Shown one piece after another: positions 1 to 56,604 of a stretch of DNA of 56,604 nt; the first letter of the stretch is position 1; the number at the start of each line of letters is the position of its first letter. The DNA is taken from assembly GCA_002254365.1 (NCBI GenBank), contig NIUT01000221.1:1-56604 (forward strand), given 5' to 3'. Origin of the DNA: Nitrospira sp. UW-LDO-01. GTDB lineage: Bacteria > Nitrospirota > Nitrospiria > Nitrospirales > Nitrospiraceae. The notes under the pieces are model-generated. The model saw nothing but the letters and a program-made list of their open reading frames with translations. It ran no database searches and was not told the origin of the DNA. Both the position numbers and the translations under genes were made by a program.

Positions 1-697
1 TGTATGCCGTCAGGTCGGACCCCGATGCAAAGGCGATGATGCCGCCCAGATGTCGATACACGAAATCGCCGGTGAAGACCTGATTGCGACGCCGATCGAA
101 CAGCACGACCGATTCCGTGGTATGCCCCGGCAAGTTGAAGACCTCAACCCTCCGGCCTCCAAGATCGAGGACCTCCCCATCCTCACCGAGTTGCGCGACC
201 TTGAGCGGTCGCCAATCCGTCCCGTGCGACTCCAATGGACCAATCGTGTACATCCCGTCTCGGATAGCAGCGCGGATGTCCGGACGATCGATGAGAATGA
301 CGCCATCAAATGCAGCGGCATCAGAAATATGATCATAGTGAAAGTGGGAGAGGATCAGCGAGATCGGTTTGTCACCTGTGTACCGCTCGGCCACCCTGCG
401 TATGGATCGAGAACCGGCCGGCCGTTCGCCGCTGCCCGCATCGAACATGAGCGCTCGGGTCTCTCCGACAAGGAGGTACGATGTGTTGTACTGAGAAGAT
501 TTCGGTTCGTTGATGGCAAAGGTCTGTGCATCGATCGCTTCGACCGCATACCAGTCATCGATCATGTGTGACGCAGGGCTGTAGGTTTCTCCTCGGTGCA
601 CGTCGCCGAACACATCGGCAGGTTCTGCAATTCGATCCATGCAACCGGTCAAGCTGGAAGCAGCGATGACTACAGCTATGGTCAACTTGAATGTCAC
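1..697 (-). CDS. MBL-fold metallo-hydrolase lipoprotein (3' end outside window)
   Basis: A minus-strand frame that stays open from a GTG at 697 to the window edge, about 232 residues visible. The N-terminus is a lipoprotein signal: a hydrophobic stretch ending in the lipobox LTGC with Cys19. A metallo-beta-lactamase zinc motif HFHYDH lies at about residues 118-123, a GHTT motif with the third metal His at about 192, and a metal-bridging Asp (TGDF) at about 211. These are the ordered metal ligands of the MBL superfamily. The substrate cannot be told; glyoxalase II-like or lactonase-like hydrolases share this layout. It is probably a membrane-anchored periplasmic hydrolase. The start is chosen because only this GTG gives the complete signal peptide. 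Confidence 0.8.
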   Translation of the reverse strand, partial: MTFKLTIAVVIAASSLTGCMDRIAEPADVFGDVHRGETYSPASHMIDDWYAVEAIDAQTFAINEPKSSQYNTSYLLVGETRALMFDAGSGERPAGSRSIRRVAERYTGDKPISLILSHFHYDHISDAAAFDGVILIDRPDIRAAIRDGMYTIGPLESHGTDWRPLKVAQLGEDGEVLDLGGRRVEVFNLPGHTTESVVLFDRRRNQVFTGDFVYRHLGGIIAFASGSDLTAY

Positions 698-809
698 CTG
701 CTATTAGACCGTGCGTTCCCCTTTAGGTGTCAGCCAAGAAATAGCTGTTCCGCACGACAGGACCGCGCCTTCTACAAAGACGGTGGGCATGTATGCGTGC
801 GAACGGATT

Positions 810-1532
810 TCACTGTTCCGCTGTATTCTTGGCCGAGACATCTTTGCTTTCCAGGACAGCCTTCAGGAAGGCCGTCACAAGAGGATGTGGTCTTGCTGGT
901 GTGGAACGTTGCTGAGGGACAAAGAGCGTCCCGATGAAAAACGGGTGACCAGGGTATTCGACAACACGCACTTCCCCTTCCATATCTGAGCCCGATATCT
1001 TCAGCGGCCCCTGTTTCAACAGAGAAACAGACTCGGGATTCACCCCGAAGTTGCAATAGTAGTGTTCCTGCACCGATGTCGCACCATAGATCCCAGCTGC
1101 CTGAGACCCAGGAACGAGACTCAACGTCATCTCACGGCCTACCAATGAACAGGCAAGCTGGGAAATAAAGAGGTTCGAGGCAGAGGGATCATGTTCGGCA
1201 TGGTGCGCATCCGTGAATCCCAGGACATGACGTGCGTATTCGATCACGAGATGTTGGAATCCGCCGCACGTGCCTAAACAGGGAACTCGATGTTCCCTCG
1301 CATAGCGAATCGCCCAGAGTGTCTTCTCCATGTTCTTGTATGGGCTACCCGGGGCAACCCAGATGCCGGAGTACTGTTCAAAGAGCGATGGCTCGATCTC
1401 TGCGGTTGACACCCAATCGGCGGCGATATCCGTTCCCAGGACTCTTTGAGAATGCTCAATCGCCGCATCGGTCGCCTGGTGCGGCTGATAGGAAGGTCTG
1501 TATTCGCCAAGTACAGCGATCAATCGTCGCAT
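810..1532 (-). CDS. CTP-synthase-like class I glutamine amidotransferase domain protein
   Basis: A 240-residue single-domain protein resembling the C-terminal glutaminase domain of CTP synthase. The nucleophile elbow GTCGG carries the expected Cys at residue 89, and the oxyanion region WVAPGSPY precedes it. The C-terminal segment corresponding to the His-Glu part of the triad (FHPE in CTP synthase) reads FVPQ at 204-207, so both the catalytic His and Glu positions appear replaced, while the following RPHP segment keeps the family layout. There is no synthetase domain. Stand-alone proteins of this type are known as 'CTP synthase C-terminal region-related' and have no firm function. Glutaminase activity is doubtful from the sequence alone. 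It stands alone, with no co-directional neighbour close by. Confidence 0.8.
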   Translation of the reverse strand: MRRLIAVLGEYRPSYQPHQATDAAIEHSQRVLGTDIAADWVSTAEIEPSLFEQYSGIWVAPGSPYKNMEKTLWAIRYAREHRVPCLGTCGGFQHLVIEYARHVLGFTDAHHAEHDPSASNLFISQLACSLVGREMTLSLVPGSQAAGIYGATSVQEHYYCNFGVNPESVSLLKQGPLKISGSDMEGEVRVVEYPGHPFFIGTLFVPQQRSTPARPHPLVTAFLKAVLESKDVSAKNTAEQ

Positions 1533-1760
1533 AGCGGTTCACCTGATAGGACTGTCTGTCCAGCACCCGGAAGTACTATCTGCAATGTAAGCGAGAAAGT
1601 CTAGGCGCTCGCGAGGTTCCCAAAACATTGACGAGAGATCCATGCTGAATGACCTCGCCGTATCAAAATGGAATACTGGAACAGGTAATCTGCTCATCAG
1701 AGTTCCGATTCGTCATTGACGGGGCACAAGACGAATAGTAGCGTGACACGGGAGGCCCCC

Positions 1761-2231
1761 ATGACAGTCCACATCGCTCACGCCGGAATTGAGGACACGG
1801 ATACCATTGCCACCATGGTAGGCGAACTCTTGAACGAAATCATGGCGGCCGTGCAGGACAAGGCCTTTGGGTTTGATCATGCCCGCACCGTAGATCGAGC
1901 CGAGTCATGGATGACGAAGGGTTTGTACATAGTGTTGCTTGCACGGGTGGAGGACCAGCCGATCGGGTTCCTTGCTCTGTATGAAAGCTATGCCCTCTAC
2001 ACAGAAGGTGTATATGGCACGATCCCGGAATTCTATGTCCGATCGGCATACCGTTCCCAGGGGATCGGATCAGCCCTGCTCACCGAAGCCAAGGCAATCG
2101 GTCAACAACGAGGCTGGAAACGCCTTGAAGTCACAACACCCCCTCTGCCGCAATTCGATCGCTCTCTGAGTTTCTATCAACGGAACGGGTTTACTATCTC
2201 GGGCGGACGGAAGTTGAAACTGAATCTATGA
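1761..2231 (+). CDS. GNAT family N-acetyltransferase
   Basis: A 156-residue acetyltransferase of the GNAT fold. The acetyl-CoA pyrophosphate-binding signature (R-x-x-G-I-G) appears in the segment AYRSQGIGSALL, followed by a typical C-terminal beta-bulge region with FYQRNGF. An ATG 45 bases upstream is also in frame, but the ATG at 1761 has a GGAGG motif at the right distance, so it is preferred. The stop codon overlaps the next gene's ATG by four bases (ATGA), so the two are probably translated together. The substrate is unknown. Confidence 0.85.
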   Translation: MTVHIAHAGIEDTDTIATMVGELLNEIMAAVQDKAFGFDHARTVDRAESWMTKGLYIVLLARVEDQPIGFLALYESYALYTEGVYGTIPEFYVRSAYRSQGIGSALLTEAKAIGQQRGWKRLEVTTPPLPQFDRSLSFYQRNGFTISGGRKLKLNL

Positions 2232-2638
2232 TGAAGCCGGTGATTCAACTTGCGAAAACTGGTTGCGGCATTGCGAGTGTGGCGGCGCTGGCGGGGGTGA
2301 GCTATACCGCAGCCAAGCGTGTGGCCAATCAGATGGGCATCTCTGTCACAGATAATCGCTTGTGGTCAGAGACCGCTCATGTGCGTCGACTCCTAAAGCA
2401 ATATCGGCTTCGCGCATCAACAGGAGAAATGCCGTTCCATTCCTGGGAAACGCTCCCAGATCGCGCACTCTTAGCAATCAAGTGGCATCGCGTAAAAAAT
2501 CACGCCTTCTGGCATTGGGTGGTCTTTGTTCGTGATGCTGATGGCGTCTACATACTGGATTCAAAGCGGAGTCTGAAGCGGCATGTACGAAAGGATTTCT
2601 ACCGTATGAAGCCAAGGTGGTTTATTGAGGTACACTAA
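2228..2638 (+). CDS. C39-like cysteine peptidase domain protein
   Basis: A 136-residue protein with the order of catalytic residues of papain-fold C39 (bacteriocin-processing) peptidases: Gln7 (oxyanion hole), Cys13 in TGCGIASVA, His96 in WHWVVF and Asp111 in DSK. The C39 domain is normally fused to an ABC transporter; here it stands alone with no signal peptide or membrane segment. It overlaps the preceding GNAT gene by four bases, which suggests a functional pair. It could process a small peptide or be a cytoplasmic cysteine-protease-like enzyme. The fold assignment is fairly firm; the substrate is unknown. Confidence 0.7.
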   Translation: MMKPVIQLAKTGCGIASVAALAGVSYTAAKRVANQMGISVTDNRLWSETAHVRRLLKQYRLRASTGEMPFHSWETLPDRALLAIKWHRVKNHAFWHWVVFVRDADGVYILDSKRSLKRHVRKDFYRMKPRWFIEVH

Positions 2639-2717
2639 TCGCATTCTTTAAATGTTATCGACTTCTGAATTTTTGGTAATCGCGTCCACTTGGAAGCAGA
2701 AAAAGGCTAACTGGCCC

Positions 2718-3113
2718 ATGCCGATCCTGCAAACCAGCGTTCTCTACTTTCTTCTGGTGTTTGGGGCCGGATTCATCCTAGGAACCGGACGGGTCCTTAT
2801 CATGGTTCCACTCCTCGGTGAGAGAGTGGCCGAACTGATAGAGATACCGCTGATGCTCACCGTGATTGTCGCCGCAGCGAGATGGATAGTTCGTCACAAG
2901 CTTGATGGTCGGCAGTCTACAGCATTATCTGTCGGCTGTATTGCTATGGGACTCGTGTTGCTTGCTGACTTGGCCGTGGGAATGTGGCTCAGAGGAATGT
3001 CAGCGACCGAAGTCTTTCTCCACCGTGACCTCGTCTCAGGCGTTGCCTACTACGCGGCGCTCCTGCTCTTTGCCGTCATACCGGGCATCATCACTCGCTT
3101 CAATCAGGTTTAA
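2718..3113 (+). CDS. Small integral membrane protein of unknown function
   Basis: About 131 residues with four predicted membrane segments (near the N-terminus SVLYFLLVFGAGF, then PLMLTVIVAAARW, GCIAMGLVLLADL and YYAALLLFAVIPG). I do not recognise a named family. An upstream in-frame ATG at 2652 would add 22 polar residues but has no ribosome-binding site; the ATG at 2718 is preceded by a weak AAAAGG and puts the first membrane helix at the N-terminus. It follows the C39-like gene on the same strand after 79 bases, so it may belong to the same transcript. Confidence 0.6.
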   Translation: MPILQTSVLYFLLVFGAGFILGTGRVLIMVPLLGERVAELIEIPLMLTVIVAAARWIVRHKLDGRQSTALSVGCIAMGLVLLADLAVGMWLRGMSATEVFLHRDLVSGVAYYAALLLFAVIPGIITRFNQV

Positions 3114-3119
3114 CAGGGG

Positions 3120-3701
3120 TCAAAACAACGGGTGGTGTGGAGCCGACGCAAAGGGAGCGGCAGCCGGCACCTCTCCCGCATTACCCAGAAATCGCCAGTT
3201 CTCACCGTCCTTAACCAAATAGTGAACCTCGCGGAACCAACTGTCGAGGGTCACTCGCTTTCCACTCTGTTCATCGGTGCCATAGAGCCCTCCGGTGCAG
3301 GTCACCTCAACTCGTAGTTTCCCATCCACCTTCAGCACCTTGATGTCAGAAAACAAATGGAGCGACTCGAGGGCCTTGTAATGCTCGAACACTTCGCTCC
3401 AAACCCGCCGAACGTCGGCTTGTTTCAACCCGTGGTAGTCGTAAGACGGAGCATAAAACTGCATGAGCATATCAAGCGCTTCTTGTTGTAACCCTGATTC
3501 TGCCCGCTCAAATGCTGCGACGACCCCTGTTACCACCGGATGATGCAGTAAACTGCTCTGTCCACTGATCTTCTTGCCTTCCACGAGCAGCACCGTCTCC
3601 GGCAACACCTGTACCTTCGCCCACACCAAAACCGGTGCGAGCGCACAGAAGACGATCATACTCAACACAAGCAAGGGCCATGCACTGCGTGCACATGTCA
3701 T
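3120..3701 (-). CDS. Secreted SnoaL/NTF2-like protein (paralogue of the gene at 38632)
   Basis: About 193 residues. The start is placed at the ATG at 3701 because GGAGGCAAC directly precedes it and a clean signal peptide (ARSAWPLLVLSMIVF and onward to VWA) follows; an upstream ATG would add 30 residues of poor composition. The mature part fits a small cone-shaped NTF2/SnoaL-like fold: an N-terminal helix, FYAPSYDYHGL, VRRVWSEVFEHY, VTCTGGLYG, DSWFREVHYLVKDG and a C-terminal ASAPHHPLF. The same blocks recur in the protein at 38632, so the two are paralogues. Export to the periplasm is likely; the function is unknown. It converges with the upstream plus-strand membrane gene. Confidence 0.7.
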   Translation of the reverse strand: MTCARSAWPLLVLSMIVFCALAPVLVWAKVQVLPETVLLVEGKKISGQSSLLHHPVVTGVVAAFERAESGLQQEALDMLMQFYAPSYDYHGLKQADVRRVWSEVFEHYKALESLHLFSDIKVLKVDGKLRVEVTCTGGLYGTDEQSGKRVTLDSWFREVHYLVKDGENWRFLGNAGEVPAAAPFASAPHHPLF

Positions 3702-3795
3702 GTTGCCTCCATGAGAACATCCCACCCTCTCATTACCGCATGTCGCGTTTGGAAATGTTGGTTTCATGATAGGACTGTTAGACATACCCACATAG

Positions 3796-4077
3796 TCACA
3801 AACCCCTGATCACGAAATACGCGATGCCGGCCGCCAGAACCAACACCCCCACCATCCATCCGATGAATCTCCGTTTGGCCGTGGTGAGCACCTGATCGAT
3901 CTTCTTCTTAAGCGCCGGCTGTGTACCAATGTACGTGACCACCAGTTCCTTTGCTTCCGCCACACCGATACCCCGCTCCTTGCGCACGATATTGATCGCT
4001 CCGACCACATTGCCCTGCCACAGGGTATCAATCGCGGCTTTGGACAGACGTACGGAACGATCTAGTTTGGTTGCCAT
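3796..4077 (-). CDS. Small tail-anchored protein with L7/L12 C-terminal-like domain
   Basis: 93 residues. Residues 12-50 (DTLWQGNVVGAINIVRKE and onward to KELV) have the helix-loop-helix pattern of the ribosomal protein L7/L12 C-terminal domain, in which a GxxxxAIKxxRExTGLGLxEAK motif is typical. Residues about 72-90 form one hydrophobic segment, so the protein is probably anchored by its C-terminus with the domain in the cytoplasm. It lies upstream of, and on the same strand as, the SnoaL-like gene, with 94 bases between. Domain similarity is judged by eye; no function is known. Confidence 0.65.
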   Translation of the reverse strand: MATKLDRSVRLSKAAIDTLWQGNVVGAINIVRKERGIGVAEAKELVVTYIGTQPALKKKIDQVLTTAKRRFIGWMVGVLVLAAGIAYFVIRGL

Positions 4078-4282
4078 ATCAGGTCTATTGGTGGAGTAGA
4101 TGAACCATTACATTCGCACGACCGTGGTGCCAAGATCTACATTCCGTCTCTGGTTCCTCTTCTGTTCCCTTCTTCTAAGTCCAACGCGCTAAAGAAGCAA
4201 GCTTTCTGAAATACCCACCCACGTATACGTTGCATCTCTCGCAGGGAGCACGGCATCATGCCCTTCTCGTTCGCCGAACGCT

Positions 4283-5197
4283 ATGCCTCTGTCTCTTCAG
4301 GTCTTCATCGTAACCTTTGTCGTCGGAATCTTGCTCCGATCCCGTGGCATCTTGACGAAAGCGCATGCCGAACGGTTGGCCACCTTTGTGTTCTCCGTCA
4401 GTCTACCGGCAACGATTCTGATCTCGCTTGATTCTGTCGCCCTGACCTCGACAGCCTGGAAGCTCCCGTTGGCTGCCTGCCTTATTACGCTCCCGATGGT
4501 CTTCTGCTCCTGGCATCTGGCCCGGTTCCTCTCGGTTCCGCGTGAGACGCAAGGCGGGTTTGTCTTGGCCACGAGCTCCATTAATTCTGTTTATTTTGCC
4601 TTCCCCGTTATTCTGGCCACATTCGGTAAAGAGGGTCTGACATACGCCGTGCTCTTCGACCTCGGTCAAACGACGCTGACCCTCACCGTTCTCTATGGTC
4701 TCGCGGTGTGGCACAGCACGCAGAGTGCCGCTCGGAGATCAGCGGCAGTCCGTTTCCTGTCATCACCGCCTTTATGGGCTCTGGTTTGTATTCTCACCGT
4801 CAAATTGTCAGGGCATCATCTACCTCTCTGGCTCATTGAGCTACTCAAGCCAGTGCACGTCACCACGACGCCGCTTGCCAGTCTGGTGCTCGGCCTCTCA
4901 ATCAGTTTCTCCACGATCCGGCGAACGGCGCGTCTGGCCACATTGGGTGTGGCAACACGGATTGGTGGCGGGCTGCTGCTCGGGTCGATCGCCGTGGAGG
5001 TATTAGGTCTGATCGGAGTGGAACGAGCCGTCGTGCTCCTGATCGCCGCGATGCCCTCGGCGGTCAGCGCACTGATCATTGCCGCTGAAGCACATATTGA
5101 TGAGGAACTGGTGGCCTCGATCGTCGCCCTTTCCATTTGCCTCGGCATGCTGATGCTCCCCTGGCTCCCTCGACTGGCCGTGATACTGTTGGGATGA
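4283..5197 (+). CDS. AEC (auxin efflux carrier) family transporter
   Basis: 304 residues, strongly hydrophobic throughout, with about eight to ten membrane segments. The arrangement matches bacterial AEC permeases: an N-terminal block ending with the conserved break SLPATILISL, a central INSVYFAFPV segment, and a C-terminal half rich in Gly and small residues ending LGMLMLPWLP. Members export small organic anions such as malate or unidentified metabolites; the substrate cannot be predicted. The ATG lacks a strong ribosome-binding site. A perfect 10-base palindrome (4221-4230) lies about 50 bases upstream. The gene converges with the CBS gene that follows. Confidence 0.85.
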   Translation: MPLSLQVFIVTFVVGILLRSRGILTKAHAERLATFVFSVSLPATILISLDSVALTSTAWKLPLAACLITLPMVFCSWHLARFLSVPRETQGGFVLATSSINSVYFAFPVILATFGKEGLTYAVLFDLGQTTLTLTVLYGLAVWHSTQSAARRSAAVRFLSSPPLWALVCILTVKLSGHHLPLWLIELLKPVHVTTTPLASLVLGLSISFSTIRRTARLATLGVATRIGGGLLLGSIAVEVLGLIGVERAVVLLIAAMPSAVSALIIAAEAHIDEELVASIVALSICLGMLMLPWLPRLAVILLG

Positions 5198-5208
5198 GCT
5201 CCTACTTC

Positions 5209-6048
5209 CTATGACGGCTTGCTGAGAAACCTGGGGCGATCCCGAACGGAGACCATTTTCACAAGATCCCGCACAGAGAGCACCCCAACGATTTTCCCAC
5301 TTTCCGTCACCGTCAAGTGTCGCACCCCCTGCTCGGCCATCATCTTACTGGCGTCACGGACCGTGCGATTGACATCGATGCTGAGCAGAGGCGAGCTCAT
5401 CACCGCACTGACGTGCGTATGCGCTGCCGTACGATTGACCGCAAGTCCTTTCCGGATCAGGTCGCACTCGGTCACAATGCCGACGATCTCGCCTGCCTCA
5501 ATGGTCAACAAGGACCCGAGCCGCTTCTCGCGCATCAACTGAGCCGCAGTGAGAAGAGACGCATCACTCGGAATCGTCGCAATTGTCGTTGCCATCAGGA
5601 TGCTCAACGGACGGTAGACCTGGTCAAGCTCGCTCACTGGGCCGCTTTCCACATCCACAAACGATCGTACCAAGTCCCGCACGGAGATGATCCCAACAAT
5701 CTCTCCAGCTTCCACCACACAGAGGTGACGGATATGATTGGTTTGCATCAGATGGCTGGCATCCAGCATGGTGAGGTCCCCCGTGATCGTCACAATCGGA
5801 CTGACCATCACCTGATTCGCCGTCGCCACCATGGGGTCTAATCCCGCAGCCAGAACTTTCCGCACGAGATCCGTCTCCGTCAGAATGCCGATCGGCCCTC
5901 GGGTGGGATCTTCCGACTCGACCAAGAGACAGCCGACCCGCTTGATGCCCATTCGTTCAGCCACAGCCATAACCGTCGCCTTCTGTGAGACGACCTCCAG
6001 GTAGCGATGCATAAACTCCTTAACAGACCCACCCCTATGCTCACCCAT
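5209..6048 (-). CDS. Four-CBS-domain protein
   Basis: About 279 residues made up almost entirely of four consecutive CBS domains. Each ends with the recurring signature G-(I/V)-(I/L)-(T/S)-x-x-D-L-(V/I)-(R/K), for example GILTETDLVRK, GIISVRDLVRS, GIVTECDLIRK and GVLSVRDLVKM. Paired CBS domains bind adenosyl nucleotides (AMP, ATP, SAM) and act as energy sensors; there is no attached enzyme or channel domain. The start is placed at the ATG at 6048, with AAGGAG five bases upstream, rather than an ATG 18 bases earlier. Stand-alone CBS proteins are frequent among bacterial stress genes, which fits the USP and Hsp20 genes in this window. Confidence 0.88.
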   Translation of the reverse strand: MGEHRGGSVKEFMHRYLEVVSQKATVMAVAERMGIKRVGCLLVESEDPTRGPIGILTETDLVRKVLAAGLDPMVATANQVMVSPIVTITGDLTMLDASHLMQTNHIRHLCVVEAGEIVGIISVRDLVRSFVDVESGPVSELDQVYRPLSILMATTIATIPSDASLLTAAQLMREKRLGSLLTIEAGEIVGIVTECDLIRKGLAVNRTAAHTHVSAVMSSPLLSIDVNRTVRDASKMMAEQGVRHLTVTESGKIVGVLSVRDLVKMVSVRDRPRFLSKPS

Positions 6049-6127
6049 CTCGGCTCCTTGTCTCATGATAAGGTTGTTCGCTCCATGACAATCTTTGTCA
6101 GGAATCCCTGATGACGACTATACCCGA

Positions 6128-6355
6128 TTACTGATCAGAGTATGAAGGAATACGCGCTTGATCAGTAAGAGCATCTCCGCATCCTTCGGAAGGAGGAGTC
6201 ACCCTGGCAAACCCATGACCCAGGCTTCGTTCAGTGCTCCATGAACAGCGAAGGACCATCTTTTGAAGAGGATGTCTGTCCGTTTGAAGCCTCTCGAAGA
6301 AAGGATGGACCGTTTCGAGGCGACTCCTCATGCTACGATGAAATACTAGAGTCAT
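6128..6355 (-). CDS. Possible small protein of unknown function
   Basis: A 75-codon frame whose ATG is preceded by a near-perfect ribosome-binding site (AAGGAGGTGAAGGCAA before the ATG). The product is basic and polar, with no recognisable domain, signal or membrane segment. Its final codons lie in a 10-base inverted repeat (TTACTGATCA at 6128-6137 and TGATCAGTAA at 6159-6168). Evidence for translation is the ribosome-binding site only; composition is not convincingly protein-like, so it may be a chance frame. Confidence 0.3.
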   Translation of the reverse strand: MTLVFHRSMRSRLETVHPFFERLQTDRHPLQKMVLRCSWSTERSLGHGFARVTPPSEGCGDALTDQARIPSYSDQ

Positions 6356-6569
6356 TTGCCTTCACCTCCTTCACTTGGAACAGCTTCCGGGAGATCCTTC
6401 CAGCGTAGCCTCTCGAACAGCTCCCACAGACATAACCTGTTAAATTTACGTACGAATCTACCAATTTCTAGAAGTAGTCCAACCTGCTTCTCCATCTGTG
6501 TCCCTTATGGCATTTAACTTGCTCCATATGGATTTGAGACAAAGGACTTGCACTCCTAAGACCAAACAC

Positions 6570-6887
6570 ATGGGACAGCCGATGCCCCCTATCACTGTGC
6601 GAATTGAATGGTGTCGACAACGGTCGAGACAGGCTCCTAGTGAACTAGAGGCGGATGGCTGGCAAGCCGAAGCGGATGGGCTTCGAGATGCCGTGATGAG
6701 GCGAGACCATAGCGAAGACTACCGGCTCTGCTCTTCGGAAATTCGTGAGCGATACTTGCTGGGCCTCCAAGACGGGATCGCCATGCTGCAAGCGACACGC
6801 GTACAGCAGGCGAATCATGCTGCTACTCCTCGAATTCCACAAGCAGTTCCCCGGGTGGAACTCGGAACACGATCGGGAGGTGAATGA
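6570..6887 (+). CDS. Hypothetical small polar protein
   Basis: A frame of about 105 residues ending in a four-base overlap with the next gene (ATGATG). The best-looking part is a helical segment (RDHSEDYRLCSSEIRERYL and GLQDGIAML). There is no recognised domain or membrane segment. The start is uncertain: ATGs at 6570 and 6582 are possible, and a GTG at 6498 would add a poor N-terminus. The coupling to the zinc-ribbon gene is the main support for it being real. Confidence 0.4.
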   Translation: MGQPMPPITVRIEWCRQRSRQAPSELEADGWQAEADGLRDAVMRRDHSEDYRLCSSEIRERYLLGLQDGIAMLQATRVQQANHAATPRIPQAVPRVELGTRSGGE

Positions 6888-7093
6888 TGAATTGCCAACG
6901 CTGCAATGGGTTCGCAGTCTATGATGACAGTGTCGTCGTACAAACTGGTTCGTCCTCGGAGGTTCATGCCTGGCGTTGTGTCAACTGTGGAATGATCGTC
7001 GATGAGGTCATCCACCGAAATCAGCAAGTCCTCTTGCGGCGAAAGGGATCGGGCGGTTCCAAACTCCGTCAATATGGGGATGCGGCTGCGTGA
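6887..7093 (+). CDS. Small zinc-ribbon protein
   Basis: 68 residues with two Cys-x-x-Cys pairs (CQRC near the N-terminus and CVNC about 30 residues later), the spacing of a zinc ribbon. The C-terminal third is basic (VLLRRKGSGGSKLRQ), suggesting nucleic-acid or ribosome contact. The start at 6887 is supported by GGAGGTGA just upstream; an ATG one codon earlier is equally possible. It is translationally coupled to the preceding small gene. The function is unknown. Confidence 0.6.
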   Translation: MNCQRCNGFAVYDDSVVVQTGSSSEVHAWRCVNCGMIVDEVIHRNQQVLLRRKGSGGSKLRQYGDAAA

Positions 7094-7130
7094 CGGACAC
7101 CTCTCCAAGGAACGTGTCCTCACCGTCCAC

Positions 7131-8768
7131 TCAACGTCGAACAAATGGCAATACGCTCTCGGCTTCACTCCTCTCCTGATCCCGCTTCCACTCGCCGGAG
7201 CGCAGAAGCTTGCCTCCAAGTCCGACGGCTAGGTTGCGGTAGATAATCACACCGATATCGGGACGACGTCGAATGAGGTCTTCCAGATCTCGTCGAGGGA
7301 GTTCGGCGACCTCGATCTCACTCACTGCCATTGCCGTGGCAGAGTGAGGTCTGGCCGACAGGAGAGAGACTTCGCCGCAAGTCTCACCGGTGTGGATGGT
7401 GCCAATGATAGTCGGAGCCGATCCGCCGCTGATGGCAACCTGCCCCTGCAGTACCACGTAGAGCCGGTCGGTTGGATCGCGCTCGGTAAAGAGTCGCTCA
7501 CCGCTTCGCATGCTTTTCACCGTGCACACGCCGGCCAACCTGGTCGCCTGTTCGGTATTCATTCCATGAAACAACGGAACTTCCTTGATCGCCCGCGCCA
7601 TGCGCGGCGCAATAACGCACGCCGAAAATCCGCGCATCACGACATCGGCCAGGGCTTGAACGGGCTCGGTCAGACCGAGTGGCCCCAAGTCTTGGAGCTT
7701 ATTCAACCGCACCATTTTCACGATGTCGAGCCGTTCAACCTGATAGAACACCATGGCGGGCACATAGGCGACCGGAAGAAAATTCAACTCCAGCAACGTT
7801 CGCTGCATGCGCGGCGCATAGGCGCTGACATCGATTTCAATATACTCAATGCCCATCTCCTCCCGACACTTCCGCTCAAGTTCGCCCAGGAGAAAGCGCA
7901 CCACATCATCAGCCAATGCAATGAGCTCGAATACCCGCACGGTGTGCTCAACCTGATCCATCGTGTAGCCGACTGCTCCAACGACGTGAGTGCCGGAGCG
8001 AGCCAGAAAATAGTTGGTCTGGCGGGCTTGCAGCTTGAAGAAGCCGTAGTCCAACCGCATGGGCCCAAAGATCTCCCGATTCCTGACTCGGCCTCGTTCA
8101 ATACGTAGCAAAGCCGGATAGCCCTCGGCTTGCAACTGTTCAAGCCGGTAGTCACCGCCTGTCGGATAGGAAGCAGAGTCTTCATCCACAATGAAATCCG
8201 GCGTAAACGGTGGTTGGCTCATCACGAGATCGGCCAAGGCATAGGCCTCGGGAATGATGCGCGGATTATTGCGACGCAGGGTGAGGGCATCACCAAAGTA
8301 CCTGGCCAACAAGGCGAAGCTCTCGCGATGACGAAAGAAATGCTTGAGCGGGAGAAAGCCCGTGGCAAGAAATCCCTGTGCAAGGCTGATGCGTTGTGCA
8401 TAGGGATGGATCGTACGTGCGACGACAAGTCCCACATGCAGACGGTTCTTGATGGCCTCAAGCCGCTTGTCCATAAGCAGCTTCCCCACCTGCATCCGGC
8501 GATACTCGGGATGCACGGCAAGACGGCCGAACTCTCCCACGAGATCGGAATGGGCCCCGAAATCGAACAGGACGGACGCCGTGCCGACAACACGCCCGGC
8601 CTCCGTGTCTTCGGCGACAAGAATCAACGCATCGTCCGTGAAGACCGAACGCTTCAGCCAGAGTTCGTCATACAGTTCTCGATGTGGATACTCTGTTCCG
8701 TAGACCGCGAGAAAGATTTCGCGGATCTGCCCCACATCCTCTTCACGGGCCTCTCGAACTCTGATCAT
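7131..8768 (-). CDS. Tandem GNAT plus cyclic-nucleotide-binding domain fusion
   Basis: 545 residues in three parts. Residues 1-150 are a GNAT domain (FGRLAVHPEYRRMQVGKLLMD carries the acetyl-CoA loop). Residues of about 225-350 form a second, more divergent GNAT-like region. Residues about 395-515 are a cNMP-binding domain with the CRP-type phosphate-binding cassette GEVSLLSARPHSATA, including the Arg that contacts the cyclic phosphate. The known relative is the cAMP-gated lysine acetyltransferase of mycobacteria, but there the cNMP domain is N-terminal; here it is C-terminal and the acetyltransferase part is duplicated. An acetylation activity gated by cyclic nucleotide is an inference. A Pat-like fusion is also encoded at 46959. 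Confidence 0.85.
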   Translation of the reverse strand: MIRVREAREEDVGQIREIFLAVYGTEYPHRELYDELWLKRSVFTDDALILVAEDTEAGRVVGTASVLFDFGAHSDLVGEFGRLAVHPEYRRMQVGKLLMDKRLEAIKNRLHVGLVVARTIHPYAQRISLAQGFLATGFLPLKHFFRHRESFALLARYFGDALTLRRNNPRIIPEAYALADLVMSQPPFTPDFIVDEDSASYPTGGDYRLEQLQAEGYPALLRIERGRVRNREIFGPMRLDYGFFKLQARQTNYFLARSGTHVVGAVGYTMDQVEHTVRVFELIALADDVVRFLLGELERKCREEMGIEYIEIDVSAYAPRMQRTLLELNFLPVAYVPAMVFYQVERLDIVKMVRLNKLQDLGPLGLTEPVQALADVVMRGFSACVIAPRMARAIKEVPLFHGMNTEQATRLAGVCTVKSMRSGERLFTERDPTDRLYVVLQGQVAISGGSAPTIIGTIHTGETCGEVSLLSARPHSATAMAVSEIEVAELPRRDLEDLIRRRPDIGVIIYRNLAVGLGGKLLRSGEWKRDQERSEAESVLPFVRR

Positions 8769-8788
8769 GAGCGCCCCTTCGCAGTGGA

Positions 8789-9970
8789 TCAGGAGGAGGT
8801 CGAGTGTTGACGAAGCTGCTGGCCGGCAATTCTGGCGATAGCCCGATAATAGACTGCCCCTACCGCCAGCGCTTCTTCATCGAAGTCAAACTTGCTGGAA
8901 TGGGCCGGATAGCCTTCTCGACCAGGAACTTGGCTGCCGAATCGGACGTAAGCTCCTGGAATCTTTTCCAGATAGTAGCTGAAATCTTCCGCCCCCATAT
9001 TGGCTGTCTTCAGCGGCAACACATTCGCTTCCCCCACTGCCTCGATTGCGGCTTGCCGCGCGAGGCCCGCCATTACCGCACCGTTAACAAGAGGTGGTGT
9101 GCCTTCGGTTACCGTGACATGGATTTTCGCCCCGTGTAATTGAGCGATCGATTCAGCAATACGACGTACGGAGCTGAGCAACTGTCTGCGGACAGCCGGA
9201 TCTTGCGCCCGTACCGTTCCCTCCAACTTGGCCTGCCCCGCGATCACGTTTGGCGCAGTTCCGGCATGAAATTGACCGACTGACACAACCGAGGGCCGGG
9301 CCGGATCGATCTCGCGTGAGACGATCGTCTGCAACGCCATGATCATAAGGCTCCCCACCACGACCGCATCGATGCTTTCATGTGGTCTGGCTCCATGTGC
9401 TCCCTGCCCGATGATCTCAATGGCAAAATTATCCGACGATGCATTGACCGGCCCCTCACTCACCACGATGGTGCCGGGGCGGTAATGCCGATCCAGATGT
9501 CCGCCGAAAACCAGGCCGGCTCCACTAAGTGCGCCCTCCTGGATCATGGCGATCGCACCGGTTCCTTTTTCTTCAGCCGGTTGAAAAATCAACCGCACCG
9601 GCGCCGGCAAGCCCTTCTCTCGGGAAAGCAACGCCGCTGCACCGAGCAACATGGTGGTATGCCCGTCATGGCCACACGCATGCATGACACCGGTATGCGC
9701 CGACGCGAATTCGAGACCGGTTTCTTCTTGAATGGGAAGCGCATCCGTATCGGCCCGCAACACCACACAAGGCACTCCGGATTTCCCATGAATGTCGGCG
9801 ACGACTCCATGGCCCGCGACGTTCGTGCGGTGATGAATGCCAAGCTCGTGAAGAAACCTGCTGATAACTGTGGCCGTCCGAGCTTCCTGCCCACTCAGCT
9901 CAGGATATCGATGGAGCTCTCGCCGCACAGCGACTAATTTGTCATAGAGCTCTGGAGCAACCAATGCCAT
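8789..9970 (-). CDS. M20-family amidohydrolase
   Basis: About 393 residues with the full M20D carboxypeptidase/amidohydrolase layout: metal-binding ADTDALP near residue 80, MHACGHDGHTTMLLG near 105, the FQPAEEKGTGA segment with the catalytic Glu, and the C-terminal MGAEDFSYYLE motif with the last metal ligand. Relatives remove N-acyl groups from amino acids (hippurate, indole-acetyl amino acids, N-acetyl-diaminopimelate); the exact substrate cannot be read from sequence. The start at 9970 follows GGAGG at good spacing; an ATG 21 bases earlier is possible. It sits 20 bases upstream of the GNAT-cNMP gene on the same strand and is likely cotranscribed with it. Confidence 0.88.
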   Translation of the reverse strand: MALVAPELYDKLVAVRRELHRYPELSGQEARTATVISRFLHELGIHHRTNVAGHGVVADIHGKSGVPCVVLRADTDALPIQEETGLEFASAHTGVMHACGHDGHTTMLLGAAALLSREKGLPAPVRLIFQPAEEKGTGAIAMIQEGALSGAGLVFGGHLDRHYRPGTIVVSEGPVNASSDNFAIEIIGQGAHGARPHESIDAVVVGSLMIMALQTIVSREIDPARPSVVSVGQFHAGTAPNVIAGQAKLEGTVRAQDPAVRRQLLSSVRRIAESIAQLHGAKIHVTVTEGTPPLVNGAVMAGLARQAAIEAVGEANVLPLKTANMGAEDFSYYLEKIPGAYVRFGSQVPGREGYPAHSSKFDFDEEALAVGAVYYRAIARIAGQQLRQHSTSS

Positions 9971-10031
9971 AGGAGGCCCCTCCGCGCACAAAGCCCAGAC
10001 GGTCAGAAGACTTCACCTGGCCAAGACACCG

Positions 10032-10517
10032 TCAGCCTTCCTTGGCCTGCGCACCCGGCTGATAGACCGCATACACATAGACGGGAACAGACAAATGGCC
10101 GAGATGTTTGTCGATCAACGGCTTGACGTCCTTCCAATCGAGTCCACCGACACCGGTCGCCAAGCGAGGAAGGGCAACACTTTTGACCTTCTCGCTTTCA
10201 ACCAACTTGGCAAGGGCCTTGAGACAGTGGTTGACGTTTTCGATTGTGGCTTTTCCCGGCTTCGCTCCATGACCGGGAGCAGCCTCCTGTGTAAAGAGAC
10301 TCACGATTCGTACCCCACCCACACCGGCCCAAGTCCACAAGTCACCGGTCTTTGGTGTAAATGTTTGGCAATAATGCCTAAAATCTTTGTACATCGCAGG
10401 CCACTGCTGTCGCAGGCTCAAGGCTAACCCGTTGGCATAGTTGTCGTTCGGAGCCACCCCATGTGCGACCATTTCAGCGGTTGTCCGTAAAATATCCCCC
10501 GTGACTTCTTTCAGCAT
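10032..10517 (-). CDS. Macrodomain protein (ADP-ribose binding)
   Basis: About 161 residues forming one macrodomain: the N-terminal strand LKEVTGDILRT with the Gly-Asp that contacts the adenine ribose, a central segment VNHCLKALAKLV and the conserved loop ALPRLATGVGGLDW typical of macrodomains that bind or remove ADP-ribose. The usual N-N-x-G substrate loop is replaced by GVAPNDNYANGLAL, similar to the ALC1/DarG-like branch. No partner ADP-ribosyltransferase (DarT-like) lies beside it. The start is set at the ATG at 10517, with AGAGGA upstream. It is divergent from the GNAT gene that follows. Confidence 0.8.
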   Translation of the reverse strand: MLKEVTGDILRTTAEMVAHGVAPNDNYANGLALSLRQQWPAMYKDFRHYCQTFTPKTGDLWTWAGVGGVRIVSLFTQEAAPGHGAKPGKATIENVNHCLKALAKLVESEKVKSVALPRLATGVGGLDWKDVKPLIDKHLGHLSVPVYVYAVYQPGAQAKEG

Positions 10518-10654
10518 AGACACTCCTCTTGAAGTATTGGTTGGAGCGGCATACCGCTCTTCGTTACACTGTTCCCCCTGATTTACTCACCCTTGCGAAT
10601 CCCATCTCATTCCGTTATGAACGTCGAACATTGTCCCTTAGCCAGAGGCCACCC

Positions 10655-11107
10655 ATGGTGCACATCCGGCCGGCAACCGAAGAAGATTTTCCTGCGATCC
10701 TCCGCGTGCAACAGTCCGCCTTCGGCGAATATGCTTCGGTCCACACCGTGAGCGGCTGGACGACGGAAACCCTTGAGAGCCTCAAAGCGGACGCCGGGGA
10801 AAAACAGATCTTTGTGGCCGTTGAAGACCGAACCATCGTCGGCTCCGTGCGGTTCTGGACCGTGGCCGGCGTGTGCGTCATCCGCCTGCTCTCTGTAAAT
10901 CCCGGCCATCAGCACCAAGGAGTGGGCAAAGCCCTGATACGCGAGATCGAGCAGGTCGTGACCAATGCCCATAAGCTCTACGCCTGCACGATGTTACGAA
11001 CAGCCCGCAATATTCAGTTCTTTCTGAGTCTTGGCTACAGGGCCGAAACCATCCTGCCCGATCACTACGACCATCTCGACCTCATTTGCTTCGCGAAATA
11101 TCGCTGA
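10655..11107 (+). CDS. GNAT family N-acetyltransferase
   Basis: About 150 residues. The start is at the ATG at 10655 (MVHIRPATEEDF), after an AGAGG; longer in-frame starts add residues unlike a GNAT N-terminus. The acetyl-CoA binding loop is HQHQGVGKALIREIE, followed by the typical C-terminal segment FFLSLGYRAE. The target is unknown. It is the third of the window's single GNAT-type proteins and shares no obvious substrate clue with its neighbours. Confidence 0.85.
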   Translation: MVHIRPATEEDFPAILRVQQSAFGEYASVHTVSGWTTETLESLKADAGEKQIFVAVEDRTIVGSVRFWTVAGVCVIRLLSVNPGHQHQGVGKALIREIEQVVTNAHKLYACTMLRTARNIQFFLSLGYRAETILPDHYDHLDLICFAKYR

Positions 11108-11159
11108 GCCGTTTCTCCTAGGATTCATTCGAGAACCACGAACTCTCTCGTCGATAAGG

Positions 11160-12404
11160 TTACGGCGTTTTTGCGCACCGAAACCCATAGCCGAACTGCC
11201 GGTTCATCGGTTGCGCATTGAACCGATGCGCGGATCGCAGAAAGTCCGTCACGTACAACCAGGATCCTCCACGTACGACCTTCTCATCGCCTTTTGCCGG
11301 GCCAATGGGGTTCTTCTCCGGACTTTTCTTATAAGAATCAAGGCCATACCAATCAAACACCCACTCCCACGCGTTCCCGGCCATGTCGTAGATTCCGTAA
11401 GGGCTCTTCCCCGCCTCGAACGATCCGACCGGGGATAAGGCCAGATGGTCATCCCAATCCTTTCGCCCGTAATTGGCGTGGAGCCTGGTCGGGGCTTCAT
11501 TGCCCCAGGGATAGATCCGTCCATCGGTTCCCCGTGCCGCCTTTTCCCATTCCGCTTCAGTCGGCAGACGCTTACCGGCCCATTTGCAATAGTTGACCGC
11601 ATCCTCCCAACTGACATTGACGACCGGACGTCTCAGATGTTGAGGTTGATTCATGATGCTCCAGTCCGGCGGCTCCTCCATTTCCGTGGCTTCCAAATAC
11701 CTGGCATACTGCCCGACCGTCACTTCATACTTGTCGATCCGGAACGCATTGAGATAGATCTGCCGCACCGGTTTTTCATCATCTCCCAGTGCGCTACCCC
11801 GGGTGAACCTCCCCGCCGGTACCAGTACCATCTGCAGATCGAGGTTATCAGCGTCTCCCATTCCTCCGGATGCCCCGGCAGAGACTTGCTTCTTCGCCCC
11901 GGACAGAGACCGTGGAAGTTTGGCCTGGAGCTGTTGGTGAAGGACCTGCTGTTCAGTGGTCAGGCCCATTTCATACGCGCTTTCGAGCGTCTCCTGGGCT
12001 TGCTTCATCTTTCCAGCGGCCACCAACGCTTTCGTTTCGTGCAGGAGCCTCCAAGCCGTTGTTTCCTCTCGTAACCGCCAGACCTTCGCTTTGGTCTTGG
12101 GCAAATAGGATGTCGTCCGCCCGGACTTGGCATCCAGATCCAGTGCAGCCTCGTAATGTTCCTCCGCGCAGATCCAAGCTTCCAGGGCTCGGCAAGCTTC
12201 GGCGAGATTGAAATGTGCCTGGATGTTGGACGGATCCTTCTGAATACCGGTCTCTAACACCGTACGTGCCTCTGCATACTGTTTGTTTTTCAATAAGTTC
12301 TCCCCCTTGGAGAATTCCTCATCCCCGCCTCCGGCTGCATACACGGCAGCTCCCGAAGCGATGAAGAGGCAGAACAAAGTCATGCTCGCCAACACGTGTC
12401 TCAT
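11160..12404 (-). CDS. Secreted TPR plus formylglycine-generating-enzyme-like (FGE-sulfatase) domain protein
   Basis: About 414 residues. The start at 12404 is supported by GGGAAGGGGG upstream and a signal peptide (ASMTLFCLFIASGAAVYA). Residues about 30-100 form TPR-like helices (KNKQYAEARTVLETG, AHFNLAEACRALE). From about 190 to the end is an FGE-sulfatase/SUMF1-type domain: MVLVPAGRFTRGS, FRIDKYEVTVGQYARYLE, WEDAVNYCKWAGKRLPTEAEWEKAARG, GNAWEWVFDWY and VVRGGSW. The paired Cys of true formylglycine synthases is not evident, so the domain is more likely a structural or binding version, as in many bacterial homologues. Export is predicted. It stands as a single transcription unit. Confidence 0.82.
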   Translation of the reverse strand: MRHVLASMTLFCLFIASGAAVYAAGGGDEEFSKGENLLKNKQYAEARTVLETGIQKDPSNIQAHFNLAEACRALEAWICAEEHYEAALDLDAKSGRTTSYLPKTKAKVWRLREETTAWRLLHETKALVAAGKMKQAQETLESAYEMGLTTEQQVLHQQLQAKLPRSLSGAKKQVSAGASGGMGDADNLDLQMVLVPAGRFTRGSALGDDEKPVRQIYLNAFRIDKYEVTVGQYARYLEATEMEEPPDWSIMNQPQHLRRPVVNVSWEDAVNYCKWAGKRLPTEAEWEKAARGTDGRIYPWGNEAPTRLHANYGRKDWDDHLALSPVGSFEAGKSPYGIYDMAGNAWEWVFDWYGLDSYKKSPEKNPIGPAKGDEKVVRGGSWLYVTDFLRSAHRFNAQPMNRQFGYGFRCAKTP

Positions 12405-12883
12405 AAACGCCCCCTTCCCCGTTCTAACTGATTGCCCTGTGGATTCGGCCTCGCCTGCCGGCAAAGGTCTTCAGCCCGGACCGGCCTGGCAGACTTGCCA
12501 AAGACACCTACAAGTTTAGTGCCTGACTGTGATGACACTGTTATTTCTTCCCGCAGAGAGACTCCTTGCCCCTCGAGCGCATACATGAGGCGAACACCTC
12601 CCCCATCTTCCCCTATTCCACTCTTCCAGAGGGACAGGCCGAGGATCGTATTGGTGGCGACATAGCGCACGCCAATAAATCGAGGGGATCTCCTCGATAC
12701 ACAGAACGTTGGTACTCAATCCCGTGTATGGGACACTACTGTTCGACTTCACTCCGAATTCACTTCTTTTACCATATCGGGCGAGTGGCATGGTCGATCC
12801 CTAACCGCGCGCATCGAGGAAGCACATTCCGATCGTGTGGCCTCGGCGAACGCCGGGATTGCCCATGTCGCTCGCCCATCCCC
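12405..12883. other. Intergenic stretch without a convincing gene
   Basis: About 480 bases between the FGE-like gene (start) and the end of cusA, both on the minus strand. Open frames of 70-90 codons exist on the minus strand but lack ribosome-binding sites and protein-like composition. The one visible structure is a perfect inverted repeat ATCGAGG/CCTCGAT at 12679-12698 with a six-base loop, without a following T-run. It could be a remnant of cusA downstream sequence or a regulatory hairpin. Confidence 0.4.
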
Positions 12884-15800
12884 TCACACCCATTCCGGCG
12901 CCTCCTCTTTTCCCACCTCCCGCCCAGCAAACATGCTGTACAGCGCGGGCAGTACCACCAGCGTCAACACCGTCGACGTGAAGAGCCCCCCGATCACGAC
13001 GCTGGCAAGCGGCCGCTGTACCTCTGCTCCGATCCCTTGCGCCAATACCAGCGGCAAAAGACCGAGCAACGTCGTCATCATCGTCATCACGACCGGACGA
13101 AGACGCAGGCTGCAGCCGGCCAGGATCGCGTCGTCGATCGATTGTCCCTCGTGACGCAGTTGGTTGATATAGGAGACCAGCACAATCCCGTTCCCTACGG
13201 CGAGTCCGAACAGCTCGATAAAACCGATCGAGGCCGGCACACTCAAATACTGTCCGCTCAGCCACAACGACACGACGCCGCCGATCAACGCGAACGGCAG
13301 GTTGATCATGATCAGGCTCGCGTACCTCACCGAATGGAAAGCCCAGAAGAGGAGGAAGAAGACCAGGCCCAGCGTGATCGGCACGACGACCATAAGCCGC
13401 GCGTTGGCCCGTTCCATATTTTCGAACGCGCCGCCCCAAACGACGGTGTACCCTTCCGGCAAGCGTAGCTGTGCGGCGAGCTTCGCCCGCCCTTCATCCA
13501 CCACACCGCCGATGTCCCGGCCCACGACATTGAAGCCGACGAAGATACGGCGTTTGACATGCTCACGGCTGACACGGAGTGGTCCTTCGCGCATCTCGAT
13601 GGTCGCAAGATCGCTTATCGGGATCAGAGCTCCAGAGGCCGCCTTCACCCGAATCTCTCCAACACTTGCGACGCTGTTCCGATAGGGCTCGGGAAATCTC
13701 AGGATAAGCTGAAATCGCCGCTCACCTTCATAGACCTGCGTGGCCGGCTTCCCGCCGATCGCCGTCGTGATGATGTCCTGCACATCGGCCACATTGATGC
13801 CGAAACGGGCGATCTTCTGCCGGTCGATGTCGATGGTCAGATAGGGCTGTCCGGAGATCTGTTCGATCTTGACGTCCTTGACCCCAGCAATCTGCTGCAG
13901 TAGGGCTGCGATCTCCTCCGCCTTGTCCCACAGGACGTCGAGGTCGTCTCCGAACAGCTTGATCGCGCATTCCGTTCTGATACCCGAGATGAGTTCGTCC
14001 ACCCGTTCCTGAATCGGTTGACTCATGAGCACGGAGATGCCGGGAATCTCCGTCAGCTTGTTTCTGATGGCATCGGTCAGTTTCGACTGAGTCACCGCTG
14101 TTTTCCAGGTACTCCGATCGCTCAACGCGACGATCGGATCACTTTCATTAGGTTCTTCCGGACCGAACGCGATATCCGGCCGGCCGATTTTGCTCACGGC
14201 CATCCGAACCTCCGGGAATTCCAACATTGCCTTGTGGGTCTGCTTTTCCATCTCGATGGATTCCGGCAGCGACACACTCGGTAATCGAACGACTTGAGGG
14301 GTCAGCGCACCCTCCTCCAGCAGAGGAATAAACTCTCGCCCAATGAAGGGCACGAGGGTCATGCTGGCAAACACGATTGCCGTCGAGCCGGCCAGGACAA
14401 CCGTGCGATGTCGGAGGGTCCATTCCAATACCGGCAAGTACCGCTGCCTCATCCAGCAGGTGAGGCCCGTTTCCTTCGGATGGTCCCCACGCAACAGCAG
14501 GGACGCAAGCACCGGCGACAACGTCAGCGTGACGATCACCGAAGCCAGCAACGCGATGACCAGCGTGTAGGCCAGCGGCGCAAACATCTTCCCTTCAATA
14601 CCTTGGAGGGTCAGGAGCGGCAAAAAGACGACGCTGATGATCAGAATTCCGAACAGGATCGGCCGGCCCACTTCCTTGGTGGCGTGGAGAATGACACTGA
14701 GCCTGCTTTCCTCCGAAGCGCCACTGTGTTGTGCGAGGTGCCGATAGGCGTTTTCGACCACCACAAGAGATCCGTCGGCGATCTCGCCGATGGCGATCGC
14801 GAGCCCGCCAAGCGTCATCAGGTTGGCCGAGAGCCCGAATCGCTCCATGGCGATGAACGTCACGAGCGGCGTGACGATCATCGTGACGGTCACGATAGCG
14901 GCGCTCCGGACATGGCCCAAGAAAAACAAGAAGACGAAGACCACCAGCACAACGCCCTCGATCAATGCGTCACGTACCGTATGAATGGCGGCATTTACCA
15001 GCTCGATGCGATCGTAGAACGGGATCAGTCTCATGCCTGCTGGGAGGCCATGACCCTGCTGGAGATCCTCCACCTTGGCCTTCACCGCCTCGACCACCTG
15101 GCGGGCATTGCCTCCTCGGATCATGAGCACCGTGCCGGCCACCACCTCCCGCTCCCCATTGAGCACCACCGCACCATGGCGGACGGCGTGACCGATCCGG
15201 ATCTCCGCCACATCGCGAACGAAAATCGGTGTGCCACCGGATTCCTTTACGATGATTGATTCGATATCGCTCAGGCTCTTGATCAAGCCCACCCCTCGGA
15301 CGATCGCACGCTCGGCATATCGCTCGAGCACATTTCCTCCGGCATTGGCATTATTCTTCGCGACAGCCTCGTAGACCTCGTGCAGCGTGAGATTGAATTT
15401 GCGCAGTTTGGCCGGATCGACAAGAACCTGGTACTGCTTGACGAACCCGCCCATCCCGTTCACATCGATCACTCCCGGCACGCTCTTGAGCTGCGGTCGC
15501 AGCACCCAGTCCTGGATGGTCCGCTGGTCCATTAACGCTGTCTCGATCACACGCGGATCGGTAGCCGTCGAATCGGGCCCTGCCCTGAGCTGCCCGTCTT
15601 GAGCTTGTCGAGGGGCCGAAGGGCCTTCCACATAGTATTGATAGACCTCGCCCAACCCAGTGCTGACCGGCGCCATGATAGGCTCCAGTCCGTCAGGGAG
15701 TCGTTCCTTTGCTGCCATGATTCGTTCGAAGACCAACTGTCGAGCGAAGTAGATATCCACGTCGTCGTTGAACACGACGGTGATTTGAGAGAGGGCAAAT

Positions 15801-16060
15801 TTTGAAAGCGACCGGATCTCCGCCAATCCCGGTAGGCCGGTCATTTGGATTTCGAGCGGATAGGTGATGAATCGTTCCACTTCCACCGGTGAAAGCCCTG
15901 GCGCGTCAGTCAACACCTGCACCTGGATGTTCGTCACGTCGGGGTAGGCATCAATCGGAATCGACTCAAAGGCCATCACACCGATGACTGACAACAGGCA
16001 AGCCAGACCGATCACCAGGATCCGCTGCCGCAGTGAGAATTCCAGAAGCGAGACGATCAT
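12884..16060 (-). CDS. cusA: CusA/CzcA-type heavy-metal RND efflux pump
   Basis: 1058 residues, the usual length for a heavy-metal RND transporter. It has an N-terminal helix (RILVIGLACLLSVIGV), a large periplasmic loop, the central helix cluster with IAIGEIADGSLVVVENAY (the acidic residue of the proton relay), a second loop, and C-terminal helices. The start with PDVTNIQVQVLT is typical of the CzcA/CusA group. It exports divalent or monovalent metal cations; the metal is not certain. It overlaps the upstream adaptor gene by four bases (ATGA), so the pair is coupled; no outer-membrane factor is present in the window. Between YYVEGP and DPRVIETALMDQ is an insert of about 20 residues coded by a REP-like sequence, read in frame. 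Confidence 0.9.
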   Translation of the reverse strand: MIVSLLEFSLRQRILVIGLACLLSVIGVMAFESIPIDAYPDVTNIQVQVLTDAPGLSPVEVERFITYPLEIQMTGLPGLAEIRSLSKFALSQITVVFNDDVDIYFARQLVFERIMAAKERLPDGLEPIMAPVSTGLGEVYQYYVEGPSAPRQAQDGQLRAGPDSTATDPRVIETALMDQRTIQDWVLRPQLKSVPGVIDVNGMGGFVKQYQVLVDPAKLRKFNLTLHEVYEAVAKNNANAGGNVLERYAERAIVRGVGLIKSLSDIESIIVKESGGTPIFVRDVAEIRIGHAVRHGAVVLNGEREVVAGTVLMIRGGNARQVVEAVKAKVEDLQQGHGLPAGMRLIPFYDRIELVNAAIHTVRDALIEGVVLVVFVFLFFLGHVRSAAIVTVTMIVTPLVTFIAMERFGLSANLMTLGGLAIAIGEIADGSLVVVENAYRHLAQHSGASEESRLSVILHATKEVGRPILFGILIISVVFLPLLTLQGIEGKMFAPLAYTLVIALLASVIVTLTLSPVLASLLLRGDHPKETGLTCWMRQRYLPVLEWTLRHRTVVLAGSTAIVFASMTLVPFIGREFIPLLEEGALTPQVVRLPSVSLPESIEMEKQTHKAMLEFPEVRMAVSKIGRPDIAFGPEEPNESDPIVALSDRSTWKTAVTQSKLTDAIRNKLTEIPGISVLMSQPIQERVDELISGIRTECAIKLFGDDLDVLWDKAEEIAALLQQIAGVKDVKIEQISGQPYLTIDIDRQKIARFGINVADVQDIITTAIGGKPATQVYEGERRFQLILRFPEPYRNSVASVGEIRVKAASGALIPISDLATIEMREGPLRVSREHVKRRIFVGFNVVGRDIGGVVDEGRAKLAAQLRLPEGYTVVWGGAFENMERANARLMVVVPITLGLVFFLLFWAFHSVRYASLIMINLPFALIGGVVSLWLSGQYLSVPASIGFIELFGLAVGNGIVLVSYINQLRHEGQSIDDAILAGCSLRLRPVVMTMMTTLLGLLPLVLAQGIGAEVQRPLASVVIGGLFTSTVLTLVVLPALYSMFAGREVGKEEAPEWV
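15579..15625. repeat. REP-like palindromic element inside cusA
   Basis: On the plus strand this stretch reads CTGCCCTGAGCTGCCCGTCT and continues with TGAGCTTGTCGAGGGGCCGA. The core CCTGAGCTTGTCGA / TCGACAAGCTCAGG type is a common dispersed bacterial repeat. Related wording occurs in the MITE at 24490-24626 and before the E2 gene at 44270. Here it lies in frame in cusA and adds the residues SAPRQAQDGQLRAG in the first periplasmic loop. Confidence 0.55.
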
Positions 16061-17397
16061 GGCGTGGGTTCGATCTTGTGCCGTTCCATTTCAGATTTAA
16101 GAGCGAAGGAGCCCTTCGTCACGACCTGCTCACCGGCCTTCACCCCCTCCAGTACCCTGACCACGTCCCCCTCTTCATTGCCCAACTTGACCGTTCGTGC
16201 CTCGAAGGTACCGTCCTCCCCCTGAACAAACACTATCTTGCCAACAGGTCCGTTCTGGACGGCTGCAAGCGGCACGCTCAGCGCGTCAGGACTTGAGGTA
16301 ATGTACACGCTGATGACGGCAAACATTTCCGGCTTCAGCAGTCGCTCGGGGTTCGATACGGTGACGCGCAGGCTCATGGTGCGAGTTGCCGGGTCAAGCA
16401 CGTCTCCGGCATAGGTAATGGTTCCACCGAAAATTGCATGGGGATAGGCCGCAAGAACCACGTTGACGTTCTGGTCCTTACTGATGAATCGAACGTCCTT
16501 TTCAGGCACGTTACCGATCACCCATACGTCCGTAAGGTTGGCCACAGTGAACAGTTTTTGGTCCGTTTCAACCACTTCTCCCTTTGTGATGTTTCGTGTG
16601 ATGACCCGCCCGTTGAACGGCGCGCGCAAGGGCATGTCAGCCTTGATCGTATGCTCACGATCCAACCTCTCGATTTCTTCTCGAGGCACACCAAGCAGCT
16701 CCAGACGATTCCTCGTCTCACGGACTTCGGCCCTGGCGGCCTTCATGGTTGCCTCACGCCGCTGTAATTCAGCGAGGCTGACGGCCTTGTTCTCATACAA
16801 CTCCTTGGCTCGCACATGGGATCGTTCGGCTTCCTCCAGCCTGGCCGCTGATTTGAGGTATTCACCCTCCGCCACACCGAGATCGACGCTGTGGAGCAGC
16901 GCCAAGAGCGTGCCTTTTTTCACATCCTGCCCGACATCGACATGAACCTTTACCACCCGGCCACGAATCAGGGCCGTGACCTCGGCGAGTTCGTTTTGGT
17001 TGGCTTGGACGGTGGCGGGAAATTCACGATGCGAAAGGATCTCCCCCTGCGCCACCGGCGACAGCTCCAACTGCATTCTGGATAACTCTTCCGCGGTCAG
17101 ACGCAACAGTCGTGATGGTGCAGAAGGCGGGTTCTGCGCGACAGGAGTGGTATCGGTCGACCTGTTTTCACAAGCAGACCCTACCGCAAGGATGAGGCAG
17201 ATCCCCAGACTGCGAGAACAGGCTTGCAAAAGATGCCTAACGTTGTAGAGCGCCACGTGGCTGTTTACCCATAAATGATCGCTGCCTCTCCAGTCAGTCT
17301 CTTCGCACGGAGCGTGCCCTTCAATCACGTGATTTTCCTGATTCATGGCTCCATTTTCGTAGCCTAATGCCACGGTGCGAAGAGAGCGTTGTAGCAA
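16057..17397 (-). CDS. cusB: CusB-type RND periplasmic adaptor lipoprotein
   Basis: Up to 446 residues. After an N-terminal region is a lipoprotein signal (ICLILAVGSAC), then a membrane-fusion protein core: a first beta strand with EFPATVQANQNELAEV, the lipoyl-like half GRVVKVHVDVGQDVKKGTLLALLHS, a coiled-coil hairpin (about 170 residues in), the second lipoyl half DMPLRAPFNGRVITRNITKGEVV, and beta-barrel segments ending with GVKAGEQVVTKGSFAL. It links the RND pump to an outer-membrane channel. The true start may be later than the long frame: a GTG about 29 codons before the lipobox Cys would give a normal signal length. Coupled to cusA by a four-base overlap. Confidence 0.85.
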   Translation of the reverse strand: MLQRSLRTVALGYENGAMNQENHVIEGHAPCEETDWRGSDHLWVNSHVALYNVRHLLQACSRSLGICLILAVGSACENRSTDTTPVAQNPPSAPSRLLRLTAEELSRMQLELSPVAQGEILSHREFPATVQANQNELAEVTALIRGRVVKVHVDVGQDVKKGTLLALLHSVDLGVAEGEYLKSAARLEEAERSHVRAKELYENKAVSLAELQRREATMKAARAEVRETRNRLELLGVPREEIERLDREHTIKADMPLRAPFNGRVITRNITKGEVVETDQKLFTVANLTDVWVIGNVPEKDVRFISKDQNVNVVLAAYPHAIFGGTITYAGDVLDPATRTMSLRVTVSNPERLLKPEMFAVISVYITSSPDALSVPLAAVQNGPVGKIVFVQGEDGTFEARTVKLGNEEGDVVRVLEGVKAGEQVVTKGSFALKSEMERHKIEPTP

Positions 17398-17479
17398 AAT
17401 GCAACAACTCCTATTGGAACCGTTTGGCGCTATTGATCGACGAGTGTGAGATACTGATTTAGAAAGGGATCAACTCTGC

Positions 17480-18427
17480 GTGAAAGTCCAAGCCCAGTTT
17501 CCACAAGAACAATCGTCTACGGGAGAATTTCGACGCCAGGCAGATTCGTTCCGCAACTGGGTCACGGCCGATGGCGGCTCAGGCTATCCAGCCGCTGTGG
17601 GGCGGTATCATCTCTATGTGTCATGGGCCTGCCCGTGGGCCCATCGGACGATCATCGTTCGCAAGCTGAAGCAACTCGAGTCCGTGATCGGCATGACCGT
17701 CGTGGACCCGATCCGCGATGAGCGAGGGTGGGCGTTTCGTGAAGGTCCTGGGCACTCCCCAGATCCCATCAACGGATTTTCGTTTCTGAGTGAGGCCTAT
17801 AAAGCGACCGACCCGCGCTACATCGGACGTTTTACGGTTCCGGTGCTGTGGGACTCCGTCACCAAACACATTGTCACCAACTCCGACGACGACCTGATGA
17901 GAATCTTCAACGGTGAATTCAACCGATTCACCGAAAGTCCGATCGACCTGTATCCGGATGGACTGAGGCAAGAGATCGAGGAGCTCAACACGTTCATTTA
18001 CGAAAACGTGAACGATGGGGTCTATCGAGCGGGATTCGCCACATCACAACAAGCCTACGAACGAGCGGCCCGGCGACTGTTCGCCGCACTGGATCAGCTG
18101 GATGCACGCCTCGCCACGCGCCGCTATCTCTTCGGGCCGGAATTCGTGGAGACCGACTGGCGCCTGTTCGTCACACTCGTTCGGTTCGACGCAGTCTACC
18201 ACGGACATTTCAAGTGCAACATCAGACGCATCCTCGACTACCCGAATCTGTTTGGCTATCTCAAAGACCTGTACCAAACCGACGGCATCGCAGAGACGGT
18301 GAATTTCGACCACATCAAGCGGCACTACTACATCACGCACGACGACATTAATCCAACTCGTATCGTCCCAGTCGGCCCTGATCAAGACCTCAGCTCCGCT
18401 CATGGGCGGGAACGTTTATCCGGCTAG
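17480..18427 (+). CDS. Glutathionyl-hydroquinone reductase (GST Xi family)
   Basis: 315 residues, starting at a GTG preceded by AAAGGGA. It has the features of the YqjG/ECM4 group: YVSWACPWAHR with catalytic Cys51, then a thioredoxin-fold half with the cis-Pro region FTVPVLWDS and NSDDDLMRIFN, and an all-helical C-terminal half with GPEFVETDWRLFVTLVRFDAVYHGHFKCN, which is diagnostic for this family. The enzyme reduces glutathionyl-hydroquinones and uses glutathione. Whether this organism makes glutathione cannot be decided from the window. Cytoplasmic. It is divergent from cusBA. Confidence 0.9.
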   Translation: MKVQAQFPQEQSSTGEFRRQADSFRNWVTADGGSGYPAAVGRYHLYVSWACPWAHRTIIVRKLKQLESVIGMTVVDPIRDERGWAFREGPGHSPDPINGFSFLSEAYKATDPRYIGRFTVPVLWDSVTKHIVTNSDDDLMRIFNGEFNRFTESPIDLYPDGLRQEIEELNTFIYENVNDGVYRAGFATSQQAYERAARRLFAALDQLDARLATRRYLFGPEFVETDWRLFVTLVRFDAVYHGHFKCNIRRILDYPNLFGYLKDLYQTDGIAETVNFDHIKRHYYITHDDINPTRIVPVGPDQDLSSAHGRERLSG

Positions 18428-18475
18428 TTCCTTCGCCGCACGGAATCCGCATCGACGCTTCAGTAATCAGCCGCT

Positions 18476-18517
18476 CTCAAGGCTGGTTGTCTGTGCAATA
18501 AACTAGACAGCCTTGAG
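18476..18517 (+). terminator. Strong hairpin downstream of the GST gene
   Basis: CTCAAGGCTG at 18476-18485 pairs perfectly with CAGCCTTGAG at 18508-18517 (10 base pairs, 22-base loop that can add a TCT/AGA extension). It lies 49 bases after the GST stop. The bases after it are not T-rich, so a classic rho-independent terminator is uncertain; it could equally stabilise the 3' end of the transcript. Confidence 0.4.
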
Positions 18518-18640
18518 GATATTCTCCCCATCACCCCCTGTTATCTCAGCCTCACTTTGTAGATCCCCTCTGTCTTTACGGGTTTTTTAGACGCGCATAA
18601 GAGTTGCTGTATAGCTATAGAGGCGAGTGATCGTGTGTAC

Positions 18641-18728
18641 GGTGGCAGGAATATACAGCAGGGAGATGGCCCTGAAGTCAGCGCCCGAACAAGACAGCGG
18701 ATGTCGTAGCCACCCAGGGGAAACCTGG
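18641..18728 (+). ncRNA. Candidate structured RNA leader upstream of the 27-residue membrane peptide
   Basis: A closing stem GGTGGC (18641-18646) pairs with GCCACC (18709-18714). Inside it are a five-pair hairpin CAGGG/CCCTG (18659-18674) and a four-pair hairpin GACA/TGTC (18693-18705), giving a three-way junction. A further hairpin CCAGG/CCTGG (18714-18728) follows directly and is succeeded by a TATTTTATT stretch, the ribosome-binding site and the ATG at 18756. The layout resembles a cis-regulatory leader, but I cannot match it to a known riboswitch class. Structure is by hand-pairing only; no conservation data are available. Confidence 0.4.
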
Positions 18729-18755
18729 TATTTTATTCATTAAAACGGAGGGGTT

Positions 18756-18839
18756 ATGGAAAGCAGTCTCTTAATATTCGCCGTGGTCATGATCGGCCTT
18801 TTAATCGGTGGCATTGTCGTCTACAAGAAGAGTGCATAG
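18756..18839 (+). CDS. 27-residue single-span membrane peptide
   Basis: A short gene with a very strong ribosome-binding site (ACGGAGGGGTT before the ATG). The product begins MESSLLIFAVV, continues as one hydrophobic helix with GLLIGGIVV, and ends YKKSA, a positive-inside C-terminus. This is the shape of small accessory subunits of membrane complexes (CydX, CcoS and KdpF are examples), but no partner complex is next to it. A candidate structured leader lies upstream and a T-tailed hairpin follows 34 bases after the stop, so the peptide may have its own short transcript. Confidence 0.6.
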   Translation: MESSLLIFAVVMIGLLIGGIVVYKKSA

Positions 18840-18873
18840 CAGGTCACGTCCTGGTTTTCTTAGGGAAGTGTCC

Positions 18874-18921
18874 AACACCTTGTGCAGCCGTCTTGGGACG
18901 GCGGGTGAGGCGTTCCTTTTT
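18874..18921 (+). terminator. Probable rho-independent terminator after the small membrane peptide
   Basis: The inner stem GCCGTC/GACGGC (18887-18902) with loop TTGG is enclosed by AACACCT (18874-18880) and AGGCGTT (18908-18914), which pair with one mismatch, followed by CCTTTTT. It lies 34 bases after the stop of the 27-residue gene. Confidence 0.55.
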
Positions 18922-18974
18922 CGAGATGTGGCTAGGTGTAGAGACGATCTTGGGTCGGCCGAAATCCGAAGACT

Positions 18975-19013
18975 GATGATGTGCGCGTTCCGTACCGGAA
19001 CGAGCACATCATC
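18975..19013. repeat. Long hairpin between convergent units
   Basis: GATGATGTGC (18975-18984) pairs with GCACATCATC (19004-19013), and after one mismatch the stem continues for seven more pairs (CGTTCCG/CGGAACG) around a TAC loop. It lies about 35 bases beyond the stop of the minus-strand UspA gene. It may be a terminator without a T-tail or a dispersed palindrome. Confidence 0.5.
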
Positions 19014-19048
19014 TTCAGGGTGTTGGTGTGCACGACAGCCTGTCCAGC

Positions 19049-19900
19049 TTATCTGACGACAAGGACTGAGCAAGCTGGTTGCTGGACAAGTTTCAACGAA
19101 ACGCTACCCTGAAGGAAGCGGGCCACAGCACTCCGCCCTTTTGCACCTGTCACAATCAAATCTGGCTGTTCGAGATTCACGATCTTCATGATTTCTTCCG
19201 CCGCCGGTCCGACCCGGGGAAATTGCCTGACCCGGTACCCGGCCTTTTCGAGTTTGGCGGCCTCCTGAGCCAGCAACTGTTCTCCCGCCTCTTTCACCGC
19301 CGTATACCGTAAGAACGGCATGACATGCACCAAGAGAATCACAAGGGGCTTGCCGTCGGCCGTAGCCTTGAATCGTTTGAGCAGAAACTGAAGGGCCTTC
19401 CCCGATGAGGCAGATCCGTCTGTTGCAAACAAGATCCGCCGAGGAGGGTGAGGCGGCTCCTTGACGATCAGGACCGGAGTCGTGGCATGGAGCGTCACGG
19501 CGGTCGACACACTCCCCAACATGAACCGATCAATGGCGTCCAAGCCTCGACTCCCCACCACGATCAATGCGGTACTTCCTGCATGCTTCAACAGCGCTTG
19601 AGCAATTGGCCCTTGTTCCACACGGACGGAGCCGGTCAATCTCAACTCACCCATCCGTTTCTTCGTGCCCTGTTCCACCTGTTTGGCTCGGGTTTCGAGC
19701 AAATGAATCGCTTCTCCAATGTCAGGTTCATACGAACTGACGGCGGGATAGGTGAGAGCCGGTACCCGGGCGGAATTGAGATCGACGGAATGGATCGCCA
19801 TCACCCGAGGGGCAGACCGCAAGGGAATCTTCCCCACCCAATCCAGCGCCCATTCGGAATATTTCGACCCATCGAGCCCCACCACAACCTTCATTGTCAT
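19049..19900 (-). CDS. Tandem-domain universal stress protein
   Basis: 283 residues with two UspA domains. The first (about 1-145) begins KVVVGLDGSKYSEWALDW and has the ATP-binding signature VVGSRGLDAIDRFMLGSVS. The second (about 150-283) begins RRILFATDGSASSGKAL and ends with VTGAKGRSAVARFLQGSVSLKL and CSVLVVR. The G-x-x-G-x(9)-G-S pattern in both indicates the ATP-binding subtype. The start has an excellent ribosome-binding site (GGAGGGGTGAC). Cytoplasmic. It lies downstream of a cytochrome c gene on the same strand; a paralogue is at 39208. Confidence 0.9.
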   Translation of the reverse strand: MTMKVVVGLDGSKYSEWALDWVGKIPLRSAPRVMAIHSVDLNSARVPALTYPAVSSYEPDIGEAIHLLETRAKQVEQGTKKRMGELRLTGSVRVEQGPIAQALLKHAGSTALIVVGSRGLDAIDRFMLGSVSTAVTLHATTPVLIVKEPPHPPRRILFATDGSASSGKALQFLLKRFKATADGKPLVILLVHVMPFLRYTAVKEAGEQLLAQEAAKLEKAGYRVRQFPRVGPAAEEIMKIVNLEQPDLIVTGAKGRSAVARFLQGSVSLKLVQQPACSVLVVR

Positions 19901-20032
19901 GTCACCCCTCCAGACAATAGGACATGCTGCTTCGCCATGCAGATATCACCAACGGCTGTTGGCATTGCTTGAAGATCCCTCCACCGGATGATTGTCTTCC
20001 GCTTTTCATGGTTGGTCATCGCCATCTCTTCG

Positions 20033-20449
20033 TCAGTCGCCCTCAGTCTCGTCATGGTGACGGGGTAGGGCTTTCTCTCGTGGTTGAGCCAACCAGCGGA
20101 TGTAGAGCAGGACGTGCTGCTTCTCTTCCTTCGACAACGCCCATTTCCAAGATCCCATCGCGGTGCCTCGTTCACCTTCGTGAATGGTCTGTGTCAGCTC
20201 GATATCGGACTTCCGCTGGACTGCAGGGCTCGTGAGATCTGCTGGTGGCGGTGTGACATTGAATGCGTGACCTTTTCCCTGTTCTCCATGGCAGAAGCGA
20301 CAATACTCCCCATAGAGACGCTTTCCCTCCTGTAAATCGTAATGCTCTCGTAGAGCCTTCTCACTGCTCTGCTGCGCCGCACCGACGTCAGCAAAAGCCA
20401 GCCAGTACAGAATAAAGAAGAGAGACAAGAGGACAACTCGCAATGACAT
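20033..20449 (-). CDS. Small c-type cytochrome
   Basis: About 138 residues. The start at 20449 (GGGAAGGGTG before the ATG) gives a signal peptide (LRVVLLSLFFILYWLAFA); upstream in-frame starts would bury it. There is one haem-binding site C50-R-F-C-H54, and Met residues in the segment EGERGTAMGSWKW can serve as the sixth ligand. The fold with LSKEEKQHVLLYIRWL is typical of class I mono-haem cytochromes. A periplasmic electron carrier is likely. It follows hypE on the same strand after a gap of 286 bases, in which I see no gene. Confidence 0.85.
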   Translation of the reverse strand: MSLRVVLLSLFFILYWLAFADVGAAQQSSEKALREHYDLQEGKRLYGEYCRFCHGEQGKGHAFNVTPPPADLTSPAVQRKSDIELTQTIHEGERGTAMGSWKWALSKEEKQHVLLYIRWLAQPREKALPRHHDETEGD

Positions 20450-20735
20450 CACCCTTCCCTCGCTCATCATACAGAGAGTAGTTGGCAACCATCGTGCCAT
20501 TGGAACGAGCCTCAGTGAGGTCGCAGTCCAGTTATAACGTATTGCAAACACGGGGTTTCATCGGACCAGAGGCTCAGCACTTGTTTCGAGAGTGGGGAAA
20601 ATTCCACGGAAGCCTTCTGCTCACTGTCGCGGAATGCTACAGCAGAGGGAACTGCAAAGCTGGAGGTCAATTCTTGGGAAGGCCGGCGACAATGACTACG
20701 GACGGTGGCGAGTTGGCAGAACTACAAGGAACGGA

Positions 20736-21788
20736 TCAGCAGATACGTGGGAGTTGCTCTCCCGAGAGAAGATCAAGGATCCTCTGCGTGCCCAAGACCG
20801 TTCGCAGCACCACAGGTGGAGCACTTCGATCCATGACAGTGCCGATAGAAGCTGCCTGGCTTGCGGCCTTGTGTCGTCGCATCACAGCCAGAGCGGCCTC
20901 GGCCTGCGATGCCGGCACCATGGCGACGAAACGTCCCTCATTCGCCACATAGAGTGGATCGAGCCCTAAGAGCTCGCAGGCTCCGCGGACCGGTTCGCTC
21001 ACTGGAATGGCCGCTTCATCCACAGCCACGCCAACCTTCGCCGTTGTGGCTAATTCGTTCAACACGCTGGCCAGCCCGCCACGAGTGATGTCGCGCAGGC
21101 AATGAATCTCGATGCCGTTGTCGATCAGGTCGGCGACGACGTGATGCAACGGGGCCGAATCGCTTTCGATGTCGCCGTTGAACGTGAGCCCTTCCCGAAC
21201 ACTGAGCACCGCCACACCGTGGGAACCGAGATCACCACTCACCAGAATCGCGTCACCTGGCTCAATCAACGTCGGCAACACACGAACACCCTTCGGCACC
21301 AGTCCAACACCAGATGTGTTGATGAAAATTCCGTCGCCCTTGCCGCGATCCACCACTTTGGTGTCGCCAGTGACGATCGGCACGCCCGCAGCCCTTGCGG
21401 CCTCAGCCATGGAATTCACGACGCGCCGCAATACCTCCATGCTGAGCCCTTCTTCTAAAATAAACCCCGCGCTCAGATAGAGAGGCTTAGCACCACACAT
21501 GGCCAGATCGTTGATCGTGCCGTTCACCGCCAAGCTTCCGATGTCGCCACCCGGAAAGAACAGCGGCCGCACCACATACGAATCCGTCGTGAAGGCGAGC
21601 GTACCTTTTTCAACCGGCCAGGTTGCACCATCGTGCATCGGCGCCAACATAGAATTGTGAAAAGCCCGCACGAACACATCGTGAATCAACTCCTGCATGA
21701 GCCGCCCGCCTCCGCCATGCGCGAGCTGGATAGTATTCTTCGTTGAAAGCGGCAGTGGGCAAGCTGGCTCAAATGGTTTGTTGCTCAT
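20736..21788 (-). CDS. hypE: Hydrogenase maturation protein HypE
   Basis: 350 residues of the AIR synthase/ThiL-like fold. Hallmarks are IQLAHGGGGRLMQELI at the N-terminus, FTTDSYVVRPLFFPGGDIG with the metal/ATP-binding Asp, VTGDTKVVDRGKGDGIFINTSGVG, and the C-terminal tetrapeptide PRIC with the last-residue Cys350. That Cys is carbamoylated by HypF and dehydrated by HypE with ATP to a thiocyanate, the source of the CN ligands of the NiFe site. It acts with hypD (106 bases upstream) and the hypF/hypC genes further up. Essential residues are all present. Confidence 0.95.
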   Translation of the reverse strand: MSNKPFEPACPLPLSTKNTIQLAHGGGGRLMQELIHDVFVRAFHNSMLAPMHDGATWPVEKGTLAFTTDSYVVRPLFFPGGDIGSLAVNGTINDLAMCGAKPLYLSAGFILEEGLSMEVLRRVVNSMAEAARAAGVPIVTGDTKVVDRGKGDGIFINTSGVGLVPKGVRVLPTLIEPGDAILVSGDLGSHGVAVLSVREGLTFNGDIESDSAPLHHVVADLIDNGIEIHCLRDITRGGLASVLNELATTAKVGVAVDEAAIPVSEPVRGACELLGLDPLYVANEGRFVAMVPASQAEAALAVMRRHKAASQAASIGTVMDRSAPPVVLRTVLGTQRILDLLSGEQLPRIC

Positions 21789-21807
21789 GGTTCGTTTCTT
21801 GTTTCGA

Positions 21808-21868
21808 GTTTCTGGTTACGGGTTTCGAGTTTGACTGGCCGGCCATTACGCAACTCGGAACCAGAAAC
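21808..21868. repeat. Inverted repeat between hypD and hypE
   Basis: GTTTCTGGTT (21808-21817) and AACCAGAAAC (21859-21868) are perfect inverted arms, with a 10-base palindrome TGGCCGGCCA (21836-21845) near the centre of symmetry. It occupies most of the 106-base gap between the two genes and can form a hairpin in the transcript. A shorter GTTTCTG...CAGAAAC pair occurs in the gap between the hydrogenase gamma and small-subunit genes. Confidence 0.5.
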
Positions 21869-21894
21869 CCGCAACTCTTACCTTGGATAGCATG

Positions 21895-23004
21895 CTACGC
21901 TTCACGAATGACGCTCCCCCGATACCGATAATACGCCGCGCAGGCTCCTTCACTCGACACCATCGGTGCGCCTAACGGTTGCTCTGGCGTACAGCGAGTG
22001 CCAAAAGCCGAACAGTCCATCGGCTTGAGCAATCCCTGAAGAATCAGTCCACTCTGGCATTCGGGATCTTCAATGCCTGCTGACAGCTGCGAAAGTTCCC
22101 GTTGAAACTTCACATCGGCGTCATAGGCCCTGTACGCAGACCTGAGACGCAGACCGCTTGCAGGTATCTCACCGATACCGCGCCAGATTCGCGGTGCCGG
22201 TTCAAAGACCTCGTCGACAATGGTCCTTGCCGGTCGGTTCCCCTCCCGGCTCACGGATCGCACGTACTGATTCTCGACTTCAACTCGACCTTCCTCCAAC
22301 TGACTGACTAGCATCGCAACGCCTTCAAGCACATCGAGCGGCTCAAACCCGGCCACGACGATCGGCACGCGATACTTCTGTGCGATGGCCTCATACTCTT
22401 CATAACCCATCACCGTGCAGACATGGCCGGCAGCGAGAAAACCTTGAATCCGATTTTGGGGTGATGACAGGATGGCCTCCATTGCCGGAGGCACCAGCAC
22501 ATGGGCAATCAACAAACTGAAGTTCGTGATACCCGACTGCTTCGCCTGCGCAACCGCCATGGCCCAAGCCGGCGCAGTGGTTTCAAATCCCACAGCGAAA
22601 CAGACAACTTCGCAATCTGGGTTTTTGCGAGCCAGCTCGAGCGCATCCAATGGTGAATAGATGATCCGGATATCTCCGCCCGCCGCCTTGACGCCAAACA
22701 AGTCCCCACGGGAACCAGGAACACGCAGCATGTCGCCGAAGGAGCAGAAGATCACCCCAGGCATGGACGCGAGACAGACAGCCTGGTCGATCAACGACAC
22801 CGATGTCACACAGACCGGGCAACCAGGTCCATGGACAAGCTCAAGGTTCTTCGGCAACAGGCTGTCGAGGCCAAACCGCACAATCGCATGGGTCTGTCCG
22901 CCGCAGACCTCCATGATCGTCCAAGGCCGGTGCACCGTCTGCTTGATCCGCTCCGCCAGCGCCGCCGCCACCGCCCGATCGCGAAACTCGTCCACGTACT
23001 TCAT
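21895..23004 (-). CDS. hypD: Hydrogenase maturation protein HypD
   Basis: 369 residues, full length. Hallmarks are the first redox-active/Fe-binding region [22 protein letters not shown], the [10 protein letters not shown] motif with its CxxC pair, a central [11 protein letters not shown] segment, [15 protein letters not shown], and the C-terminal cysteines ([42 protein letters not shown] cut short here) that hold the 4Fe-4S cluster. It scaffolds Fe(CN)2CO assembly with HypC. In most hyp operons it follows hypC directly; here roughly 4-5 kb of accessory DNA separates them. A truncated second copy of its first 59 codons lies at 23877-24052. Confidence 0.95.
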
Positions 23005-23133
23005 AAGCGCGATTCCCGTTACTCTACAACGCTCCCATAATGCGTAGAGCGCCTGCCCTGCCTCCTGTCTTATAAATCTCTGGCAGCCTACTAATAGGAA
23101 CAGGGTGCCACTTCGACCGTTCGTTCGTGTTGC

Positions 23134-23162
23134 TTGACATGACCATTATAAATGACTATATA
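23134..23162 (+). promoter_or_regulatory. Sigma-70-type promoter for vapBC
   Basis: TTGACA at 23134-23139 and TATATA at 23157-23162 are separated by exactly 17 bases. The vapB ATG lies about 40 bases downstream of the -10 element. The surrounding AT-rich sequence with CTATATAG could also form the TA operator. Confidence 0.65.
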
Positions 23163-23203
23163 GAATTATTGCCAGAAGCGAGACAGGGGAGAGGGTGCGT
23201 CAC

Positions 23204-23431
23204 ATGAAGACCATGCCAGTGACAGATTTTAAGGCACACGCGTTGAAAGTATTGGGAGAAGTCGCGGAAACACGAGAGTCGGTCCTGGTCACAAAACGAG
23301 GCAAGCCCCTCGCCGAAATTGTTCCCTTCGCCGGAAAATGCACGGCACCGGGCAGGTTGGCGGAGGCTCTGGTTTTTGAAGATGATATTGTGGCGCCTCT
23401 CGGCGAAGCTGAGTGGAACGTCTGCCGGTGA
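23204..23431 (+). CDS. Phd/YefM-family antitoxin (VapB-type)
   Basis: 75 residues of the Phd/YefM fold: MPVTDFKAHALKVLGEVAETRESVLVTKRGKPLAEIVPF is the classical N-terminal DNA-binding part (shown here only as the family pattern of its short pieces TDFKAH, LVTKRGKP and AEIVPF). The C-terminal tail is the toxin-binding part. The ATG at 23204 is preferred over a GTG nine bases earlier because GGGGAGAGGG is then at proper spacing. Its stop overlaps the toxin GTG by four bases. It neutralises the PIN toxin and probably represses its own promoter. Confidence 0.85.
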   Translation: MKTMPVTDFKAHALKVLGEVAETRESVLVTKRGKPLAEIVPFAGKCTAPGRLAEALVFEDDIVAPLGEAEWNVCR

Positions 23432-23826
23432 AGTACGTGCTGGATACGCATGTGTGGATCTGGTGGCAGATGAACCCGAAGAAGCTGTCCCCTCGCGTCC
23501 GCACCCTTCTCAATAATCCCGACCACTATGAGGAACTTCTCCTCTCAGTAATATCGGCGTGGGAGTTCAGTAAGTTGTTGGAGAAAAAGCGGATAGGGAT
23601 TTCCTGCGATCCTGAAGAATGGTTTCGTGTCGCACTCGAGATGCCCAAGCTCCGACTCGTGCCCCTCACTCCCACACTCAGCTACCGATCAACGACGCTG
23701 CCTCAGCCGTTTCACGGAGATCCAGCAGATCAAATCATTGTCGCGACCGCCAGGGAAGAGAATGCAACCGTGCTGACCAAGGACACCCTCATCCGGCAAT
23801 ACAAGCATGTGCGCGCACTGTGGTAA
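23428..23826 (+). CDS. vapC: PIN-domain toxin (VapC-type ribonuclease)
   Basis: About 132 residues. The acidic metal-binding residues of PIN nucleases are in place: Asp in LDTHVWIW near residue 6, Glu in SAWEFSKL, and Asp in GDPADQIIVATA, with a final TKDTLIRQY. The domain is of the type that pairs with Phd-like antitoxins. The GTG at 23428 overlaps the antitoxin stop (GTGA); a GTG five codons earlier is possible. Together they form a vapBC module. The module lies between intact hypD and a truncated hypD copy. Confidence 0.85.
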   Translation: MKYVLDTHVWIWWQMNPKKLSPRVRTLLNNPDHYEELLLSVISAWEFSKLLEKKRIGISCDPEEWFRVALEMPKLRLVPLTPTLSYRSTTLPQPFHGDPADQIIVATAREENATVLTKDTLIRQYKHVRALW

Positions 23827-23876
23827 ACCACGATGCGATTGCCTGCCTTCCACCTCAATGATCTGTTCCGCGCTCG

Positions 23877-24052
23877 CCCATCAACCAGCCTGAGATTTCT
23901 CGGCAACAGGCCATCGATCCCGAATCGCACAATCGAATAAGTCTGCCCCCACAGACTTCCATGATCGTCCAAAGCCGACGTACCGTCTGCTTGATCCGCT
24001 CAGCTAGCGCCGTGGCTACCGAGCGATTGCGAAATTCACCCACGTACTTCAT
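23877..24052 (-). pseudogene. hypD: Truncated, frameshifted second copy of the hypD 5' end
   Basis: Starting at the ATG at 24052, the translation MKYVGEFRNRSVATALAERI, followed by IKQTV and TIMEVCGG, matches HypD residues 1-36. At the CGG site one base is missing; in the next frame the match continues QTYSIVRFGIDGLLPRNL to about residue 59 and then ends. Across both pieces 46 of 59 residues equal the intact HypD. The rest of the gene is absent: the vapC stop follows about 50 bases further on. Its ATG overlaps the stop of the broken gene upstream (ATGA). It is a non-functional remnant. Confidence 0.85.
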
Positions 24053-24731
24053 GGCCGTGATTTCTCACAAATCCAAGCGCGAACCTCATGCATCAAATCC
24101 CAGAACACCAGAGGACCACCAAAATCCTCAAGCTCTAAAGGCTTACCATCCAAAGCGTTCAGATCTATTTGCAGGTCATGATACGCAAACCGTACCCGTA
24201 TCTGCTGAGCGTATGGGCCTCGCGCATTCCACGTTGGAACTTGAAGGTCGCGAGCAAATGCCGACCGAATCATGTAGACAAGGGTCCGCAATTGACCTCG
24301 GTCGGAACGATCATTCGGGTCGTTACTAATACCAGCGGCTTGCAGGGCAAGCTTCCATAGCCACCGCGGAAACTGCTAAAGCCTGTGAGTATAGATTCTC
24401 GCTGGCATGAACGAGATCGTCATAGGTGTGGAATGTAGACTGGCCAAGGCTTAGACTCCCGCCAGGCAAATGAATCAGCGTGTCGCAGTCTAGCAGTCTG
24501 CGGAAAAACTCAAATAGTGTGCTTCGACGGGCTCAGCATGAACGGAAACTTGCCATATTCAACGGCTGCCCCGTTCGTCCTGAGGCTCTCGAAGGATGAA
24601 CGGATGGGTTTTCCGCAACCTGCTAGGTCTTCCTTGTTGATTTTTCTCAGGGCCACATAGTTCATGACCTTGATGGCAAACTCCAAGGATAAGAGGGCTT
24701 GATCAATTCGATCAATAGGACTCCAGATCAT
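24049..24731 (-). pseudogene. Unknown gene broken by a MITE and a frameshift
   Basis: The N-terminus begins MIWSPIDRIDQALLSLEF and runs to KINKED, where the MITE (24490-24626) interrupts it. Removing the MITE plus one CTAG copy restores the frame as ...EDLDCDTLIHLPGGSLSLG. The frame then runs to LYSQALAVSAVA, where a further shift is needed to join PRWLWKLALQAAG and the long C-terminal part (RGQLRTLVYMIRSAFARDL, VRFAYHDLQIDLNALDGKP, FWDLMHEVRAWICEKSRP). The intact protein would be roughly 180 residues. I do not recognise its family. It follows the STAS-GHKL gene on the same strand. Confidence 0.65.
24490..24626. mobile_element. MITE-like element with CTAG target duplication
   Basis: A 137-base segment bounded by near-perfect terminal inverted repeats: the left end CTAGCAGTCTGCGGAAAA (24490-24507) and right end TTTTCCGCAACCTGCTAG (24609-24626) match at 16 of 18 positions. 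The outer CTAG on each side behaves as a target-site duplication, because removing the element with one copy restores the reading frame of the host gene. It codes for no protein. The interior holds REP-like wording (CTTCGACGGGCTCAGCATGA and CCGTTCGTCCTGAGGCTCTC). It is probably mobilised in trans by a transposase not in the window. Confidence 0.8.
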
Positions 24732-24749
24732 AGGTGACTTGACGTTCAG

Positions 24750-26009
24750 TTACGAGTCTGCGTCAGACAAACCAACCTTCATGCGCTGTTCTATGGCACG
24801 ATTAATAAGTGATTCAACCGTATCAATTGTATTTACCAAACGAACACGCTGCATAAATTGCATTGGGCCAAGCTGTAAGAAGAGCTTCCCAAATGCCTCA
24901 TCGGCAAAGCTACTGGAAATAACCGGCACACCACTGAAATCAACGTTGACCGCGCGAGAGTCAGTCATCTTTATTATATTGTGAAGCTTTTGTCTTACTG
25001 GCTTTCCTGAAACGCGACTACCAAAAGACATGCACTCATCACGCAGCATGAATGATACAGGACCCCCATCACGACCTTCATACGCAAACTCAACGTAGTC
25101 GGTCGGGTGGTACGTCACACCTTTGAATTGCAAGGCATCAGCGAGAAGTTTGGGATTGCTGAAGTCAATTGTTGCGGCAATCAAAGTCCCTGAATATGGA
25201 ATGGTTTGATTGGATATCGACATCTGCTGTCGCTTTGGGTTGTATTCCAATCGGGCATGCCCAGAGTCTATTTGGAAGTGGCCCTTTGACTTGCTGCAGA
25301 CCCTGTAACTCCCAAATAGCCCGTTACCTTGACCAATCCTGGCGTCCCTGGTGACTCCCTCTCGAATCGCCCAATCGAGAGCCTCCGTATCGCTGTGAAT
25401 CCCAGGGTGGCCAGGTTTTAAGGATGCTGGAATTCCTATGCCTGCGTCAGCAACAACGAACTGAACGCTTTTTGCCCTCTTCTGGAAGGTAGAGACTTGA
25501 ACGAGCCCACCAATCGGCGACTTAGCGTGGACGAGGACGTTGTCCGTAATCTCATTTATCGCCCATTCAAACGCAGCAAAATCAGTTCGTTCGAGATCAG
25601 GCAGGGCACCGAGCATAACGTTCACGATTCTGTTAACAGCAGCCCCCTGCTCTTCTGGCGACTGATACTGCGTGGCAGCAATTCTCGTGTGCCCCCTGAA
25701 ATTTGACTGATGGAACTGAAGCGGATCAAGAAAATGTGCCCAATTTGTATTCTTGAACAAGTTGGAAAGCGTTGACACTCGTGGAGGAACAAGGCTGAAC
25801 GTTACTCCAGACTTCCTGTATGCAGCCACTTGCGCGCATACGGAAAGCATAGAGTTCTGAAAGGCAGACGTACACGCCGACATATCCAGGATAACGTCAC
25901 TGTACCCTGTCACCCCAATACATTGATGAATTTGAGCAAGCAGATAGTGGAAATCTCGAAGATCACCTTCCACTGTAATTCGGTTACTTTCACGCGAAAT
26001 CTCAACCAT
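24750..26009 (-). CDS. GHKL ATPase flanked by STAS-like domains
   Basis: 419 residues in three parts. Residues 1-115 look STAS/anti-sigma-antagonist-like (DVILDMSACTSAFQNSMLSV). Residues about 130-260 are a GHKL (histidine-kinase-type) ATPase with N-box NEITDNVLVHA, G1 box DAGIGIP and G2 box GQGNGLFGSY. Residues about 300-400 match the STAS-like DUF4325 pattern (VNVDFSGVPVISSSFADEAFGKLF). It has no His phosphotransfer domain, so it is not a normal kinase. Such proteins suggest a partner-switch type regulator, or an ATPase of a defence or mobile system. Base composition looks more AT-rich than the flanking hydrogenase genes. Confidence 0.75.
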   Translation of the reverse strand: MVEISRESNRITVEGDLRDFHYLLAQIHQCIGVTGYSDVILDMSACTSAFQNSMLSVCAQVAAYRKSGVTFSLVPPRVSTLSNLFKNTNWAHFLDPLQFHQSNFRGHTRIAATQYQSPEEQGAAVNRIVNVMLGALPDLERTDFAAFEWAINEITDNVLVHAKSPIGGLVQVSTFQKRAKSVQFVVADAGIGIPASLKPGHPGIHSDTEALDWAIREGVTRDARIGQGNGLFGSYRVCSKSKGHFQIDSGHARLEYNPKRQQMSISNQTIPYSGTLIAATIDFSNPKLLADALQFKGVTYHPTDYVEFAYEGRDGGPVSFMLRDECMSFGSRVSGKPVRQKLHNIIKMTDSRAVNVDFSGVPVISSSFADEAFGKLFLQLGPMQFMQRVRLVNTIDTVESLINRAIEQRMKVGLSDADS

Positions 26010-26241
26010 TGATCATCCACATGAACGTACAACAATGTTTAGACCGATCTGCATATGAACTGAGTCCAGCGTTTTCTTCCCGTCTATCGTGCCATTGATG
26101 TTCCGAGCATAACGTCATAATTATGAGACTCAATGCAGCACAAATTAAGGGTCAGCGTGAAATTCAGCCAGGCGACCAGCCCGTTTCGGGCACCCCCCCG
26201 CTTCCCTTTCAGCCGCCTGCCGACTTGACGGCCAATGCCTT

Positions 26242-26535
26242 CTATGCTGCTGTGAGCCGAACCTTCACAACCTTGCCGAGCTTCACATGCTGCTTGGCGT
26301 GCCAGAGATCATGGTTGTACTGCATGGCAAGCCAACTCTCCGGAGAACGGCCCAGAGCCTTGGACAGACGGAGCGCCATTTCAGGGCTGATACGGCTCGT
26401 CCCCGTCAGAATGCGATTCAGCGTTGAAGCAGCCACACCGAGTTTTCCAGCCAGTTCACGGCCGCTGAGATTGTTGGGCCCCAGATAGACCTGGGTAATG
26501 AACTCACCGGGATGGGGAGGGTTATGCATAGTCAT
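26242..26535 (-). CDS. higA: HigA-type XRE antitoxin
   Basis: 97 residues. It starts MTMHNPPHPGEF after an AGGAGG; longer in-frame starts would overlap the toxin gene. The helix-turn-helix is GRELAGKLGVAASTLNRILTG followed by ALRLSKALGRSPESWLAMQ, the standard HigA/VapI pattern. It binds and silences the HigB toxin encoded directly upstream and probably autoregulates the operon. A short hairpin (GCCCG/CGGGC at 26179-26191) lies after the stop. Confidence 0.88.
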   Translation of the reverse strand: MTMHNPPHPGEFITQVYLGPNNLSGRELAGKLGVAASTLNRILTGTSRISPEMALRLSKALGRSPESWLAMQYNHDLWHAKQHVKLGKVVKVRLTAA

Positions 26536-26549
26536 TAGTGACAGTCCTC

Positions 26550-26813
26550 CTAATCTAGGACGGAAGCGTGTCCGTCTTTGAACGTGAAGGTTAAACGCCA
26601 GTTTCCATTGACCCACACAGACCATCGACCACGCTCCGACCCCTTCAAAGGATGTAGTCGGAATCCCGGAACATCCATGTCCTCAATGGACTGAGCCGTG
26701 TCCAAGGCTGCTAACAGCATGCGCAGACGTTTGGCGTGGTGCGGCTGGATACCCGCCGTGCTCCCCGACTCAAAGAACTTCTTCAGCCCCTTCTGCCGGA
26801 TTGATTGGATCAC
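26550..26813 (-). CDS. higB: HigB-type RelE-family toxin
   Basis: 87 residues of the RelE fold: IRQKGLKKFFESGST, the long helix AKRLRMLLAALD, FRLHPLKGSERGRWSVWVNGNWRLTFTFKDG. The Arg and aromatic residues at the ends of the last strands fit mRNA interferases. It ends at ...ASVLD, shorter than many HigB proteins, which continue to a DYH tail. It lies 14 bases before higA, toxin first, the normal HigBA order. Confidence 0.85.
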   Translation of the reverse strand: MIQSIRQKGLKKFFESGSTAGIQPHHAKRLRMLLAALDTAQSIEDMDVPGFRLHPLKGSERGRWSVWVNGNWRLTFTFKDGHASVLD

Positions 26814-26869
26814 ACGCCAAAGGTAGCATGTTGCGCACTACGCAACAAGGTCTAACGGCCACCCTGCGA

Positions 26870-27154
26870 CTAACCAGGGCACGCGCGTTTTGGCCGCGTC
26901 CGAGTTGAGCGCGAGGGACCAGATCGTGAGCGATGTTCCGCATAGGCATCGAGCAGCCGTCGGATCATGCACTGGTGCTACGTGTGGTGTTTTCGAGCCT
27001 CACCCTTAAAGAAGTCGACGCTTCTCTTGCTCAATGCAATGGTGACCTTGATCCCTTCGTCCCGAAAGACAAGCTCTTCGGGCCGAGGAAGGAAGTCAGG
27101 AATGACTCTAGGATCTCCGAGCGGTTCATCGGCATATTTAATTTTCTTGCTCAT
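26870..27154 (-). pseudogene. CopG/BrnA-type antitoxin with internal nonsense codon
   Basis: From the ATG at 27154 the translation begins MSKKIKYADEPLGDP, continues RVIPDFLPRPEELVF and VTIALSKRSVDFFKGEARKHHT, then meets TAG at 26980-26978. After the stop the same frame continues HQCMIRRLLDAYAEH, the expected C-terminal ribbon-helix-helix part (family members usually read TQYQxMIRRLLD here). A CAG to TAG change explains the break. No toxin gene is adjacent on the upstream side. It may also be expressed as a 58-residue truncated protein, but the second helix would be lost. Confidence 0.7.
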
Positions 27155-27193
27155 GGATAAACTTGTTCTCTAGCCCTACACTTTTTGGCCTAC

Positions 27194-27643
27194 TCATATC
27201 TTCCGGTTTCGAATGATCAGACCGAGCACCACCGGAAACGTCATGACATAAAACAAGAGGAGTCCTCCAACAAACAGCTGTCCGCGAACTTGCATGGGGT
27301 CCGCCACGCTATCATGCCCCTGCATCCAGAAATGTCTGGTCATAAGGTCGCAGGCAAACCCTGCAATAATCAGCGCATACCAGAACCGCCATCGTCGTGA
27401 GGTATAGAGCGCCTGCTCTCGTCGGTGAATCAGGAACACTTGGGCTAGGATCGCTGCGAGGCCGAGATACTCTGTCCAGGCGGGAATCCCACGGGCCCCC
27501 GTCAGTAAGAGTAAGATAAGGATCGCAACGAATACTAGAATGGACCCGAACAGAAATCCTCGTCGCGATTCCGAGAGACTCGCACCAACCCCGTCCAATC
27601 CATCCCCCGAATGGCTGTTCTCTTGTTCGAGACGCTGGATCAT
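27194..27643 (-). CDS. Four-helix membrane protein of unknown function
   Basis: About 149 residues with a polar N-terminal 30 residues and four membrane segments (GFLFGSILVFVAILILLLL, LGLAAILAQVFLIH, WYALIIAGFACDL, FVGGLLLFYVMTFPVVLGLI). It ends in a basic IIRNRKI tail. I recognise no family. The ATG at 27643 is favoured by AGGTGAGG upstream. It is co-directional with the lipoprotein and hypC genes, and may be the last gene of the hydrogenase operon before the accessory island. Confidence 0.6.
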   Translation of the reverse strand: MIQRLEQENSHSGDGLDGVGASLSESRRGFLFGSILVFVAILILLLLTGARGIPAWTEYLGLAAILAQVFLIHRREQALYTSRRWRFWYALIIAGFACDLMTRHFWMQGHDSVADPMQVRGQLFVGGLLLFYVMTFPVVLGLIIRNRKI

Positions 27644-27693
27644 TGTCCTCACCTGGTCTTCCGCTACGGAGGAGTGGGCTCTGGCCAGCCTGC

Positions 27694-28080
27694 CTACTCC
27701 ACCACTTCAGCCTTATCGGACTCGTTCAGAAGATAGAGGGTTTCGTTCTTGATAAAGAATCGATGCGGTTTCTCACTTCTATACTCGCCCATTAAATTCT
27801 TGGCCGTAATCCCCACGTGTACAATGTAACCAAACTCCGGAGGTTTTCTCCTACCTGAGAGATAGGCATAGCCTTTCTGTGGCTCTTTTCTGATCCGAAT
27901 ACGAGCCGGGAACGGTTCAAGCAGCGACTGCTGCACAAGATCTTGTATGGCCTTCCGATAGAGTGAAGTTTCCGGAACTGTCCCATAGTCAGCACTCGCG
28001 ATTTGTTCAGGCGTCACCGGTGTAACACACCCCGATATGAGCACGAGCAGCACAAGGACAATTCTGAGTTGAGCATTCAA
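27694..28080 (-). CDS. Small lipoprotein of unknown function
   Basis: 128 residues from a TTG start. It has a clear lipobox: LRIVLVLLVLISGC with Cys18. The mature part is mixed and soluble (AIQDLVQQSLLEPFPARIRI, EFGYIVHVGITAKNLMGEY, HRFFIKNETLYLLN) with no recognised domain. It is probably anchored to the outer or inner membrane facing the periplasm. It sits 87 bases downstream of hypC on the same strand. Confidence 0.6.
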   Translation of the reverse strand: MNAQLRIVLVLLVLISGCVTPVTPEQIASADYGTVPETSLYRKAIQDLVQQSLLEPFPARIRIRKEPQKGYAYLSGRRKPPEFGYIVHVGITAKNLMGEYRSEKPHRFFIKNETLYLLNESDKAEVVE

Positions 28081-28167
28081 CTGGGAACTCTCACTGGATG
28101 GTGTGGGCTACTTCTACAATGCAGGGAGTCGTTATTTTAGGATCCCCGCTCACACACTGTCCAGCAT

Positions 28168-28416
28168 TCACCCCCTGGTTGGGTCTGGCGACTGTGAGGC
28201 CGTCAACTCGGCATAGGTCTCCAATGTTCGTCGTGCCGCTTCCTCGTCCAGTTTGCTGATCGCAAAACCGACATGGACGATGACATAGTCCCCCACGTTT
28301 GCTTCCGGCACCAATGCCAACGCGACGGATTTCGTGACTCCCCCGAATGACACAGTCGCGGTGCGAAGCGGATCATCCTCAATGTTCTGAACCTGTCCCG
28401 GAACCGCGAGACACAT
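28168..28416 (-). CDS. hypC: Hydrogenase maturation chaperone HypC
   Basis: 82 residues beginning MCLAVPGQV, the invariant N-terminus in which Cys2 carries the Fe(CN)2CO unit. The following OB-fold strands (TATVSFGGVTKSVALALVP, VGDYVIVHVGFAISKLDEEAA) are typical. HypC passes the iron unit from HypD to the large subunit. It starts one base after the hypF stop, so the two are cotranscribed and probably coupled. In most operons hypD follows directly; here it does not. Confidence 0.95.
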   Translation of the reverse strand: MCLAVPGQVQNIEDDPLRTATVSFGGVTKSVALALVPEANVGDYVIVHVGFAISKLDEEAARRTLETYAELTASQSPDPTRG

Positions 28417-28417
28417 C

Positions 28418-30808
28418 TTATGCGTTACCTTCCTTGCCAGCTAAGCGTTGATGAGCCGCCACCACCGCCTGTCCCAACGATAATCCGCCATCATTGGGCG
28501 GAACCAACGAGTGGCTGTAGACCGTAAATCCCGCCTCCTCCAAGCGACCTCTCACCAATGACAGAAGCAGCCGATTCTGAAAACAGCCGCCGGTCAGGAC
28601 AACGCGAGGAAGGCCTGCCGCGTGAGCCACTCGAACCGTCGCATCGGCAAGACTCACATGAAATTGCGCGGCAATCAGTTCAGGCCGGTGGCCTCTGCCA
28701 AGGTCATCAAGCATAGGGCTGATCATAGGTCGCCAGTCGACCATCCATTTTGTACCTGAATTCTCACTCCGCACTAGATCGATCGGATAGCTTTGTGCCC
28801 TCCCTCCGCCTGCCTCCCACTCTCGCTCTGCAGCAAACTGAACCGCCATCGCTGCCTGGCCTTCAAAAGAGGCCTGGGAACAGAGACCGGTGAGCGAGGC
28901 CACGGCATCGAATAGTCGTCCCAAACTTGTTGTCCATGGTGATGCAATGCCAGATCTAAGCAAGATCGCCAACTGTTGACGACGATCACCCGGCTCCTTC
29001 CAAGAAGGAAAGTCGTACCCCAGCATCTCTTCTCTCATCAATTCCCACAGGACTGCTGCAGCAGACCGACTTGGATCTCGCATCGCTGCTTCTCCACCAG
29101 GCAAGCGAAACGGTCGGAGATGGGCAAACCGGCTGGAGCCGAGATAACTTGCAACCAAGAATTCTCCGCCCCACACTTGCCCGTCCGTTCCATACCCAGC
29201 TCCGTCCCAGGCGATGCCGAGAACCTCACCGTTGAGCTTATGCTCTGCCATGCATGAGGCCACGTGAGCATGGTGATGCTGAACGGGGATCAACGGGACT
29301 GTGAGACTCGCAGCCAGTTGTCGTGCAAAGCTGGTCGAACGATAGTCAGGATGCAGATCACAAGCAATAGCCTGAGGCTCGATTTGTAAGAGCCGCTGGA
29401 GATCCTCAATGGCTTGGCGGAAAGCCTGGTCTGCCTCAACAGTGGAAAGGTCACCGAGGTGCTGGCTCAACACGACACGATCGCCTGTCAGGAGCGCAAC
29501 CGTATTCTTGAGATGTCCGCCCACGGCAAGGATCGGACCTTGCGCCGTTCCAGCTGATGAGTTATCGCTCCAGCGGATCGCCTGTGGCACGTAACCCCGC
29601 GCCCGCCGAAGGATCAACCGATCAGTTTTTCGCTGGTCCGCCTCGCCCCTTTCATGGCGCTCCGGCATACGTTTAACCACCAACACCACCGAATCATCGA
29701 CCGGCCTTGCGATAGGCCTGTCATGCACGAGCAGTGCGTCGGCAATCCCCTTCAGTCGAGCCAGCGCCTCATGTTCGTCGATCACGATTGGTTCTTCGGA
29801 TCGGTTGCCGCTCGTCGCGACCATGGGACGCTGTAGGGACGCCATCAAGAGATGATGGAGGGGCGTCGTCGGCACCATCACACCAAGATAGGGGTTGCCC
29901 GGTGCCACGGCATCGGCGAGAACTGCATCTCGCCGCTTGCGGGCTAAGACGATCGGTGCTTGCGGCGAGCAGAGGAGCGCTTCCTCGTCTGACGACAACA
30001 GGCAATAGTCTCTGATCGCGTCAATGGACGGGAACAGCACGGCGAAGGGTTTGTCCACTCTCTGTTTGCGATTGCGCAACCTCCGGACGGCATCCTCTGA
30101 TTTGGCATCGACCCAGAGTTGAAATCCACCCAGCCCTTTCACCGCGACGACAAGTCCTTGTTCGAGCAAAGTCGCTGCCTGTTGGAAGGCTGCTTCATCA
30201 TTCGTGGTTTCGTGGCCCTGCTCATCCCACAAACATAGGCTTGGACCGCAGATCAGACAGGCAATTGGTTCCGCATGAAAACGCCTGTCTGATTCGGAGG
30301 AGTACTCGGTGCGACAGTTAGAACAGAGTTCGAACCCAGCCATGGTCGTATTGGACCGTTCGTACGGAATCGCTGTGAGCAGGCTATAGCGCGGGCCACA
30401 TTGTGTGCAGGTGAGGAATGGATACCGGAAGCGACGATCATCTGGATCGGCGAGTTCGCGAAGACAGTCGGCGCATGTAGCAAGGTCCGGTGGAATGACA
30501 AGGGTTCGTTCACCTGGTTCGGCACTCGTGCCGATTGCAAAGCTCGCGTCGCCACGTGCCGGAATGAGGCTGGTTCTTATTGCCTCGATAGAAGCCGCGG
30601 CAGGCGCATCAACTTGCAGCCGTTCGAGAAATGTCTCGATCGCTTTCGCGGTCCCTTCCACCTCGATCACGACACCGTTGCTGCTGTTCCGAACCCATCC
30701 GGTCAGCTCCAACGCACGAGCCAGTCGGTAGACACAGGGGCGGAACCCCACCCCTTGCACGGTTCCTCGCACATTGACTTGCACACGCTGAGTGAAAGTC
30801 TTTCTCAC
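28418..30808 (-). CDS. hypF: Carbamoyltransferase HypF
   Basis: 796 residues, the usual length. Domains in order: acylphosphatase-like (VRGTVQGVGFRPCVYRLA, residues about 8-95), two zinc fingers with CxxC pairs (CADCLREL, CTQCGPRY, CSNCRTEY, CLICGPSL; about 110-190), a YrdC-like domain (VVAVKGLGGFQLWVDAKS, about 210-400), and a Kae1/TobZ-like carbamoyltransferase domain (HLGDLSTVEAD, VQHHHAHVASCMAEH, IAWDGAGYGTDGQVWGGEF, VVLTGGCFQNRLL). It uses carbamoyl phosphate and ATP to carbamoylate the HypE C-terminal Cys. It overlaps the hypA stop by four bases. Confidence 0.95.
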   Translation of the reverse strand: MRKTFTQRVQVNVRGTVQGVGFRPCVYRLARALELTGWVRNSSNGVVIEVEGTAKAIETFLERLQVDAPAAASIEAIRTSLIPARGDASFAIGTSAEPGERTLVIPPDLATCADCLRELADPDDRRFRYPFLTCTQCGPRYSLLTAIPYERSNTTMAGFELCSNCRTEYSSESDRRFHAEPIACLICGPSLCLWDEQGHETTNDEAAFQQAATLLEQGLVVAVKGLGGFQLWVDAKSEDAVRRLRNRKQRVDKPFAVLFPSIDAIRDYCLLSSDEEALLCSPQAPIVLARKRRDAVLADAVAPGNPYLGVMVPTTPLHHLLMASLQRPMVATSGNRSEEPIVIDEHEALARLKGIADALLVHDRPIARPVDDSVVLVVKRMPERHERGEADQRKTDRLILRRARGYVPQAIRWSDNSSAGTAQGPILAVGGHLKNTVALLTGDRVVLSQHLGDLSTVEADQAFRQAIEDLQRLLQIEPQAIACDLHPDYRSTSFARQLAASLTVPLIPVQHHHAHVASCMAEHKLNGEVLGIAWDGAGYGTDGQVWGGEFLVASYLGSSRFAHLRPFRLPGGEAAMRDPSRSAAAVLWELMREEMLGYDFPSWKEPGDRRQQLAILLRSGIASPWTTSLGRLFDAVASLTGLCSQASFEGQAAMAVQFAAEREWEAGGGRAQSYPIDLVRSENSGTKWMVDWRPMISPMLDDLGRGHRPELIAAQFHVSLADATVRVAHAAGLPRVVLTGGCFQNRLLLSLVRGRLEEAGFTVYSHSLVPPNDGGLSLGQAVVAAHQRLAGKEGNA

Positions 30809-31158
30809 CCCTGCACCACTAACTCGTGGAGGACCATTTCCGGCTGTCCCGATGTTGCAATGACAGACCCTCCGCAGGCCGAACAGGTGTCATTCAATCC
30901 GGTGACGGTCATGCCACTCTTACATTCTGGGCACCAGACATCAGCGGGAACAGGGATGATCTCTAACCTCGCGCCTTCAGCCTTTGTACCTCGGGCAGCC
31001 AGTTGGAATGTAGTTTGGAGTGTGGCGTGATCCTGCGTGAGGAGATGCGACAGCGCGCTGACTTTCAGTCGCACGACAGATAGCTTGGCAGCTCCTGCTT
31101 CGCTCAAGCCGGCTTCTACAGTCTGTACGACTTGCCTCATCAGATGAAGTTCATGCAC
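30805..31158 (-). CDS. hypA: Nickel-insertion protein HypA
   Basis: About 117 residues. The start is placed at the GTG at 31158 so that the protein begins Met-His-Glu-Leu-His, since HypA binds nickel through its N-terminal amine and His2; the longer frame would hide that motif. A zinc ribbon is formed by CPEC and CSAC near the C-terminus. It delivers nickel to the large subunit with the GTPase HypB, which is not encoded in the window. It overlaps the maturation protease gene by eight bases and hypF by four. Confidence 0.9.
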   Translation of the reverse strand: MHELHLMRQVVQTVEAGLSEAGAAKLSVVRLKVSALSHLLTQDHATLQTTFQLAARGTKAEGARLEIIPVPADVWCPECKSGMTVTGLNDTCSACGGSVIATSGQPEMVLHELVVQG

Positions 31159-31670
31159 GGCAGGCCTCACAGTCCTGGACGATCCGGCCCACGACCTGTT
31201 CCAACACCTTGGCCACGGCAGACGATAACGGTCGACCGACCTCTGTATTCTCTACTTCAACTCCGTACACGATCACGGTAGCAGGAAGCACCCCCATAGC
31301 ACGGGCCAGCTCCAACGCATCTGCCGTACCGATAGCATGGCTGGAACGAGGGAAGATCGGAGCACTGATCGACCCAGCCGAACCATCAAGTCGATGGATC
31401 GTGCCCGGAGCCTGCCCACTACGCGCAGCATCGATGAGAAACACGACGTTGGCGCCTTTCATCAATTCCACAAGGTCTACCCCCGCCATCTCGGCCTCGA
31501 TCACGTCGACGCGGTCACCGATTTCTTGTCGAAGTCGGTGAGCCACTAATAGTCCGACCGCATCATCTCCTCTCATGCCGTTCCCAAGACCGATGATGCG
31601 AATGCGGGATGAGCGAGGCTTGCGCGACTCGCCACTCGCGCGTTTCTTGCCCCTCTCGTCTGGAAGCTCA

Positions 31671-31678
<8 letters not shown>
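31151..31678 (-). CDS. Hydrogenase maturation endopeptidase
   Basis: 175 residues of the HyaD/HycI/HoxW protease family: [20 protein letters not shown] (first metal-binding Asp), [28 protein letters not shown] (second acidic site), [18 protein letters not shown] (His) and [10 protein letters not shown]. It removes the C-terminal tail of the large subunit after nickel insertion. It is directly downstream of the large-subunit gene with an eight-base overlap, and that protein retains a ten-residue tail after its last motif, so the pair fits. The first 25 residues are basic and not conserved; the actual start may be later. Confidence 0.9.
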
Positions 31679-32996
<1,318 letters not shown>

Positions 32997-33048
32997 TTCT
33001 CACCTTTGACGTTTCACTGGTTACCCCGTACACCTCACCCTTCACTCC

Positions 33049-33873
33049 TCACGTCTTCTTATCCCATCTCTCGCTTTCCTGCTTGAACGAGGAGGCATAC
33101 CCATTGATCCCGCGAAATCTCCGCAAGACGTCGACCGGGATCAATTGCAATCCGCTATGGAAGTAGTTTGCGAGTGAGGTCGTGTTGGGTGGAAAGCCCG
33201 GCCCTTTTCGGGCGCCCTCAGTGGGACCGAAACAACCGTAGCAGTCCCGGCCCATGCTGGGGCAAATCGCGCCGCAGCCTGCGCGGGTGACGGGACCCAG
33301 GCAGGCCAGGCCCTTGGCCACCATCACACAGACATTCCCACGCCTCTTGCATTCCAGACAGACGCTTTCGACAGGCACCTGAGGCTGAACGCCGGCCAAC
33401 AGGTCCGTGATGACCCGCAACAACTGGCCTTTGTCGATGGGGCAGCCCCACAATTCGAAATCCACGTGCACATGTTCAGAGATCGGCGTGGAGGTCTTGA
33501 GACTGTGGATATAGTGCGGGCTCGGATACACCACCTGCTTGAACGAGTCGACATCGGCCCAGTTGCGCAAGGCTTGAATCCCACCGGAGGTAGCGCACGC
33601 GCCGATCGTGACCAAGACCTTCGTCTGCTCTCGCACGGACCGAATGCGGTGCGCGTCCTCTTCCGTGGTAATCGCCCCCTCAACCAGCGCAAGATCGTAC
33701 GGGCCTGGATTCATCTTACTGGAGGCTTCAGGGAAATATGCGATATCCAGCGCCTGCCCCAGCGCAAGCAGATCGTCCTCCAGATTCAAGAGGCTGAGCT
33801 GACACCCATCGCACGAGGTGAACTTGAAAACGCCTAGCTTGGGCTGATTCTTCTCCGCGTCACACTTTGGCAA
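33049..33873 (-). CDS. hyhS: Group 3b [NiFe] hydrogenase small (delta) subunit
   Basis: 274 residues with no Tat signal, as expected for a cytosolic enzyme. The proximal 4Fe-4S ligands are TSCDGCQLSLLNLE (Cys21, Cys24), VTIGACATSGG and the later Cys; the C-terminal half carries cysteines for the medial and distal clusters (CLECKRRGNVC, GLACLGPVTRAGCGAICPSMGRDCYGC). It transfers electrons between the NiFe site and the beta/gamma electron-transfer subunits. It is followed by hyhL after a 52-base gap of pyrimidine-rich sequence. Confidence 0.93.
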   Translation of the reverse strand: MPKCDAEKNQPKLGVFKFTSCDGCQLSLLNLEDDLLALGQALDIAYFPEASSKMNPGPYDLALVEGAITTEEDAHRIRSVREQTKVLVTIGACATSGGIQALRNWADVDSFKQVVYPSPHYIHSLKTSTPISEHVHVDFELWGCPIDKGQLLRVITDLLAGVQPQVPVESVCLECKRRGNVCVMVAKGLACLGPVTRAGCGAICPSMGRDCYGCFGPTEGARKGPGFPPNTTSLANYFHSGLQLIPVDVLRRFRGINGYASSFKQESERWDKKT

Positions 33874-33983
33874 CCTGCTCCTCCTGCAATTCGGCCAGCA
33901 GTTTTGTGTTGCGAGTTGTTTGTTTCTGCTTTCTCTCTCACAGCCATGAAATCAGAAACTTGAAACCCTTCCTACTTTGTGAT

Positions 33984-34817
33984 CTACACTCCCACCCGTC
34001 CTAACCATGGCTCGATCAGGTCGTAGCGCATGACGGGACCCTCTTTACACAGAAAGTACGGACCCATCTGACAATGGCCGCAGAGACCGACCCCGCATTC
34101 CATGTGCCTCTCCAGCGAGACATAAATGGCTGTTGCCGGAATGCCGCGTCTCATCAAGATCGGCACACCCAGGCGCATCATGATTTCGGGGCCACACATC
34201 AAGACCATGGTCTTTGGCGGATCTATCGACACGCGTTCGAAGAGTTCCGTCACTACGCCGACATGATAGCGCCAGGTCTTGTCTGGACGATCGCTGGCCA
34301 GCAGAACCTCCGTGTCGGGTCGTTTGCTCCAAGCCTCAAATCGCTCATGAAAGACCAGGTCTCGCGGGCTCTTCACCCCATGAATAATCTTGACGGAGCC
34401 ATAGTGTAGACGTCGCCGAAATATATATTCGATCGCTCCCATTACCGGAGCGCAGCCTAGGCCTCCGGTTACGATGACGACATCATGGCCACGCGCCGCA
34501 TGGAGCGGCCAACCTTGTCCGAATGGGCCTCTGATACCAAGAGTCTCACCGGCTTGCAACTGCGCGATTGCGGAGGTCACTCGCCCCACGGATCTGATGG
34601 TATGGTCCAGCCTCTCAGGCTCCTCCGGGTCTGACACGATTGAGATCGCCACCTCCCCGACACCGAACAGATACACCATGTTGAACTGCCCGGCTGTGAA
34701 ACGAAAATTGCGGCGGGTCTCTTCATCATTCAGCCGCAACCGGTAGGTGTGGATGCTGTCAGCTTCCCGGATCTTCTCCATGATGGTGGCCGGATGTATC
34801 AGGTAGGGATTGATCAT
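33984..34817 (-). CDS. hyhG: Group 3b hydrogenase gamma subunit (FAD/NAD(P)-binding)
   Basis: 277 residues of the ferredoxin-NADP reductase/dihydroorotate dehydrogenase electron-transfer type. The FAD-binding barrel is residues 1-100 (FRFTAGQFNMVYLFGVGEVAISI), and the NAD(P) domain follows with VIVTGGLGCAPVMGAIEYIF and VLMCGPEIMMRLG. Four Cys near the C-terminus (ECGVGLCGHCQMGPYFLC) bind a 2Fe-2S cluster. It is the pyridine-nucleotide end of the enzyme. It starts 15 bases after the beta-subunit gene. The gap before hyhS (110 bases) holds a GTTTCTG/CAGAAAC inverted pair. Confidence 0.92.
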   Translation of the reverse strand: MINPYLIHPATIMEKIREADSIHTYRLRLNDEETRRNFRFTAGQFNMVYLFGVGEVAISIVSDPEEPERLDHTIRSVGRVTSAIAQLQAGETLGIRGPFGQGWPLHAARGHDVVIVTGGLGCAPVMGAIEYIFRRRLHYGSVKIIHGVKSPRDLVFHERFEAWSKRPDTEVLLASDRPDKTWRYHVGVVTELFERVSIDPPKTMVLMCGPEIMMRLGVPILMRRGIPATAIYVSLERHMECGVGLCGHCQMGPYFLCKEGPVMRYDLIEPWLGRVGV

Positions 34818-34832
34818 GTGCTTGCTGCAATG

Positions 34833-36260
34833 CTATCTGCCGGATGCCTCTTGCTGACGGCTGCTGGTTGACCGCTGTTCACTCGGCTTCAGCAACACCG
34901 ATAGCTCCTCAGTCAAATCGATCCCGACCGGACACCAGGTGATGCACCGGCCGCAGCCGACGCAGCCGGATGTTCCGAATTGATCGATCCACGAGGCAAG
35001 CTTATGCGTCAGCCACATCCGGTAGCGATCCTTGATCGTTGGACGGATATTCTTGCCATGAATGTACCCATGCGCTTGTGTGAAACAGGAATCCCACAAT
35101 CTAGCGTGCGCGCTGTTCTGCCGGGTGAGATCCGGCGTCTCCTCGACCTTATGGCAGAAACATGTCGGACAGACCATCGTGCAATTCGCGCAGGCCAGAC
35201 ATCGTGCCGCCACATCGTCCCAACGAGGATGCTCATGGGCGTCATAGAGCGCCTGTGGCAGGCGAGTGCGATCCAGTCGGCGGACTTGGCTTTGCGCACA
35301 AGCATCTACCCGCAGGGCTCCCTCACGGGTCAACTCTTGAGAAGCCGGAGACAGGGAGAGGACAGAAAGCAAATCAGATCCGGCTTCGCTGCCAGCTTGG
35401 ACCAAGAGCTGATCGTCCACTTCAGTCAGAGCGAGATCGAAACCGTTCTTAGCACAGGGACCCGTGTCCATGGATGCGCAAAAGCAGGTCTGCAGTGCTC
35501 GGGTACAGTTCACAGCAATAATGAACAGCCCCTCACGGCGAGTCGCGTAGTAGGTGTCCTGATACTCGCCTTGTAGAAAAATCTGATCTTGGATGGCCAA
35601 TCCTGCAAGGTCACAGGCACGAGCACCGATGATCGCAACTTTCTCCTGTCGGGGAGGCGTCGGGCGGGCGGTGAATCCGTCCTTGCTCCGTTCAATCTGT
35701 ACGAGCGGTTCACGCGGCGTGAAGGCGAATGGCTTCAGCGATTGCGGTCCATGCACGACCCCGAAGAGGTCTTTAGAGCCACTTTGTTCCAACCGATAGC
35801 GCCCGGGCTCCTGATGATCGCGCCACCCGATCGGCAGACCCGATACGGCCTGGATGGTCTCCCACATGACCGATCCATCGCGCACGGTGGGGCCGACAAT
35901 CCTGTATCCCTTTGAACTCAGGGTGTCGAAGATTCGTTGGACGTCGGATCGTGACAGAACACCAATCTCACCGGCCGCTGCCATAGCTCCAATTCCTCTC
36001 ATTCTTGGCACGAGGGTCTCGACATCGTACGGGCTCCTCACACTTGGTGCAAGATGAGAGCCGCCCGGTAGACACACGATAAGGTCCTCGCCTATCCTTT
36101 CATAAGTCATAAGACTGAAACCGGCCCTACATACTCCTCGTTGACTCGCCAGGCTGTTGAAAGAGGCGACAGCCTCACCGAGACCACTGTCCCGTAATGC
36201 TACAAACCCTTTCATCTCCTTCACAGATCTGAGCTCCTCGCCAGACCTAACCCATCGCAT
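34833..36260 (-). CDS. hyhB: Group 3b hydrogenase beta subunit (4Fe-4S electron transfer)
   Basis: 475 residues. The C-terminal third carries two ferredoxin-like 4Fe-4S sites: [16 protein letters not shown] and [14 protein letters not shown]. The N-terminal part matches the AsrA/HyhB/sulfhydrogenase beta type ([45 protein letters not shown]). It passes electrons between the small subunit and the FAD subunit. It is the first gene of the minus-strand operon. The start is uncertain; the first ATG has no good ribosome-binding site, and a later ATG 15 codons in is preceded by AAGGAG but at zero spacing. Confidence 0.92.
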
Positions 36261-36301
36261 TTTCTAGGAAAACGGCCACCAACCGTTGTCCCCTTTGCTC
36301 T

Positions 36302-36317
36302 TGGCACCGTCGATGCA
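36302..36317 (+). promoter_or_regulatory. Candidate sigma-54 promoter
   Basis: TGGCACCGTCGATGCA fits the -24/-12 consensus TGGCAC-N5-(T)TGCW, with the invariant GG and GC at the correct ten-base spacing and one mismatch in the -12 half. It lies 43 bases upstream of the HTH-protein ATG at 36361. The region also separates the divergent hydrogenase operon. It is a match by eye only. Confidence 0.35.
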
Positions 36318-36360
36318 CTGGCTTCAAAGCGTCAATGGTTGGGTTGCGGAAGGGAGGACG

Positions 36361-36573
36361 ATGATGACACAAACGGCAACGACACAGACTGTCATGGACA
36401 TTCTGCTTCGTTCGCCAGGGTGCGACCTCGAAGAGATCGTCCGTCAATGTCCGGGGCTGACGTGGAACCAAGTTTTTTCCGAGGTCGATCGACTCAGCCG
36501 GAAAGGTGACGTGGTTCTGAAGCTACAACAAGCAGGGCATTGCAGTGTACAGCCCTGTATCAGGCACTCATAA
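36361..36573 (+). CDS. Small winged-helix/HTH-like protein
   Basis: 70 residues from ATGATG after GGGAGGACG. The pattern VMDILLRSPGCDLEEIVRQCPGLTWNQVFSEVDRLSRKG resembles a short winged-helix DNA-binding domain (helices 1-3 and a wing), quoted here as the pieces CDLEEIVRQC, TWNQVFSEVDRLSRKGDVVL. It is probably a DNA-binding protein. It is the first gene of the plus-strand stress block and lies 23 bases before the Hsp20 gene, so it may regulate it. Confidence 0.6.
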   Translation: MMTQTATTQTVMDILLRSPGCDLEEIVRQCPGLTWNQVFSEVDRLSRKGDVVLKLQQAGHCSVQPCIRHS

Positions 36574-36596
36574 CAACACACACGGAGGTGATGGTC

Positions 36597-37070
36597 ATGA
36601 GCGGACTGACACGATGGGAGCCGACGACAAGATGGAACCCTTTCAAAGAACTCGAGGAGATGGAGAAACGACTGGCAGGCTACTTTGGGCGTACACCAAC
36701 TCCGGCCGGCAGCGACAAGAAGGAAGCCATCTCGGTTGCTGAATGGGCACCGTTGGTGGACATCTCGGAAGATGAGAAGGAGTACGTCATCAAAGCGGAA
36801 CTTCCGGAGATGAAGAAAGAAGAGATCAAGATCAATGTCCATGACGATGTGCTTGCGATCAGTGGTGAGCGGAAATACGAAAAAGAGGAAAAGGGCAAGA
36901 AATATCATCGTGTGGAGCGAGCCTACGGCAGTTTTATGCGGAGCTTTACGCTCCCGGAAGATGCCGATGGGTCCAAGGTCAACGCTGAGTATAAGGATGG
37001 CGTGTTAAAGGTCCATTTGCCAAAGTCTGAAAAAGCCAAACCTAAGGCGATCGAAGTCAAGGTGTCGTAA
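36597..37070 (+). CDS. Hsp20/alpha-crystallin small heat-shock protein
   Basis: About 157 residues. The start at ATG 36597 has GGAGG at eight bases; an ATG two codons earlier is also possible. The alpha-crystallin domain (about 45-140) reads VAEWAPLVDISEDEKEYVIKAELP (in part), EIKINVHDDVLAISGERK, FMRSFTLPEDADG and VNAEYKDGVLKVHLPK, and the C-terminal PKAIEV gives the I-x-I/V-like tail for oligomerisation. An ATP-independent holdase in the cytoplasm. Co-directional with the HTH gene before it and the stress genes after it. Confidence 0.93.
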   Translation: MSGLTRWEPTTRWNPFKELEEMEKRLAGYFGRTPTPAGSDKKEAISVAEWAPLVDISEDEKEYVIKAELPEMKKEEIKINVHDDVLAISGERKYEKEEKGKKYHRVERAYGSFMRSFTLPEDADGSKVNAEYKDGVLKVHLPKSEKAKPKAIEVKVS

Positions 37071-37159
37071 GAGCGGGCTATGAGGCTAAGGGACAATTCT
37101 TTATCGCTCATGATTCGACTTTGACCGCAACCTGAGCCCTGTTCGGAAAGGAGGGCGCC

Positions 37160-37309
37160 ATGTTTCGCCACCCCCGTTACCTCGAGATTCCGTGGGAGAT
37201 GCACTGGGATCAAAAAGAAAGGGGCTCGCAGCACCTCCTGCTCATGCCGATTCTGATCTTCATGGCGATGCTTCTGATCGGAGTTGGTGTGACAAGTGGC
37301 TTTGCATAG
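37160..37309 (+). CDS. 49-residue membrane protein
   Basis: Starts after a strong AAAGGAGGGCGCC. The product has a polar N-terminal half (MFRHPRYLEIPWEMHWDQKE) and one hydrophobic C-terminal helix (LLLMPILIFMAMLLIGVGVTS). It is likely a single-pass membrane protein. No family recognised. It lies between hsp20 and the phosphoribosyltransferase gene, 89 bases after the former and 69 before the latter. Confidence 0.6.
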   Translation: MFRHPRYLEIPWEMHWDQKERGSQHLLLMPILIFMAMLLIGVGVTSGFA

Positions 37310-37378
37310 ATTGCAAGGGCTGTTCGATTGAGTCGAAGAGACGAGATCGGGAAAACGAGCAGACAAAGAGAGGTTCGT

Positions 37379-38071
37379 GTGACGTTCAAGAATCGCGAAG
37401 AGGCCGGTCGTCGCCTGGTTGAACGACTGGTCCAGTACCGTGATGACCCAACGGCCATCATTTTAGCGCTCCCCCGTGGGGGCGTGGCAGTCGGCTATCA
37501 GCTAAGCCTTGGGCTCCGTCTCCCACTGGACGTCTTCATCACCCGTAAGCTGGGAGCACCGGATAATCCCGAGTATGCACTAGGCGCCGTGAGTGAAACG
37601 GGAACGATCTATCTCAATCCCGATGCCATGGCCGCCTACAGTGGCTTTCGGACGGACATTGAAGAGCTGGTTCAGGTGCAACGGCGAGAGATTGTTCGAC
37701 GGAAGGTCCTTTATCGCCAGGATCGGCACTTCCCCACACTCACCGACCGTATCGTGATTCTCGTGGATGATGGAATCGCAACCGGTTCGACATTCCTTGC
37801 AGCCGCGCAATCCATCAGACACCTCAATCCACGCCGCCTCATCGGGGCCATCCCCGTCGGCCCAATGGAGACCATCCAAGAGGTTCGGAGACAGGTCGAC
37901 GAGTTGGTCGTCCTTGCCACACCGGAGCCATTCTTGGCTGTGGGGAACCACTATCTCGACTTTGCACAGGTCAGCGATCACGATGTAGTGGAGTATTTGA
38001 ATTTGGCGGACGAATCGCTGTTGGACTGGAAGGAACAGACTCACTCTTCAACGGCCTCACCGCCACGATAA
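37379..38071 (+). CDS. Type I phosphoribosyltransferase
   Basis: About 230 residues. The start is placed at the GTG at 37379 with AGAGAGG upstream; a TTG 51 bases earlier gives a poorly conserved extension. It carries the PRPP-binding loop VILVDDGIATGST and the N-terminal ALPRGGVAVGYQL and KLGAPDNPEYALGAVSE segments found in the broad ComF/PRT-like stress group. In mycobacterial dormancy regulons and many bacteria such PRTs sit with USP and Hsp20 genes. The base substrate is unknown. Confidence 0.85.
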   Translation: MTFKNREEAGRRLVERLVQYRDDPTAIILALPRGGVAVGYQLSLGLRLPLDVFITRKLGAPDNPEYALGAVSETGTIYLNPDAMAAYSGFRTDIEELVQVQRREIVRRKVLYRQDRHFPTLTDRIVILVDDGIATGSTFLAAAQSIRHLNPRRLIGAIPVGPMETIQEVRRQVDELVVLATPEPFLAVGNHYLDFAQVSDHDVVEYLNLADESLLDWKEQTHSSTASPPR

Positions 38072-38081
38072 GGGAGCGGGC

Positions 38082-38582
38082 ATGACAACGAAAACAAAAG
38101 CACCGGCAGGTTTAGGGGCTCGACACGATCGGACCATCCAGGAGTATGAACACGATACCTATAAGCTGCGGGGAAAACTCAAGGAACCGACCATCTGCAC
38201 GGAATGCGGAGCGTTATTTCACAAGGGGCGGTGGGCCTGGGGGGCGAAGCCAACAGACGCCAACGAGATCATTTGCCCTGCCTGTCTGCGGATTCATGAC
38301 AAGTATCCCAAGGGCCTCGTCACACTCAAAGGCTCGTTTAAGGATGAACAGCATGAACAGGTGATCGGGCTGGTGAAGAATACGGAGCGCATAGAAAACA
38401 AGGAACACCCCCTATCTCGAATCATGTCGATCGAAGCCAAGCCCGAAGGCCTCGTGATTTCTACGACCGACAGCCATTTGCCGAGACGTATCGGTGAAGC
38501 CCTGAAGCACGCCTATCACGGCGAGTTGGAGTTGCATTACGACCAAGACGAAGATTTCGTGCGCGTCACATGGGCGAGATGA
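38082..38582 (+). CDS. BCAM0308-family zinc-ribbon protein
   Basis: 166 residues. Residues 38-75 form a zinc ribbon with CTECGALFHKGRW and CPACLRIHDKYPKG; a basic N-terminus precedes it. The C-terminal half (GLVISTTDSHLPRRIGEALKHAYHGELELHYDQDEDFVRVTW) has the alpha-beta pattern of NMD3/RNA-binding-like domains, quoted here by its pieces TDSHLPRRIGEAL and ELELHYDQ. Matches the BCAM0308 family, which has no firm function and is common beside stress genes. It follows the PRT gene by ten bases and is likely in one transcript with it. Confidence 0.7.
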   Translation: MTTKTKAPAGLGARHDRTIQEYEHDTYKLRGKLKEPTICTECGALFHKGRWAWGAKPTDANEIICPACLRIHDKYPKGLVTLKGSFKDEQHEQVIGLVKNTERIENKEHPLSRIMSIEAKPEGLVISTTDSHLPRRIGEALKHAYHGELELHYDQDEDFVRVTWAR

Positions 38583-38631
38583 CACGTGATCCTATCCCGC
38601 CACGAGTATACGGCAGGAGAAGGAGGGGTGA

Positions 38632-39183
38632 TTGAGGTTACAAGGTAGGTCCGTATTTGGAGCAGTCATTCATCTTACGATCGCGATCGTATGTCTTGCC
38701 GGCATCCAGACCGCACAGGCAAAAATCGTCGTTCCTCCAACCGGTTCAGTGATCGAAGTCGACACAGGAACGCTCAAATCAGTTATCGGCGCCTTCGAGC
38801 AGGCTGAAGAAGCTATCAAAGCCCATGACCTCGACAAGGTCATGGGCATGTATTCTCCTCAATACAACTTCCACGGGCTGAAGAAGGACGATATCCGAAA
38901 AATCTGGAAAGAGCTCTTTGATGAGTATCAGGATATCGCCAGTACCCACCTCTTCACGAAGATGACCAAGGTCGGAGGGGGCCGCGCTGCGATGCTGGAG
39001 GTCACCTGTACCGGCCACCTCTGGGCAAAATCAAAGACCAGCGGTCTCTATGTCCCCATCGACAGTTGGTATGAGGAAATACACTACCTCGTCCTCGAAG
39101 ATGGAGTGTGGCGTCTTCGCGGCAATGTGGGTGAATCACCGCGCGTGCTTCCTTTCGGGACCGCGCCACATCCGCTGTTTTGA
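38632..39183 (+). CDS. Secreted SnoaL/NTF2-like protein (paralogue of the gene at 3120)
   Basis: 183 residues starting at TTG 38632 after AAGGAGGGG. A signal peptide (VFGAVIHLTIAIVCLAGIQ to AQA) precedes a mature domain with VIGAFEQAEEAIKAHDL, MYSPQYNFHGLKKDDIRKIW, VTCTGHLW, DSWYEEIHYLVLEDG and FGTAPHPLF. The gene at 3120 has the same order of blocks (FYAPSYDYHGLKQAD, VTCTGGLYG, DSWFREVHYLVKDG, APHHPLF). Periplasmic protein, function unknown. It lies in the stress block between BCAM0308-like and UspA genes. Confidence 0.75.
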   Translation: MRLQGRSVFGAVIHLTIAIVCLAGIQTAQAKIVVPPTGSVIEVDTGTLKSVIGAFEQAEEAIKAHDLDKVMGMYSPQYNFHGLKKDDIRKIWKELFDEYQDIASTHLFTKMTKVGGGRAAMLEVTCTGHLWAKSKTSGLYVPIDSWYEEIHYLVLEDGVWRLRGNVGESPRVLPFGTAPHPLF

Positions 39184-39207
39184 TGGGCGGATAGGAAAGG
39201 CTATGGC

Positions 39208-40065
39208 ATGAGAGTCATTATCGGCGTTGATTGGTCAGATCAGTCGTTTGCAGCCATCACTCAAACGTTCCAACTCTATCATCCCTCCGATGTCACGTTG
39301 GTCCATGGCATCGAATTTGGAATTCTGGAGCATCCCTTCGTGGCCCAAGCGGGCAACGTGCAAGGGTACGATGATTTCCGCCATGCGATGGTTGATTCGG
39401 GACGACAAGTCGTGGAACGCGCTGCTGCCATGGTCCCGGCGGAGGGTACGTCGATCAGGAAGGTGACCGAAATCGGCAATCCCACTCAGCTCATCCTCGA
39501 TAGTGCCAGCAACCTCGCAGCCGATCTGATTGTCATTGGCGCTCGCGGGCGAAGCCGTCTGTCCGAAGTCGTTCTTGGCAGCGTCTCCCATCGGGTACTC
39601 CTGCACAGCTCCCGCCCGACCTTGATCGTCAGAGGTGCGGCCCGCACGGTTCAACGCGTGCTCGTCGCCATTGAGGATCGAGACGACGCGGACCGAGTCG
39701 TCCGCTGGTTGACGCAGCATCCGTTCGCTGCTCCCGTCGAACTGTGTGTGGTGCACGCCGTCGCTCCGATCGGGATCAATGAGCCCTATGCCGCACCGGA
39801 GATCAACGCCTGGTGGGAGGATGTGCAACGTTACGCGGAGGAACTCGTGCAATCGACCGCCGGCAAGCTCGCGAATTCTCACTATAAAGTGAGCACGAAG
39901 GTTGTCCAGGGTAATCCCGTCGCCGTAATCGAACAGGAGGCGAAGGATATGGACTTAGTGGTCGTGACCTCCCATGGGCGAAAGGGAATTTCCCGTTTCC
40001 TCTTAGGAAGCGTCTCCCATGCGATCGTGCATCATGTTACTTGTCCGGTATTGGTCCTACGGTGA
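39208..40065 (+). CDS. Tandem-domain universal stress protein
   Basis: 285 residues with two UspA domains: the first starts RVIIGVDWSDQSFAA and has VIGARGRSRLSEVVLGSVSHRVL; the second (from about 148) has VVVTSHGRKGISRFLLGSVSHAIVHH and ends PVLVLR. Both keep the G-x-x-G-x(9)-G-S ATP loop. Unlike many USPs, residues differ from the paralogue at 19049 in the N-terminal loop (DWSDQ against DGSKY). Cytoplasmic stress protein. Located 24 bases after the SnoaL-like gene. Confidence 0.9.
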   Translation: MRVIIGVDWSDQSFAAITQTFQLYHPSDVTLVHGIEFGILEHPFVAQAGNVQGYDDFRHAMVDSGRQVVERAAAMVPAEGTSIRKVTEIGNPTQLILDSASNLAADLIVIGARGRSRLSEVVLGSVSHRVLLHSSRPTLIVRGAARTVQRVLVAIEDRDDADRVVRWLTQHPFAAPVELCVVHAVAPIGINEPYAAPEINAWWEDVQRYAEELVQSTAGKLANSHYKVSTKVVQGNPVAVIEQEAKDMDLVVVTSHGRKGISRFLLGSVSHAIVHHVTCPVLVLR

Positions 40066-40076
40066 AAGGATTGAAG

Positions 40077-40436
40077 ATGAAGACGATACTGACCCTCGCA
40101 CTGATACTCATTTCCGTCTCGACTCCCTTGGTCTTCGCTCAGGTGATCCGAGGGGATTCGAAATCCGGGCAGAAAGTGTATGAGCAACAGTGTCTCCGTT
40201 GTCATGGGGCCAAACTGGACGGGAACGGCCCGGATAGCCAAGATTTGATTGTCCACCCGGCGAATCTTCGGTCCCAAGTCATTCGGTCCAAGACCGATTG
40301 GGAATTGCTTGTGGCTATCTCAAATGGCGTCTTGTTCAGCCCCATGCACGGCTTTCGCGGCAAATTAACAGATCAACAAATGCTCGATGTACTGTCGTAC
40401 ATCAGATCCGTATCACCGCAAGACTTCAGCAGTTAG
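40077..40436 (+). CDS. Small c-type cytochrome
   Basis: About 119 residues with signal peptide ([18 protein letters not shown]) and one haem site CLRCH. The Met ligand is likely in the segment [15 protein letters not shown], which also occurs in the partial cytochrome at 56422. Ends DVLSYIRSV, typical of class I cytochromes. It starts 11 bases after the UspA stop, so it is cotranscribed. Periplasmic electron carrier; the partner is unknown. Confidence 0.85.
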
Positions 40437-40447
40437 TACGTGACGAC

Positions 40448-42207
<1,760 letters not shown>

Positions 42208-42211
<4 letters not shown>

Positions 42212-43221
42212 CAGCGTCGATAGACCGAGGCCATGGCATGGAACTACTTCGGCAGATGCTCCGCATCCGACGGTTCGAGGAAAAGTGTGCGGAACTTTAC
42301 AGCCTGGGTAAGATCCGCGGTTTCCTCCACCTGTACATCGGCGAGGAAGCGGTCGCAGTCGGAGCCCTGCCATGCTTCACGTCGGAAGACGCGATCGTCG
42401 GCACTTATCGCGAGCACGGCCACGCGCTGATACGAGGCACACCGATGGGACCACTGATGGCGGAACTCTACGGCAAGGCCAACGGGTGTGCGAAAGGACG
42501 CGGTGGTTCTATGCACTTCTTCGATGCCGCACAGCGGTTCTACGGAGGGCTTGCGATTGTGGGAGGTGGGTTACCTGTCGCAGTTGGATTGGCGTTGGCC
42601 GACAAGATGCAGAAGCGTACCCGGGTGACCGCCTGCTTCTTCGGCGACGGCGCCGTCGCGGAAGGTGAATTCCATGAATCGCTCAACTTGGCCGCGCTTT
42701 GGAAACTGCCGGTGCTGTTCCTCTGCGAAAACAATCTGTACGCGATGGGGACGGCGTTGGCTCGGCACCAAGCTCAGACGGATATCGCCAAGAAGGCCGA
42801 TGCCTATGGGATTCCGGGGCAGGCAGTGGACGGCATGGACGTACTCGCGGTGAAATCGACCACCAGGCAAGCGGCAGATTTCGTACGTCAAGGCAACGGA
42901 CCTTTCCTGATCGAATATCGGACCTATCGTTTCCGTGCCCACTCCATGTATGACGCCGAACTGTATCGCACTAAGGACGAAGTCGCTCAATGGAAACACC
43001 GGGACCCGATTGCTTCCTTTGAGCAATACCTACGGGGGAACGGACTGTTGCATGATACCGATGTCGAGAAGATCGAGTCCGCCATCACTGGTGAAATCGC
43101 AGAAGCGGTGGCGTTTGCAGAAGCCGGAGAGTGGGAACCGATCGACGATCTCACGAGAGACGTGTATACGCCGCTGAGTAATTCCCAGCGGTCAGCTTTC
43201 AACGAACAACTCGAGAGTTGA
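42208..43221 (+). CDS. pdhA: Pyruvate dehydrogenase E1 alpha-type subunit
   Basis: 337 residues. Contains the thiamine-diphosphate signature [31 protein letters not shown] (quoted as [10 protein letters not shown] and VLFLCENN), a heterotetrameric E1 start [15 protein letters not shown], and the phosphorylation-loop region [20 protein letters not shown]. Decarboxylates pyruvate (or acetoin or a branched 2-oxo acid in relatives) with the E1beta subunit. The acyl-CoA synthetase gene overlaps it by ATGA. Cytoplasmic complex. Confidence 0.93.
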
Positions 43222-43227
43222 CAGCTG

Positions 43228-44220
43228 ATGGCTCATATAGCTGACATGACTAAAACGACATACAGAGAAGCCGTTCGAGCCGGACTCCGCGAGGCATTGC
43301 TGAATGACCCGCGCGTGTTTCTCATGGGTGAAGATGTCGGCAAGTATGGCGGTACCTATGCCTGCAGCAAAGGGTTCCTAGAAGAATTTGGGCCGGAACG
43401 TATCCGTGACACGCCGTTGTCCGAATCCACCTTCGTCGGTGCAGGTATCGGGGCCGCTCTTGGCGGCATGAGGCCGATCGTGGAAGTGATGACGGTGAAT
43501 TTCAGCCTTCTGGCCCTCGACCAGATCGTGAATAACGCCGCGACGATTCGTCACATGTCCGGAGGACAGTTCAGTATTCCACTCGTCGTGCGCATGGCCA
43601 CCGGGGCCGGTCGCCAAGTCGCCGCCCAACATTCCCATAGTCTGGAAGGCTGGTATGCCCACATCCCCGGCATCAAAGTCCTCACGCCCGCGACCGTGAC
43701 CGATGCGAAAGGCATGTTGCTGACGGCTTTGAAGGAACCGGACCCGGTCTTCATTTTCGAACATGCCTATCTGTACCCCATGGAAGGGGAGTTCGCCGAG
43801 GGGGCGCTCCCAGTCGACATTGCCAGGGCGGCTGTGCGCCGACAAGGAAAGGACGTGAGCCTGATCACGTTTGGCGGCTCGCTCTGGAAGTCCCTGCAAG
43901 CCGCCGAGACGCTGGCTGGAGAAGGTATCGAAGCAGAAGTCGTCGATCTTCGCGTGTTGCGTCCCCTCGACCAGGCGACGATCCTCGCGTCCGTTAAGAA
44001 AACCCATCGAGCCGTCGTCATCGACGAAGGGTGGCGGACGGGAAGTTTCGCCGCAGAGATCAGCGCGCAGATCATGGAAGGAGGCTTCTATGATCTTGAT
44101 GGTCCGGTGGCTCGTGTGTGCAGCGCCGAAGTGCCGATCCCCTACCCGAAACATCTGGAAAACGCGGCGCTTCCGCAGCCAGAGCAGATTGTCAGCGCTG
44201 TGCGTAGCCTCATGAGATGA
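43228..44220 (+). CDS. pdhB: Pyruvate dehydrogenase E1 beta-type subunit
   Basis: 330 residues with [32 protein letters not shown] (first part), [31 protein letters not shown], and the C-terminal transketolase domain [32 protein letters not shown]. It forms the heterotetramer with E1alpha, seven bases downstream of it. Followed by a 97-base gap with a hairpin before the E2 gene. Specific substrate is not decided by sequence; gene order fits pyruvate or acetoin dehydrogenase. Confidence 0.93.
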
Positions 44221-44269
44221 TGAATGATCACTCCTGCTGTTCCTCCCTCATCACGGATCACATTTCAGG

Positions 44270-44308
44270 GTTCGACGGGCTCACCGTCCCGAGTTCAATC
44301 GAGGGACG
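44270..44308 (+). repeat. REP-like/hairpin segment before the E2 gene
   Basis: GTTCGACGGGCTCA is the same wording as part of the MITE at 24490 and of the REP family in cusA. Directly after it CGTCCC (44285-44290) and GGGACG (44303-44308) form a six-pair hairpin. It lies 19 bases upstream of the E2 start. Confidence 0.35.
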
Positions 44309-44326
44309 CCTCACGAGGTGTTCGTC

Positions 44327-45493
44327 ATGGCTGACTTTGTGATGCCGACATTGGGCTCGGACATGACCGAAGGCACGTTGGTCGAATGGAAAAAGAAGGT
44401 CGGTGATCGGGTGACCAAAGGTGAGATCATCGCGGAAGTGGATACTGAAAAATCCGCGATTGAAGTCGAGTCCTTCTTTACCGGTATCATTCAACAGTTG
44501 ATTACAAAGCCCGGCGATACGATTCCAGTGGGCACGGTCATGGCCCTCATCAGCGAAGAGGGGAAACCGGCTGAAGAGGTCGAAGTAAAAGTCGAAGCCA
44601 GGCCCGTGAAAGAGTCAACGCCTTCCCCTGTGAGTGAGCCGATTGTCTCCTCACCGACCGAGCCGGGTCGATTACGCATATCACCTGCCGCCAAACAACT
44701 CGCAGCGGAACTTCGTGTCGATCCTTCGACTCTGAGGGGAACCGGTCCAGGCGGCGCCATCACGCTCAGCGATATCCATACCGCGGCCGCAGCGCCGACA
44801 AATGAACAACCCATCTCGTCAGCAGACCGCCAAGCGAAGATGCGGGAAATCATCGCCGCCGCCATGGCGCGATCGAAGCGGGAGATTCCCCATTATTACC
44901 TCAGCACGGCAATCGATATGGGTCGAGCCATGACCTGGCTCAAGGAAGAAAACCTTAAACGATCCGTGACGGATCGACTCCTCTACGGCGTATTGTTGAT
45001 CAAGGCTGTGGCCTTGGCGCTTCGGCAGGTACCGGAATTGAACGCCCTCTGGAAGGGAAGTGCAGCTGTCCAGAGCCCCGACATCCACATCGGCGTGGCA
45101 GTGTCACTTCGGCAAGGAGGCCTCGTTGCGCCAGCCCTTCATCATGCCGACAAGCAGAGTCTTGGCGAATTGATGACACGTTTTCAAGACGTGGTGAAAC
45201 GGGCCCGCGCTGGCACCTTGCGCAGTTCGGAATTCTCCGATCCGACGATCACGGTCACGAGCCTCGGAGACCAGGGAGTCGAGACGGTGTTCGGGGTCAT
45301 CTATCCGCCGCAGGTTGCTTTAGTCGGTTTCGGAAAAGTCGTGGAACGCCCGTGGATCGTCGATAGCCACGTGGTCTCAAGGCCGGTCGTGACGGCGAGC
45401 CTCTCCGCAGACCATCGTGTCACGGACGGCCACCGTGGAGCGGTATTTCTTTCAGCTATCGATCGCTTGTTACAGGAGCCAGCGCAACTATGA
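44327..45493 (+). CDS. pdhC: Dihydrolipoamide acyltransferase (E2)
   Basis: About 388 residues from ATG 44327 (GAGG upstream). One lipoyl domain at 1-75 with the lipoyl Lys in [13 protein letters not shown]; a flexible Pro/Glu linker; a peripheral E3/E1-binding domain [22 protein letters not shown] (about 115-150); and a catalytic domain ending [19 protein letters not shown] with the active His and Asp. No E3 gene (dihydrolipoamide dehydrogenase) is present in the window. It overlaps the ACP gene by four bases. Confidence 0.92.
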
Positions 45494-45750
45494 ACAGGCC
45501 TCTCGCACCGGATGAAACCAGACAGACGGTCCTTCGCCTCCTTGGCGAGATCGCGCCGGAAGCGGATCTGTCCCTCGTGAAGGCGGATGTCAGTTTCCGT
45601 GATCAGCTAGATATCGATTCGATGGACTTTTTAAATTTTGTAGTCTCGATCCACAAGACCTTTGGGGTGGAGATCCGGGAAGCCGACTATCCGAAGTACA
45701 GCACACTCAACGGCTGCGTGGAGGAACTATCGGCTAATCGAACGAGATGA
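45490..45750 (+). CDS. Acyl carrier protein
   Basis: 86 residues of the ACP fold with the phosphopantetheine Ser44 in [13 protein letters not shown]. Acidic, with the four-helix pattern [37 protein letters not shown]. It sits between the E2 gene and the DsbD-like gene, with ATGA overlaps at both ends, so it is translated with the dehydrogenase complex. No synthase, ligase or phosphopantetheinyl transferase is next to it. Its acyl partner is unknown. Confidence 0.9.
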
Positions 45751-46946
45751 CCCCCTCTTCCCTTTCTCGCTCGCGAACCGTTGTGTTCCGCCCCCAACGA
45801 GGCATCGGCGAGTACGTCGGCACCATTAGCACATTCATCGTCTTCCTCGTGCTTGTGCTGGGAAGCGGGGTACAGCTCTCAGCTGGCGAGCCCATCCCAG
45901 GTGTTGAAGTCTTCGTCCGCGCCGGTTGTCCTCATTGCGAAGCCGCCAAGATTTTTCTCGCTGAACTTCAGCATGAACAGCCATCGCTTCGGATTGCCAT
46001 CTATGACATCGCGAAAGACTCAGCCGCACGCCAACGGCTTGCGTCACTGGCGGCTGAGCGAGGCATAGCCGACTTCGGCGTCCCTGCCTTTCTGATCGGT
46101 AGGGAACTGATGATCGGGTTCCGCTCGGCGGACACGACCGGAGCAGAGATTCGGGCCTGGCTCGACCGGCGCACGCAGGGTACTGCCGCACCGCCCGTAG
46201 TAGAAGGTATCAAGACCGAGTGGTTCGGCGAGCTTCGATCGAGAGACCTCGGCCTTCCACTGTTCACCATCGCGATAGGATTGCTGGATGGATTCAATCC
46301 TTGCGCGATGTGGGTCCTGCTGTTTCTGTTGTCGTTGCTCGTCAATCTCCAAGACCGGAGAAAGATGGCCCTCATTGCGGGAACTTTCGTCCTCGTCAGC
46401 GGGTTGATTTATTTTGCCTTCATGGCGGCTTGGCTGAATATGTTTCTGCTGATCGGCCTCTCGCGCAGCGTTCAGATCGCGCTAGGAGGCCTCGCCTTGT
46501 TTGTGGGAGTCGTCAATATCAAAGACTTCTTTGCCCTCCACCGTGGGATCTCATTGAGCATTCCTGAATCAGCCAAGCCAGGGTTCTACGCCAGGGTCAG
46601 AGGAATCCTCCAAGCTGAGCACCTCACCGGAGCGATGGTGGGAATTGTCGTCCTCGCCGGGCTCGTCAACATGATCGAGCTGCTTTGCACCGCTGGATTC
46701 CCCGCACTCTATACTCAGATCCTCACGATGCACCAGTTGCCAACCTGGGAATACTATGGTTATCTCGGGTTGTATAACGTCGCCTATATTCTGGATGATA
46801 GCCTCATGGTGACGATTGCGGTGCTCACATTGAGCCGAAGAAAGCTATCGCATTATGCCGGACGTTGGTTGAAACTGACTGCTGGAGCGGTGATGACGAG
46901 CCTCGGCATCGTGTTGATCGTGAAGCCCGAATGGCTGGCGCTTTAG
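45747..46946 (+). CDS. Glutaredoxin domain fused to DsbD/CcdA-like membrane domain
   Basis: 399 residues. After a signal/anchor helix (STFIVFLVLVLGSGV, about 28-42) is a glutaredoxin/thioredoxin-like domain with CPHC at 61-64 and GVPAFLIG near 112. From about 170 there are six membrane helices with the DsbD/CcdA-type signature GFNPCAMWVLLFLLSLLVNL. It would carry reducing power across the membrane to a periplasmic thioredoxin fold. The fusion order (redox domain before helices) is seen in some family members. Connected to ACP by ATGA. Confidence 0.85.
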   Translation: MTPSSLSRSRTVVFRPQRGIGEYVGTISTFIVFLVLVLGSGVQLSAGEPIPGVEVFVRAGCPHCEAAKIFLAELQHEQPSLRIAIYDIAKDSAARQRLASLAAERGIADFGVPAFLIGRELMIGFRSADTTGAEIRAWLDRRTQGTAAPPVVEGIKTEWFGELRSRDLGLPLFTIAIGLLDGFNPCAMWVLLFLLSLLVNLQDRRKMALIAGTFVLVSGLIYFAFMAAWLNMFLLIGLSRSVQIALGGLALFVGVVNIKDFFALHRGISLSIPESAKPGFYARVRGILQAEHLTGAMVGIVVLAGLVNMIELLCTAGFPALYTQILTMHQLPTWEYYGYLGLYNVAYILDDSLMVTIAVLTLSRRKLSHYAGRWLKLTAGAVMTSLGIVLIVKPEWLAL

Positions 46947-46958
46947 TATGGACGTCCA

Positions 46959-49685
46959 ATGAGATCAGTTCGTCCCCTGTACATCCCTCCTCTGGAGGCT
47001 GATCACGCTGAATCCGGCTCGCTCATCATGCGGGATGGATCGACCGCCGCCATCCGACCGGCCGAACCGACCGATGCGACACTGTTGCAACAGTTCGTCA
47101 GCCGCTTGTCACCCGAGTCCAGACGCCACCGGTTCTTTTCGGAGAGCCTACCTCCGGTCGAGGCCGTCGCCAGTTTGTGTCATTCTTCAGATCCCTGTTC
47201 CCAGTTCACATTGATCGTGACACGAATGTGGGAAGGGCAGCAGCACATTATTGCTGCCGGGTCCTACTGGGCGAAGGATGCACAAACAGCCGAGGTGGCA
47301 ATGGCCGTGGATGACGGCTTCCATGGGAAAGGGCTGGGAACGCTGCTGCTCGAACGACTGGCCATCGTCGCCATCCGACACAATTATTCTCACCTGTGGG
47401 CTGTCACTCACGCAGACAATCTGGCTATGCGCGAAGTGTTTCGAGAATCGGGGTTTACATCGCATGAAGCATATGAAGGCGACGACATGGAAGTGGAACT
47501 GTCGTTGATTCCCACGGAAACGACCGTCACTCGCGCCGAGGTCCGAGAACGGCTTGCCACCACCGCGTCGCTCCGACCGTTTTTCCACCCACGCTCTGTG
47601 GCACTGATCGGTGCCTCGCGCGATCCCAAAAGTATCGGCTATCGACTTCTCGATGCACTTCGAGCCAATGAATTTCAGGGCACCATCTATCCGGTCAATC
47701 CAAATGCTTCGGAGATCGCTGGAGTCCCGGTCTATCACTCAGTTCATGCGATTCCTGAACCCATCGATCTCGCCGTTATCGCCGTACCACGGCAAGACGT
47801 CTTATCCGTCGTCGATGAGTGTGCGGGTAAAGATGTTCGGGTATTGGTGGTCATTACGGCAGGCTTTGCCGAAGTAGGAGCTGCCGGAGTGGCACTCCAG
47901 AAACAGCTTCTTGAAAAGATCCGGCAGTACGGGATGCGCATGGTCGGGCCTAATTGCTTTGGGATCTTGAACACAGCCCCCGATGTACAATTGAACGCGA
48001 CCTTCACCACGCTGTTTCCCCCACGAGGTCGTGCCGCTATGTCGTCACAGAGCGGCGCCATCGGGATTGCGACTCTTGCCGGCGCACGGCGGTTCCACTT
48101 GGGTATCTCGTCTTTCGTGAGTGTGGGAAACAAGGCCGATGTGTCCACCAACGATCTGTTGCAGTATTGGGAGGAAGACTCATCCACGAATGTCATCCTG
48201 CTCTATGTCGAGTCCCTCGGCAATCCTCGCAAATTCGCCCGCATCGCGCGGCGCGTGAGCCGTCGCAAACCGATCGTTGCGGTCAAAGCGGGACGATCAC
48301 AATCAGGGCGACGGGCGGCCAGTTCTCACACCGCGGCTCTTGCAGCCAGCGATGTGGCCGTCGACGCGTTGTTCCATCAAGCCGGTGTCATTCGCGCGGA
48401 ATCGCTCGAAGACTTGTTGGCGCTGGCCGCCGGTCTCTCGAATCAACCCTTCCCACTAGGCCGGCGGGTGGGAATTATTACGAATGCAGGAGGGCCGGCC
48501 GTTCTCTGTACTGATGCGTGCGAGGAATACGAATTAGTGGTTCCGGAATTATCCGCCTCAACCAAGTCAACGCTTGCTTCCTTTCTCCCGTTGGCCGCCG
48601 CTCTGAGCAATCCCGTCGATTTGATTGCTTCGGCGACCGCGGATCAGTACGCCAAGGCGATCGAAACACTTCTCTCGGCGAATGAGGTCGACGCATTGAT
48701 CATTCTCTATATGGCTGTGACGGTGACAGACACAACCGATATTGCTCGTGGCATCATGACCGGAATCGAAAGCGGTCGGAACGCGGGTGCCAAAACCAAG
48801 CCGGTGCTCATCGGCTGGATGGCTGAAGGCGATCGGAACCGTACGTTTCAGTTTCAAGAAGAAACCATCCCCGCCTACCACTTGCCGGAGACTCCGGCCC
48901 TGGTTCTCAGTAAAGCGGCGACCTATGCGGAGTGGCGACAACAGCCCGCTGGCATGGTTCCCGACTTCGACGACCTCGATCTTGCCGCCGCACGAACGAC
49001 TTGTGCCACTGCATTAGCGCAACGCGGCTCCGGCTGGTTGACGACCGAAGAAACTCGGCACGTTCTGAGAGCGATGAGGCTTCCGGTTCAGGCCGGTGGA
49101 GTGGCGAAGACAGCTGATGAGGCCGCCGCCTTGGCGAGCCAAGTCACCTACCCAGTCGTCGTCAAACTGGCCTCGCATCAGATCGTGCACAAAACCGAGA
49201 TCGACGGGGTGCACCTGAATCTCAAGGACGAGCAGGCGGTTCGAGAAGCATTCGAGTCAATCAGAACAAAACTCGTTGAGTGCAGTCAACTCGACGCCAT
49301 GGAAGGCGTTCTTGTGCAGCCGATGGTAACCGGCGGCGTGGAGGTCATGATCGGAGTCACAGATGATGCCCTATTCGGTCCGTTGATTGCCTTCGGCCTC
49401 GGCGGGATTCACGTCGAGATACTTGGCGATGTGCAGTTCCGCATCACTCCGCTTACGAACTTTGATGCGGCCGATATGATCCGGAAAATCAAAGGCTACC
49501 GCTTGCTTACCGGCTATCGAGGACATCCATCGGCCGATCTGGAGGCCCTTGAAGAAACCCTGCTGCGGGTGTCTCGTCTTGTCGAGGAAGTTCCTGAGAT
49601 CAGCGAACTGGACCTTAATCCGATCTTCGCACTCCCTCCAGGCCACGGCTGTCGTATCGTGGATGCAAGGATTCGAATAGGATAG
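46959..49685 (+). CDS. Pat-like GNAT / ADP-forming acyl-CoA synthetase fusion
   Basis: 908 residues. An N-terminal GNAT domain (about 25-180) has the acetyl-CoA loop FHGKGLGTLLLERLA. Then follow the CoA-binding domain (PRSVALIGASRDPKSIGY, about 210-330), the ligase CoA domain (FVSVGNKADVSTNDLLQYW, about 350-470, with SSHTAALA and His457) and a C-terminal ATP-grasp domain (about 680-905, VVVKLASHQIVHKTEIDGV and FGLGGIHVEILGDVQFRITPL). Family Pat/AcuA proteins acetylate and inactivate AMP-forming acyl-CoA synthetases; here the GNAT is N-terminal. The retained His hints that an ADP-forming synthetase activity may be possible. A remnant of a copy of its 3' end lies at 50478. Confidence 0.85.
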   Translation: MRSVRPLYIPPLEADHAESGSLIMRDGSTAAIRPAEPTDATLLQQFVSRLSPESRRHRFFSESLPPVEAVASLCHSSDPCSQFTLIVTRMWEGQQHIIAAGSYWAKDAQTAEVAMAVDDGFHGKGLGTLLLERLAIVAIRHNYSHLWAVTHADNLAMREVFRESGFTSHEAYEGDDMEVELSLIPTETTVTRAEVRERLATTASLRPFFHPRSVALIGASRDPKSIGYRLLDALRANEFQGTIYPVNPNASEIAGVPVYHSVHAIPEPIDLAVIAVPRQDVLSVVDECAGKDVRVLVVITAGFAEVGAAGVALQKQLLEKIRQYGMRMVGPNCFGILNTAPDVQLNATFTTLFPPRGRAAMSSQSGAIGIATLAGARRFHLGISSFVSVGNKADVSTNDLLQYWEEDSSTNVILLYVESLGNPRKFARIARRVSRRKPIVAVKAGRSQSGRRAASSHTAALAASDVAVDALFHQAGVIRAESLEDLLALAAGLSNQPFPLGRRVGIITNAGGPAVLCTDACEEYELVVPELSASTKSTLASFLPLAAALSNPVDLIASATADQYAKAIETLLSANEVDALIILYMAVTVTDTTDIARGIMTGIESGRNAGAKTKPVLIGWMAEGDRNRTFQFQEETIPAYHLPETPALVLSKAATYAEWRQQPAGMVPDFDDLDLAAARTTCATALAQRGSGWLTTEETRHVLRAMRLPVQAGGVAKTADEAAALASQVTYPVVVKLASHQIVHKTEIDGVHLNLKDEQAVREAFESIRTKLVECSQLDAMEGVLVQPMVTGGVEVMIGVTDDALFGPLIAFGLGGIHVEILGDVQFRITPLTNFDAADMIRKIKGYRLLTGYRGHPSADLEALEETLLRVSRLVEEVPEISELDLNPIFALPPGHGCRIVDARIRIG

Positions 49686-49735
49686 GGCAGCCCTTTACTC
49701 TCAATTCAACCAACTGTGTCGTGCTGGAAGCTTGG

Positions 49736-50128
49736 TCAGGCTGAAGTGCGAAGGGGCTCAAGGCGGTGTATTTCGCTTGCCTTCGATCCCTGCATTGCGT
49801 GCCAGAGGTCCCAGTCCACCTGTAACCCCAACCAGAAGTCAGCTGACATCCCCAGGACCTGCGCCAACCGAAGCGCCGTATCAGATGTGATCGCGCGCTT
49901 CCCTCGGATGATTTCATTGAGCCGAGGAAAAGAGATGCCCAGGCGAATCGCCAGTTCCGATTGGGTTATGCCCAGAGGCTTGACGAACTCCTCCAGCAGC
50001 ATTTCGCCCGGACGTGTGGGTGGCCGCCGACGAGGCAGCCGACGTCCGACAAGGGCTCGTGAACGTCCCTGCGAGACGGTGGTCCCTGGCCTCTTAGTGA
50101 TAATCCGTGATCTCAACCTCGTAGACAT
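49736..50128 (-). CDS. higA: HigA-type XRE antitoxin
   Basis: 130 residues. The start at 50128 (GGGAGGCTGGAG before the ATG) overlaps the end of the toxin gene by 35 bases. The N-terminal 40 residues are basic and Arg-rich, then the family core PTRPGEMLLEEFVKPLG, helix-turn-helix QSELAIRLGISFPRLNEIIRG and ALRLAQVLGMSADFWLGLQ. Represses and neutralises the upstream HigB. Minus-strand module inside otherwise plus-strand territory. Confidence 0.88.
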   Translation of the reverse strand: MSTRLRSRIITKRPGTTVSQGRSRALVGRRLPRRRPPTRPGEMLLEEFVKPLGITQSELAIRLGISFPRLNEIIRGKRAITSDTALRLAQVLGMSADFWLGLQVDWDLWHAMQGSKASEIHRLEPLRTSA

Positions 50129-50396
50129 CTCCAGCCTCCCATCGAAAACAGACTCGGTATTGATCGTTGATTCTAATGCTGTGCTGCCCGTTCCGGTCGG
50201 CCCGCAATCGTTCGAGGCGATTTCCTGGTGGAACCGAAAGCTCAGCAAGATCCTTCACGCGATTAATCTGGTCAAGCTTCCTTCTGGCCACGTTCCACAG
50301 ATTGCGGGGACAGGTTTTTCTGGCTATCTCGGAATCGATGCCGTCAAATATTGCCTCGGTGCCTCGATTTCCGAACGAACGTATCACGGGCTCCAT
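50094..50396 (-). CDS. higB: HigB-type RelE-family toxin
   Basis: About 100 residues (start at ATG 50396; a TTG 27 bases earlier is possible). RelE fold with FGNRGTEAIFDGIDS, RRKLDQINRVKDLAEL, NRLERLRADRNGQHSIRINDQYRVCFRW and the DYH end, which carries catalytic/RNA-binding residues. It precedes higA as usual. The module sits between the intact pat-like gene and a decayed copy of its 3' end. Confidence 0.88.
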   Translation of the reverse strand: MEPVIRSFGNRGTEAIFDGIDSEIARKTCPRNLWNVARRKLDQINRVKDLAELSVPPGNRLERLRADRNGQHSIRINDQYRVCFRWEAGDVYEVEITDYH

Positions 50397-50477
50397 TATA
50401 ACGGTACCCGTAATAGGCCTCAATAGTCGTCACTGATAGGTCGAGATTCGCGTTAGTGCAATGGAAGCCGTGGTTAG

Positions 50478-50654
50478 CTAGCCGCCGACGTGCGGACGAT
50501 TGAGGAAGTCTTATTGCAGGAGTCCCGTCTTATCGAAGAAGTTCACGAGATTAGCCAACTTGATCTGATTCCGATCTTGGCCCTCCCGCCAGGCCAAGGC
50601 TGCTGGATCGTGGATGAGAGGATACGGATTGAACCCACACGGCCTGCGGTTTAA
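50478..50654 (+). pseudogene. Remnant of the 3' end of the pat-like gene
   Basis: The plus-strand frame from 50478 to TAA at 50652-50654 reads ADVRTIEEVLLQESRLIEEV, then HEISQLDLIPILALPPGQGC and WIVDERIRIEPTRPAV. It aligns with the last 50 or so residues of the ATP-grasp domain of the gene at 46959 (ADLEALEETLLRVSRLVEEV, PEISELDLNPIFALPPGHGC, RIVDARIRIG). Upstream of 50478 there is a stop in this frame and no further similarity. About two-thirds of the residues are shared, so it is an old duplicate or comes from a relative. Confidence 0.8.
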
Positions 50655-51153
50655 GAATGTGAAGAACTGATATTGAAAAGGCTCGTTGTTTAAATAGTTT
50701 CCCTTCCCTGTCGGAATACTGGGACTTAAGAACATCCCCGCAGCTCTATTGATTGCAGAGGTTCTCATGGATTCGAACAACTTTTTCGGCGCTTCTGGGT
50801 TTCCCGTGGGTAGAGTGAAGGGGTAGCATGGTGACCTTACAAGGAGGGCGCCATGCAAGACACCGCACTCTATCAATATCTGCTGGGCCTGGAGTCGCCG
50901 TGGACCGTGAGCCGGGTGAACCTGGAGGTGGCCGGGCAACGCGTGGACGTATGGGCCGAACACCCGGAGGACGCGACATGGACGTGTCCGCACTGCGCGG
51001 AGACGTTGCCGCTCTATGACCATGCTGAGGAACGGACCTGGCGGCACTTTGTCAGCGCCGATGCTATAAGTCCTACAATCACCGAACTGAGAAGTTCTCT
51101 GAACACCGAGTCACAATGTCTCTTCACCGCTCATCACGACGGAGGAGGGACGG

Positions 51154-52332
51154 ATGCTGCGAAAGGAGGACTTCATGATGATTCAGGCATTGGCTCAACG
51201 TGGGCTCTATCTCTGTGACATTGCGACACAGGTGGGCGTGCATCCTCGAACCGTGCGGCGCGCACTGGCCCGCGGCGGGGCGCCAGCCCCGCGACCGAGC
51301 CGCCGGGGCAGTCGGCTGGATCCCTATCGAGCCGACATCGACCGGCTGTTAGCGGAGAACGTCTGGAATGCGGTGGTGATCTTTCGGGAGCTCCAGGCCA
51401 AGGGGTACACGGGGCGACTCTCGATTCTGCGGGACTACATCCGACCGAAACGCGCCCTGCGGGTGCGTCGGGCGACGGTGCGCTTTGAAACGGCGCCCGG
51501 CCACCAACTGCAGAGCGATTGGGCCGAACAGCGGACGCAGATTGCCGGGGCCGAAACCACTGTCCACTTCATTGTGAACACGCTGGGCTTCTCGCGGCGA
51601 TTCCACTTCTGGTGCACGGACCGTGAGGACGCCGAGCACACCTATGACGGACTGATCCGCAGCGTTGAGTGGTTTGCAGGCGTCCCCGCCGAAGTGTTGG
51701 TGGACAACCAGAAAGCGGCGGTGCTCGCTCATCCACGAGGTGGCCCGGCTCGCTTCCATCCCCGGTTTGTGGATCTGGCGGGCCACTATGGGTTTGTCCC
51801 GCGCGCCTGCCAGCCTGCCCGAGCACAAACCAAGGGCAAAGATGAGCGGATGGTCGGCTACATCAAGCACCACTTCTTTGTCCGGTATCGTGCCTTTGAG
51901 AGCTGGGCGCATCTCAATCAACTTGCCGAGCAGTGGTTGCGGGAGGAGGCCGACCAACGGCGACATGGGACCGTGCAGGAGCTCGTGGCTGAGCGGTTCG
52001 CCCGCGAGGCACCGGCCTTACGCCCCTTGCCAGCCACACGCTACGATACGGCCTACCGAGAAATCCGGCAGGTCAGCTGGGATGCCTACATCGAGGTCCG
52101 TGGCCGCCGGTATAGCGTCCCGGCTGACTTGGCGGGTCAAACGGTCCAGATCCGACTGACGCTGGCAAACGAGTTGGCTGTCTATCACGACGAGCACCTC
52201 GTGGCCACCCATTGCGTGGTGCCCGGAGCACCTGGCTGGGTCACGGTTCCATCTCACCACGCCGCCCTGTGGGCCCAGACGCTGGCGGTAGAGCAGCGGC
52301 CGTTGGCGGTCTACGAGGAGGTGGGGGCATGA
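51154..52332 (+). CDS. istA: IS21-type transposase IstA
   Basis: 392 residues. N-terminal MLRKEDFMMIQALAQRGLYLCDIATQVGVHPRTVRRALARG (shortened to the pieces LRKEDFMMIQAL and HPRTVRRAL) is an HTH region, followed by the integrase-type catalytic core with DWAEQRTQIAG (first Asp), VLVDNQKAAV (second Asp) and CQPARAQTKGKDERMVGYIK (Glu). Both ATGs (51154 and 51175) have ribosome-binding sites; the longer form matches the family N-terminus. Ends with an ATGA overlap to istB. Confidence 0.93.
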   Translation: MLRKEDFMMIQALAQRGLYLCDIATQVGVHPRTVRRALARGGAPAPRPSRRGSRLDPYRADIDRLLAENVWNAVVIFRELQAKGYTGRLSILRDYIRPKRALRVRRATVRFETAPGHQLQSDWAEQRTQIAGAETTVHFIVNTLGFSRRFHFWCTDREDAEHTYDGLIRSVEWFAGVPAEVLVDNQKAAVLAHPRGGPARFHPRFVDLAGHYGFVPRACQPARAQTKGKDERMVGYIKHHFFVRYRAFESWAHLNQLAEQWLREEADQRRHGTVQELVAERFAREAPALRPLPATRYDTAYREIRQVSWDAYIEVRGRRYSVPADLAGQTVQIRLTLANELAVYHDEHLVATHCVVPGAPGWVTVPSHHAALWAQTLAVEQRPLAVYEEVGA

Positions 52333-53120
52333 TGGAACTCAGCGTTCTCCTCGAACGGCTGAAGTTAGACCACCTGCTCACCCAACTCGATGGCGTCTGT
52401 GAGCAGGCGGCCAAAAGCGATTTGAATTACCAAGGGTTTCTGGCTCGAGCCCTCGAAGCAGAGTGGCGCGGGCGTCAGCAACGGGGGATCGACCTCCGGC
52501 TGCGGATGGCCAGGTTTCCATGGCTCAAAACCCTGGAGCAGTTCGACTTCGAGTGCCAGCCCTCCCTTGATCGTAAGGTCATGCGGGAACTGGCGGGACT
52601 CAGCTTCGTCGAGCGTGCGGAGAATGTTGTCCTGCTCGGCCCACCGGGTGTGGGCAAGACGCATCTGGCGATTGCCCTGGGCATCAAAACCGTCGAGGCC
52701 GGTTCATCCGTGCTGTTTCTGACGTTGGAGACGCTGATGAGTCGGCTGATCCGAGCCCGGCAGGAGAATCGGCTGGAGCGCATGCTGCAGCAACTGACGT
52801 ATCCCCGTCTCCTGATTCTCGATGAGCTGGGCTATCTGCCACTCTCGCGGGAGGAGGCCAGTCTATTCTTCCGATTGCTGGTCCGCCGCTATGAACGTGG
52901 GAGTTTGATTGTGACCAGCAACAAGAGCTTCGCGGACTGGGGTGAGGTCTTCAATGATCCAGTCCTGGCCACGGCGATCTTGGATCGGCTCCTGCATCAT
53001 GCGACAACACTCAACATCAAGGGCGAGAGTTACCGGCTTCGGGAAAAGAGAAAGGCTGGGCTCTTCGGCCGCCGACCGGTCGCCGAACTCGGGGAGGGCA
53101 CGACGGATGTGGCAATCTGA
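52329..53120 (+). CDS. istB: IS21 transposition helper ATPase IstB
   Basis: 263 residues of the AAA+ IstB/DnaC-like type: Walker A GPPGVGKTH, Walker B LLILDELGYLP, sensor SNKSFADWG and C-terminal LLHHATTLNIKGESYRLREKRKAG. Starts at ATG 52329 (ATGATG), overlapping the istA stop. Acts with IstA in target selection and immunity. No truncation. Confidence 0.93.
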   Translation: MMELSVLLERLKLDHLLTQLDGVCEQAAKSDLNYQGFLARALEAEWRGRQQRGIDLRLRMARFPWLKTLEQFDFECQPSLDRKVMRELAGLSFVERAENVVLLGPPGVGKTHLAIALGIKTVEAGSSVLFLTLETLMSRLIRARQENRLERMLQQLTYPRLLILDELGYLPLSREEASLFFRLLVRRYERGSLIVTSNKSFADWGEVFNDPVLATAILDRLLHHATTLNIKGESYRLREKRKAGLFGRRPVAELGEGTTDVAI

Positions 53121-54249
53121 CCCGACCGACTGGACAATCTCATCGGTGAAAAGCGGACATCTCAGATCGGTGATTTGTGGACAACCAACTTCGGTCTTGA
53201 CACACTTGGATAGTTGCCAGTTCCAGACATACCTGCATGCGAGAATTCTCCGCGTTGCCTGCAACGAACATGGCGTCGTACAGGTCCTGGTGCCGTGGGC
53301 GGAGCCGCGGTCGCGGTTCACACTGCTGTTCGAGCGTCTGGCCATCGACGTGCTGCGTCAATGCGACGTCAGCGGGGCCACGCGGATCTTGCGGATCAGC
53401 TGGGATGAAGCGTGGGGGGTGCTGCAACGGGCGGTTATGCGTGGTCGCGCACGCAAGCAGGCGCGGGTCGTGCGCCGGATCGGCGTCGACGAGAAGGCGG
53501 TGGCCATGGACATGTGGGAGCCCTACATCCAGGCGACACGGGCGCAGGTGCCCGAGGCGGACGACAAGATTGTCTTCGACCGCTTCCATGTCATGGGGCA
53601 TGTTGGCAACGCGGTGGACACGGTGCGCAAGCAGGAGCATCGAGCGCTGTTGGCGGTGGGCGACGAGACGCTCAAGGGCAGTAAATACTTGTGGCTCTAC
53701 AGCCGGGAGAACGTGCCAGAGCGGCGGCGTGACGAGCTTGAGATGCTGAGACGCCAGGAGTTGAAAGTCGGGCGGGCGTGGGCCATCAAAGAGGCATTGC
53801 GTCGTCTGTGGCACTACCGCTATCCGGCATCAGGCTGGAAGTTCTGGAAGCGGTGGTACTTCTGGGCCACGCACAGCCGGCTGGAACCGATTCGCAAGGC
53901 GGCCGAGACGATTCGTCGACACATTGACAACATCCTGACCTACTACCAGCATCCGGTCACCAACGCGATGAGCGAAGGACTCAACAGCCAGATTCAAACG
54001 ATCAAGAGCATGGCCTGCGGCTTCCGCAATATCGAGCACTTCAAAACGGCGATCTACTTCCACTGCGGCGGGCTTGATCTGTACCCATGCTAAACCCGGA
54101 AGCTCCAGTCTTACTCACGATACCTTCATAGCATCCAGCCATCATGCTGCAGACTCGACCCACACTTTCCGTCCAACCCTCGCCTCTAGCGTGATCAGCA
54201 TCTCCCGGCTGAACCTGTCCCAGTTGCCACGCACTGTAAGAAAGACGCT

Positions 54250-54570
54250 CTACCCAGCCAAGTCGAATGCCACCACTTTGCGTTCCACCGCCGTGCCAAC
54301 TGTCCGGCGTGCAGCTTCCAACTCATATCGCTGCTGCAGGTTCATCCAGAATTCGGGTGTGGTGGAAAAGCACCGTGCTAGCCGTAAGGCTGTATCTGCA
54401 CTGATACCACGACGTTTGTTCGCAATCTCGTTGACCCGCGCAGTCGTCACGCCAAGCCGTTGAGCAAGAGCATTAGCGGATAAATTCAGCGGCTTCATAA
54501 AATCTTCCCGCAAGATTTCTGCCGGATGGATAGGTGGCAATAGTTTCTTGCGCATGGCCGATCTCTTCAT
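54250..54570 (-). CDS. Orphan HigA-type XRE antitoxin
   Basis: About 106 residues. The start at 54570 overlaps the stop of the preceding CopG-like gene (ATGA). Core PPIHPAEILREDFMKPLNL, helix-turn-helix ANALAQRLGVTTARVNEIANK, ISADTALRLARCFSTTPEFW. No HigB-like toxin is adjacent; upstream is another antitoxin. It may be a solo regulator or the survivor of a lost module. Confidence 0.8.
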   Translation of the reverse strand: MKRSAMRKKLLPPIHPAEILREDFMKPLNLSANALAQRLGVTTARVNEIANKRRGISADTALRLARCFSTTPEFWMNLQQRYELEAARRTVGTAVERKVVAFDLAG

Positions 54571-54785
54571 GACGCCCATTTCATGCTGAGTTTGCGCTGA
54601 TTCATTGCACAGTCTCGAAGGTAAAGATTGATCAGGCTCTGATACGGGATTCCCATTTCTTTCGCAATGGATTTGAAATAGGCAACCGTATCGTGGTCGA
54701 GTCTCATTGTGACTGGCTGTTTCAGATTCTTGATATACGGATTCTTGCGCCCTTTCATTTTGAGGAAATCGTAATGTACTCTCAT
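54567..54785 (-). CDS. Orphan CopG/BrnA-type antitoxin
   Basis: About 72 residues (start ATG 54785; a longer ATG at 54818 exists). KGRKNPYIKNLKQPVTMRL and DTVAYFKSIAKEMGIPYQSL followed by INLYLRDCA show the ribbon-helix-helix of BrnA/CopG antitoxins. No BrnT-type toxin lies upstream; the next gene (from 54846) is a cytochrome c in the same direction, 61 bases away. It is coupled to the HigA-type gene. Confidence 0.75.
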   Translation of the reverse strand: MRVHYDFLKMKGRKNPYIKNLKQPVTMRLDHDTVAYFKSIAKEMGIPYQSLINLYLRDCAMNQRKLSMKWAS

Positions 54786-54845
54786 CATGTTTTGCTCAAA
54801 TGAGCAACTCATCATCAAGTGACAGTTTCTTGCAAGCTCTGATCC

Positions 54846-55295
54846 CTACTGTTCCGGATGGGGATCTTTTCTGATAAGTGCGAGGTAGAGCAACATATCG
54901 GCAAGGTCTTGATCGGTCATTGAGGTGTCGGGGAACATGCCGGTGCCGGGATGGCCTTCTCGGATGGCCCGAGCCCGTTCCTGGTTGGTTTTCAAATGTA
55001 ATACGTCGGGGTTGCGCAAATCCGAGGGAGGCGGATTCAGCTTGGCGATAAGCTTAGCGGTGTCCGCTTCTACTCGTGGTGTCCGATACAAGTACCCATC
55101 GATCCCATGACAGTAGTAGCACACACCCTTGCCGTTGAAGATGTCTCGCCCTCGCAGGATATTTCCTTTTAACTTCCCGCTCGGTGGACTGGTTGGAGCT
55201 TCGGCCCACACCTCATGGGTTACGAATACTGTCTCTACTCCCAACCAACCCGCAAGCAGGATACCGCATACGGTCAACCAAACTTTCTTGTTCAT
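54846..55295 (-). CDS. Small c-type cytochrome
   Basis: 149 residues with signal peptide (VWLTVCGILLAGWLGVETVFV), one haem site CYYCH and a candidate Met ligand in HPGTGMFPDTSMTD. The helical end LADMLLYLALIRKD is typical. It is in the same direction as the two orphan antitoxins and the hemerythrin gene, with 88 bases between it and the latter. Periplasmic. Confidence 0.85.
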   Translation of the reverse strand: MNKKVWLTVCGILLAGWLGVETVFVTHEVWAEAPTSPPSGKLKGNILRGRDIFNGKGVCYYCHGIDGYLYRTPRVEADTAKLIAKLNPPPSDLRNPDVLHLKTNQERARAIREGHPGTGMFPDTSMTDQDLADMLLYLALIRKDPHPEQ

Positions 55296-55383
55296 TTGGT
55301 CTTTCCGGCCTGTCTCATCCAGTGGGTTGCTTGGTGTATGCGTGCACCGTGCCCAGCCAGAGAAACGGAGCTCATCTAATCAA

Positions 55384-55863
55384 TCAGTGCCCACTGCAGC
55401 AGGCATTGTACCGGTCTTCCGGAATTGTCTTCATGGTGGCAAAGATCGTGTCGCGCTCGTCTGCATTGGTGACGTTATCAATGGCAGGATAGAGCGCCTT
55501 CTCTTCTTTTCTATTGTGAGAGCCCAAGAGGTTGAGCAAAGCCTGCTCCTCTTGATCACTCGTGAGATCCTGGCTCTCCACTTTCCGATGAATCGCATCA
55601 AGCAGCTGTTTGATCTGCTCGTGCTCAAATCGCATCACCGGTGTCGGCCCATCCTCGATCATCCCGGTTTTCTCTTCCCACATTGGAAACAGCAGCTCCT
55701 CTTCCCAGACGATATGCCGTTGGAGCCCAACTTTGAATTCCTTGAATGCGTCCTTCGCCTTGGCAAAGTCCGAACGTTTCGATGTCTGAAAGGTCTTGAA
55801 CAATTCATCCAGCCGGTCATGATCCTCCGCGTACAATGCCGTGATCGTGTTCTGCTCGCTCAT
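55384..55863 (-). CDS. Hemerythrin-like HHE domain protein
   Basis: About 159 residues from ATG 55863 (GGGGGA upstream). Metal ligands are spread in the family order: DHDRLDELF (His), RHIVWEEELLFP (His and Glu), FEHEQIKQLL (His), and GSHNRKEEKALYP (His and Glu). It binds a di-iron site; relatives sense O2 or nitric oxide or protect iron. Ends in a Cys-Cys pair (NACCSGH). Cytoplasmic. Confidence 0.85.
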   Translation of the reverse strand: MSEQNTITALYAEDHDRLDELFKTFQTSKRSDFAKAKDAFKEFKVGLQRHIVWEEELLFPMWEEKTGMIEDGPTPVMRFEHEQIKQLLDAIHRKVESQDLTSDQEEQALLNLLGSHNRKEEKALYPAIDNVTNADERDTIFATMKTIPEDRYNACCSGH

Positions 55864-55930
55864 TGATTCCCCCGTCATACCCACACAAGTACCTTCAGTT
55901 CGCTATCACACACCGGCAGACTCGAGAGTC

Positions 55931-56233
55931 TTATCGCTCTCTCCGCTCCCGTATCGCGTCTTTGCCTGCTTGCAAAGCCGCTTCTACATCAGCCCGGCGC
56001 TCATCGACAAATTGTCTGCCCCGATTAATCACTTCATCAAGCGCCGCCCGCGCCTCTTTGGCTTTCTCGATCACCTCGTCCTCCGTCTTTCTTGCATACC
56101 CTTTGATTTCTCGCCGGGTATCCTCGCCGGACCTCGGAGCCAGAAGAAATCCGGTCATGATCCCCATCATGGCGCCGCCGAGAAATGCCAACGCTACCGC
56201 CAGTCCTGAATCCTCATCGTTACGAGTCGTCAT
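55931..56233 (-). CDS. YtxH-domain membrane-anchored protein
   Basis: 100 residues from ATG 56233, after GGGAGGGTCGACC. An N-terminal hydrophobic segment with GGAMMGIMTGFLLAPRSGEDTR (quoted in part) is the YtxH signature (G-x-x-x-G...LLAP-x-x-G). The rest is a long charged helix likely forming a coiled coil. Stress-induced in other bacteria; exact role unknown. Confidence 0.8.
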   Translation of the reverse strand: MTTRNDEDSGLAVALAFLGGAMMGIMTGFLLAPRSGEDTRREIKGYARKTEDEVIEKAKEARAALDEVINRGRQFVDERRADVEAALQAGKDAIRERRER

Positions 56234-56421
56234 GGTCGACCCTCCCTGGATAGCACATGGTTCATCTATGTCAACGCGCTGTGCCGGACGAAGCTCATCA
56301 CGGCACAACGACCACAGCTTACTAAAGGAATCAGTCGGAATACCACCCCCACAGACAAAATCTCACGACGACTCCGCCACGCTGCGTAACGTTGAACGTC
56401 GTCGGCAGAAATGATGCACAG

Positions 56422-56604
56422 TTAGCCGAGAGGGTTGAATGGCGCGAACGTCCGAATATAGTTCAACACATCCCGAATTTCCTGATCGGATAACCGATCC
56501 GCCCATCCGTGCATCGGGCTAAAGAGCACTCCCCGTTTGATCCCAAGATACAGATCCATATCGGTCTTGGTCCTATATTTAGGCGCCCGAAAATTTGCCG
56601 GTGG
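56422..56604 (-). CDS. c-type cytochrome, C-terminal fragment at window edge
   Basis: The minus-strand frame entering from the right edge reads PANFRAPKYRTKTDMDLYLG, then [20 protein letters not shown] and ends YIRTFAPFNPLG. It matches the C-terminal half of the cytochrome at 40077 ([33 protein letters not shown]). The haem-binding site would be outside the window. It is a mono-haem cytochrome paralogue; the Met of SPMHG is the likely ligand. Confidence 0.75.
   Translation of the reverse strand, partial: PPANFRAPKYRTKTDMDLYLGIKRGVLFSPMHGWADRLSDQEIRDVLNYIRTFAPFNPLG

Follow-up and report, generated by a model that had tools for sequence, protein, structure and literature searches.

A 27-codon open reading frame preceded by RNA that can be drawn as an elaborate fold raises the question of whether the locus carries a new regulatory RNA, a functional small protein, or both. 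The first-pass annotation had placed a closed three-way junction and a hairpin ahead of a membrane peptide at positions 18641-18839. These positions belong to the window, i.e., the whole 56,604-nt stretch of DNA analysed, which is contig C221 of the 3.9 Mb draft genome G000, and the peptide ORF is situated there between a glutathione S-transferase gene on the + strand and a convergent universal stress protein gene on the - strand. The following features are discussed, each with its basis:

17480-18427, + strand: upstream syntenic gene, glutathione S-transferase (GST) family protein (Pfam GST_C_2; synteny)
18492-18530, + strand: upstream element TGTGCA-N6-TAGACAGCCTTGAGGATATTCTCCCCA, read as a putative activator-binding site (conservation)
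18595-18608, + strand: candidate core promoter box GCATAAGAGTTGCT, whose -24/-12 spacing is sigma-54-like but which lacks one G, the first of the -24 GG (conservation)
18619-18755, + strand: predicted 5' leader, apparently unstructured (start inferred from the sigma-54-like box; stability, covariation and length)
18747-18753, + strand: Shine-Dalgarno sequence GGAGGGG (sequence; GGAGG invariant in 14 orthologues)
18756-18839, + strand: gene of the 27-residue membrane peptide, MESSLLIFAVVMIGLLIGGIVVYKKSA (family alignment; purifying selection)
18975-19013, no strand: 17-bp imperfect hairpin in the gap where the peptide and Usp genes converge (z -6.42; compensatory changes)
19049-19900, - strand: downstream convergent syntenic gene, universal stress protein (Usp) (Pfam Usp 1.5e-43; synteny)

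The membrane peptide and the strong ribosome-binding site ahead of it, both proposed in the first-pass annotation, held up. The 27 residues encoded by the ORF include a long hydrophobic stretch, and reading of the sequences finds one such core common to the family, which places the peptide among small membrane proteins (<50 residues, single transmembrane helix). A DNA search returned alignable copies in relatives, with the ORF as the most widely covered part, and a profile built from 15 peptides (cut-off E <= 0.05) matched 63 of the 79 genomes of the genus, usually with two to five paralogues each; these 63 include G055, which matches weakly, and G000 itself holds three copies, on C221, C117 and C100. 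Altogether 129 peptides, 96 of them distinct, were gathered from 96 regions, and M1, D2 (E in some), F8, V11, M12, G19, V22, Y23, K24 and K25 proved invariant or nearly so. The pooled dN/dS values of five subfamilies (0.225, 0.138, 0.070, 0.233 and 0.079) are well under 1 and thus indicate purifying selection on the family. Short ORFs are common, so that a chance open frame within conserved promoter or untranslated DNA has to be considered; however, the 14 nearest orthologues share 89% identity with the window at codon positions 1 and 2 as opposed to 75% at position 3, and paralogues retain the protein although their flanks are unrelated. Together with the dN/dS values, this leaves next to no probability for a chance frame, which the codon pattern refutes. 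Searches with the peptide gave no Pfam or NCBIfam model above cut-off and nothing above chance in the PDB, and a literature search on Nitrospira small membrane proteins returned nothing relevant. As judged from its sequence, MESSLLIFAVVMIGLLIGGIVVYKKSA is a member of a previously unnamed and unannotated family of single-helix membrane peptides; since annotation usually passes over genes of this length, a conserved multi-copy family may have gone unnoticed.

The family occupies three syntenic locus classes, and a fourth type of paralogue was found in addition:

Class I, to which the window locus belongs: GST gene, about 200-340 nt, then the peptide; in most, a convergent Usp gene lies about 190-240 nt downstream
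Class II: PAS histidine kinase, LuxR-type response regulator and a small HTH-like protein, then the peptide; convergent MlaA lipoprotein gene
Class III: gene run ending in an amine-oxidase-like protein, 610-690 nt, then the peptide; a cytochrome c gene often lies convergent to it
Fourth, divergent type: MDVNTLTFAFVIVALGIGGVIVYLKGK in C100, found in many genomes

The neighbour names derive from Pfam, except for "HTH-like", which is our reading of a class II protein that has no Pfam match. Since the upstream regions of classes II and III differ from that of class I, one regulator does not cover the family. At class III loci (L038, L085 and L094), a second, very conserved short ORF starting MEDLSPPDHIGPPS was observed in the stretch that separates the peptide from the amine-oxidase-like gene. 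Class II loci (e.g., L032 and L035) carry a well-conserved leader of about 180 nt after a TTGACA/AATAAAT-like promoter, upstream of the peptide; a consensus structure search of these leaders gave nothing beyond weak pairs close to the start codon, of which one was compensatory, and no covarying structure.

Concerning the leader of the window gene, the drawing itself could be reproduced: RNAfold folds 18641-18727 into the three-way junction and the hairpin, and the junction is the minimum-energy fold. The fold is no better than chance, however, with z values against dinucleotide shuffles of +0.93 for 18641-18839 and -0.06 for 18637-18760, and between -0.9 and +1.67 (mean +0.33) for 14 orthologous 115-nt leaders. 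A structured cis-regulatory RNA, i.e., a riboswitch or protein-binding leader controlling the peptide, could draw on the closed junction and on helix 5, which is paired in 84% of the cells of the leader alignment A2 (14 sequences, 75% mean identity), yet the drawn structure as a whole pairs in only 67.2% of these cells. Compensatory changes in the stems, named in the first-pass annotation as the test of the idea, do not exceed shuffles: six pairs changed on both sides (5.2 in shuffles), covering ten cells (8.5 in shuffles), and both pair types and covariation score of the 14 sequences equal those of shuffles. RNAalifold likewise found no consensus structure in the 18641-18727 part of A2. Rfam had 0 matches in the window at the gathering threshold, and a permissive search of the region returned chance-level matches only. 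Moreover, across 45 class I loci the promoter box and the ATG lie about 47 to 215 nt apart: a large subgroup has 47-52 nt, the others 89-215 nt. Many orthologues that bear the box thus lack the 87-nt region altogether, and the locus does not require it. The structured-leader explanation is thereby largely refuted and very improbable, and what was drawn as a three-way junction amounts to an ordinary minimum-energy fold.

The 3' end also differs from the earlier description, in which a T-tailed terminator followed the peptide stop. The terminator scan lists none there, the only candidate being a 4-bp stem, CAGG/CCTG, at about 18840-18853 before GTTTTCTT, the halves of which are not kept in the aligned orthologues; the only + strand terminator-like match of the scan, 18714-18728, is the hairpin previously drawn inside the leader. 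The hairpin at 18975-19013, by comparison, is paired in 86.8% of cells over 12 distinct sequences and shows compensatory changes in six pairs (ten cells, 4.9 in shuffles). Despite having no adjacent T-run, it probably ends one or both of the peptide and Usp transcripts.

Conservation upstream of the peptide gene is concentrated elsewhere. Over the 14 orthologues, identity reaches 86% at 18491-18531 and 94% at 18593-18608, compared with 71% in the spacer between these two elements, 69% at 18641-18727, and 62% both at 18430-18490 and at 18609-18640. The control element conserved at this locus is, by this pattern, two-part promoter-like DNA upstream of the proposed leader rather than RNA, which corrects the idea of a new regulatory RNA at 18641-18839. 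As the peptide gene has a conserved promoter-like element of its own, it probably forms a short independent transcription unit, as the first-pass annotation had suggested.

The upstream element has the approximate consensus TGTSYA-N6-TAGACAGYCYTGAGGATATTCTCCCCA, and its 24-base core has a single 0-mismatch match in the window. With 0-2 mismatches, the element was found at the syntenic class I site of most peptide-bearing genomes; the reversed-pattern control gave three matches in all 79 genomes. The core box follows the consensus GCAY-N5-TTGCT. Element and box are separated by 62-65 bp at 12 class I loci, 73 bp at one and 81-86 bp at 32. The spacings thus increase by roughly one and two turns of the helix (vector strength 0.83 at 10.5 bp, compared with 0.56 at 9 and 0.60 at 12), which is suggestive of helical phasing among loci that are related and not phylogenetically independent. 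The module resembles sigma-54 promoters with activator sites in the -24/-12 spacing of its box and in its partly palindromic element, which lies 62-86 bp upstream and tends towards helical phasing, and G000 encodes RpoN (Sigma54_DBD 4.2e-58). Unlike sigma-54 promoters, it does not conserve the first G of the -24 GG: where the canonical form is TGGCAC-N5-TTGCW with GG at -25/-24, the box reads AAGCAC, GAGCAC, GCGCAT or similar, keeping the spacing, TTGCT and one G of the pair only. If the box is read as sigma-54, transcription would start near 18619. We know of no activator site that matches the 40-bp upstream element; with a clear promoter module at hand, its activator can be sought.

Exact copies of the core box occur only twice in G000, in the window and upstream of a haloperoxidase-like gene. 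At this second site, L293 (G000:C174), the full two-part module stands ahead of a 414-residue, apparently secreted, vanadium-haloperoxidase (VCPO)-like protein with a weak, below-cut-off match to the second domain of vanadium chloroperoxidase. Module and haloperoxidase-like gene were found together at about 11 loci in as many genomes (L278-L285, L289, L292 and L293), with a spacing of mostly 79-84 bp, and also of 61-62 and 90 bp, so that the phasing looks looser there and is not strict.

The distribution of the family is narrow. Of the 169 genera represented among 395 sampled genomes of the phylum, one has it, and 66 family loci were recovered from a collection of 84,980 species, all titled Nitrospira, Nitrospiraceae or Nitrospirae except for one Nitrosospira, by a scan that requires a near-match to a GGLIVYKKS-like stretch and consequently reaches fairly close relatives only. 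Ammonia monooxygenase (AMO, PF02461) is encoded in 48 of the 63 peptide-bearing genomes and in one of the 16 without the peptide; for AMO or HAO (PF13447), the counts are 58 of 63 and 1 of 16 (Fisher 4e-11, a p-value that ignores phylogeny), and 39 of 41 and 0 of 8 when only high-quality genomes are considered. Three partial HAO-model matches (~1e-30) in peptide-free genomes were treated as paralogues in these counts. As far as sampled, the family is thus restricted to one Nitrospira genus, mostly to its complete-ammonia-oxidising (comammox) members, and it marks most comammox-type genomes of that genus. Genomes with AMO and HAO form two monophyletic groups, clades A and B, which are separate genera under GTDB r220 (PMC12342949), and for this reason we reject the tracking of AMO/HAO as proof of function. 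Among the named genomes matching the family is CG24_B, the amoA of which clusters with Ca. N. nitrificans (PMC6365651), in turn used among the clade A standards (PMC12342949). Most likely, the family marks the clade A comammox lineage rather than ammonia oxidation as such.

Regarding function, we consider it reasonably probable that the window gene encodes an activator-controlled, single-helix membrane peptide of a comammox-concentrated multi-copy family that acts like YohP under stress. An activator would bind at 18492-18530 and, via DNA looping or from a fixed helix face, drive the promoter at 18595-18608, which may be sigma-54-like or use another alternative sigma factor; stress or energy limitation would be the triggering signal. 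The leader of the resulting mRNA would be plain apart from its strong ribosome site. The peptide, with its acidic N terminus and the KK at its C terminus, would insert N-out/C-in, may dimerise via the conserved GG motif, and could, in the manner of E. coli YohP, respond to stress by adjusting a membrane complex or the properties of the membrane. YohP has 27 residues, is mainly N-out/C-in and dimerises through a glycine motif; when it is produced, the membrane potential falls and metabolic silencing under stress is promoted (PMC12719787). The resemblance covers size, a single hydrophobic helix, an acidic start, the GG motif within the helix, the KK end and the predicted topology; we claim no homology. 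A difference from YohP is that a Nitrospira genome with the family usually carries two to five paralogues, which sit at syntenic loci. GST, Usp, two-component and envelope neighbours would fit a stress role, and the first-pass suggestion of a "stress peptide" is a reasonable guess.

Two other roles have to be weighed beside the YohP-like one. The peptide might be the toxin of a type I toxin-antitoxin module, repressed by an antisense RNA: Ldr and TisB-like toxins are hydrophobic single-helix peptides with a basic C terminus present in several copies, and the Nitrospira peptide shares these properties, including several paralogues per genome, as it shares the tiny single-helix build with Ldr, TisB and DinQ, which are sometimes multi-copy. 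This reading is improbable considering that the Nitrospira peptides keep syntenic positions, are under purifying selection over a genus and have, in contrast to type I toxins, a strong, apparently open Shine-Dalgarno sequence, with no inhibitory leader structure found. That the peptide serves a respiratory or ammonia-oxidation membrane complex of comammox Nitrospira as a small accessory subunit appears unlikely. The occurrence with AMO/HAO given above speaks for this reading, as do the cytochrome c gene adjoining class III and a size like that of small oxidase subunits such as CydX. CydX- and AcrZ-type accessory proteins, which act by binding larger membrane proteins, are likewise short and single-helix, although the Nitrospira peptide has no above-cut-off match among Pfam and NCBIfam models. 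However, the AMO/HAO comparison is confounded by shared ancestry, no family member adjoins amo or hao at the recorded positions, classes I and II have stress and envelope genes as neighbours, and other genera, comammox clade B among them under GTDB r220 (PMC12342949), apparently lack the family.

A broader reading joins several of these observations: with several peptides per cell, each at its own syntenic locus, comammox-clade-specific micropeptides might tune the energy-conserving membrane, i.e., AMO/HAO electron flow or the proton-motive force, and be co-controlled with the haloperoxidase-like secreted enzyme through a new activator and the sigma-54-like promoter. We regard this as speculative and distinctly unlikely. 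The family offers a testable handle on membrane adjustment in slow-growing nitrifiers.

In the surroundings of the locus, the stretch 19049-49685 brings together the Usp gene, Hyp maturation and NiFe hydrogenase genes, an Hsp20-like protein, a second Usp and acetyl-CoA-type enzymes, a set that, mostly from reading of the translations, resembles a low-oxygen or dormancy cluster. Near the contig end, at 51154-53120, the translations of two ORFs read like an IS21-type transposase pair (IstA/IstB-like).

What the first reader, a model, noticed from the sequence alone, without database searches (positions are those of the whole stretch)
23204..50396. Recurrent pattern: TA modules bracketed by truncated neighbour copies
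Two unrelated modules (vapBC and higBA) share the same architecture of gene, TA module, fragment of that gene (5' end in one case, 3' end in the other). Two cases within 30 kb suggest a general route for TA integration or maintenance, such as homology-mediated insertion that leaves a partial gene copy, rather than chance. I know of no named mechanism with exactly this signature.
Basis: inference. Interest (0 to 1): 0.72.

Follow-up and report, generated by a model that had tools for sequence, protein, structure and literature searches.

The report
Toxin-antitoxin cassettes that duplicate gene ends
In Nitrospira bacteria, small toxin-antitoxin gene pairs often sit between repeated pieces of DNA, in many cases an intact gene and a broken copy of that gene's end, and the broken copy may be the homology arm by which the pair spreads between species without a transposase.

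Summary
The only two strong partial self-repeats in the window bracket VapBC (5' end of hypD, 186 nt, 78%) and HigBA (3' end of an acyl-CoA synthetase gene, ACD; 161 nt, 73%). It is not chance. In the genus, 37 of 123 toxin loci from five families are bracketed by direct repeats, against 11 of 360 random windows and 0 of 29 loci of a non-toxin family; 14 of the 37 are gene ends by an automatic rule. Inverted repeats bracket 0 of 123. Two VapBC-free genomes show the hypD site without the extra copy. VapBC moves horizontally: its third codon positions are far more alike than those of hypD beside it. Several fragments are chimeras, host-like outside and cassette-like next to the toxin genes; the window's own two fragments show this only weakly. 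Related HigBA cassettes sit at other genes with new duplications, one still carrying a relic of an earlier target. The closest named process is 'insertion with long target duplication' of restriction-modification systems. Non-toxin cassettes show the layout too. How a duplication first arises at a new gene is unresolved.

The parts
21895..23004 (-). intact hypD (hydrogenase maturation), target gene 1
   Evidence: Pfam HypD E 8e-151
22829..23014 (-). resident copy of the duplicated segment (5' end of hypD plus about 10 nt upstream of ATG)
   Evidence: self-blastn
23015..23203 (.). cassette-borne spacer between antitoxin start and hypD, 69-87% identical between the seven carriers
23204..23431 (+). 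VapB-like (Phd/YefM) antitoxin
   Evidence: PhdYeFM_antitox E 3e-9
23413..23826 (+). VapC (PIN) toxin
   Evidence: PIN E 2e-16; 92-96% aa identity in six other genomes, each beside hypD
23827..23877 (.). short cassette-borne gap between VapC and the fragment
   Evidence: recognised in G042 (96%), G034, G016 and G031; not in G017 or G028
23878..24062 (-). truncated 5' copy of hypD; outer two thirds 87-88% and inner third 80% identical to the best intact hypD; shares two cassette-specific bases with other carriers
24063..24500 (.). original upstream flank of hypD; abuts intact hypD directly in the VapBC-free genome G004, and lies close upstream of it in G062
   Evidence: L013, L011
46959..49685 (+). 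intact GNAT + ADP-forming acyl-CoA synthetase-like gene (ACD), target gene 2
   Evidence: ATP-grasp_5 E 1e-77, Succ_CoA_lig E 2e-54
49518..49678 (+). resident copy of the duplicated 3' end of ACD
49733..50430 (-). HigBA cassette core, shared with cassettes at other genes
   Evidence: homology with the cyclophilin-site cassettes runs from 49719-49736 to 50424-50433
49736..50095 (-). HigA-like antitoxin
   Evidence: HTH_3 E 6e-12
50094..50399 (-). HigB-like toxin
   Evidence: HigB-like_toxin E 2e-15
50469..50629 (+). truncated 3' copy of ACD

Best explanation
Both modules are small integrase-free cassettes (about 0.7-1 kb) that insert at a gene end and leave a long direct duplication of that end: gene, cassette, gene-end fragment. 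Because the duplicated piece reaches the gene terminus, one complete gene can remain. Shown by sequence: the layout, unoccupied sites without the extra copy, horizontal movement of VapBC faster than its neighbouring genes, and chimeric fragments in several genomes. Inferred: the truncated copy acts as a portable homology arm. Recombination between this arm (or a circle holding cassette plus gene end, Campbell-style) and the same gene in a new species inserts the cassette even where the outer flank is unrelated. Also inferred: the toxin-antitoxin pair penalises cells that lose the cassette by recombination between the repeats, so TA cassettes persist while the spare copy decays. Not resolved: how the first duplication arises when a cassette reaches a new gene (aberrant excision carrying a gene end, copying during repair, or one-sided illegitimate recombination).
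For: Self-repeats bracketing both modules. Unoccupied sites in G004 and G062. 6 of 7 VapBC carriers have the fragment (in G028 only 67 nt); of the other 44 genomes with a HypD match only G053, where no intact hypD was found, has one. VapC third-position identity between carriers 71-83%, against 47-66% for the rest of hypD and 43-71% for hypE; G000-G028 is 83% vs 49.5%. Upstream flanks are unrelated in 14 of 15 carrier pairs. In five VapBC-flanked fragments, bases absent from the 31 intact hypDs compared number 4, 6 and 22 per 60-nt third from outside to inside, and all 5 columns shared by two or more fragments lie in the inner third. ACD fragment of G045: inner part 75% to another species' fragment but at most 65% to any intact gene, outer part 99% to its own gene; G032 outer part 93% to its own gene; the window's ACD fragment shares three inner bases with both that no intact copy has. 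G017: the fragment's outer 90 nt are G016/G078-like (92%), while its intact hypD starts like G009 (93%). The HigBA core recurs at cyclophilin 3' ends in G067 (143-nt copy, 93%) and G018 (267 nt, 88%), and at a methyltransferase 3' end in L297 (about 231 nt, 80%) with a degenerate cyclophilin relic inside. Enrichment: 37 of 123 vs 11 of 360 and 0 of 29. Where a repeat pair exists the best one brackets the toxin in 34 of 38 loci (14.8 expected), and inverted repeats do so in 0 of 123.
Against: The window's own fragments are weak chimeras: the outer end of its hypD fragment is only 87% identical to the best intact hypD, below every intact gene's own best match, and the inner part of its ACD fragment is closest to intact genes, not to other fragments; G034 (hypD) and G066 (ACD) are likewise unclear. 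The inner third of hypD is also somewhat less conserved between intact genes (79.6% vs 85.4% for the outer third). G031 carries VapBC at hypD without a detectable fragment. In G063 the ACD fragment lies about 2.3 kb beyond HigB, not beside it, and in G061 no intact ACD was matched. In G016 the intact hypD start looks native and the fragment's outer part does not, opposite to G017. G045's ACD turns type-A-like in its last 240 nt as an imported end would, but so does G035's, where HigBA was not matched. Non-TA cassettes show the same layout, so addiction is not required. 23 of 37 bracketing repeats failed the gene-end rule. No circle, excision or transfer was observed.
Confidence: 0.58

Rival explanations
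1. Insertion with long target duplication in the strict sense: each insertion copies the host's own flanking DNA (about 100-300 bp), both copies are native and identical at birth, and divergence is only decay of the spare copy.
For: Layout and lengths match the description for restriction-modification systems. Cassettes at new genes carry new duplications that cannot come from the old arm. One young case, 246 nt at 98% (L197). The window's own two fragments fit plain decay.
Against: Fragments of G016, G017, G032, G042 and G045 are mosaics, and G017's fragment matches G016/G078, not its own gene. The gene-side repeat edge sits close to the end of the stop codon in six inspected cases (L197 +11, L230 +8, L191 +1, L297 0, L159 -1, L124 -4 nt), which random target cuts would not give; L193 (+35), L266 (+66) and L235 (-18) are wider.
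Confidence: 0.25
2. One-sided homology-facilitated illegitimate recombination of foreign linear DNA: gene homology on one side, random joining on the other.
For: Explains one homologous and one abrupt edge. Documented in competent bacteria and, at low efficiency, in E. coli (abstract seen in the listing); proposed for effector-immunity gene arrays in Vibrio (passages in PMC5361080).
Against: The same inner junction recurs in several species at the same gene, which points to one founding junction spreading by ordinary recombination rather than repeated random joining. It could still be the founding step.
Confidence: 0.3
3. Vertical inheritance of one ancient insertion per site, with losses in most species.
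For: Same site and same junction in scattered species; repeats allow clean loss.
Against: VapBC is far more similar than hypD or hypE between the same genomes. HigB is 84-93% identical to the window's across six hosts, including G045, whose ACD (part on the contig) is only 57% identical. Same core at unrelated genes.
Confidence: 0.05
4. Integron gene cassettes: the repeats are attC sites.
For: Chromosomal integrons are rich in TA cassettes (recalled). Some HigB relatives outside Nitrospira sit between repeats that look like arrays (L306, L307, L311).
Against: At hypD, ACD and the other gene-end sites the repeats are coding ends of different host genes, and repeats mostly share no similarity between sites: 5 similar pairs among the repeats of 24 loci plus the two window repeats. 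attC folds and an integrase were not searched for.
Confidence: 0.03
5. Chance or regional repeat-richness: TA genes lie in variable regions full of repeats.
For: 11 of 360 random windows are also bracketed, 7 of them at under 70% identity.
Against: In the same loci, the best repeat pair brackets the toxin in 34 of 38 (14.8 expected), 24 of the 34 gaps are 0.67-1.01 kb (TA operon size), and inverted repeats give 0 of 123.
Confidence: 0.02

Closest known systems
Insertion with long and variable target duplication of restriction-modification systems (Nobusato et al. 2000; Furuta et al. 2010; both seen only as citations in PMC3874152 and PMC3031569)
   Same: Small two-gene addiction-type unit, no transposase or integrase, long direct target duplication (order of 100 bp), presence/absence between related genomes.
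   Different: Cargo here is type II TA (and some metabolic genes). The duplication often ends at a gene terminus, several fragments are cross-species chimeras, and one cassette carries a relic of an earlier target gene.
Homology-facilitated illegitimate recombination
   Same: One homologous and one non-homologous junction of short foreign DNA.
   Different: Net result here is a gene-end duplication with the same junction in several species, which suggests a founding event followed by ordinary homologous spread.
Integrative elements that insert at a gene 3' end and restore it (tRNA, guaA type; recalled)
   Same: Intact gene on one side, displaced gene end on the other.
   Different: No integrase seen in the 0.7-1 kb inserts inspected; repeats mostly of 80-350 nt rather than a short core.
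Sequential effector-immunity module displacement in Vibrio T6SS clusters (PMC5361080, passages)
   Same: Toxin/immunity units swapped by homology anchors, leaving remnants of earlier occupants.
   Different: There the remnants are immunity genes within T6SS clusters; here they are ends of unrelated host genes.

Membership tests
Insertion with long target duplication | Unoccupied orthologous site has a single copy of the duplicated segment | tested here: met
   G004 and G062 at hypD
Insertion with long target duplication | Direct repeats of about 100 bp or more directly flank a small addiction-type unit | tested here: met
Insertion with long target duplication | Both copies derive from the recipient's own target at insertion | tested here: inconclusive
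   Not met in G017 and not in G045/G032, whose fragments are mosaics; the window's own fragments would fit it; founding events at new genes (L124, L125, L297, L197) were not tested
Insertion with long target duplication | Cargo is a restriction-modification system | tested here: not met
   Phd-PIN and HigBA by Pfam
Type II toxin-antitoxin modules (VapBC-like, HigBA) | Adjacent small toxin and antitoxin genes with the family domains | tested here: met
Type II toxin-antitoxin modules (VapBC-like, HigBA) | Toxicity and neutralisation | not testable with these tools
   needs expression assays
Integron cassettes | attC recombination sites shared between cassettes | tested here: inconclusive
   Repeats at hypD, ACD and other gene-end sites are target-gene coding ends, mostly unrelated between sites; attC folds were not modelled
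Homology-facilitated illegitimate recombination | Homologous join on one side, microhomology join on the other, in one step | tested here: inconclusive
   Edges of four cases printed and read by eye, no consistent microhomology seen

The most novel reading that the evidence does not exclude
A general class of integrase-free mobile cassettes, mostly toxin-antitoxin pairs, spreads by carrying a captured end of a host gene as a homology arm: the arm targets the same gene in other species, repairs it on entry, and is renewed when the cassette jumps to a new gene. In Nitrospira this would account for between about a seventh (gene-end type, 11 of 80 sites) and a third (all bracketed, 27 of 80 sites) of the TA sites surveyed, and possibly many elsewhere.
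Probability: 0.4. Interest if true: 0.82.

Novelty: new variant of a known kind. Interest (0 to 1): 0.68.

Why it matters
How solitary chromosomal TA modules move without transposons, phages or plasmids is an open question (as I know the field). Here the footprint of the movement is legible: unoccupied site, duplication, chimeric arm, relic of a former target. That makes the question testable by counting and by a simple laboratory assay. It also gives a practical marker: a decayed gene-end copy beyond a small module flags a mobile insertion, and it may explain apparent partial gene duplications in annotation.

Tried and rejected
Chance: rejected by the self-comparison of the window, random windows, the AhpC-TSA family control, the placement test and the inverted-repeat control. 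Ancient vertical insertion: disfavoured by third-position identities. A tree of the 186-nt hypD copies had weak support and is not relied on, except that the G016/G078/G017-fragment group had support 1.0. Integron attC: not argued for at hypD/ACD; array-like repeats outside the genus were seen and set aside (L306, L307, L311), and L322 is a duplication of a transposase-like gene (name by eye). The HigB relatives in GTDB genomes (13 of 49 bracketed; 49 of the 80 loci had flanks of 1.5 kb on both sides, and 5 of the 13 are Nitrospira loci: L293, L294, L295, L297, L319) are therefore not used as proof of generality outside Nitrospira. A first pass gave 20 of 71 TA loci vs 3 of 220 half-overlapping control windows; one of those three (L235) proved to hold a DUF4160/DUF2442 pair at a UDP-GlcNAc epimerase end. 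Among the positives, L195 is a pair of paralogous genes, the L174 gene call is doubtful, L184 is weak (62%), and L151/L154/L223 and L162/L165 share recurring repeats; these stay in the raw counts, and L184 and L389 drop out at 70% identity. In one search I entered the positive list by hand. Dropped before counting: 27 of 150 TA loci and 1 of 30 control loci, by the length filter for contig-clipped loci. The random windows come 40/60 from one genome (G063), and one of the 11 positives (L266) is itself a TA-like insertion at an arginase-family gene end. The Fisher test used 0 of 44 non-carriers; counting G053 it is 1 of 44. The sharing test uses a crude null. Literature: searches showed no paper describing TA modules bracketed by gene-end duplications; several listings were capped (for example 15 of 260 papers), only titles, abstract starts and passages were seen, and no paper was read whole. 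Furuta 2010 is not held and Nobusato 2000 was seen only as a citation.
Full report
What is in the window. The window lies in a Nitrospira genome: four of the genus genomes used here (G066, G045, G061, G018) have contigs equal in length to contigs of named Nitrospira MAGs that hold relatives of its HigB. Self-comparison yields two strong partial repeats: the 5' end of hypD (22829-23014 / 23878-24062, 78%) and the 3' end of a GNAT/acyl-CoA synthetase gene, here ACD (49518-49678 / 50469-50629, 73%); the next hits are about E 1e-5. Between the copies lie a Phd-PIN (VapBC-like) pair and a HigBA pair. In each case the copy joined to the rest of the gene is intact and the far copy is decayed.

The unoccupied site. 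Of 79 genus genomes, 51 have a HypD match and 7 carry this VapC (92-100% identical), each beside hypD; an eighth genome, G075, has a broken relative elsewhere. In G004, which lacks VapBC, the sequence that in G000 lies beyond the fragment abuts intact hypD directly; in G062 it lies about 280 nt upstream. So the insert consists of cassette plus one extra hypD end. Six of seven carriers show the fragment (in G028 only 67 nt); G031 does not. Among the other 44 genomes with a HypD match only G053, where no intact hypD was found, has one. Some of those matches are cut by contig ends, so a few fragments could have been missed.

The VapBC cassette moves between species. VapC third-position identity between carriers is 71-83%, but 47-66% for the rest of hypD and 43-71% for hypE; G000-G028 is 83% against 49.5%. 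The spacer between VapB and hypD is 69-87% identical. The upstream flanks are unrelated between carriers in 14 of 15 pairs, so ordinary recombination on that side would need the fragment itself as homology (inference).

Several fragments are chimeras. In the five VapBC-flanked hypD fragments compared (G028's was too short), bases found in none of 31 intact hypDs number 4, 6 and 22 per 60-nt third from outside to inside, and all five columns where fragments from different species share such a base are in the inner third. The outer third is close to some intact hypD in G042 (97%), G016 (97%) and G017 (95%), less in G034 (92%), and in the window's own fragment only 87%; the inner third is 80-83% in all five, while intact genes have best matches of 88% on average there. 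The inner third is also less conserved between intact genes (mean 79.6% vs 85.4%), which explains part of the contrast. At ACD the G045 fragment is 99% identical to its own gene in the outer part, but its inner part is 75% identical to the G032 fragment and at most 65% to any intact gene; G032's outer part is 93% identical to its own gene. The window's ACD fragment does not group with other fragments by overall identity, though it shares three inner bases with G032 and G045 that no intact copy has; G066 is unclear. In G017 the fragment's outer end is of the G016/G078 type while the intact gene starts like G009. These are the marks of crossovers inside the duplicated segment. Not fitting simply: G016 shows the opposite assignment of native and foreign ends. 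G045's ACD becomes type-A-like in its last 240 nt, as an imported end would, but G035's does too, and HigBA was not matched there at this level.

New targets. HigB at 84% identity or more stands at ACD in seven genomes. Six have the direct bracket (G000, G032, G045, G052, G061, G066), though in G061 no intact ACD was matched. In G063 the ACD fragment lies about 2.3 kb beyond HigB with a HigA-like remnant between. G020 keeps a truncated HigB in a nested arrangement. More distant relatives (72% and 76%) in G067 and G018 sit at a cyclophilin gene with 143-nt (93%) and 267-nt (88%) copies of its 3' end. Only the HigBA core (49733 to about 50430) is shared between ACD and cyclophilin sites. In L297 a HigBA sits at the 3' end of a methyltransferase gene (about 231-nt copy, 80%) with a 56-residue degenerate cyclophilin relic (52%, E 2e-11) between HigB and the new fragment. 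The simplest reading is a jump from the cyclophilin site carrying part of the old target. The gene-side edge of the duplication is within 11 nt of the end of the stop codon in six inspected cases (L197, L230, L191, L124, L159, L297), with wider offsets in L193 (+35), L266 (+66) and L235 (-18). Two orthologous cases (L203, L207) and hypD concern a 5' end.

Counts and controls. Thirty loci for each of five toxin families in 38 genomes of at least 95% completeness were tested for direct repeats (80 nt or more, E 1e-6 or less, gap 2 kb or less) on both sides of the toxin; 123 of 150 had full flanks. HigB 6/21, PIN 7/27, ParE 7/23, BrnT 11/26, PemK 6/26, together 37 of 123; AhpC-TSA control 0 of 29; random 3.3-kb windows 11 of 360, 7 of them under 70% identity. 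Orthologous sites collapsed and identity 70% or more: 27 of 80 sites vs 4 of 360 windows; gene-end type by an automatic rule 11 of 80 sites vs 3 of 360 windows, one of the three being itself a TA-like insertion. Two of the 14 gene-end loci (L174, L195) are doubtful on inspection. Within loci that have a repeat pair, the best pair brackets the toxin in 34 of 38 (14.8 expected by random placement), 24 of the 34 gaps being 0.67-1.01 kb; inverted repeats bracket 0 of 123. In 1.2 Mb chosen without regard to TA genes, 16 repeat pairs (60 nt or more, 70% or more, gap 250-2500) were found; five had gaps of 0.7-1.5 kb. Three of these enclose TA-like genes (DUF4160/DUF2442, an HTH_3 gene, BrnT), one is a 699-nt repeat read as paralogous genes, and in one no TA gene was recognised by eye.

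Not only toxins. At the ACD end a quinone-oxidoreductase-like gene, with a membrane-protein gene in G055, G020 and G051 and alone in G065, is bracketed by ACD-end copies, and two other genes in G066 (names by eye, not from Pfam). A cupin gene lies between hypC and a hypC copy in G017. The process therefore seems to serve small cassettes in general, with TA pairs over-represented. That this is because they punish loss through the flanking repeats is an inference; identities of the non-TA repeats (69-83% in the cases named) do not visibly differ from those of TA repeats.

Mechanism. Best supported: spread between species by homologous recombination that uses the duplicated gene end as an arm, equivalent to insertion-duplication by a circle carrying cassette plus gene end, or to a double crossover of a linear piece. 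Gene ends would be favoured because only a terminal fragment leaves one complete gene. The origin of a new duplication at a new gene stays open; insertion with long target duplication, aberrant excision, and one-sided illegitimate recombination all remain possible.

Known or new. Restriction-modification systems, which share the addiction property, are described as inserting with long, variable target duplications of the order of 100 bp (passages in PMC3874152, and PMC3031569), and the latter says that its mobility argument could hold for toxin-antitoxin systems too. I found no paper describing it for TA modules with gene-end fragments (capped listings, in a library that lacks most subscription journals). 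Hence: new variant of a known kind.

Noticed in passing
window 50853-54093: An IS21-like istA/istB pair (51154-53120) appears to interrupt an ISL3-like transposase gene (start near 50853, remainder to 54093), just beyond the ACD fragment. Family names are recalled from sequence, not from a call.
   Followed up: no
window 54250-54818: A HigA-like HTH_3 gene beside a BrnA-like antitoxin gene, neither with an obvious toxin partner; relatives stand beyond ACD in many of the loci fetched, so the stretch between ACD and the cytochrome/hemerythrin-like genes looks like a TA hotspot.
   Followed up: partly
L068 8122-10747, L069 9522-11866, L074 8284-12298, L139 9099-10675: A non-toxin cassette (quinone-oxidoreductase-like gene, with a membrane-protein gene in three of the four) is bracketed by copies of the ACD 3' end in four genomes, nested with HigBA in G020.
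   Followed up: partly
L078, L077, L076, L070 (G009, G036, G072, G015): Genomes in which only a decayed ACD 3' end was matched, beside the ccdA-like gene, so the fragment can outlive both the gene and the cassette.
   Followed up: no
L064 5988-7067: hypC followed by a cupin gene and a partial hypC copy, the same layout with a non-toxin gene.
   Followed up: partly
L123 7775-8400 (G075): A frameshifted VapBC relative (84-88%) away from hypD, with no flanking repeat found, near a HigA-like gene.
   Followed up: no
L151, L154, L223 and L162, L165: TA loci bracketed by recurring repeats similar between genomes, not obviously gene ends; nature unknown.
   Followed up: no
window 24750-26009: A 419-aa protein next to the hypD fragment is 93-95% identical in G034, G004 and G053, higher than hypF of the same cluster (about 74-75%), which suggests that this segment also moves.
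   Followed up: no
L309 2748-3895: In a Desulfococcaceae MAG, HigBA lies between two 173-nt copies (91%) at the start region of a PIF1-like helicase gene, a possible case outside Nitrospira.
   Followed up: no
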